Below are positions 1 through 40,364 of a DNA stretch of 40,364 nt, piece after piece. The position numbers and the translations under genes are program-made. Each line of letters starts with the position of its first letter. The first letter of the stretch is position 1. Under the pieces are notes generated by a model. The model did not search any database and was not told the DNA's origin. It worked only from the letters and a program-made list of their open reading frames with translations. The DNA is from Phycisphaeraceae bacterium. GTDB taxonomy: Bacteria > Planctomycetota > Phycisphaerae > Phycisphaerales > Zrk34. Location: assembly GCA_028277685.1 (NCBI GenBank), contig JANQFT010000260.1:1-40364 (forward strand), given 5' to 3'.

Positions 1-7467: not shown

Positions 7468-8418
7468 GTGAGCGAACTTGGTCAAAACAGTGCGTTGTTA
7501 TCGGCTGCTGAGTTAAATCAGCTTGGCGATCTGATGTTCATCGCGCGGAAGATGGTGGAGGGCGTTTACTCGGGCCGGCATCGCAGCACGCGGCGGGGGC
7601 AATCGGCAGAGTTCTACGACTACCGTGCCTATGCTGAGGGCGATGACCCGCAACGTGTCGACTGGAAAGTATTCGGCCGATCGGATCGGTTGTACGTCCG
7701 GCGACATCGGCACGACGCACAGCTCAACATGCACCTGCTGATCGATCGGTCAGCATCGATGGATTTTTCCGGTTTGGACGCACGCGGAAGAGCGCGGAAG
7801 GATTTCACAAGCAAATGGACCTGTGCCCGACAGCTGGCTGCGGCGTTGGCGCTGTTGGCGGTGCGGCAAACCGATCGCGTGGGCTTGCATGCGTTTGACC
7901 AGGTGCATCAGCAGATCACACCGTCCGGCACGACATCAGAGCACCTGAACAACCTGGTGCAGGCGCTGCAAACCATGCAAACGGGTGGTGCGGGCGATCC
8001 GGTACGGGCTTTGGCGCAAGCTCATGCCACGATCACGCAACGGCATCAACGAAGCGGCCTGCTGATACTGATCAGTGATTTGCAGGACGATGCGGGTACA
8101 TGGCTCAAGGCGATGCATCCATTTCTGCATAGCCACTTTGATATCGTGGTGTTGCACGTGCTGACCCCCCAGGAAACTGATCTGCGCGAGATCGGCGGGC
8201 TACGGCTCATTGATTCAGAAACGCGCGACTCGGTGCGCACCTTCGGGCCATCGATTCAACAGGCATATCGCAAACGTATGCGTGATCATCTTGCATCGCT
8301 TCAAAGGGGGTTTGCCCAGCATCGTGTGGATTATCATCTGATGCTAACGAATGAATCGCCCGTGGAAGCGCTGAGTGCGTATGTGCATCGCCGGGGTGCT
8401 GCGGGGCTGGCCACGTGA
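7468..8418 (+). CDS. DUF58 domain protein (first copy)
   Basis: A 316-residue protein with the DUF58 signature at ~44-74 (GQSAEFYDYRAYAEGDDPQRVDWKVFGRSDRLYV) and a VWA-like fold whose metal site is DRSAS at 93-97. DUF58 proteins are cytoplasmic partners of MoxR ATPases in Bat-type operons; their exact activity is unknown. The GTG start at 7468 is supported by AGGA seven bases upstream. It opens the 15-gene array but is separated from the next gene by ~190 bases, so it may be expressed on its own. It is a divergent paralogue of the DUF58 gene at 15644, which sits in the usual place after moxR. Confidence 0.92.
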   Translation: MSELGQNSALLSAAELNQLGDLMFIARKMVEGVYSGRHRSTRRGQSAEFYDYRAYAEGDDPQRVDWKVFGRSDRLYVRRHRHDAQLNMHLLIDRSASMDFSGLDARGRARKDFTSKWTCARQLAAALALLAVRQTDRVGLHAFDQVHQQITPSGTTSEHLNNLVQALQTMQTGGAGDPVRALAQAHATITQRHQRSGLLILISDLQDDAGTWLKAMHPFLHSHFDIVVLHVLTPQETDLREIGGLRLIDSETRDSVRTFGPSIQQAYRKRMRDHLASLQRGFAQHRVDYHLMLTNESPVEALSAYVHRRGAAGLAT

Positions 8419-8524
8419 ACGGTTTGCCCGAATCTGGTGGTAATGTGTGGTGTGATCGCAATTTCGTTTGAACCGCGCATGGTAAGCTGTCGTCTACATA
8501 TACGAAGGTGGGCGGTCTGTTGGT

Positions 8525-8580
8525 GTAGCGATCTGCTACCATGTACCAGCTAAAGATAGTGCCATCGGTGCCTGACCGAT
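8525..8580 (+). promoter_or_regulatory. Two small inverted repeats before the giant PQQ gene
   Basis: GTAGC (8525-8529) with GCTAC (8535-8539), and ATCGGT (8564-8569) with ACCGAT (8575-8580), lie in the longest gap inside the array (8419-8605). They could mark an internal promoter or operator; no clear -35/-10 pair was found and such short repeats can arise by chance. Confidence 0.25.
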
Positions 8581-8605
8581 CAGGCCGAGGCTTGGAGCAC
8601 GAGTG

Positions 8606-11600
8606 ATGCGCAACGTGTGCCGAACAACGACAGGTAGAGCATGTTTTTCCGCATGGGTTGTTTTGGCCTTGTGCGCTCTGCCATGGGCTGTTGCGCAAGC
8701 TCAGCCAGCACCGCAAGCCGTGGCGGTTCAGGCTGTAGCGGCAACCAAGGATGAAAAACCAGCCGCACCACGCAGCAGCACCATGCTCGATACCAACAGC
8801 GACCTGGATACGCTGCTTGAACGCGCGGCCGCATATCTTGGCAGTGGTCAGTACCGCGAAGGTCTTACCCTCTGCCAGCACGTGGTCGACAAATACGCCG
8901 ACACCCTGACCACCAGTGATGACCGCCACTACCAACCTGCTCGTCTGTACGTTGAGCGGATGATGGCACGTCTGGGCGATGAGGGGTTGGCAACTTATCG
9001 ACTAACTGCTGATGGGCAAGCCAAGGCTTTGCTGAATGGTGAGTCAATCACCGCCACGCGTAATGCAAAAGCGTTGAAGCAGATTGCCGATCGTTATTTC
9101 ATCAGCACCATCGGCGATGATGCCGCCTATTTACTCGGATGTATGCTGCTGGATCAACACGACGACCACGGCGCGCGACGCATGTTCCGAAAGGTGCTGA
9201 ACGATCATCCTGATCCATCTGTCAACCGGGACCAACTGTTACTTCGCCTTGCACTGGTGAATATGCGGCTTGGTGACCAGGGGCGCGCCGAAGCGATTCT
9301 GAAAGACCTTGCTGACCGTGGTAATACGGCATCACGTCAGTTGGCCCTGTTGCGCACTTATGTTGCAGCGTCGAATCATTCCGTATCCGCATCGCCTCAA
9401 ACAGATTGGCCTATCCGATTCGGCAACCCATCTCGAACGGCGCAACTGCCGGATACGCACGACACGGCCGCTCAGGATGGTGATGATCATCTCTGGGCGC
9501 AGGCGTGGGTCTATAAACATCCGCTGCTTGCTTCGTCGCTTCAATGGGGAGGCCACCGAGAATATTACTCCGGTGGACGCAGTCGACTGCAGATGGTCCA
9601 GCGCTGGCGCGAACACCACTGGCTACCGACCACACAAATGCGCTACGCGCAAGATCGGTTGCTCTTCAAAACGCACGCACACCTGGTGTGCATGGATCGA
9701 AACAGTGGCGAAGTTCTCTGGCAACGCCAGGAAGGCGAGGACGAGCCGGTCAGGCAATTTGCTCATTCAGTCACTTCGTATCGCTCGAGCAGTTCGGATG
9801 ATTCAGCGTACCCCAGCACACTGGAAGAGCGCATGCTCTTCGGCGATGAAGTGCGCAAATGCATCAGCATTGTGGATCACACCGTTTTCATGATCGAGCA
9901 TCATCGGCCCAACGCCGGCCGTTCGCGCAACGAACATCAAATGGTGCGTCGCCACATGATGAATCACAATGGCGCCGAAGCCGTAGGCACCCAGTTGTCC
10001 GCCATCGATCTGGATACGGGTAAGCTCAAGTGGCGTTTGGGAAGACAACCAGGGTCCAACACGCCGTTGAATGGAGCCACGTTCCTGGCCACTCCGATCA
10101 AGGCGGATGGTCATCTGCTGTTACCGGTTTTAGAGAATGATGAAGTACGCCTGGTTGCACTCGATCCCAAGTCGGGCAAGTTGCGGTGGAAGACATTTCT
10201 CTGCGCTCCGCGTGAAACGGAACTGCAACCATGGACACCCACCGTCATCGCCTGTGCAGATGGTGAAGCCTACGTGGCCAGCGGCCATGGCGTCGTGTTT
10301 GCGGTCGACCTGCACGGCGGCGCGATGCGCTGGGCAGCGCGATACAAGCGCGATCTGAAAAAGCCGGAAAAGAATCATCACCATTGGGGTGCGAAGCCCG
10401 CAGCCACTCCGCTCGGCTGGGATCAGAATGCCGTGTTCGTTGTGGGTGGTTGGGTGGTCGTGTTGCCGACCGATTCGAAGCACATCATGGCATTCGACCG
10501 CGTGACCGGCAGGCAGCACTATCGCCTGCTGGTTTCCGCACCCAGGTATGCGCTGGGTGTGGTGGAGGGCGGGTTGATCGTGGCGACCAACGATGCGCTG
10601 TACAGCTACAACGCGCATAACGCCAAGCTTCAATGGCAAGCGCCGCTGGATGTTTCTCCGGGTCGCGCTGCTCTTTCGCGCAGTGTGATCTATGTGCCAC
10701 AGGGCAACCGCATCGTCCAACTGGATGCGCGGGGCGGAAGGCGGTTGGCCGAAACGCGGGCCGTCACATCACGAGACGATCCGTTGGGCAATCTGCTTTG
10801 TGATGGCAGGCGAATCTATGCCGCGGGTATGGAGTACGTTTATGCCGTCATGGACACGCAGCACCTTCTGGCTGACATAACCCGCAAAATCAAGATTCAG
10901 CCAAACATCGCGGCATACCACGCCAGGGCACGCACCCATCGGCAGGTCGGACAGACAGATCAAGCGATTCATGATCTGCGATTGGCGATCAACGCTCCCG
11001 GAAAAGAAGAAGCAAGAGATGCTGCGCGTGGGGAACTGCTCGACGAACTGATCAATACGCTTGCCACATCCGAACAGCCGCAGCAGGTGTTGGAAGAAGC
11101 AGATCAGATCGCAAAGACCAACACGCAGAAGTTACGTGTTGACTTGGCCCGGGCGGATCACGCTGCACGTTCAGGTGCGCCGATTGAAGCCGCCAGAACC
11201 TATCTGAATCTGCTTGCGGAAGAAGGCCAGACCACCATTTCGCTATCGCCCAACAGTCAGGCGTCGGTGCGTGCGATCGCGGGCGCTCGGCTAGCTGACC
11301 TGATGCAAACGCATCAGGCGGTTATCTCGCCGTTGGTTCACCTGAACGCGCAGCAGGCGTGGGATCAGGCGTTCGCGCATGGTGTTGACGATACGAATCG
11401 CTACCACAGACTGATGGCGATCGCACGTCAGTTCCGCGGGTCAATCCAATCCCGGCACGCGATGATTCAAATCGCTCAACTGGCGGCAAAGGTTGGACAG
11501 TTTGAATCAGCAGAAGCCGTGCTGAGCAGGTGGGCCCGGTCATCGGATGCTCGTGAGGCGGCCACCGCGCGATGGGCGCTGGGCAATTTGTATGCTGATC

Positions 11601-13471
11601 GCGGTTGGCGGCACATGGCGCGATTGACGTTTCAAGCTGCCATCGCAGATCATGCGGACATTCAGATCGATCACACCGAGCCGGCCTACACGGTGGGTGA
11701 GCTTGCCGGTGAAAAGCTGAGCCAACTCGCTGGCAACACCATCACCGACACGGTAACAGACCTCAGCTTTGGCGGACCGCCCTGGCGGCGAACATGGTTT
11801 GAACGGGGCTATGGCAGTCGCACGATCGATTTGATTCAACACGAAGCCGACCCCTCTACATTCCTGCGCAATCATGTGTTGGTCTTCATTCGGCACGGAC
11901 GTTCGCGCCTGGTGTGTCGACGTGCGGACACAGGCAGGATCGCATGGCAACTGCCATTGATGCAGTACGCCGCGCGAGACATGCAGATCGATCAGTACGG
12001 CCGTCTGCATGCAGGTGGTCGATGGGAACACATGCTGGTTCTGCCCGCGGGCAAGGGGTTGGCAGCGTATAGTCTGCTTACCGGCAAGCGCATATGGCAA
12101 AGCGATCGTGTCAGCGAAGATGATGCCAAGACCTCTACTGCTCATCCCGCCCAGAACCAACACGCCCAGTTGCTTCAGTCGCGCTCTGATCATCGAACAA
12201 AAGCCGGTCTTTCCACGGTGTCGGTGGGGGATGGCCTGGTGGTGCAGCAAATCGTCGCCAAAGATATGACCGAGATGGTGCAGGTGCACGATGCGGCCAC
12301 CGGCCAGGTCATCTGGCGACGCTTTTTTAATGACGAAGCGATTGATGGCGTTCGCATCGCATGTGGTGTGGTGAATGTGATCACCGGTGGAGGCACTGAA
12401 CTTGCCTCTTACGACCGTGCGACAGGTCAGTTGCTTTGCCGTGCGAAACTGCCCGACCTAGACAGTGATTCCCCCGTCATCTGGACCGAACGTGGCGTGG
12501 TGTGCAGGAACCAACGTGACCGGGAAACCAAACTGATTCAACTACCTGCCGGTAAAGTTGCCTGGACCGTGCGCTCACGCAGTTGGGTCCGCTTAAGGCA
12601 ACTCAATGATCAAACAGGTTGCTTGTATTCCAGCGATGGGGTGAAGATCTTCAATCTGGATACAGGTCATGTGATAGCCTCGCTTGATAGCGGTGTGGTT
12701 GGACGCAACCTGCAGGACGTTGCGATGACGCGCGACGGCCTTGAACTCTACACGTTGGGTTGGGGTAACCGGGGCGGCCAGACGTTGCGCATCGTGCAGA
12801 TCAAAAGTGGCAAGCAACTTACTTCCATTGATTTTGGCAATTCCTATGGGCAACGTATCTCAGCGCAGACGCTGGCAGACGCCGGCGAATTCATCCCCTG
12901 GGTGGAACGTATAGAGCGTAAGGATGGATCGCACAACGCGAATCGGGCGATAGCGATCTACCGCAAGCGCACAGGCAAACGGTACACCAAGCATGCGCTT
13001 CCCACTCCTCTCGGTAATGGACACCTTCGTTACACCCACGAGGCGCCTCAGGTGATTAACGGAGTGCTGATCGTTAACAGCAACGAAGGACAGATGGGTT
13101 TTGTCCACGATGACAATCCGTTACCCGCCGGGGGTGTGGTTCACACAGTGCAACCGGGAGAAACGCTCGCCAGCATCACCCGTAAATACTATGGCGATGA
13201 GAAACACCTCACGCGCATCACCAAAGCGAACCCCGACGAGAAGATTGGGCCGTTGAATAAGATCACCGCGGGAACGAAGCTGAAAATTCCCGGTCGTAAG
13301 GAAGAACCTGAAGAGTCATCCACGTCAGGCACAATCACCGTGCAGGATAAGGATGGTGTTCGATATTTGATCACCGACCAGGATACGCCATTCAGTGAGA
13401 TCGCACGGGAGATTCAAAAGGCGCATCGTGATGGCGTGAAGGTCCAGGTAAAGATGAGGGGACAGGAATGA
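8606..13471 (+). CDS. Giant secreted TPR / PQQ-like propeller protein with LysM domain
   Basis: A 1621-residue protein. Residues 1-32 are a Sec signal peptide (VVLALCALPWAVAQAQ). Residues ~50-220 are TPR-like helices (LLERAAAYLGSGQYREGL, DDAAYLLGCMLLDQHD). A first PQQ-like beta-propeller spans ~250-760, shown by repeats such as NSGEVLWQR, DTGKLKWRL, SGKLRWKTF and VTGRQHYRL. A second helical TPR part is ~765-1060, and a second propeller is ~1070-1500 (DTGRIAWQL, LTGKRIWQS, ATGQVIWRR). A LysM domain is at ~1513-1563 (HTVQPGETLASITRKYYG), which in known families binds peptidoglycan or related glycans. A coupled tail follows. PQQ-like repeats here more probably serve as a scaffold than as a quinoprotein enzyme. 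The ATG at 8606 follows GGAG by eight bases. The stop overlaps the next start (ATGA). It is a paralogue of the protein at 18875, which lacks LysM. Confidence 0.93.
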   Translation: MRNVCRTTTGRACFSAWVVLALCALPWAVAQAQPAPQAVAVQAVAATKDEKPAAPRSSTMLDTNSDLDTLLERAAAYLGSGQYREGLTLCQHVVDKYADTLTTSDDRHYQPARLYVERMMARLGDEGLATYRLTADGQAKALLNGESITATRNAKALKQIADRYFISTIGDDAAYLLGCMLLDQHDDHGARRMFRKVLNDHPDPSVNRDQLLLRLALVNMRLGDQGRAEAILKDLADRGNTASRQLALLRTYVAASNHSVSASPQTDWPIRFGNPSRTAQLPDTHDTAAQDGDDHLWAQAWVYKHPLLASSLQWGGHREYYSGGRSRLQMVQRWREHHWLPTTQMRYAQDRLLFKTHAHLVCMDRNSGEVLWQRQEGEDEPVRQFAHSVTSYRSSSSDDSAYPSTLEERMLFGDEVRKCISIVDHTVFMIEHHRPNAGRSRNEHQMVRRHMMNHNGAEAVGTQLSAIDLDTGKLKWRLGRQPGSNTPLNGATFLATPIKADGHLLLPVLENDEVRLVALDPKSGKLRWKTFLCAPRETELQPWTPTVIACADGEAYVASGHGVVFAVDLHGGAMRWAARYKRDLKKPEKNHHHWGAKPAATPLGWDQNAVFVVGGWVVVLPTDSKHIMAFDRVTGRQHYRLLVSAPRYALGVVEGGLIVATNDALYSYNAHNAKLQWQAPLDVSPGRAALSRSVIYVPQGNRIVQLDARGGRRLAETRAVTSRDDPLGNLLCDGRRIYAAGMEYVYAVMDTQHLLADITRKIKIQPNIAAYHARARTHRQVGQTDQAIHDLRLAINAPGKEEARDAARGELLDELINTLATSEQPQQVLEEADQIAKTNTQKLRVDLARADHAARSGAPIEAARTYLNLLAEEGQTTISLSPNSQASVRAIAGARLADLMQTHQAVISPLVHLNAQQAWDQAFAHGVDDTNRYHRLMAIARQFRGSIQSRHAMIQIAQLAAKVGQFESAEAVLSRWARSSDAREAATARWALGNLYADRGWRHMARLTFQAAIADHADIQIDHTEPAYTVGELAGEKLSQLAGNTITDTVTDLSFGGPPWRRTWFERGYGSRTIDLIQHEADPSTFLRNHVLVFIRHGRSRLVCRRADTGRIAWQLPLMQYAARDMQIDQYGRLHAGGRWEHMLVLPAGKGLAAYSLLTGKRIWQSDRVSEDDAKTSTAHPAQNQHAQLLQSRSDHRTKAGLSTVSVGDGLVVQQIVAKDMTEMVQVHDAATGQVIWRRFFNDEAIDGVRIACGVVNVITGGGTELASYDRATGQLLCRAKLPDLDSDSPVIWTERGVVCRNQRDRETKLIQLPAGKVAWTVRSRSWVRLRQLNDQTGCLYSSDGVKIFNLDTGHVIASLDSGVVGRNLQDVAMTRDGLELYTLGWGNRGGQTLRIVQIKSGKQLTSIDFGNSYGQRISAQTLADAGEFIPWVERIERKDGSHNANRAIAIYRKRTGKRYTKHALPTPLGNGHLRYTHEAPQVINGVLIVNSNEGQMGFVHDDNPLPAGGVVHTVQPGETLASITRKYYGDEKHLTRITKANPDEKIGPLNKITAGTKLKIPGRKEEPEESSTSGTITVQDKDGVRYLITDQDTPFSEIAREIQKAHRDGVKVQVKMRGQE

Positions 13472-14538
13472 TTCGCACAACACGATTCATCTGGCATGCC
13501 TACGTGGTGTGGGGCGCGGTGGCCATCACGCTGGTGCCGACCGTCGCCCACGCGCAATCTGTACCCACCCGACCGGAGATGATCACCGCACGTACTGAGC
13601 AATCGATCAAGGCAGCCTTGGCGCACCTTGCCCGTACGCAGAGTCGTGATGGTTCCTGGCGCAGCGGTTCGTATCACGGTACGTATCCATGCGTGATGAC
13701 ATCATTGGCGGGCCTTGCGCTGATGGCCGGCGGCAACACACCGGTGGAGGGTCGGTACGCAGCCAACGTACGCAAGGCGGTCGATTACGTTCTTAGTTCG
13801 GCCGACCCCGAGCGCGGCTTGATTGCGCGTGCGGGTGAAGAATCAAGACCCATGTACGGGCATGGTTTCAGCATGTTGTTCCTGGCGGAAGCCTACGGCA
13901 TGGAGCGCGACACCCGTCGCCAGCAACGTATTCGCACGGTGTTGGAAAAGGCCATCAAGCTCACCAGTCAATCACAATCACGGGCAGGTGGATGGTACTA
14001 CGGTCCCGATTCAAACAGCGATGAAGGCTCCGTCACCGTGACTCAGATTCAGGGCTTGCGCGCCTGCCGTAATGCCGGCATCAAAGTGCCCAAGAGCGTG
14101 ATTGATAACGCCTGCACTTACATCGAAAACAGTGCAAACAAAGATGGTGGCATTCGGTACCAAGCACGCGGCGGCGGCAGCAGCCTGCCCGCAATCACAG
14201 CCGCTGCCGTCGCGGTGATGTACAACGCTGGCGAATACGAAAACCCCGTCGCATTGGGTGCACTGAAGTATCTCAAGGCCCGAATGAAACGACGTGGCCC
14301 CACCAGCGCATTTGGTGGCCACAAGTTTTACTCATTGCTGTACGCTTCTCAGGCCATGTACCTCAGTGGTCAAGAGAACTGGAAATCGTTCTTCCCCCCA
14401 GTTCGCGATGACCTGATCCGCACGCAAAACCGTGATGGCAGTTGGCATGGTGATGGCGTGGGTACCACGTACGGCACGGCCATTGGTCTGCTGATTCTGC
14501 AACTCCCTTATCGTTATCTCCCTATTCTTCAGCGCTGA
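13468..14538 (+). CDS. Secreted squalene-cyclase / prenyltransferase-like alpha-alpha repeat protein
   Basis: A 356-residue protein with a signal peptide (residues ~1-29, ending AHA-Q) and repeats of the terpenoid-cyclase toroid fold: QSRDGSWRSGSYHG, AGGWYYGPDSNSDEGSVTVTQIQGLRA, KDGGIRYQ and NRDGSWHGDGVGTTYGTAIGLLIL. The DGSW/GGW blocks are the QW-like motif. There is no DxDD or other cyclase catalytic motif that I can see, so it is probably a binding or structural protein rather than a cyclase. Its ATG overlaps the upstream stop by four bases and it is preceded by a purine-rich site (GAGGGGACAGGA). Export plus position between a LysM propeller and MoxR suggest a periplasmic role in this system. 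Confidence 0.88.
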   Translation: MIRTTRFIWHAYVVWGAVAITLVPTVAHAQSVPTRPEMITARTEQSIKAALAHLARTQSRDGSWRSGSYHGTYPCVMTSLAGLALMAGGNTPVEGRYAANVRKAVDYVLSSADPERGLIARAGEESRPMYGHGFSMLFLAEAYGMERDTRRQQRIRTVLEKAIKLTSQSQSRAGGWYYGPDSNSDEGSVTVTQIQGLRACRNAGIKVPKSVIDNACTYIENSANKDGGIRYQARGGGSSLPAITAAAVAVMYNAGEYENPVALGALKYLKARMKRRGPTSAFGGHKFYSLLYASQAMYLSGQENWKSFFPPVRDDLIRTQNRDGSWHGDGVGTTYGTAIGLLILQLPYRYLPILQR

Positions 14539-14561
14539 ATGTGCGTTGGCAGGAGTGATCA

Positions 14562-15641
14562 ATGACTGAACCCCAAGCACCCGGCACTGATACGCAGTCG
14601 TTAGAGCAAGATGACCTGCAGGCGATCGACCAATTGCAGCAGGCGCGCCAGCAGTTACGTGCGGAGCTGGCCAAAGTGATCGTCGGGCAAGAGAAGGTGA
14701 TCGATCAGATCCTTATCGCGATTCTTGCGCAGGGACACTGCTTGTTGGAAGGTGTGCCGGGTTTGGCGAAGACGTTGATGGTTTCAACTCTGGCCCGCGC
14801 ATTCGACATGTCATTCAGTCGCATTCAGTTCACACCCGACCTGATGCCTTCGGACATTACCGGCACTGAAGTGATTCATGAAGATAAAGCAACCGGCGAC
14901 CGGCAATTTAAGTTTCTTAAAGGTCCGGTGTTTAACAACGTGATTTTGGCCGACGAGATCAACCGCACCCCGCCCAAAACCCAGGCCGCGATGCTGGAAT
15001 CGATGCAGGAACGCCAGGTGACCATCGGCGGTCAACGGTTCGAGCTGCCCTCGCCATTTTTCGTTTTGGCAACGCAGAACCCCATTGAACAGGAAGGCAC
15101 GTATCCGCTTCCCGAAGCGCAGCAGGATCGCTTCATGTTCAAAGTGTTTGTTGACTATCCGAGTTACGATGAGGAGTACCTTGTGGCAGAGCGCACCACT
15201 GCGATGTTCGATCCACAGGTACAGCCGGTGCTCACCACAGATCAGGTGAAAGCGCTGCAACAGTTGGTGCGCCGCGTGCCGGTGGCACCGCATGTGATTC
15301 ACTACGCACTAAGGCTGGTTCGCGCAACACGCGTTGGCGAGACGGATGTCCCCGACTTCGTGAACGAGTGGGTCAGTTGGGGGGCAGGCCCGCGCGCGGT
15401 GCAATATCTGTTGTTGGGGGGCAAGGCGACTGCCGCGCTGGATGGACGCACCTGCGTAACCACCGATGATGTGAAATCAATCGCACATCCAACCTTACGG
15501 CACCGCATCATCACAAACTTCAACGCCGAATCAGAAGGTATCACGGCCGACCGCGTCACTGATCGGTTGCTCAGCACCATCAGTGAAGCTGCCGGCGATG
15601 AAGCAGTACCCGCAGACGTTCAACGTGCGCTGAACAGCTAA
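14562..15641 (+). CDS. MoxR-family AAA ATPase
   Basis: A 359-residue cytoplasmic ATPase. Walker A is GVPGLAKT (64-71), Walker B is ILADEINR, with [10 protein letters not shown] and [26 protein letters not shown], all hallmarks of MoxR. MoxR proteins act as chaperone-like ATPases that load metals or remodel VWA-domain partners. The Shine-Dalgarno CAGGAG is about seven bases before the ATG. The next gene, a DUF58 protein, starts three bases after its stop, the classic moxR-DUF58 pair, so the products are likely coupled. Confidence 0.96.
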
Positions 15642-15643
15642 TC

Positions 15644-16573
15644 ATGTCTGATTCGCGACGATACCTTGATCCCGCAACGCTGAACAAGATCAGCCGTCTG
15701 GATCTGCGCGCCAGGCTGGTGGTCGAAGGTTTCATCACCGGCTTGCACCGCAGTCCGTATCACGGGTTTGCCGTGGAGTTTGCCCAGCATCGACCTTATG
15801 TAGCCGGTGATGAAATCAAGCACATTGACTGGAAAGTATGGTCGAAAACAGACCGGTTTTATGTCAAGGAATATGAGGAAGAGACGAATCTGAAATGCAC
15901 GATTCTTCTGGATGCCAGTGCATCCATGAGTTACGGGCAACAGGACCAGGGCAAGCGAAGAGGCCTGGGCAAGTTCGATTACGCCGCCACCTGTGCCGCC
16001 TGCCTGGCGTACATGCTTCAACGGCAGCAGGATGCAGTCGGGCTGGTCACGTTCGATGAACAGGTGCGACTGAATCTTCCTGCCAGTTCACATCCATCAC
16101 ACATCAAGCTTCTCGTTCACGAGTTGGAACAGACGCAACCCCGTGAGAAGACGGATATCGCGGAAGTGCTTCCCGCATTAGCCGAGCAGCTACGCCAGCG
16201 TGGATTGATGGTGCTGATCAGCGATCTGTTTGTCGACATGGATCGCCTGACCGAAGCCCTGCGCCAGTTTCGGCATCGTCGGCACGAAGTGGTCGTCTTT
16301 CACGTGATGCACCATGATGAACTGACATTCCCGTTTGAAGACAACACGCAATTTGAAGGTTTGGAAATCGACGCACAGGTACTTACCGAGCCGCGCGCAT
16401 TGCGGAAATCATACCTGGCGGCGAAAGACAAGTTCGTGACCGATGTGCGTCGGTGTTGTGCGGGGGCGGGCATCGATTACGTTCCGCTGAGCACAACCGA
16501 CCCACTTGATGCGGCGTTGGCCAGCTATCTGGCATTTCGCCAGAAGACACGCCGCGCGGTACGTCGACACTAA
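15644..16573 (+). CDS. DUF58 domain protein (second copy)
   Basis: A 309-residue protein. DUF58 signature: FAVEFAQHRPYVAGDEIKHIDWKVWSKTDRFYVKEYEEE at ~42-80. The VWA-like metal site DASAS is at 90-94, followed by MSYG. No Shine-Dalgarno sequence is obvious, so translation probably depends on the preceding moxR stop three bases upstream. It sits between moxR and a BatA-type gene, the usual Bat arrangement, and differs clearly from the DUF58 protein at 7468 (for example the insert QQDQGKRRGLGKF after the metal site). Confidence 0.95.
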   Translation: MSDSRRYLDPATLNKISRLDLRARLVVEGFITGLHRSPYHGFAVEFAQHRPYVAGDEIKHIDWKVWSKTDRFYVKEYEEETNLKCTILLDASASMSYGQQDQGKRRGLGKFDYAATCAACLAYMLQRQQDAVGLVTFDEQVRLNLPASSHPSHIKLLVHELEQTQPREKTDIAEVLPALAEQLRQRGLMVLISDLFVDMDRLTEALRQFRHRRHEVVVFHVMHHDELTFPFEDNTQFEGLEIDAQVLTEPRALRKSYLAAKDKFVTDVRRCCAGAGIDYVPLSTTDPLDAALASYLAFRQKTRRAVRRH

Positions 16574-16605
16574 ACAAAAAATCACTCACAACGACCACGG
16601 CACTT

Positions 16606-18873
16606 ATGTTTAACTGGATCGGCATCTCGGCCTTGAATCCCCTGCTCTTGTGGGGTGGATTGGCGGTGGCATCGCCGATCATTATCCATCTGTTGGCGCG
16701 AAGGAAGTTTCGCGTGGTGCAATGGGCAGCCATGGATTTTCTTCTGGACGCCAACCGTCGCAACCGACGCCGCATACGCCTGGAGCATCTGTTGCTGTTG
16801 ATTTTGCGGTGTTTGGCTGTCGTGTTGATCGCGCTGCTTGTATCCAGGCTGTACCACCGATCCACCGGCTTAGCGTCATTGATTGGTCAAACCACACGCA
16901 CTGAACGCATCATCGTGTTGGATGATTCGCCTAGCATGGAGCTCACTTCATCGGGCAAGACGGTTTTTCAACGTGCTACGGAAGCGCTGGTTAGTTTCGT
17001 GCGTGACGCAGCCCAGGAAAAACCAGGCGATACCTTCACGCTGCTGTTAACCAGCAAACCGGAACAGCCGGTGTTCCATGGACAATATTTTGAACAGGCT
17101 GATGAGATCATCCAAGCGGTTGAAGCACTGAATGGTGCGGATGTTTCTGCGGACATGTCGCGCACACTGTTGGCTGTGGAGCAATTAATCGACGATGCAT
17201 CACGTGCGGGTGATGGCCAGGTGAACCGCGTGGTGTACGTGCTCTCAGATATGCGTCGTCGTGATTGGCCTACAGAACATGCAGATGCGGATTCTTCGCT
17301 GCCCACACGACTCGAAGCTCTGGCGAATCGTACCGATGGCGTCGTCGTGGTCGACCTGGCACCAGCAACGGAACCGAACCTGACGTTGGCGCATGTGGAA
17401 CCAGCTGACAAAACTCTGGTGGCGGGCGTACCGGCACGATTTGATGTCACCGTGGCGAATCACAGTGAGTTTGAGATATCGCGTCAGGTGAAAGTTACTT
17501 TCACCGCTTCAAGCGCACCGCCGCTGGATCGCTATATCGACCGCCTGCCCGCGGGTGGCAAGGCATCTGTGCCATTTCACTTCACGTTTGGTCAAGCCGG
17601 AAGCGAGGCCATCACAGTGCAGATCGGTGCCGATGCGCTATTGCAGGATAACCAGCGCTACTTTGCCGCACGCGTCAGTGACGGGGTGAAGGTATTACTG
17701 GTGGATGGTGATCCGTCGAGTACCTATGGCCGCAGTGAGACATTTTACCTGAGCCGTGCGTTGGCTCCGAAAGGTCAGAGCCGAAGTGGCAATGCGGTTG
17801 ATGTGATCACCGAGAATCAGTTCCAAACGGCACAGTTATCTGATTACCAGGCGATCGTGCTGGCCAATGTGTATCAGGTCAGTATCGCACAGCGTGATGC
17901 GCTGGAAACGTGGGTGCGTGAGGGCGGTGGATTGGTGATCGCGATGGGCGATCAGATCGATCCCGAGATATTCAACGAGATGCTCTACCGGGATGGGGCA
18001 GGCCTTGCCCCCGCACACGCAGAACAGGTCAGTGGTGATCCTGGGCGACGCCAATGGGTTAACTTCGATCTGCATGAAGTGAACCACCCCGTGTTACGTG
18101 TGTTTTCTGGAACAGCGAATCCATTTCTTGGTCAGGCCAAGTTCTTCCGGTATTGGCGTCTGGTCGTACCGGATGCTGCAGTCTCATCCGGCCAGGCAAG
18201 CGTGTTGGCGGCCTTCAGTGATGCCCAGGGATCGGCCGCAGTCATTGAGCGAACGTTCGGCAAGGGACGTGTGGTGCAATTGGCCAGCCCGCTGGATAAC
18301 GATTGGAGCAACTGGCCGGGCGACGCCAGCTATATTGTGACCGCATTGGAAATGGTGCGTCACGTGGCGCGTCGTGATGCAGAACAAGGCAACCTGCAGA
18401 CCGGCCAGCCCATGCAACACGCGCTGGACATCACGCAGTTTCAACCACGTGCTCAACTGTTGTTGCCTGATCAGGATCAGCCGATCGTTCTGCAACCAAC
18501 ATCACGTGCGATGCCAAGCGGCGAACAAGCAGATGTACCAGAGCCGGCTTCAGGCATGGAAGTGCACTACGAGGATGTGACCAGTCGCGGCATCTACAGA
18601 CTCCAACTGACGCCTTACGATGGCGAACCCACGGAATTGACGTTTGCCGCGAACATCAATCCCAGCGAGGGCGATTTATCCCGCGCTGATGTGCGCACCT
18701 ATCGACGCGCGATGCGGCAAGCCAACGTCCAGTTTGTTCAGGGGGGAGGGTACTTCAGGGCGGGTTCTGAAGGTGGGCGCGCCGAGCTATGGCGTGGGGT
18801 GTTGTTGGCCCTGGTGGTCGTGCTCTGTGCAGAACAACTGCTGGCTTACGTGTTTGGACGGAGGCGATCATAA
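16606..18873 (+). CDS. BatA-type membrane protein with VWA domain
   Basis: A 755-residue protein. The N-terminus (NPLLLWGGLAVASPIIIHLLARRKFRVVQWAAMDFL, then HLLLLILRCLAVVLIALLVSR) is the double-membrane-segment BatA N-terminal domain. A VWA domain begins at IIVLDDSPSME, with MIDAS residues D106, S108 and S110. A middle region holds Ig-like or glutamine-amidotransferase-like sequence (VLLVDGDPSSTYGRSE, YQAIVLANVYQVS). The C-terminus has a last membrane segment (VLLALVVVLCAEQLLAYVF) and a basic end. Its large domain should be periplasmic. It follows DUF58 by 32 bases with a weak ribosome-binding site. The role is known only at the level of envelope stress or aerotolerance in related Bat operons. 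Confidence 0.93.
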   Translation: MFNWIGISALNPLLLWGGLAVASPIIIHLLARRKFRVVQWAAMDFLLDANRRNRRRIRLEHLLLLILRCLAVVLIALLVSRLYHRSTGLASLIGQTTRTERIIVLDDSPSMELTSSGKTVFQRATEALVSFVRDAAQEKPGDTFTLLLTSKPEQPVFHGQYFEQADEIIQAVEALNGADVSADMSRTLLAVEQLIDDASRAGDGQVNRVVYVLSDMRRRDWPTEHADADSSLPTRLEALANRTDGVVVVDLAPATEPNLTLAHVEPADKTLVAGVPARFDVTVANHSEFEISRQVKVTFTASSAPPLDRYIDRLPAGGKASVPFHFTFGQAGSEAITVQIGADALLQDNQRYFAARVSDGVKVLLVDGDPSSTYGRSETFYLSRALAPKGQSRSGNAVDVITENQFQTAQLSDYQAIVLANVYQVSIAQRDALETWVREGGGLVIAMGDQIDPEIFNEMLYRDGAGLAPAHAEQVSGDPGRRQWVNFDLHEVNHPVLRVFSGTANPFLGQAKFFRYWRLVVPDAAVSSGQASVLAAFSDAQGSAAVIERTFGKGRVVQLASPLDNDWSNWPGDASYIVTALEMVRHVARRDAEQGNLQTGQPMQHALDITQFQPRAQLLLPDQDQPIVLQPTSRAMPSGEQADVPEPASGMEVHYEDVTSRGIYRLQLTPYDGEPTELTFAANINPSEGDLSRADVRTYRRAMRQANVQFVQGGGYFRAGSEGGRAELWRGVLLALVVVLCAEQLLAYVFGRRRS

Positions 18874-18874
18874 G

Positions 18875-21800
18875 ATGAAGCCTTCCTGTGTTACATCGCG
18901 CCTGTTTTGCCTGGTTGGCGCTCTTGCCTGCATCGGTGCGGTCAATCTGGTATACGCCGATCGCACCGCAGTTGCGCGACTGGACACTGATACGAATGCC
19001 GATCATCTGCTCGAACGCGCGCAGGCCTATCTTTCCGCTGAACAGTACCGTGAAGCCACTATCGTGATGCAGGTGGTGTTGGATAAGTTTCCCCACGCGG
19101 TGACCACCACTGATGAGCAACGCTATGCCCCTGCACGCTTGAAGGTTCAGCGCATGATGATTGATGCCGGGCCTGAAGCGCTTGCCGCTTATCGACTCAA
19201 TGCCGATGGTCCCGCAGGGGCGATGTTTCAGAAAGCCATGGAGGGCAGGATTGATGTGTACGCACTTCGGCAGATTGTGCATCGTTATTTTCTGAGTAGT
19301 CATGGAGATGATGCTGCGTACGCGCTGGGGTGTCTGTTGCTGGATCGACACGACTTTCTCGCCGCAAGACGATTGTTCAGAATGATTGTCACGGTTCATC
19401 CTGACACCAGCATCCCCGAGGTTGAACTGCATTTTCGGCTTGGGCTGGCTTGCGCGCGACTGGGTGATGTCACTGGCGGGCGCGCTGCCTTGAACACGTT
19501 GAATCGTGCGCCTGCAGCCGACCAACGCCGCATCGAAATTCTGCAAACGGAATTAGAGGGCAGGAAAGCACTATCCTGTGTTGAGCACACGAACACGATC
19601 GAGCTGCCCACATCCGACGATGGATCCACGTGGACTGAGATATGGAATCACAAGCCAGGCGCACCCATACCCATCACGAGAACACAGCGTATTCGAGCCG
19701 CCCTGAAAGGTGAGGCTGCAGCGGTATTACCCATTGGCCGCGCCGTTGGTCATGATGGTCGGATCTATTTCAAGACCGGCACAAAGGTCATCTGTCTCGA
19801 TGCGATGGACGGCAAGACGTTATGGCAACAAAGATCACCGGCTCAACCCACCAATGTGCAATATGCAGAAAATGTAGGGTTTCTTTCACAACTTTCTGTC
19901 ATCGATTCGGTGCTGTATCACATCGAAACAGATGGTGTTGTGCATCTTCGAAATCGTGGCCGAGACGAACTCCGCGTCACTGCATCGTTGGTGGCGATGG
20001 ATGCGGGCACGGGCCAATTGAGATGGCGATTGGCACGAATAGAGCACACTTCCGGGCAGAGACAAATATCGCGTGCACATTTTCTTGCCGCACCCGTGAA
20101 AAGCGGATCATTGATCGTAGCTCCGGTATTGCTGAACAACGAACTGTGGCTCGTGGCGATCAACCCCGCTACCGGTCGCACGGTGTGGGCGAGCTTCTGC
20201 AGCAGCATACAGCCAGGTACGGCCATCACGCAGCCGGCAGCCGTTCTCGTAGAAGGCGAGAGTGTTTATCTTTGCATTGGGCGTGGGATGGTATTCAGTT
20301 TCGATGGCGTGGATGGCCACATGCGCTGGGCAACCCGCTATCCAACCGGCGCGGTTTCACGGTATTCATGTGACAATGCATTGATCATTCGTTGGGGACA
20401 GCTGTTTTTGTTGGCCAGCGATGCGCCAGGGAAACTCACATCATTCGACCTGAGTAACGGTAAGCGGATCGGCACGATAGACGCACACGGCATGCGCGAC
20501 ATTTTGGGCGTGCACGATGATGCCCTGATTCTGTGGGGCGAAGTTGGTATCAAAGCGATCACTTCCACTGCCCAGCGCATGAAAATTCAGTGGAAGGCAA
20601 AAGCGAACATCAGTCATCGACCCGCGCTGATTCACAATCACATCGTCATCGCACGCAAGCATGGATTCAAAACCATCGATGCACGCACCGGAAGGCACAG
20701 TGTACAGTGGCAGGTAAAGCCATCCGGCCCCGGCGCATTGGTTCAATATCAGGATCGACTCATCGGCATCGGACACGACTCGGTCCGTGCCTGGTGCTCG
20801 TCAAGTCAATACGAAATCGAGTTGGACCAGCGCGTGGCCGCGGGTGATAGCAGCGCACTGTTTAAGCGGGCAAAGCTATATCAGTGCCGCGGTGATATCA
20901 ACGCAGCCGTTACTGATCTGCTAACGTTGGATACGCCACGCACACGTAGAACAATGATTGACTTGCTGCTGTCGCACAAGCGGTACGATCGTGCGAAGCA
21001 GGTCGCAAACACCGAGGAATTACGCGCGATCGTCGCGTTCGCCAAAGCAGAGCAACTCAACAGTTCGGATAAGCCCGAAGCTGAGCGCCTGTATCGTCAA
21101 CTTCTGCAATCGCCGACCGACTTGATGCTTTTAGCCGCGACAGTCGATGGTCGCTGGATGGTGCCTGCCCGCGCGATTGCGCAGTCCAGGCTCGATCAAC
21201 TGGCGGGCAAGTCGATCGTAGGCAACAATTCAAGCGAGGCAGAATCATTCTCCAGCAACGTCGCGTTCGGTACGCCGCCGTGGCGGATGGCCTGGCATGC
21301 GAAAACGCCCGGTGTGCGATTACTGACCATCGGCCAACCTGCGGCAAGACGTGCATCGTACTGGCAGGAACATCTGTTGCTGTTTTCTCCGGGGTGGGGC
21401 CAGCTTGTGTGCAGGCAGGTGGATGATTTTGGTGTTGCCTGGGCGTTACCGATCGATGACACATTTGCTTCAGCGATTGAGCACACAGAATATGGCAATC
21501 GGCTCCGGGCTGCGGCATGCGGTGACACATTGGTGGTGCGTACCGATCAACACCTGATCGGTATCGATCAACAAAACGGGCGCATACGGTGGCAACATGA
21601 AACGCTCGCAATTGAACAGGACATGCGCTACTTCCCCGGTGACGTGGGGTTGAACATTGGGTGCGATGCTGATGCACGATTGGTGTTGCAGTTAGTGCGC
21701 GATACCCCAGCGCAAGTTGATCGTGTGGAAGCCATCGATCCGGCAACGGGAAAGCTTAAGTGGGCGCGTACCTATTCTCAGCGTGTTCTGCTTGGTGTGC

Positions 21801-22576
21801 GTCTGGCGAGGCGGCACGCACTCATTCTCGTGGGTCACCCCGCTGCCTTACAGGTCTGTCATCGCGAGACAGGTGCAGTGATCAGCGAGTACGAAGTTGT
21901 CTGGCGATCTCCCGTGCTTTGGCTGAATGATGCCTTGTGCCTGCCCACAAAAGAAGGTCTGCAACTAATCGAGATATTGACAGGCCAACCGCGTTGGATG
22001 CATTCCAGCAAACAGGAATGCACACCCATTCTCAAGACGTCGAATGAAATCGCGGTGGTTATCAACAACGTCGAGGTGAAACTCTTAGATCAGGAAACGG
22101 GAAACGAGCAATGGCGTTTCAATTCTGGTGGCGCGGAAGGAAACGAATACCAACTAGGCGTGATGGCGCAAGGCAATTTCCTTTTACAGCAAGGTAATCG
22201 TCGACATTTACAACAATCGTTATTGGTGCTGGATCATCAAACAGGTCAACCGATCACGCAAACACCCGCTGCAAAACCTGTTCTTCCGATGCCTGTCGAC
22301 ACCCAGGTGCAATGTGGACGGTACGTTCCTCTGGTTGAGATAAACTCAGAACGACGTAATCGAACACGGCTTCGCTGGTTCGACTTAACCGCGAGCCGAT
22401 GGTTGGATGGCAACCCTACACCTGCACCCGACGGACGTGAATGGTTTATCCATATGCGTCATCCACCCATCGTGCAGGGTGAATTCCTTATTGTGGCATC
22501 AGATGAAGGAGTCATGGCTTTCAGTTCTGCTGCACGCAAGAAAGATGAAGGAACAGGGGGTGGTAGTATTGAGTGA
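18875..22576 (+). CDS. Giant secreted TPR / PQQ-like propeller protein without LysM
   Basis: A 1233-residue protein with a signal peptide (residues ~1-27, ending VYA-D). The TPR-like N-terminus (LLERAQAYLSAEQYREATIV, DDAAYALGCLLLDRHDFLAARRLF) aligns closely with that of the protein at 8606. Two PQQ-like propellers follow (MDGKTLWQQ, GTGQLRWRL, ATGRTVWAS; then QNGRIRWQH, ATGKLKWAR, ETGNEQWRF), joined by a short helical part that is reduced relative to its paralogue. A shared motif FGTPPWRMAWHA (FGGPPWRRTWFE in the paralogue) begins the second propeller. There is no LysM domain. The ATG at 18875 is preferred: GGAGG is about ten bases upstream, and the signal peptide begins there. A longer in-frame opening from 18644 would lie inside the BatA gene. 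It overlaps the next gene by up to 17 bases. Confidence 0.92.
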   Translation: MKPSCVTSRLFCLVGALACIGAVNLVYADRTAVARLDTDTNADHLLERAQAYLSAEQYREATIVMQVVLDKFPHAVTTTDEQRYAPARLKVQRMMIDAGPEALAAYRLNADGPAGAMFQKAMEGRIDVYALRQIVHRYFLSSHGDDAAYALGCLLLDRHDFLAARRLFRMIVTVHPDTSIPEVELHFRLGLACARLGDVTGGRAALNTLNRAPAADQRRIEILQTELEGRKALSCVEHTNTIELPTSDDGSTWTEIWNHKPGAPIPITRTQRIRAALKGEAAAVLPIGRAVGHDGRIYFKTGTKVICLDAMDGKTLWQQRSPAQPTNVQYAENVGFLSQLSVIDSVLYHIETDGVVHLRNRGRDELRVTASLVAMDAGTGQLRWRLARIEHTSGQRQISRAHFLAAPVKSGSLIVAPVLLNNELWLVAINPATGRTVWASFCSSIQPGTAITQPAAVLVEGESVYLCIGRGMVFSFDGVDGHMRWATRYPTGAVSRYSCDNALIIRWGQLFLLASDAPGKLTSFDLSNGKRIGTIDAHGMRDILGVHDDALILWGEVGIKAITSTAQRMKIQWKAKANISHRPALIHNHIVIARKHGFKTIDARTGRHSVQWQVKPSGPGALVQYQDRLIGIGHDSVRAWCSSSQYEIELDQRVAAGDSSALFKRAKLYQCRGDINAAVTDLLTLDTPRTRRTMIDLLLSHKRYDRAKQVANTEELRAIVAFAKAEQLNSSDKPEAERLYRQLLQSPTDLMLLAATVDGRWMVPARAIAQSRLDQLAGKSIVGNNSSEAESFSSNVAFGTPPWRMAWHAKTPGVRLLTIGQPAARRASYWQEHLLLFSPGWGQLVCRQVDDFGVAWALPIDDTFASAIEHTEYGNRLRAAACGDTLVVRTDQHLIGIDQQNGRIRWQHETLAIEQDMRYFPGDVGLNIGCDADARLVLQLVRDTPAQVDRVEAIDPATGKLKWARTYSQRVLLGVRLARRHALILVGHPAALQVCHRETGAVISEYEVVWRSPVLWLNDALCLPTKEGLQLIEILTGQPRWMHSSKQECTPILKTSNEIAVVINNVEVKLLDQETGNEQWRFNSGGAEGNEYQLGVMAQGNFLLQQGNRRHLQQSLLVLDHQTGQPITQTPAAKPVLPMPVDTQVQCGRYVPLVEINSERRNRTRLRWFDLTASRWLDGNPTPAPDGREWFIHMRHPPIVQGEFLIVASDEGVMAFSSAARKKDEGTGGGSIE

Positions 22577-25028
22577 TCTCTGGCTCAAACTGCTTGGTGT
22601 GGATACATCCGGCATCCCCGGTGGCGCGACGACAGACTTTGTCTGGACGCATGCTCCCAGATCGTGGTGGGTGTTTGTCATGGTGGCGGTGGTTGTTGCG
22701 TTGCTCTGGGCAGTTGCCGCTCTATACCGCCGAGAACTGAACGCATGCCCACCGCGAATCAAGATGTTCCTGGCTGGGTTGCGCATCAGCACATTGCTGC
22801 TGCTGGCGGTGGTGTGGCTGGGTCCAGGCTTGGCTGTTTCCACTCAACGCGTGCTTGAGCCTTATGTTGTGTTACTGATCGATGAATCGTTATCGATGTC
22901 TCTGAAAGATCGTTACCCTGATGATGAGGTAGCAGAGCAGGTGGCGGCTGCGCTCTCAAAGCGAGTGGATGAAGTGCGCGATCAGATGCCCCAGCGTGTC
23001 GTGCTGGTTGATCACATCCTCAATCGCGATGATGCATTGTTGGTGCGCGAACTGGCGGCACTGGGTAAGCTGCGGGTGCTTGGTTTCGATGGCAATGTGC
23101 AACAGCGACAAGTAATCGACTACGACTCGGATAATCCTGATGCGTCTTCCATCAAGCCACTGCGAACAAACGAACCCGTGGGCACATCCACCAACATCGC
23201 GCAAGCAGTTCGAGAGGCACTGCGTTCAGTCAGCGGCAGTCCGATTGCTGCGGTGGTGTTAATCACCGATGGTCAGAATACCGAGGGGGATGACCCACGT
23301 ATGATTGCGGATATTGCACGCGGGCAACGTGTTCCGCTTTACACCGTTGGTATTGGAGATCCAGCCCCACCACGTAACCTGCGCGTGGCGGAAGTGTGGG
23401 CACCGGACAGTGTGTTCCGTGACGATCCATATCTGGTTCAGGCGCAGCTCCGCGCAGATGGCATGACCGCAGCCACCGCCGAAGTGCAATTGATTGAGCA
23501 CGCTGTCATGCCCGATGGCAGCCTGGGCGAAGCACGATCGCTTCAAACAAAAACGGCCTCCATCGGTGAGGGCGATGCGCGCGTCAGCTTTGAACACACA
23601 CCGACCGATGCAGGTAACTACATCATCAGCGTACGAATCACGCCACAAGCAGGTGAGCTGCTCGAGGCAGACAACGAAAGATCGATCAACGTCAAAGTTC
23701 TAAGTGATCAGGCACGCGTGCTTCTTGTGGCGGGTAGTCCCACGTGGGAGTACCGCATGGTCTCGACGTTGCTCATGCGTGATGAAACCACGGAGTTATC
23801 GTGTTTCCTGCAAACCATGCCCAGCGACATGCGCCAGGATGGCAATACCGTTATCAACAAACTTCCGGTTACTGCGGAAGAATTGTTCGAGTACGACGTA
23901 CTCATTTTCATGGACGTGAATCCATCTGCCTTCGACCAGGCATGGCTTGATCTGCTGGCCACGTTCCTGGGCGAACATGCGGGTGGGTTTATGTGGATGT
24001 CGGGGCCGCAGTACACCGCCCAGTTTCTCTCGCATTTCAAGACACGTCAGATGACGGAGTTGCTACCCGTGCGCATCGGTGAACTTGCTGCGATGGACAT
24101 CGAAGCACTCATGATGACGCACACCACAGCCTGGCCGTTGCGTGTGACCGCTACGGGCGCAGATCACGCGCTATTGCGCTTGGATAAGAATCCCACAATA
24201 AATCGGCAGATGTGGGAAGCCATGCCCGGCGTGTACTGGTCATTCCCGGCGCAACAGGCAAAGCCCGCGGCGCAGTTGCTCATCGAACACAGTGATCCAC
24301 GTTTGAATCGTCGTGAAGGCGCTCGCCCATTGCTGGTGGCCGGGCAGTATGGACCGGGCCGCACGATCTACATGGGCTTTGCGGGAACATGGCGTTGGCG
24401 CAAGCTGGGAGAAAAGTACTTCGATCAGTTTTGGATACAAACCGTACGTTATCTGGTTGAAGGGCGTTTGCTGGGTGGAAGAAAGCGTGGTCGCATCGCG
24501 ACCGATCGCGATGTGTACGCGGCAGGCAAACGTGTGACTATCACTGCGCGTTTGTTTGATACAGCTTATGAACCGCTCGAGTTGCCCATGGTCAATGGTC
24601 AGGTGCGCAGTCCCGGTATGGCAGATCGCGAAGTGCAGTTGCACGCAGTGCCCAATCAGCCCGGGCAATATCAAGGTAACCTCATTGCATCCCATGTGGG
24701 GTTGAATGAACTGATTATCAAGCTTTCAGATGACGATGGCGGGACCGTGCGATTGGGGCGTCAATTCACTGTGGAACTACCGCGTGTTGAACTGGCCGAC
24801 TCCCGGCTTGATCGTCAGCTGCTTGTCGATATGGCTGAGCGCTCGGGTGGCAGATACTTTCAGATCGATCAGGTTCGTGAGTTACCCAAGTCAATCGACG
24901 CGCCCACCGAATCCATTGTGATCAGGGGCAGGCCCATCGAGCTGTGGGATACCAGTCGCGTTTTGATATTGCTTGTCATTCTGCTCAGTGTTGAATGGGC
25001 ATTACGTAAACGGTTCAAGCTGCTGTAA
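22560..25028 (+). CDS. VWA domain membrane protein with glutamine-amidotransferase-like part
   Basis: An ~822-residue protein. Two N-terminal membrane segments (WWVFVMVAVVVALLWAVAAL and FLAGLRISTLLLLAVVWLG) lead into a VWA domain with MIDAS residues D108, S110 and S112 (VVLLIDESLSMSLKDRY). Later VLLVAGSPTWEYRMVSTLLMRD and GGFMWMSGPQYT resemble a class I glutamine-amidotransferase-like domain lacking an obvious catalytic Cys. A last membrane segment (VLILLVILLSVEWALR) ends the protein. The start is uncertain: GTG at 22560 has AAGGA seven bases upstream; ATG at 22545 and TTG at 22569 are alternatives. It overlaps the preceding PQQ gene. It is the second VWA partner for MoxR in the array, in the place BatB takes in Bat operons. 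Confidence 0.9.
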   Translation: MVVLSDLWLKLLGVDTSGIPGGATTDFVWTHAPRSWWVFVMVAVVVALLWAVAALYRRELNACPPRIKMFLAGLRISTLLLLAVVWLGPGLAVSTQRVLEPYVVLLIDESLSMSLKDRYPDDEVAEQVAAALSKRVDEVRDQMPQRVVLVDHILNRDDALLVRELAALGKLRVLGFDGNVQQRQVIDYDSDNPDASSIKPLRTNEPVGTSTNIAQAVREALRSVSGSPIAAVVLITDGQNTEGDDPRMIADIARGQRVPLYTVGIGDPAPPRNLRVAEVWAPDSVFRDDPYLVQAQLRADGMTAATAEVQLIEHAVMPDGSLGEARSLQTKTASIGEGDARVSFEHTPTDAGNYIISVRITPQAGELLEADNERSINVKVLSDQARVLLVAGSPTWEYRMVSTLLMRDETTELSCFLQTMPSDMRQDGNTVINKLPVTAEELFEYDVLIFMDVNPSAFDQAWLDLLATFLGEHAGGFMWMSGPQYTAQFLSHFKTRQMTELLPVRIGELAAMDIEALMMTHTTAWPLRVTATGADHALLRLDKNPTINRQMWEAMPGVYWSFPAQQAKPAAQLLIEHSDPRLNRREGARPLLVAGQYGPGRTIYMGFAGTWRWRKLGEKYFDQFWIQTVRYLVEGRLLGGRKRGRIATDRDVYAAGKRVTITARLFDTAYEPLELPMVNGQVRSPGMADREVQLHAVPNQPGQYQGNLIASHVGLNELIIKLSDDDGGTVRLGRQFTVELPRVELADSRLDRQLLVDMAERSGGRYFQIDQVRELPKSIDAPTESIVIRGRPIELWDTSRVLILLVILLSVEWALRKRFKLL

Positions 25029-25037
25029 AGGTTTTCA

Positions 25038-27209
25038 ATGTCGCAGGCCGCCTTCGACACTCCGACCATCATTCATCAGAAGCTTCACAAGCTTCGTCGA
25101 TCCATTCGTCAATGGATATGGATTGATGGTTTGTCTCAATTGGCGTTGTGGGCTGCAATCATCCTGCTGGTTGATCTTGGTATCGACCGCGTGTTCCGTA
25201 TGGATCGTGCCCAGCGCGGCGTCATGCTGTTGGTCATGTTGATACCCATCGCCATGGTGTTGTGGTGGCGATTGATCAAACCTCTCATTCGCACCGTAAC
25301 CGATGATGCCCTGGCTGCACGCGTTGAAGCGCAGCATGACCAATTGAACCAGCAGATGATCAGTGCTTTGCAGTTTGCCCGCATGCAGGAACCCACTCGT
25401 GGCGGGGCATCGCCGCAACTCATTCGAGAGACGATATCAAAGGGAAACAAAATCTCTTCCACGATAGCGTTTGATGACGTGGTGGATCGATCAGGACTCC
25501 GACGCAACTTGATGCGTGGTACCGCAGCGGTGGGATTCATCATCTTGTTGTCGGCGCTCTTCCCGGCGACCATGCGTACATGGTGGCAGCGCAATATCCT
25601 GGTGGGTACGCAACAGTGGCCCCAGCAAACGCAACTGGTATTCGTTGGTGTCGTTCAGGATGAATTGGTTGTGCCGCGTGGTGATGATGTCACGATTCTG
25701 GTGCGGGCTAATGGCGTCGTACCCGAGACAGTGACGTTGGCGTATCGCTCTGTCGAAGGTGGAAAACGCATCACCGAACAGATGGTGAAGATTGGGCGCG
25801 ACACCTATCGTCTCACGATTCGCAACGTCCTTGAGCCTCACAAACTGCAGGCACGCGGTGGTGATGGTCTCACGCCATGGATACACATGCAGTTGGTGAA
25901 TCGTCCGGAAATTGAACAGCTCACCTTAACTGTCACGCCACCAGCTTACACCAACCAGGCCATTCACGATTTGCCAACCGGCCGGGGCGCATACTACGTT
26001 CCTGCCGGTTCATCTGTCAGGATACACGGCCGGGCAAACAAACCACTTAGCCGTGCATCACTTCAATTGGGTAAAGAGTTTGTTCGCAAGGTCGAGCTTC
26101 GTGATGATGACCCTCAGCGTTTTTCAACCCAGTTAACTCCCGAAGACTTGCGTGATGGCACCTATGGCATCGTTCTGACCGACACGATCAAGCCAGACCC
26201 CCTGATGTCCCGGCAGCCAATTCGCTTCAGTATTCGGATACGTGAAGATGAGACACCCACTGTCCGAGCCCAGTTGATGGGCATCGGCGACATGATTGTT
26301 AATCGTGCAGTGGTGCCCATCAAGTGTCGACTCACCGACGACTACGTAATAGTGGAAGCATCTTTGAAATGGCAGCAGCAACTGGCTGAAAGTGATCAGC
26401 CACGATCGGGCAGCCATTCGTTGTCAGCGGTGACAGATGAAATCGGTAAAAAACGTATAGGGCCTTTTGTTCATGAATTCGATATTGAACCGATTGATCT
26501 GGTTGTTGGTGAACACGTGACATTTCACCTGACCGCGATGGATAACGATACGGTGACCGGCCCGAAGACGGGTGAGTCGACCCTGTTTTCTTTGAAGGTG
26601 GTGTCCGAGCAGGAACTGCGGGCTGAACTGCTGCGTCGCGAACAGGAACAACGTCTGGAGTTTGCCCGTCTGCTTGCGGATCAACAGGAGTTGTTAGTCG
26701 CTGTGCGTGCCACACAGGCGGGGTTGCGCAATGCTGCTGCAGTCAGTCCCAGCACACGCCGAGATTTCGTCGCGGCTGAAAGGCGCCAACGTCTGGTTGC
26801 AGGACGATGCCAGGCCATCGCACGACAATTCACCCAGATTCTCGCAGAAGTGGCCAACAACCGCCTCGAGGAAAAGGGCGGCCCCATCCATCGACGAATA
26901 CAATCTCGTATTGTTTCGCCGCTCATGCAGTTGGCACACGAAACGGTACCTCGTGCAGCAGATACACTTGATCAGGCTGTGGTCGATTGGCAGTCAGAAC
27001 AGATCCGAAATGAAAAGATTGCATTCGGCATCGACCAACAGCGACAGATTATTGCTGACATGCAGACCATTCTGCGCAGTATGGTGAAACTGGAAGGCTA
27101 CCAGGAAGCAATCAATCTCGTACGAGAGATTGTGAAAGAGCAGACGCAGGTTGAAGTCGAGACTCGCAAGGCATTGGAAAAGCGGATCAGCGACATTTTT
27201 GACGATTGA
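25038..27209 (+). CDS. Large membrane protein, DUF4175-like
   Basis: A 723-residue protein with three membrane segments: LALWAAIILLVDLGI, GVMLLVMLIPIAMVLWW and AAVGFIILLSALFPATM. A long periplasmic region follows (Ig-like beta-rich pieces such as LTVTPPAYTNQ and VRANGVVPETVTLAYRS) and then a helical C-terminus rich in charged residues (LRAELLRREQEQRLEFARLLADQQ). This layout resembles DUF4175 family proteins of bacteria; I am sure of the architecture but only moderately of the family. AAAGG is six bases before the ATG. It follows the VWA gene by nine bases and probably works as the membrane anchor for the exported coiled-coil proteins downstream. Confidence 0.8.
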   Translation: MSQAAFDTPTIIHQKLHKLRRSIRQWIWIDGLSQLALWAAIILLVDLGIDRVFRMDRAQRGVMLLVMLIPIAMVLWWRLIKPLIRTVTDDALAARVEAQHDQLNQQMISALQFARMQEPTRGGASPQLIRETISKGNKISSTIAFDDVVDRSGLRRNLMRGTAAVGFIILLSALFPATMRTWWQRNILVGTQQWPQQTQLVFVGVVQDELVVPRGDDVTILVRANGVVPETVTLAYRSVEGGKRITEQMVKIGRDTYRLTIRNVLEPHKLQARGGDGLTPWIHMQLVNRPEIEQLTLTVTPPAYTNQAIHDLPTGRGAYYVPAGSSVRIHGRANKPLSRASLQLGKEFVRKVELRDDDPQRFSTQLTPEDLRDGTYGIVLTDTIKPDPLMSRQPIRFSIRIREDETPTVRAQLMGIGDMIVNRAVVPIKCRLTDDYVIVEASLKWQQQLAESDQPRSGSHSLSAVTDEIGKKRIGPFVHEFDIEPIDLVVGEHVTFHLTAMDNDTVTGPKTGESTLFSLKVVSEQELRAELLRREQEQRLEFARLLADQQELLVAVRATQAGLRNAAAVSPSTRRDFVAAERRQRLVAGRCQAIARQFTQILAEVANNRLEEKGGPIHRRIQSRIVSPLMQLAHETVPRAADTLDQAVVDWQSEQIRNEKIAFGIDQQRQIIADMQTILRSMVKLEGYQEAINLVREIVKEQTQVEVETRKALEKRISDIFDD

Positions 27210-27283
27210 CCTGTCATCAGCCGCACGTATGACCAGATGAGTATCGTCTGAAAAGGTAGACACGTTGGAAAGATCGATCTGAC

Positions 27284-29137
27284 ATGAAGCATCACATACT
27301 CATCCTGATCATCGCCATGCTGATGTCTGTGGTGGCCCACGGTCAAAAACCATCGAGCAACACTGGCACGCCACTTGGGGTGAAGCAGGCGCACGTACGG
27401 CAATTACTCATCGAAATGGATCAGCGATTTGCCAAACTGGCCAAAGCACTGGAAAGTTCCGAGCCTCAGCACGCTGAGCGTCTGACCGAAGCGCTTCGAC
27501 AAAGCAAGAAGATGTTGCTGCAGCATCGTGTGGATCAGATTACCCAATTGCTCAACGACGATTCCCTCGACGCTGCAACACGCAAGCAGGCGCAGCTCAT
27601 CGCAGACTTGATGCAGTTGATAGAAATTCTGACCGCCGAGGATGACCTCGACGAAGCGCTCGCAGAAATCGACCGACTGGAACAATGGAAGCGAGAGATT
27701 GACAAACTCATCCAGAAGGAAAAACAACACAAGCAGGATGCACAAACTTCAGCAGATCCAGACAGCGCACTCAAGCAATTGGATGGACATATTGCTGCCC
27801 TCAAGGATTTGATCAAACGTCAGAAAAAACTCGTAGATGACACGCAAACCCAGCGTACCAAGGGCATCGAAGGTTTGGGAAAGCTGGCTGATGAACAACG
27901 TCACCTGCGACATCAGACACAGGCATTAACCAAGGCTCTGGGCGATAAGCACGACAAAGCATCGCCCACCGCGCCGTCTCACCAGACCAAGCCGGGCAAG
28001 GCAGCGCTGTCGAAGGCGAGTGAGCACCAGCATAACGCAGAGAAAAATTTGGGTAAGGGCAAAGGTAAGCAGGCAGAGGATGACGCCGGCCGCGCGCTGG
28101 ATCAGATGCGCAAAGCCTTACATCAACTTGAAAGAAAACGTAGCCGCATCGCGCGTCTTCCTAAAGACCACAATGCGCAACTCGCACGCGAACAAGAAAA
28201 AACAGCCGACAAAGTGGGCGATCTGTCCAAGCAGATGGATGAGGCCGGAAAAAGTGCATCGCAGGCCAACCCAGGGAGCGGCAGCCAATCAGGTCAATCC
28301 CAACAAACACCCGGTCAACAGAATGTGCAACAGGCCCAGAAACAGATGAAACAGGCGTCGGCCAAGCTGGAGAAACAGCAACCGAACGAGGCGACGGATG
28401 ATCAACAGAAAGCAATCGATCAGCTCACTGAGGCACAAAAGCAGATCGAGCAACGCCTGGCGCAACTTCGAGAGCAAATGCAGGAAGAGGCGCTCGCGGC
28501 CTTGGAGCATCGCTTCATTGAGATGTTGGAACGACAGAAGCCAGTCACCCAGGCCACGCTCGATCTTGATCGCGCCCGAACAAGCCGCCCCGCAGATGAA
28601 AGCGGGGAATACCCCCTCACTCGCCCTGAACGCCTGCTGTGCGCGAAGCTTGCCGAGGAAGAGAGGGCCATCGCCCATCTCGCTACCAAAGCGCAGCGCA
28701 TCATCATTGAAGATGGCTCAACGGTCGTATTCCCCCGTATCGTTGAGCAGCTTATCGGCGATCTGGAAGCCGCGCACGATTTCTGTGCTCGCGAAGACAG
28801 TGGGTCGTACACCCAGTACCTGCAACAGCAGATCGAACAAACGCTTGAAGAACTGATCGAAGCTGTCCGGCGCGCCCAACAGCAACAACAGCAGGGCAAT
28901 CGACCATCCGGCAATGCCCAGCAACAGGACTCACCTCAGGAACCGCTTGTGCCGGAGTCTGCGGAGTTGAAGCTCCTTAAGTCCGCCCAGTTACGCGTCA
29001 ACCGCTCCACCACGAGTTTTGATCAGGCACGTAAAGGCGAAGAACTCTCTGCCCCCATGGCGAAGGAAGTGAATCGTATCGCCGACCGTCAGGATCAGGT
29101 GCGGCAAATCGCCGAGAACCTGGCGGAGAATCGTTAG
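27284..29137 (+). CDS. Exported coiled-coil protein
   Basis: A 617-residue protein with a signal peptide (residues ~1-20, ending AHG-Q) and a body that is almost all alpha-helical and charged, with long heptad stretches (LAEIDRLEQWKREIDKLIQKEKQ, QMKQASAKLEKQQPNEATDDQQ, AQKQIEQRLAQLREQMQEEALAALEHR). A Gln-rich, low-complexity part is near residues ~530-550. It has no enzymatic motif. The last ~40 residues (TTSFDQARKGEELSAPMAKEVNRIADRQDQVRQIAENL) resemble the end of similar planctomycete proteins. It probably serves as a periplasmic spacer or scaffold. The Shine-Dalgarno GGAAAG is about ten bases upstream; 74 bases separate it from the preceding gene. Confidence 0.82.
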   Translation: MKHHILILIIAMLMSVVAHGQKPSSNTGTPLGVKQAHVRQLLIEMDQRFAKLAKALESSEPQHAERLTEALRQSKKMLLQHRVDQITQLLNDDSLDAATRKQAQLIADLMQLIEILTAEDDLDEALAEIDRLEQWKREIDKLIQKEKQHKQDAQTSADPDSALKQLDGHIAALKDLIKRQKKLVDDTQTQRTKGIEGLGKLADEQRHLRHQTQALTKALGDKHDKASPTAPSHQTKPGKAALSKASEHQHNAEKNLGKGKGKQAEDDAGRALDQMRKALHQLERKRSRIARLPKDHNAQLAREQEKTADKVGDLSKQMDEAGKSASQANPGSGSQSGQSQQTPGQQNVQQAQKQMKQASAKLEKQQPNEATDDQQKAIDQLTEAQKQIEQRLAQLREQMQEEALAALEHRFIEMLERQKPVTQATLDLDRARTSRPADESGEYPLTRPERLLCAKLAEEERAIAHLATKAQRIIIEDGSTVVFPRIVEQLIGDLEAAHDFCAREDSGSYTQYLQQQIEQTLEELIEAVRRAQQQQQQGNRPSGNAQQQDSPQEPLVPESAELKLLKSAQLRVNRSTTSFDQARKGEELSAPMAKEVNRIADRQDQVRQIAENLAENR

Positions 29138-29149
29138 GATAGTCTGTTT

Positions 29150-30232
29150 ATGTTCAACCCAAGAATGATCATCCTGACTGCCGCGTTAAGTCTGTTACTG
29201 GTTGATATGGCTTTCGCCCAACCACGGGTTGTCGAGCTGGTGAAACCAGAGGCAAAGAAGCCGTTGCCCCGTGTGATCACCACGCCCCCCAAACTCACGG
29301 CCGTCTGCGACGCTTTTGCCAGGCATGTTGCCTCGCTTGATCTCCCGCAAACATCTCGAGCGACGGCTCAGCGCATCATTGCTCAGCAGAACACCGAAAC
29401 GATCACGGATTCGCTTCGCGTGCTCTATCCGCCATTCAAAGCGGCCTCGAAATCCCTTGGGGATGAAAAGCTGGATCGCGCGGTCAATCAACTAAAACCA
29501 CTCCTCGCCCACGATGATCCTTACCTTGCAGCATACGCCCACTACTTTATTGCACAATCGCATGTGATGCAGGAAGACTATGAGGCAGCCCGCCCTCTGC
29601 TGAAAGAGGTCATCGGTCCAAGGCTCAGCTACACATTGCACTCCGGCGAAGCGGCGTTCATGCTGGGGCTGTGTCACGCCAAGTTGCTCGACCGCGATTT
29701 TGCCATTGCCACACTGAAAGAATTCTGTGTGAAGTATCCCGATGCTTCTGAGCGCATGATTGTCGGTGCGCTGCATTTGATCGAGCAACTCTCAGTGATT
29801 ACCGAAGGTACTTTGGGTGACGTGCAGGAGCGCATGGAATACTCGCGTAGGCGGCTGCAACTTCAACGCACTGCCAAGCGTACGCAGAATGAACAAAAAC
29901 GCATCATTGGTATTCTGGATAAGCTCATTCAGGAAGCCGAGCAGCGCGAGCAACAATGCAGCGGAGGTGGATCAGGCGAGGGTGCGGGAGGTGGGGCTGG
30001 GGGCGCAGCGGGAGGCGGAGCGGGTGGTGCGCAACAATCAACCGCTCCGCCGGGGCCGGCGCATACCGGACCCGTGCGACGCACACACCGAGGCAATCCG
30101 GAGGAACAGTGGGGCGCCATGCCGGATAAGCAACGTGAACAAGTGCTTAACGCACTCAAGGCTCGCTATCCCGAACGTTACCGCGCGCTGGTGGAACAGT
30201 ACTATCGATCGCTACAGGAAGAAAAGCCATGA
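29150..30232 (+). CDS. Exported TPR-like protein with glycine-rich linker
   Basis: A 360-residue protein with a signal peptide (residues ~1-24, ending AFA-Q). A TPR-like helical middle (~110-200: AHYFIAQSHVMQEDYEAARPLLKEVI, AAFMLGLCHAKLLDRDFAIATLKEF) is followed by a coiled-coil and a Gly/Ala-rich linker at ~268-300. It ends with a short conserved module (WGAMPDKQREQVLNALKARYPERYRALVEQYYRSL). That C-terminal module recurs, as I recall, in planctomycete exported proteins; its partner is unknown. AGGA lies upstream. Its stop overlaps the next gene's ATG by four bases. Confidence 0.8.
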   Translation: MFNPRMIILTAALSLLLVDMAFAQPRVVELVKPEAKKPLPRVITTPPKLTAVCDAFARHVASLDLPQTSRATAQRIIAQQNTETITDSLRVLYPPFKAASKSLGDEKLDRAVNQLKPLLAHDDPYLAAYAHYFIAQSHVMQEDYEAARPLLKEVIGPRLSYTLHSGEAAFMLGLCHAKLLDRDFAIATLKEFCVKYPDASERMIVGALHLIEQLSVITEGTLGDVQERMEYSRRRLQLQRTAKRTQNEQKRIIGILDKLIQEAEQREQQCSGGGSGEGAGGGAGGAAGGGAGGAQQSTAPPGPAHTGPVRRTHRGNPEEQWGAMPDKQREQVLNALKARYPERYRALVEQYYRSLQEEKP

Positions 30233-31413
30233 GGTCCGTCCTGCTTGCTTGCGTTTTTGTGTTGGTGTTATCTGAATCGATCAGAGCAGACCATGTGGTG
30301 CTGCTCAATGGCCAAACCGTTGCCGAGAAGGTCAGTGCTATTGCAGACGGCAAAGTGCGCTGCGGGAAGGAAACGTATGATCTTCAGCAGATGCGAAGCA
30401 TTGTTTTTGACGTGGCCACCAACCCCGTACCACTTCGCGCCAAACGTGTCTATCTGAATGATCAAAGTGTGTTGATTGCTTCGAAGGTTGGCGTAGCGGA
30501 TCAGCAATGTACGATCGACTGGACATATGGCGAATCGGTTAACTGGCCCACGGCCGATATTGCCGCGATTCTTTTAGCCCCTCTTTCAGCCGATGCCCGG
30601 GGCAGGCTCAAGCCCGAACCCGTCTTTACCGAAGCACTTGCTGACCCCAAGCGAACTCAGGATCGGTTGCTCGTGTTTTCCAAAGAGAGCATTACCGCTG
30701 TCGACGGTGCACTCAGCTTGCTGACCGATGAGCAGGCAACATTCGTCTGGCAAGACAAACCACGCAAGATCAAACGCTCCAAACTCTATGGTATGGTGCT
30801 GGCGACGAGTAAAACGGCTGTGGATCGCACGGGATGGTGTCATGTCAAACTGAATGATGGCTCGCAGCTTTGGGGCCGCTCCCCTCAGATGAAGGACGGC
30901 ATGTTCACCATGCAACGCGAAGCGGGTACTTTCACATTCCCCGCTAAATCAGTGGTCCGCATTGATGTGCGTTCAGACCGGATGATCTTTTTGTCCGACA
31001 TGACCCCCGTCTCAGTAGAAGATGAAGCGTTGTTCACGTTCAACGGATGGCGGCGTGATGCCAGCACCTTGGGCCGCCCCCTGACACTCAATAAGAAGGT
31101 CTACACCAAAGGGCTGGGCACCCACGCCCCATGTCGACTGACATATGCGCTTGATGACCGATTCGACACATTTGCCGCGGTGATCGGCATCGACGATGCA
31201 ACGTTCGGCAAGGGCGACTGTGTGTTCAAGCTGGAGTTGGATGGCAAGACGATTTTCGAGCAACGCATACGTGGTACCGATGAACCGCTGCCCGTTCGGG
31301 TATCCATTGCCGGGGGTAAGTCGTTGGCATTGGTCGCTGAGATCGGCGAAGACCTTGATCTGGCCGATCACGCCAATTGGGCGGATGCGCGGCTTGTTCG
31401 CGAGAAGCAATAA
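30229..31413 (+). CDS. Exported protein with NPCBM carbohydrate-binding-like domain
   Basis: A 394-residue protein with a signal peptide (residues ~1-20, ending IRA-D). Its first ~250 residues are beta-rich and form two repeats of a short unit (VVLLNGQTVAEKVSAIADGKVRCG; CHVKLNDGSQLWGRSPQMKDG) of the type used in LPS-assembly-like beta modules. The C-terminal domain (~265-392: KVYTKGLGTHAPCRLTYAL, DTFAAVIGIDDATFGKGDCVFKLELDGK, KSLALVAEIGEDLDLADHANWADARL) is an NPCBM (novel putative carbohydrate-binding module), a family tied to glycan binding. It overlaps the TPR gene by four bases and is followed after three bases by the active HtrA gene. The likely role is to hold the system on an envelope or extracellular glycan; this is inferred. 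Confidence 0.85.
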   Translation: MRSVLLACVFVLVLSESIRADHVVLLNGQTVAEKVSAIADGKVRCGKETYDLQQMRSIVFDVATNPVPLRAKRVYLNDQSVLIASKVGVADQQCTIDWTYGESVNWPTADIAAILLAPLSADARGRLKPEPVFTEALADPKRTQDRLLVFSKESITAVDGALSLLTDEQATFVWQDKPRKIKRSKLYGMVLATSKTAVDRTGWCHVKLNDGSQLWGRSPQMKDGMFTMQREAGTFTFPAKSVVRIDVRSDRMIFLSDMTPVSVEDEALFTFNGWRRDASTLGRPLTLNKKVYTKGLGTHAPCRLTYALDDRFDTFAAVIGIDDATFGKGDCVFKLELDGKTIFEQRIRGTDEPLPVRVSIAGGKSLALVAEIGEDLDLADHANWADARLVREKQ

Positions 31414-31416
31414 GCC

Positions 31417-32832
31417 ATGCGCATTCAACATCGCACATTCATGGTCTTTCTGTTGGCTGTATGCATGTGTTTTGAACAGGCTTCAGGCCAGCATGCGCCA
31501 ATGATCACCTCAGATGAGCTGGCGGTCGTACAAGCGGCTGAAGAAAAGCGCATTGCCCTGATCAACAAACTCCAGCCCACAGTCGTCGCGGTGTACGGCA
31601 AAGATCGCCAAGGCTCCGGCAGTGCGGTCGTCGTTACGCCCGACGGATTGGCGCTAACCAACTATCATGTCGTGCAACCCACTGGCGGGTCGGGTTGGGC
31701 AGGTTTGTCCGATGGCAAACTGTATCCGTGGAAAGTGGTTGGTCAGGATCCCGGCGGCGATGTCGCGCTCATTCAATTATCCGGTAAGAGCACTTTCACA
31801 TATGCCAAACTCGGCGACTCGCGCAAAGCTCGCGTGGGTCAGTGGGTGATGGCGATGGGCAATCCGTTCATGCTTGCCGATGATCACACACCCACGGTTA
31901 CGTTGGGCATCGTCAGTGCGGTTCATCGCTTTCAGCCAGGCGCAGGTGGCAACATGCTGGTGTACGGCGATTGCATACAGATTGATTCGTCCATCAATCC
32001 AGGCAACAGCGGTGGCCCTCTGTTTGATATGCAGGGTACATTGTTGGGCATCAACGGCCGCGGCTCGTTTGAAGAACGCGGTCGTGTCAACGTTGGGGTG
32101 GGATATGCCATCACCATTGAGCAGATACGTAATTTCTATGCTGACCTGCTGGCGACGAAGATCTGCCAACACGCCACATTGGATATGACATTCTTCACGC
32201 GCGAAGACGGCGTGATCTGCGATGCGATCGACTACGGTCAGAATCCGCCCCTGGCGCGCGCGGGCATGATGCCGGGCGATCGACTGCTGAGTTTTGATGG
32301 CCATCCGATTCATCATGCGAATGATTTACTGAACCGATTGAGTGTTCTCCCTGCGGGTTGGCCGGTTGAAGTGGAATTCATCTCCGGTGATCAGCGGCGA
32401 ACGGTCACCATCACCCCGGCGGCGCTGCCTTACATCACCCCCAAACCACGGAACAAACCCAAAGAGAAAAAGCCGCGTTTCCCGTGGTGGCCAACGCAGT
32501 TACGCAAGCCCCCACAAAAACCCGGTGAAATCACTGATCGCGCGATGAACCGGCGTAACGCCCAGCAGATATTGAGGCAACTCAAACCTGTCGATCACGG
32601 CAAAGCCGATGCCGCGACAAAAGCATTCCTCAGCGCATACGACCCCAGCCGAACATTGATGTTCAACAAACTCATACTGGAAGGCGGCGAGCGGCTTTGG
32701 GGTCACCGCGCCTACCGCATCAGCGCTGCGACCAGTGAGGGGAAAAACTTTCGCATCTGGATCAGTGTGTTTGACAAATCTGGCCTGCAATTGGAGTCGC
32801 ATCTCATGAAAGTTGAGGTGCTTGCCCCATGA
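31417..32832 (+). CDS. HtrA/Deg-type serine protease with PDZ domain (active triad)
   Basis: A 471-residue trypsin-like protease with a signal peptide (~1-24). The catalytic triad is complete: H84 in LTNYHVV, D115 in PGGDVALIQ, S198 in NPGNSGGPLFD. A PDZ domain follows (~270-345: ARAGMMPGDRLLSFDGHPIHHANDLLNRL), then a Pro/Lys linker (KPRNKPKEKKPRFPWWP) and a C-terminal domain of ~110 residues without known motif. It would degrade or process misfolded envelope proteins. It begins three bases after the NPCBM stop, and its stop overlaps the next gene by four bases. Confidence 0.93.
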   Translation: MRIQHRTFMVFLLAVCMCFEQASGQHAPMITSDELAVVQAAEEKRIALINKLQPTVVAVYGKDRQGSGSAVVVTPDGLALTNYHVVQPTGGSGWAGLSDGKLYPWKVVGQDPGGDVALIQLSGKSTFTYAKLGDSRKARVGQWVMAMGNPFMLADDHTPTVTLGIVSAVHRFQPGAGGNMLVYGDCIQIDSSINPGNSGGPLFDMQGTLLGINGRGSFEERGRVNVGVGYAITIEQIRNFYADLLATKICQHATLDMTFFTREDGVICDAIDYGQNPPLARAGMMPGDRLLSFDGHPIHHANDLLNRLSVLPAGWPVEVEFISGDQRRTVTITPAALPYITPKPRNKPKEKKPRFPWWPTQLRKPPQKPGEITDRAMNRRNAQQILRQLKPVDHGKADAATKAFLSAYDPSRTLMFNKLILEGGERLWGHRAYRISAATSEGKNFRIWISVFDKSGLQLESHLMKVEVLAP

Positions 32833-33839
32833 TTCGTCTCATTTATGCATGTGTGATCTGTCTATGCATCGCCACTTATGCCTGTGCGGAAGAATCGACT
32901 CCACCCCCATTCGCCAAGGCAGCCGAGAATGCCCAGGCCCGCTGCGTCAGAATTTATGGTGCCACCATCGGTCGTGAACGTGGATATGCAACGGGTCTGA
33001 TCGTTTCGCCGAACGGGCACATTCTTACCGCAGAGGGAATCTATCTTGGCGGCGACCGAATTCGGGTCGTGATGCCCGATGGTCAGGTTCAACTGGCTCG
33101 CGTGCTTCGGCGAAACGAAAACATCCAGGTTGCATTGCTGAAGATTGATCAACCCACGTCGGTGTATTTCGATGTTCCCCCCAAGCCGATCATCCAACCA
33201 GGTGACTGGACCATCGCGGTGAGTAACTGCTTCAAAGTGGCGGGCAACGATGAACCGCTGTCGGTGAATCTTGGCATTATGAGTATGCGGGCAGAAATCG
33301 ATACCCGCCGTCGCGCACTCGATTTCGACGTGGCCGGTGAAATCATCCTGATTGATGCCATTACGTCGAACCCGGGTTCTCCGGGTGGGGCGGTGGTCAA
33401 CTACGACGGTGAACTGGTCGGAATGATTGGCAAGCTGTTGCACAGTGAGTCAACGGGAACGCGTTTGAACTATGTTATTCCATCAGATCTTTTGCGGTTG
33501 TTCATCGATGGTAAGCCCGTACCCGTACGCACATCCGATGCTCCTGACGTGCAGAGCGACGGTATGCCATATGTCGGCCTTCGCTTGTTTCGAATGGCAG
33601 GAAAGCGAGCCCCGGCCTATATCGACCGGGTTGAGTCTGGTTCGCCCGCAGCGTCAGCCGGACTGAAAAAAGACGACCTGGTGTTGGCAGTGGACGACAC
33701 AATTGTCCGCAATGTGGCACATTGTGACGAGGTGCTGTCAAAACTCAGGCCAGGGCAGCGCGTGACCATGATTATCAAACGCAAACAACAAGCACTGAGC
33801 CTGGCACTGACCGTGGAGCGGAAGGAACGCGATGAGTAA
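32829..33839 (+). CDS. HtrA-like pseudoprotease with PDZ domain
   Basis: A 336-residue exported protein (signal peptide ending TYACA-E) with the trypsin-like fold of HtrA. All three catalytic positions are replaced: the histidine position is G70 (VSPNGHILTAEGIYL), the aspartate position is Q100 (ENIQVALLKID), and the serine position is P185 (NPGSPGGAV). The PDZ domain at ~250-330 is intact (SGSPAASAGLKKDDLVLAVDDTIVRN). It therefore cannot act as a serine protease but could bind substrates or regulate the active neighbour. It overlaps both neighbours (four bases upstream, eight downstream), so translation is coupled. Confidence 0.9.
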   Translation: MIRLIYACVICLCIATYACAEESTPPPFAKAAENAQARCVRIYGATIGRERGYATGLIVSPNGHILTAEGIYLGGDRIRVVMPDGQVQLARVLRRNENIQVALLKIDQPTSVYFDVPPKPIIQPGDWTIAVSNCFKVAGNDEPLSVNLGIMSMRAEIDTRRRALDFDVAGEIILIDAITSNPGSPGGAVVNYDGELVGMIGKLLHSESTGTRLNYVIPSDLLRLFIDGKPVPVRTSDAPDVQSDGMPYVGLRLFRMAGKRAPAYIDRVESGSPAASAGLKKDDLVLAVDDTIVRNVAHCDEVLSKLRPGQRVTMIIKRKQQALSLALTVERKERDE

Positions 33840-34932
33840 AGCGATATGGCTTAACGTGGCTGTATGCATCGTGGTGTTGGTTACGGCCGAAGCCGGGTTA
33901 TGTAATGATCCCGCGCGATTGGCGCCCCGCGCATTCCGTGTGGCCGTGGCTCAGGTAAAACCTTCCGTGGTGACCATTGAGACATATGGCACCGTGAGCG
34001 TGGCCGGTGGTAAGCGTGGCACACGATTCGGCGCTTTCAGCAGGCCCGGTGAGGGCCCAACCACCGGGTTGATTGTCAGCGCAAATGGCCACATTGTCAC
34101 CAGCACTTTCAATTTCATCCGCAAGCCAAGTGTCATCACCGTGGTGCTGTCAGATGGCTCACAGCATGTGGCCAAGCGCATCGGTACCGATGAAACTCGC
34201 AAGATTTGTGTGTTGAAGATTGATCCGCCAACACCTCTGCCGGTGCCTGTTTTCGTGCCCGCAGACAGAGTGCGCGTGGGCCAATGGGCCATCTCCATGG
34301 GTGTGGGTTACGGTGGAGATCAGTCGGCCATATCCGCTGGAATCATCAGTGCGGTAAACCGTGTGTCGGGTCGCGCGGTACAAACAGATGCCAACATCAG
34401 CCCCGCCAATTACGGTGGACCGCTGCTCGATATCAACGGACGTGTCATCGGTGTGTGCGTACCTCTTTCACCCGCAGGCGAGCAAACGATCGCAGGCGCA
34501 GAGTGGTACGATTCAGGCATCGGCTTCGCAGTGCCGCTTGTCGATCAACACGACATTCTCACGCGGCTGAAGAACGGCGAATCGATTCGAGCCGGCAAGA
34601 TGGGTATTGTTGCTGCCCCACTTCCGATGGGGCAGGGCGTTCGATTAACGCAGGTGGCCAAGAACAGCCCCGCAAGCAGGGCTGGGCTGCAGGCGGACGA
34701 CATCCTGATCGGAATCGGAAAGCTGCGCGTGATTGACATGCTGTCCTTACGTGTCGCGATGGGGCGTTATGCTGCCGGCGATGAGGTGGTGGTTGAGTTC
34801 AAACGCGATGGACGCGAAATGTCGGTGAAGATTACGTTGGAAGCAGGCCCATTCGATTATGTCCATGAAGCAACCGATGCAGCAACGGCGGAGCCATCTT
34901 CAGACGACGCTAAAACACCCAAGCCCGAATAA
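33832..34932 (+). CDS. Second HtrA-like pseudoprotease with PDZ domain
   Basis: A 366-residue exported protein (signal peptide ~1-24) related to the two preceding genes. The histidine position is F93 (VSANGHIVTSTFNFI), the aspartate position is I125 (TRKICVLKIDPP), and the serine position is Y194 (SPANYGGPLLD). The motif shape and the PDZ domain (~265-345: AKNSPASRAGLQADDILIGIGKLRV) are kept, but the triad is gone. AAGGA precedes the ATG; it overlaps the upstream gene by eight bases. It is the last gene of the 15-gene array; no terminator is obvious after its stop. Confidence 0.9.
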   Translation: MSKAIWLNVAVCIVVLVTAEAGLCNDPARLAPRAFRVAVAQVKPSVVTIETYGTVSVAGGKRGTRFGAFSRPGEGPTTGLIVSANGHIVTSTFNFIRKPSVITVVLSDGSQHVAKRIGTDETRKICVLKIDPPTPLPVPVFVPADRVRVGQWAISMGVGYGGDQSAISAGIISAVNRVSGRAVQTDANISPANYGGPLLDINGRVIGVCVPLSPAGEQTIAGAEWYDSGIGFAVPLVDQHDILTRLKNGESIRAGKMGIVAAPLPMGQGVRLTQVAKNSPASRAGLQADDILIGIGKLRVIDMLSLRVAMGRYAAGDEVVVEFKRDGREMSVKITLEAGPFDYVHEATDAATAEPSSDDAKTPKPE

Positions 34933-35024
34933 TACGCCATCTTGAATCGGCTAACCTAAGCCCCTAAACTGCAACTCCTCGTAGTACCCCACCTGTGACC
35001 GGTTTTGTGCATCGGAGTTGTTGT

Positions 35025-35549
35025 TTGTCTTCACGTTCGTTCAGTCTTATCGCTTACGACGATTTGTATGACGCTGATATTGCCGCTCTGATCGTGCGCC
35101 TGGACGAGTGGTTTGAGATTGATGCAAGCCATTCGATTGGTGAGCAATTGGGCGGCGACACCACGTTGCTGGCGGTGGATGATGACACACAACGTGCGAT
35201 TGGTTTTGCGGTGGTGCGGTTTGAGAATGCGGTGACCGGCCGCATCACTTGGGCGGGGGTCGATCCCGATTGGCAAAGGCAAGGCGTTGGCCGCGCGATA
35301 TTGGACACGATCATCGCCGAGGCGGATGACGCTGGCCTGGAGCGTCTCGTCGTCGAAACGATGAGTGATGCCGTTGACTATCAACCGTTCGAAGCCACAC
35401 GCCGATTCTATCGCTCGTTGGGATTCACGCCCCACCGTGAACTGGGTGATCGGGCAGGTAATGGTTTACACACCACCGAATGGTTGTTGGACCTGAGTTC
35501 CGCGGCGCAGGACTGGCGGATCACCGAGACAGCCTCACCCAGCCCGTAA
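35025..35549 (+). CDS. GNAT-family N-acetyltransferase
   Basis: A 174-residue cytoplasmic acetyltransferase. The acetyl-CoA-binding motif A is WAGVDPDWQRQGVGRAIL (QRQGVG at 84-89), followed by a helix and the C-terminal ATRRFYRSLGF block typical of the fold. The acceptor substrate is unknown. The TTG start at 35025 has GGAG seven bases upstream; a GTG at 34995 would add ten residues without a good ribosome-binding site. About 90 bases separate it from the HtrA array. Its 3' end overlaps the convergent FkbM gene by 15 bases. Confidence 0.88.
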   Translation: MSSRSFSLIAYDDLYDADIAALIVRLDEWFEIDASHSIGEQLGGDTTLLAVDDDTQRAIGFAVVRFENAVTGRITWAGVDPDWQRQGVGRAILDTIIAEADDAGLERLVVETMSDAVDYQPFEATRRFYRSLGFTPHRELGDRAGNGLHTTEWLLDLSSAAQDWRITETASPSP

Positions 35550-36455
35550 GATGCTGCACGAAGACTGTTTGATGGTGATGCCCTCTAACGTGGCATCACG
35601 CGGCACCGCGACGATGTTGAATTGATCTTGGCCCGCAAACTCATCCAAAGGCAGCAGGCCATCGTGGTCGATGCGGAAGCATTGATAACCATGTTCGCCA
35701 AGCAGCATTCTGATCGCTTCAGCGGAATCGCCGAAGGCGCGCAGAAAACGATCTGTCACTTCGATAATCAGGAATGGGTGGTGTGTTTCAATGGTTTGTT
35801 TTGCGCCCTGTAACGCTTTCAGTTCCGCGCCTTCGATATCGAGCTTGATCAGTCGCACAGGTGCGTCCTGATCGATCACGTCATCCAGGCGGGCCGCGGA
35901 TATCTGAATCGGTTCCACGGCCTGATTCACACGCAGGCTGGCAATACCGCTGTGCTCGGGCGGGCCGGGGTAGATGTTCAACGTGGCATGTTCGTTCGAT
36001 GCGGCAACGCTTTGGACATGGCAGTTGGTCATATCACTGATCGAGATATTGTGTAACAACATGCGGCGCGTTTGGGGAACAGGCACAAAACTGTGCACGA
36101 TGCCGCCGACTCCCACGCACTTGGCCATGAACAATGTAAAGAACCCCTGGTTTGCCCCCACATCCACCGCGCAGTCACCCTTGCGAAGAATGCACTTCAT
36201 CACGTGTGCCACTTCCGGTTCGTATTCGCCGGTCAGCCAAACACGACGTCCCAGCCAATCCGCCTGATCCACGCGCATCTTAAAGCCGTGTCGGGTTATT
36301 ACCGCGCGCTGTCTCTTCAAGTTCGCACGATCCGCCACCCCGCGCGCCCAACGCTGCAATCTCCACCGGCCAAATTGCGCGGGCCCGCGTCGCAGGTACC
36401 ACGCAACCGCCGGAAGCAGTAACTTCACCGTGATCAGGTGTGACAGCCGGGTCAT
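35535..36455 (-). CDS. FkbM-family methyltransferase
   Basis: A 306-residue SAM-dependent methyltransferase of the FkbM type. Motif I is VDVGANQGFFT (97-107), with VHSFVPVP at ~120-127, then MTNCHVQSVAASNEHATLNIYPG and RLIKLDIEGAELKALQGA (post-motif LDIEG). In most relatives the second block reads FEPNP, its acidic residue binding the SAM ribose; here the E is V124. Substrates of this family are often glycans or lipids, and this one is unknown. ATG at 36455 is preferred over an upstream ATG at 36497 because GAGAG lies before it and the downstream part is conserved. The divergent thiC leader starts ~120 bases away. Confidence 0.88.
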   Translation of the reverse strand: MTRLSHLITVKLLLPAVAWYLRRGPAQFGRWRLQRWARGVADRANLKRQRAVITRHGFKMRVDQADWLGRRVWLTGEYEPEVAHVMKCILRKGDCAVDVGANQGFFTLFMAKCVGVGGIVHSFVPVPQTRRMLLHNISISDMTNCHVQSVAASNEHATLNIYPGPPEHSGIASLRVNQAVEPIQISAARLDDVIDQDAPVRLIKLDIEGAELKALQGAKQTIETHHPFLIIEVTDRFLRAFGDSAEAIRMLLGEHGYQCFRIDHDGLLPLDEFAGQDQFNIVAVPRDATLEGITIKQSSCSILRAG

Positions 36456-36578
36456 GGGCGTCTCTCGTCTGTTAAGCTGCATTTGCGATATCGGCAATTA
36501 CAGCGTTATCAGTGCACCAGATGAACTGCTGACGGCTGCATTTGCCGTTACAACCCGCTCTACCTATCCTTAAGTATG

Positions 36579-36686
36579 TTCGCCAGGGGTGTCTCGATGT
36601 GTTATCGGGACTGAGATCAAACCCTTGGAACCTGAACGGTGAGCCGGCCCGACCGGTGGGCAAGGCCAGCCGCGTAGGAAGGCGGA
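36579..36686 (+). promoter_or_regulatory. TPP riboswitch
   Basis: The thi-box landmarks are present in order: AGGGGTGT, CTGAGATCA, ACCCTTGGAACCTGA, and GCGTAGGAA. Stem P1 is UUCGCC (36579-36584) with GGCGGA (36681-36686). The P4/P5 side is longer than the minimal form and carries an extra CCGG-CCGG hairpin. The Shine-Dalgarno GGAAGG (36677-36682) overlaps the 3' strand of P1, so thiamine pyrophosphate binding should hide the thiC ribosome-binding site. Confidence 0.95.
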
Positions 36687-36690
36687 CGCC

Positions 36691-38466
36691 ATGAGCTACC
36701 CCGCAGACGATCGTTACGGCCAATTCACTTACCCCGCACTCGGTGCCAACCCCGGCACCAAGCCTGCCACGACACCCGGAAGTTTTGCCAACCCACCCGA
36801 CATCGGTGGGCCGTTGGCCTACAGCAGCCCCGATACGCCCGGCATGCCCCAGCCATCGGACAAGACGGCGTGGGATTTCCTGCCTGAAGGTTGGTCGCGC
36901 GATGTCAATGGTTTCGTCGCTGCACCGGAAGGCTTCACCCCCATCACCCAACTCGAACACGCGCGACTTGGCAACATCACCGATCAGATGAAGCGCGTGG
37001 CCGAACGTGAATCGCATCTGACTGCGGAACAGGTGCGGGATGAAGTAGCTGCCGGGCGTATGGTCATTCCCGCCAACGTGCATCACCTGAAGTACGCGCT
37101 TGATCCGATGGCGATCGGCCGCGCCTCGAAGACGAAGATCAACGCGAACCTCGGCGCATCCCCCGTGTCGAGCAGCACCGACGAAGAAGTGGAGAAGATG
37201 CAGTGGTCGCTCCGTTGGGGGGCGGATACGGTGATGGACCTTTCCACCGGCGGCGACATCGATGCCTGCCGCGAGGCGATCATCCAGGCATCACCCGCGC
37301 CCATCGGTACGGTGCCCATCTACTCGATGATCATCGGCCGCAAGATCGAAGACCTCACCGCGGAGATCATTCTCGAATCGCTGGAACACCAGGCGCAACA
37401 GGGCGTGGATTACTTCACCATTCACGCCGGCGTGCTGCGTGAGCATCTGCCGTTCGTGAAGGATCGCCAGATCGGCATCGTGTCGCGCGGCGGTTCGCTG
37501 CTCGCCAAATGGATGATCGAGCACGATGCCCAGAACATCATGTACACGTTGTGGGATGAAATCTGCGAGATCTGCCGCAGGCATGATGTGACATTCAGCA
37601 TCGGTGACGGCTTGCGCCCCGGTGGTTTGGCCGACGCTTCCGACCAGGCGCAACTGCGTGAACTCGAGGTGCTTGGCGAACTGACCGAACGCGCCTGGCA
37701 ACATGGCGTACAGGTGATGATCGAAGGCCCCGGCCACGTGCCGTTCGATCAAATTGAATACAACATGAAACTCGAACGGCAGCTTTGCCACGGGGCACCG
37801 TTCTACGTGCTTGGCCCGCTGGTCACCGACATCTTTCCGGGCTATGACCACATCACCAGTTGCATCGGTGCGACAGCCGCGGCATACCACGGGGCATCGA
37901 TGCTCTGCTACGTCACGCCCAAGGAACACCTCGGCCTGCCGAAGCGTGATGATGTGAAGCAAGGCTGCATTGCTTACAAGATCGCCGCCCACTCGGCGGA
38001 TATCGCGCTGGGCATTCCGGGCACGCGCGATCAGGATGATGAACTCACCCGTGCCCGCGCCGCCCTGAACTGGCAGAAGCATTTCGACCTCAGCTTCGAT
38101 CCCGACACCGCCCGCGCCTACCACGATGAAGACCTTGATGTGGACACAGACTTTTGTGCGATGTGCGGCCATGATTGGTGCAGCGTTCGTATCAGCAAAG
38201 AGATTCAGCAGTTCGCCAGCGGCAAGGATGCAGACTTTGCCTGGGACTCACCCAAGATTTCCGATGCCCTGACCGAAGAACAGCAACGCATTTTGCGTGA
38301 ACGCGGTGTGTTGTCGCCGGATGAAATTCATCGTCTGGCCAGCAAAACCAAACAGGCGGTTGGTGCGGCGGGGACGAAGGCAGCATGCCATTCGGATCTG
38401 GCGGATGACGATAAGGCGCAGTTGATACAGCAAGTCACGATCGATGATGGGGTCACGCATGCTTAG
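36691..38466 (+). CDS. thiC: Phosphomethylpyrimidine synthase ThiC
   Basis: A 591-residue radical-SAM enzyme that turns aminoimidazole ribotide into hydroxymethylpyrimidine phosphate, the pyrimidine half of thiamine. The core is clear ([69 protein letters not shown]). The C-terminal 4Fe-4S motif is C489-x-x-C492-x4-C497 ([14 protein letters not shown]). The ~110 N-terminal residues form the usual ThiC leader domain plus a Pro-rich extension. The ATG lies eight bases after the Shine-Dalgarno site in the TPP riboswitch. Its 3' end overlaps the YkgJ-type gene by eight bases. Confidence 0.98.
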
Positions 38467-38752
38467 TTTTATCGAAGGGCTTTGGGGTAAGTTCTATCGG
38501 CAACTCACGGGGTTCTTTCCGCCGCATAAGAACCGGGTGGGTTCATGCAATCGATGTGGTGAGTGCTGCAAGCTGCCCTACCGTTGTCCGATGCTGCGCT
38601 ACGATGATGATGGACTCGCCCGCTGCGCAATCTATCATCTGCGCCCCCCAAGTTGCCGCGTCTATCCCCGCACGGCCGGAGAGCATCGCACGCAATCCAC
38701 GTGTGGTTTTTCCTTCCAGGACGCCACCGTATCCGGCGACAAAGTCGCCTGA
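38459..38752 (+). CDS. YkgJ-type cysteine-cluster protein
   Basis: A 97-residue protein with the motif C30-x2-C33-x2-C36-C37 (CNRCGECC), further cysteines at 43, 56 and 66 (PSCRVYP) and a later CGF. This matches the YkgJ / CxxCxxCC family, thought to bind zinc or iron-sulfur; the biological role is unknown. The ATG at 38459 lies in the last codons of thiC, so the two are translationally coupled; the coregulation suggests a link to thiamine or Fe-S supply. An upstream in-frame ATG at 38444 is less likely. Confidence 0.85.
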
Positions 38753-38841
38753 TGCTGTTCATCATCACTTCTCCCCTGAGTACCTTCATGACATGGTTGT
38801 GTTGTGAATGGTTCTTCCAACACTTCGCGTGAACGCTTCTA

Positions 38842-39028
38842 GCTTGGCCCAAGCCGTATGGAACCGATTGGTTCTCAAGGCGATTCTTGTGCAGTTACCG
38901 GACTGACGGGCATGGTACCACCGCACATGGTTGCAGCAATCACTAACCGTGGCCATCAAACCACTAAACCGTGTAACCCGTATAACCGATACCACTTGGG
39001 CAGACCCCGAACGCGCTGGTTCGAACCA
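38842..39028. promoter_or_regulatory. Three palindromic sequences before the TPR gene
   Basis: Within the 290-base gap after the YkgJ gene are GCTTGG-C-CCAAGC (38842-38854), GAACC-GATT-GGTTC (38861-38874) and the perfect palindrome TGGTTCGAACCA (39017-39028). The last two share GGTTC/GAACC arms; the third lies just before the TPR gene start. They could be operator sites; palindromes this short also arise by chance. No -35/-10 pair was recognised. Confidence 0.3.
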
Positions 39029-39043
39029 ACAGGGATGACGCAT

Positions 39044-40204
39044 ATGCATCGTTGGGCCAATTGCCTGAAGAACCTGATCGCACGCTCTGACGATCCAGCT
39101 GCGTCAGATGGGCAGGAGCAGCTTCGCACCTTGCGCTACCTGGTGGCTGATGAGGCCTGCTCGGCGGCAGAACATGCCCTGCGTTGTCGTAACTTGTCCA
39201 GCGCGGAAGAGGCACTTGCCAGAGACATGTCGATTGATCCCACGCACCCACGTTTGCTGGAACTGTATGCCTGGTATTATCTGGACACCAATCAGGCGGA
39301 TAAGGCTTGCACGACGCTTGAATCGATGTCGGACATGACCGCACGTGCTCGACTGCTGCTGCAACTGGTTCGCCTGCAAACAGGCGGCAAGGCGATGGCG
39401 CACCTCGAACTGAATCAATGGTCGCGCCAGCGCGACTGCCCAGCCGCGGCACGCGTCCTGCTTGCGGCACTGGATATAGAAGCAGGCCACGTTGCTGAGG
39501 CGCGTGCCGTGTTGAGTAGTCAGCCGGCGTTGGCGAGCGATCCCCAGGCATGTCGCCTGTTGATCCTAATGGACCTCGCCCAGGATCTTCCCCTCGCAGC
39601 CCGCCGTGCAGCGCATATTCTGTTGCGCCGTTTTGCGCGGCACGAACATGCTTCGCGTTTTCTGGTTGGCCTTGGCCTTGCAGATCAACTTGATGAATCT
39701 GCCTTGCCGATCGAGATGATTGATCAACTGGCCGGAGAGCTTCTTGAGAAACCTGAAGTGATTCGATCGCTCGCGGTGGCGCAGCAATGTCGCCCTGAAC
39801 GATTACATATCGAATTGTTGCGTCGTGCCATTGGCCGCATTGTCGACCAGTTGCCTCAACCCATCGAAGCGTTGGAGTCACTGGCCATGCTTGCTGAACT
39901 AGCGGGAGACATGGATGAAGCTAGGCGTTGGGCGCAGCGCGGCTTGAGCATCGCTCCGATGAATGCAACCTTGGCCTTGATTCAGGAACACGCGACTGTG
40001 GCCACGGAAGAGGCGACGCAGGCCACCGACGATCTGCGGCGTGTGGCCGATGCGTTCCCGCAATATCCGGATGTTCAACGTGCCATGGTGCTGCATTATC
40101 ACCGTCTCGGCATGAAAGCTTCTGCCCAGCGCGTGTTACGCCGTTGGTTAACCCAGAGTGATGATCCGCTTGCGATTCGTACGCGTGAGGAATTGGCTGC
40201 ATGA
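39044..40204 (+). CDS. TPR-containing protein
   Basis: A 386-residue helical-repeat protein with TPR-like units (LSSAEEALARDMSIDPTHPRLLELYAWYYLDTNQADKA; AGDMDEARRWAQRGLSIAPMNATLALIQEH; FPQYPDVQRAMVLHYHRLGMKASAQRVLRRWL). No signal peptide or membrane segment is clear, so it is probably cytoplasmic. It likely mediates protein-protein contacts. AGGG sits nine bases before the ATG at 39044; another ATG at 39035 directly abuts it. The next gene starts inside its stop codon (ATGA). Confidence 0.8.
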   Translation: MHRWANCLKNLIARSDDPAASDGQEQLRTLRYLVADEACSAAEHALRCRNLSSAEEALARDMSIDPTHPRLLELYAWYYLDTNQADKACTTLESMSDMTARARLLLQLVRLQTGGKAMAHLELNQWSRQRDCPAAARVLLAALDIEAGHVAEARAVLSSQPALASDPQACRLLILMDLAQDLPLAARRAAHILLRRFARHEHASRFLVGLGLADQLDESALPIEMIDQLAGELLEKPEVIRSLAVAQQCRPERLHIELLRRAIGRIVDQLPQPIEALESLAMLAELAGDMDEARRWAQRGLSIAPMNATLALIQEHATVATEEATQATDDLRRVADAFPQYPDVQRAMVLHYHRLGMKASAQRVLRRWLTQSDDPLAIRTREELAA

Positions 40205-40364
40205 GTACGTTCACCACCGAGTATCTTGATCGTCAGGTCGAATTGGCGCGACGTAAACTGGCCACCGGCGATGCGGAAAGTGCAAACGACATTCTCATGC
40301 GCGTGGCGCGACAACAGCCACATCATCTGCACGGTCGAACAGTTCAGGCGGAGGCCTTGCTTGC
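40201..40364 (+). CDS. TPR-like protein, cut by the window edge
   Basis: The first 54 codons of a gene whose ATG overlaps the preceding stop (ATGA). The product begins MSTFTTEYLDRQVELARRK and continues LATGDAESANDILMRVARQQPHHLHGRTVQAEALL, a TPR-like helical pair with the spacing A-x8-P. It is probably a partner of the TPR protein upstream, made from the same transcript. Too little is present for more. Confidence 0.75.
   Translation, partial: MSTFTTEYLDRQVELARRKLATGDAESANDILMRVARQQPHHLHGRTVQAEALL

Follow-up and report, generated by a model that had tools for sequence, protein, structure and literature searches.

In other bacteria, Bat operons, which encode MoxR, DUF58 and VWA proteins together, have been linked with aerotolerance or oxidative stress and not with envelope integrity. 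The envelopes of Planctomycetota are unusual. Mutants in the cmdA-D operon of Rhizobium (RL3499-RL3502) have envelope and shape defects, as cited in PMC3893208 and PMC5700661. In Borrelia, the VWA domain of the BatA-like protein BB0173 is located in the periplasm (PMC5700661). NorQ acts on its VWA partner NorD, a finger-like extension of which enters the NorQ pore (PMC13036017). We analyzed an array harboring a core of this kind in the window, i.e., the whole stretch of 40,364 nucleotides studied here from a Phycisphaeraceae bacterium (contig JANQFT010000260.1, assembly GCA_028277685.1). No paper describing the operon was found in the open-licence literature searched, and the main text of the essential-gene paper on Planctopirus limnophila does not mention MoxR, VWA or HtrA.

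Organization of the array and its conservation in relatives

The ORF listing of the window revealed fifteen plus-strand ORFs spanning 7468-34932, as shown in Table 1. The start codons of g2, g7 and g8 were refined to 8606, 18875 and about 22569, respectively, although that of g8 is uncertain and an ATG at 22545 is possible. The coordinates and the refined junction lengths bear out the close-packed, unidirectional array of 15 genes described in an earlier sequence-only reading. Pfam profile scans of all 15 genes upheld its domain assignments as well, with two DUF58, one MoxR (AAA_3), one BatA-N/VWA and one VWA protein, two TPR/PQQ giants (one with LysM), a squalene-cyclase-C-like exported protein, a TPR and an NPCBM protein, and three trypsin/PDZ proteins; most of the genes outside the MoxR-DUF58-VWA core are predicted to be exported, as had been proposed.

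Table 1. Genes of the array in the window, with the junction to the next gene in bases (negative values are overlaps, refined starts).
Gene	Position	Strand	Junction	Product	Evidence
g1	7468..8418	+	+187	DUF58 (VWA, DxSxS kept)	Pfam DUF58 7e-38
g2	8606..13471	+	-4	Exported TPR + PQQ/BamB-like propeller giant, C-terminal LysM	
g3	13468..14538	+	+23	Exported (alpha/alpha)6-toroid protein	Pfam SQHop_cyclase_C 9e-10
g4	14562..15641	+	+2	MoxR AAA+ ATPase, Walker A/B intact	AAA_3 1.4e-64; PDB 2r44 1e-81
g5	15644..16573	+	+32	Cytoplasmic DUF58 (VWA) partner	Pfam; MIDAS DxSxS invariant in 28
g6	16606..18873	+	+1	BatA-N double-TM anchor + VWA + GATase-like region + C-terminal TM	
g7	18875..22576	+	-8	Second exported TPR/PQQ giant	Found in the window's family and its nearest relatives only
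g8	22569..25028	+	+9	Membrane VWA + GATase-like protein (CmdD/BatB-like)	Pfam, TM, profile matches
g9	25038..27209	+	+74	3 TM + three Ig-like domains + coiled coil	AlphaFold pLDDT 88, fused homologues
g10	27284..29137	+	+12	Exported coiled coil	PF13779 positions 512-743, E 1.6e-5
g11	29150..30232	+	-4	Exported TPR protein	Pfam
g12	30229..31413	+	+3	Exported, C-terminal NPCBM domain	NPCBM 7.9e-32
g13	31417..32832	+	-4	HtrA/Deg protease, H-D-S triad intact, one PDZ	
g14	32829..33839	+	-8	Pseudo-HtrA, triad lost, PDZ kept	
g15	33832..34932	+		Pseudo-HtrA, Ser to Tyr (SPANYGG), PDZ kept	

The gene string was found to be fixed in 30 relatives, which represent 9 families of the class and were picked solely on the presence of a g9 homologue. 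It runs from the PQQ/TPR giant through the α/α-toroid protein, MoxR, DUF58, the BatA-type VWA and the second VWA protein to the Ig/coiled-coil membrane protein, the coiled coil, the TPR protein and the NPCBM protein. Most core neighbour pairs are adjacent, on the same strand and in order in 25/25 up to 29/29 relatives, with the lowest values being 27/28, 28/29 and 28/30, and a DUF58 gene lies immediately 3′ of moxR in 27/27. The HtrA proteins are added in 19 of the 30 relatives and in some other classes, where the gene order is partly kept. The operon, in a form termed type A, was also seen in complete genomes of the phylum and on a plasmid of an isolate, pPL62-3 of Planctomyces sp. SH-PL62, where the order is partly kept; its distribution is near-universal and multi-copy, with paralogous copies of the string per genome. 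The homologues are not scattered in related genomes, and scattering was part of the outcome that the sequence-only reading had named as its refutation. The Bat set, which it had considered enlarged, does contain the additional genes, but they constitute the standard form of the operon in the phylum and not a special enlargement. On these sequence comparisons, the arrangement is far beyond chance, and the array is genuine, a predicted operon whose order is fixed across Planctomycetota and which is not a quirk of the source genome. At its 5′ end, g1 was detected next to the operon in only one close relative (L067) and is lineage-restricted and probably peripheral. A DnaK gene further upstream was rejected as a member, as its homologue is absent from the 31 other neighbourhoods.

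Features of the encoded proteins

Intact motifs, the BatA N-terminus of g6 (PF07584 1.1e-15, TIGR02226 1.5e-17) and the conserved adjacency support the proposal of a Bat-type MoxR-DUF58-VWA core. The Walker motifs of g4 are kept in 28 orthologues and the MIDAS D and S of g6 are invariant in 29, while g4 and g5 both have intact motifs and carry no export signals. The g6, g8 and g9 products are multi-pass membrane proteins, with the VWA, GATase-like, Ig and coiled-coil parts flanked by TM helices. In g6 and g8, the placement of the TM helices and the charges of the loops agree with a periplasmic VWA, which would match the location of that domain in BB0173. Profile matches of g8 comprised BatB (3ibs), a GATase-like protein (3soz) and an aerotolerance-related protein in PDB.

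A DUF4175-like membrane protein and a coiled-coil protein had been listed earlier as separate items; both genes exist, but their separateness did not hold. Though g10 scored 23.6 bits against PF13779, just under the cut-off of 27.3, the fused homologue L176 scored 32.3 bits and passed it, and g9 and g10 are collinear with the N- and C-terminal halves of the fused homologues in a sister operon. By this alignment, g9 and g10 are the two halves of one DUF4175-like protein, which is fused in the sister operon. For g9, Foldseek returned only generic Ig-domain matches.

The giant g2 was found near the loci of 26 of the 30 relatives when g7-type copies are counted, the rest being contig ends or not found. 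Both giants expected from the sequence are present in the window, but g7 and the LysM domain are confined to the window's family and its closest relatives; a motif search in 25 orthologues detected LysM in the window and G023 only. LysM was therefore rejected as a general anchor and cannot support the glycan anchoring suggested earlier, an idea that NPCBM can carry. The propellers of g2 and g7 are interleaved with TPR and most resemble BamB. For g3, the AlphaFold model (pLDDT 88) and Foldseek support a squalene-cyclase-like fold, and about 60 columns are invariant in 18 orthologues. The exported squalene-cyclase-like protein of the earlier account is thus retained as a predicted alpha/alpha-toroid, but a cyclase function was rejected, since the catalytic DxDD motif is absent from the invariant columns.

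The triad residues in the window and in the orthologues are consistent with one active and two dead HtrA proteins, as had been read from the window. The triad of g13 is kept in 18/18 complete copies of the class and in two copies of other classes, while 0/17 copies of g14 keep any triad residue and Tyr replaces Ser in g15 in 18/18 copies of the class and 2/2 of other classes (20/20). Altogether, none of the 35 g14 and g15 copies in the class has the triad, and neither do three separate genes from other classes. In three genomes, the active and the dead HtrA are fused (g13-g14). The trio offers a testable example of conserved pseudoproteases that are linked to an active protease genetically and, in these genomes, covalently. 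The trio was not found in 11 of the 30 neighbourhoods, in one of which the locus ended first, so that quality control by the trio would not be obligatory.

Proposed function and alternative explanations

The most economical inference is the trans-envelope assembly or quality-control machine already suggested by the sequence-only reading. With roughly evenly balanced confidence, we regard the array as a planctomycete-expanded Bat/Cmd-type operon for an ATP-powered complex of envelope assembly or maintenance; its role is likely envelope integrity, by analogy with cmdA-D in Rhizobium. By analogy with NorQ-NorD and RavA-ViaA, MoxR-DUF58 would work in the cytoplasm, engaging the short loops that g6, g8 and g9 expose there, and might switch or assemble the periplasmic VWA/Ig parts of these proteins. 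These parts could hold an exported scaffold (the g10 coiled coil, g11 TPR, g12 NPCBM, g3 toroid and g2 propeller/TPR), which would contact the envelope glycan via NPCBM and possibly also the toroid. Components that have failed or are in surplus might be cleared by the HtrA trio, in which the two dead copies would either adapt substrates for the live g13 or activate it; the best reading of the trio is a protease/pseudoprotease module coupled to a Bat/Cmd-type envelope machine, its function being deduced.

Coincidental neighbourhood without shared function was rejected on synteny and has a virtually negligible probability: simple promoter and terminator scans at both array ends gave nothing above shuffles, which would suit it, but the order is conserved in the 30 relatives at a g9 identity of only ~20-44%. 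An ATP-powered system for assembling or secreting one particular surface structure (a fibre, coat or stalk), with the NPCBM and propeller proteins as cargo or structure, is rather unlikely. Most of the genes are exported, a structure would be in keeping with the giant repeat proteins and the Ig/coiled-coil parts, and MoxR-family p618 and its partner function in viral tail formation (PMC3893208). However, a secretion channel, pilin and sortase are absent from the conserved string, and the near-universal, multi-copy distribution suggests housekeeping and not one appendage. It is also unlikely that a Bat-like oxygen or oxidative-stress complex is encoded, whose MoxR and VWA proteins would shield or mend proteins in the presence of oxygen, any effect on the envelope being secondary. 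The "aerotolerance regulator" annotation of the g6 N-terminus, the BatB and aerotolerance-related matches of g8 and the oxygen-responsiveness of BB0173 and its surrounding genes (PMC5700661) fit such a complex, but Pfam scans of all 15 genes gave no match to the BatD and BatE families, a conserved redox enzyme is absent from the operon, and scaffold and glycan-binding domains dominate the gene content.

The propeller giants might be clients in the maturation of a PQQ-type periplasmic dehydrogenase, as in the mxa cluster of methylotrophs, since MoxR, DUF58 and VWA genes adjoin PQQ-repeat propellers and MoxR proteins are known maturation factors (PMC3893208). This was rejected as very unlikely, as the matches of g2 and g7 to the methanol/ethanol dehydrogenase model extend over ~100 residues only (30-41 bits, cut-off 480), the vicinal Cys-Cys of PQQ-dependent dehydrogenases is absent from both, their TPR-interleaved propellers are most BamB-like, and a cytochrome is missing from the conserved string. 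With neither a full-length match nor the vicinal disulfide, their identity as such dehydrogenases was rejected. A MoxR-vWA-beta-propeller "ternary" biological-conflict system (eLife 2020, PMC7159879) is highly improbable and was rejected likewise. Such systems likewise bring MoxR, vWA and propeller/TPR proteins together in a single neighbourhood and are reported in planctomycetes with propellers and TPR (PMC7159879), and PF20030 (bpMoxR) matches g4 above its cut-off at 44.8 bits. However, AAA_3 fits g4 far better (216 bits), and the propeller of the conflict systems sits within the vWA protein itself (PMC7159879), whereas g5, g6 and g8 have none and the propellers are separate proteins. Rapid effector swapping is absent, with the gene content of the string constant over 9 families, and PADLOC yielded generic protease matches only.

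A broader form of the envelope-machine reading, which we offer tentatively and consider doubtful, is that the operon represents an unnamed class of ATP-powered trans-envelope machine that is near-universal in Planctomycetota. Its cytoplasmic MoxR-VWA motor would power assembly or repair in the periplasm, on the envelope glycan, and two obligate pseudoproteases would regulate its dedicated protease. That the string keeps its order over much of the phylum and has several paralogous copies per genome suggests a core function in the envelope.

Comparison with known systems

The cmdA-D operon of Rhizobium leguminosarum and its Sinorhizobium meliloti homologue on CP090106 share MoxR, DUF58, the BatA-N membrane protein and the VWA/GATase membrane protein with the window, in the same order. 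Accordingly, g4, g5 and g6/g8 are homologous to the MoxR-DUF58-DUF4159-GATase operon of Sinorhizobium, with g8 corresponding to its CmdD-like protein. However, the third gene of the alphaproteobacterial type ends in DUF4159, which is absent here, and g2, g3 and g10-g15 are not next to the cmd-type genes in the S. meliloti record. The Bat operon of Bacteroides, Leptospira and Borrelia shares MoxR, DUF58, BatA-N VWA proteins and a TPR protein, with BatB matching g8, but the operon in the window adds the Ig/coiled-coil DUF4175-like pair, NPCBM, the toroid, propellers and the HtrA trio; with BatD and BatE missing, it was rejected as a Bat operon sensu stricto. The poorly understood Bat/Cmd MoxR–DUF58 operons thereby gain a set of candidate exported partners. 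NorQ-NorD and RavA-ViaA are likewise pairs of a MoxR AAA+ protein and a soluble VWA protein that act on membrane complexes, though the VWA family differs. MamE and MamO of magnetotactic bacteria share the pairing of an active HtrA-type protease with a dead paralogue, MamO being the dead protein that activates MamE proteolysis (PMC4794232), whereas the array studied here has two dead copies with a single PDZ each and other triad replacements, and magnetosome genes are absent.

Gene array and its conservation

Fifteen genes (g1–g15) follow one another without interruption on the plus strand, according to the ORF calls of the window. With the starts refined, 12 of the 14 junctions measure -8 to +32 bases, the wider ones being g1–g2 (+187) and g9–g10 (+74), which agrees with the tight spacing with two exceptions described by the sequence-only reading. 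A dnaK gene was also observed in the same orientation as g1, 360 bp upstream of it, and profiles detected no DnaK homologue next to the operon in any of 31 other neighbourhoods.

Family matches (Pfam/NCBIfam) of the array genes, with locations suggested by hydropathy and N-termini (a heuristic, not SignalP)
Feature	Position in window	Family match	Suggested location
dnaK	5083-7107	HSP70
g1–g15	7468–34932
g1		DUF58	cytoplasm
g2		TPR/PQQ + LysM	exported
g3		squalene-cyclase-C-like	exported
g4		MoxR	cytoplasm
g5		DUF58	cytoplasm
g6		BatA-N + VWA	membrane, three helices
g7		TPR/PQQ	exported
g8		VWA	membrane, three helices
g9		none	membrane, three helices
g10		DUF4175 (weak)	exported
g11		TPR	exported
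g12		NPCBM	exported
g13, g14, g15		trypsin-like + PDZ (each)	exported

For the comparison, g9 alone was searched against 198 genomes of the class Phycisphaerae, mostly MAGs, up to 40 kb were fetched around each of the 31 good matches, and the remaining families were sought there by profiles, whose in-house E-values derive from small searches. Because g9 was the sole selection criterion, the neighbouring genes are unbiased evidence. One match (G045) is a g9 homologue standing alone. The gene-order search in related genomes suggested by the sequence-only reading returned a constant order, g2-g3-g4-g5-g6-g8-g9-g10-g11-g12, in 30 neighbourhoods from nine families. Among the neighbourhoods having both genes, the pairs lay next to each other, with shared orientation and order, in 25/25 (g2-g3), 26/26 (g3-g4), 27/27 (g4-g5), 27/27 (g5-g6), 27/28 (g6-g8), 28/29 (g8-g9), 28/30 (g9-g10), 29/29 (g10-g11) and 29/29 (g11-g12) cases; these are the better-scoring matches, and the counts therefore describe the make-up of the operon where present, not its frequency. 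In high-GC relatives each ORF was taken to begin at the earliest start available, which makes gene lengths and gaps in those genomes approximate. The second giant, g7, located after g6, is limited to the window's family and nearest relatives, of 25 orthologues only the g2 proteins of the window and G023 have LysM, and a clear g1 counterpart was obtained from a single locus, L067.

The core string recurs in genomes from outside the class, and likewise in named MAGs assigned to Phycisphaeraceae, to Phycisphaerae and to other Planctomycetota. The isolate Planctomyces sp. SH-PL62 carries the operon on plasmid pPL62-3 (81 kb), split across the record's origin, in the order PQQ, SIMPL, g3-like, MoxR, DUF58, BatA, VWA, g9-like, g10-like, g11-like and NPCBM; its genes (L186, L187) are annotated mostly as hypothetical. 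A variant layout places a short PQQ protein and a SIMPL-domain gene ahead of g3; this sub-form was found in G066, G104 and G131 and, in another class, in three genomes. Relatives by profile were detected in 258 of 294 phylum genomes for g3 and 181 of 199 genomes for g9, often several each, paralogous operons being included in both counts. One planctomycete operon (L097, JANQQE010000032.1) lies on a MAG contig titled Alphaproteobacteria, a title that looks wrong.

The g9/g10 pair and the g3 toroid

A sister arrangement, (MoxR–)DUF58–BatA–VWA–[~1130–1410 aa protein]–TPR–g3-like–NPCBM-like, was observed elsewhere in these genomes and in related ones. In most of the long proteins the g9 profile covers residues ~5–740 and the g10 profile the remainder, in that order; one exceeds the DUF4175 cut-off, at profile positions 184–337 inside its g9-like part, and g10 itself aligns to positions 512–743. 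As judged by this profile comparison, g9 and g10 are two halves of one DUF4175-like protein; the sequence-only reading had listed them separately, as a DUF4175-like membrane protein and a coiled-coil protein. The separate export signal predicted for g10 is what a detached periplasmic half would need. In the AlphaFold model of g9 (pLDDT 88, pTM 0.54), helices at the N-terminus are accompanied by Ig-like sandwiches and one long coiled coil; Foldseek matched the model to nothing beyond generic Ig-domain chains. Contigs 233 and 244 of the window's own genome (L178, L180) carry additional MoxR/DUF58/VWA operons, which are of the sister type; on contig 244, two tandem MoxR genes are followed by DUF58 and BatA-like genes.

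The AlphaFold model of g3 (pLDDT 88, pTM 0.85) is an alpha/alpha toroid, with squalene-hopene cyclases, other class II terpene cyclases and alpha/alpha-barrel glycosidases as nearest Foldseek folds (9–18% identity). The squalene-cyclase likeness noted earlier thus stands for the fold, but no DxDD motif is conserved in the alignment of 18 orthologues. The ~60 invariant columns of this alignment, among them His132, Asp185, Glu186, Trp176 and His285, make it likely that g3 has a site for a ligand or substrate, perhaps a glycan. Three tandem g3-like genes were also located in G039 (contig 83, 56350-60054), apart from its g9-bearing operon (contig 100), and upstream of moxR in G216 (L148, L107) two PQQ genes of half size and two toroid genes stand in alternation, which suggests tandem duplication of the g2-g3 pair.

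The HtrA trio

Alignment of g13, g14 and g15 from up to 19 genomes bore out one active and two dead HtrA proteins. His, Asp and Ser are present in 18/18 complete copies of g13 (the nineteenth was called from an internal start) and all missing in 17/17 copies of g14, with Ser replaced by Ala, Pro or Gln, and in 18/18 of g15, with Ser always replaced by Tyr within SPxxYGG. The same pattern occurs in two genomes of other classes, and active g13 and dead g14 form a single polypeptide in G022, G148 and G239. Together these sequence patterns are strong evidence that protease and pseudoprotease form one functional unit. MamE of magnetotactic bacteria is activated by the dead MamO (PMC4794232). Pair counts were 18/18 (g12-g13), 16/16 (g13-g14) and 15/15 (g14-g15), and, with 11 of the 30 neighbourhoods yielding no trio, it is a frequent add-on, not core.

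Proposed mechanism and known systems

Parts, order, motif conservation, HtrA states and the g9/g10 relation are directly established, and the predicted topology would place the parts across the envelope. MoxR–DUF58 would act on the membrane VWA proteins, by analogy with NorQ–NorD (PMC13036017); the exported proteins would form a periplasmic arm, NPCBM may contact glycan, and the HtrA trio may provide linked quality control, with envelope integrity as the putative end purpose. As a whole, this mechanism appears about evenly poised between right and wrong. Readings of the array as a conflict system and as a PQQ enzyme were also considered, and neither passed its tests.

The closest PDB entry to g4, at 1e-81, is 2r44, which its depositors describe as an uncharacterized protein. 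A MoxR–DUF58–DUF4159–GATase operon of Sinorhizobium meliloti matches g4 (397 bits), g5 (73 bits) and g8/g6, and BatB is also matched by the g8 profile, on which grounds the core of the window's operon is, by sequence, of the Bat/Cmd type. Going by gene order, we take the S. meliloti operon to be the counterpart of R. leguminosarum RL3499–RL3502 (cmdA–D). Envelope and morphology defects of cmdA–D mutants are cited in PMC3893208 and PMC5700661. In S. meliloti Ak57 pSymB (L184, 11601-13715), the Cmd-like operon has a fourth gene that appears in two frames and is missing from the annotation, probably through a frameshift or sequencing error. Compared with these systems, the Bat/Cmd-type operon of the window differs from the Bat operon in having neither BatD nor BatE, and from the Rhizobium/Sinorhizobium Cmd-type operon in having no DUF4159.
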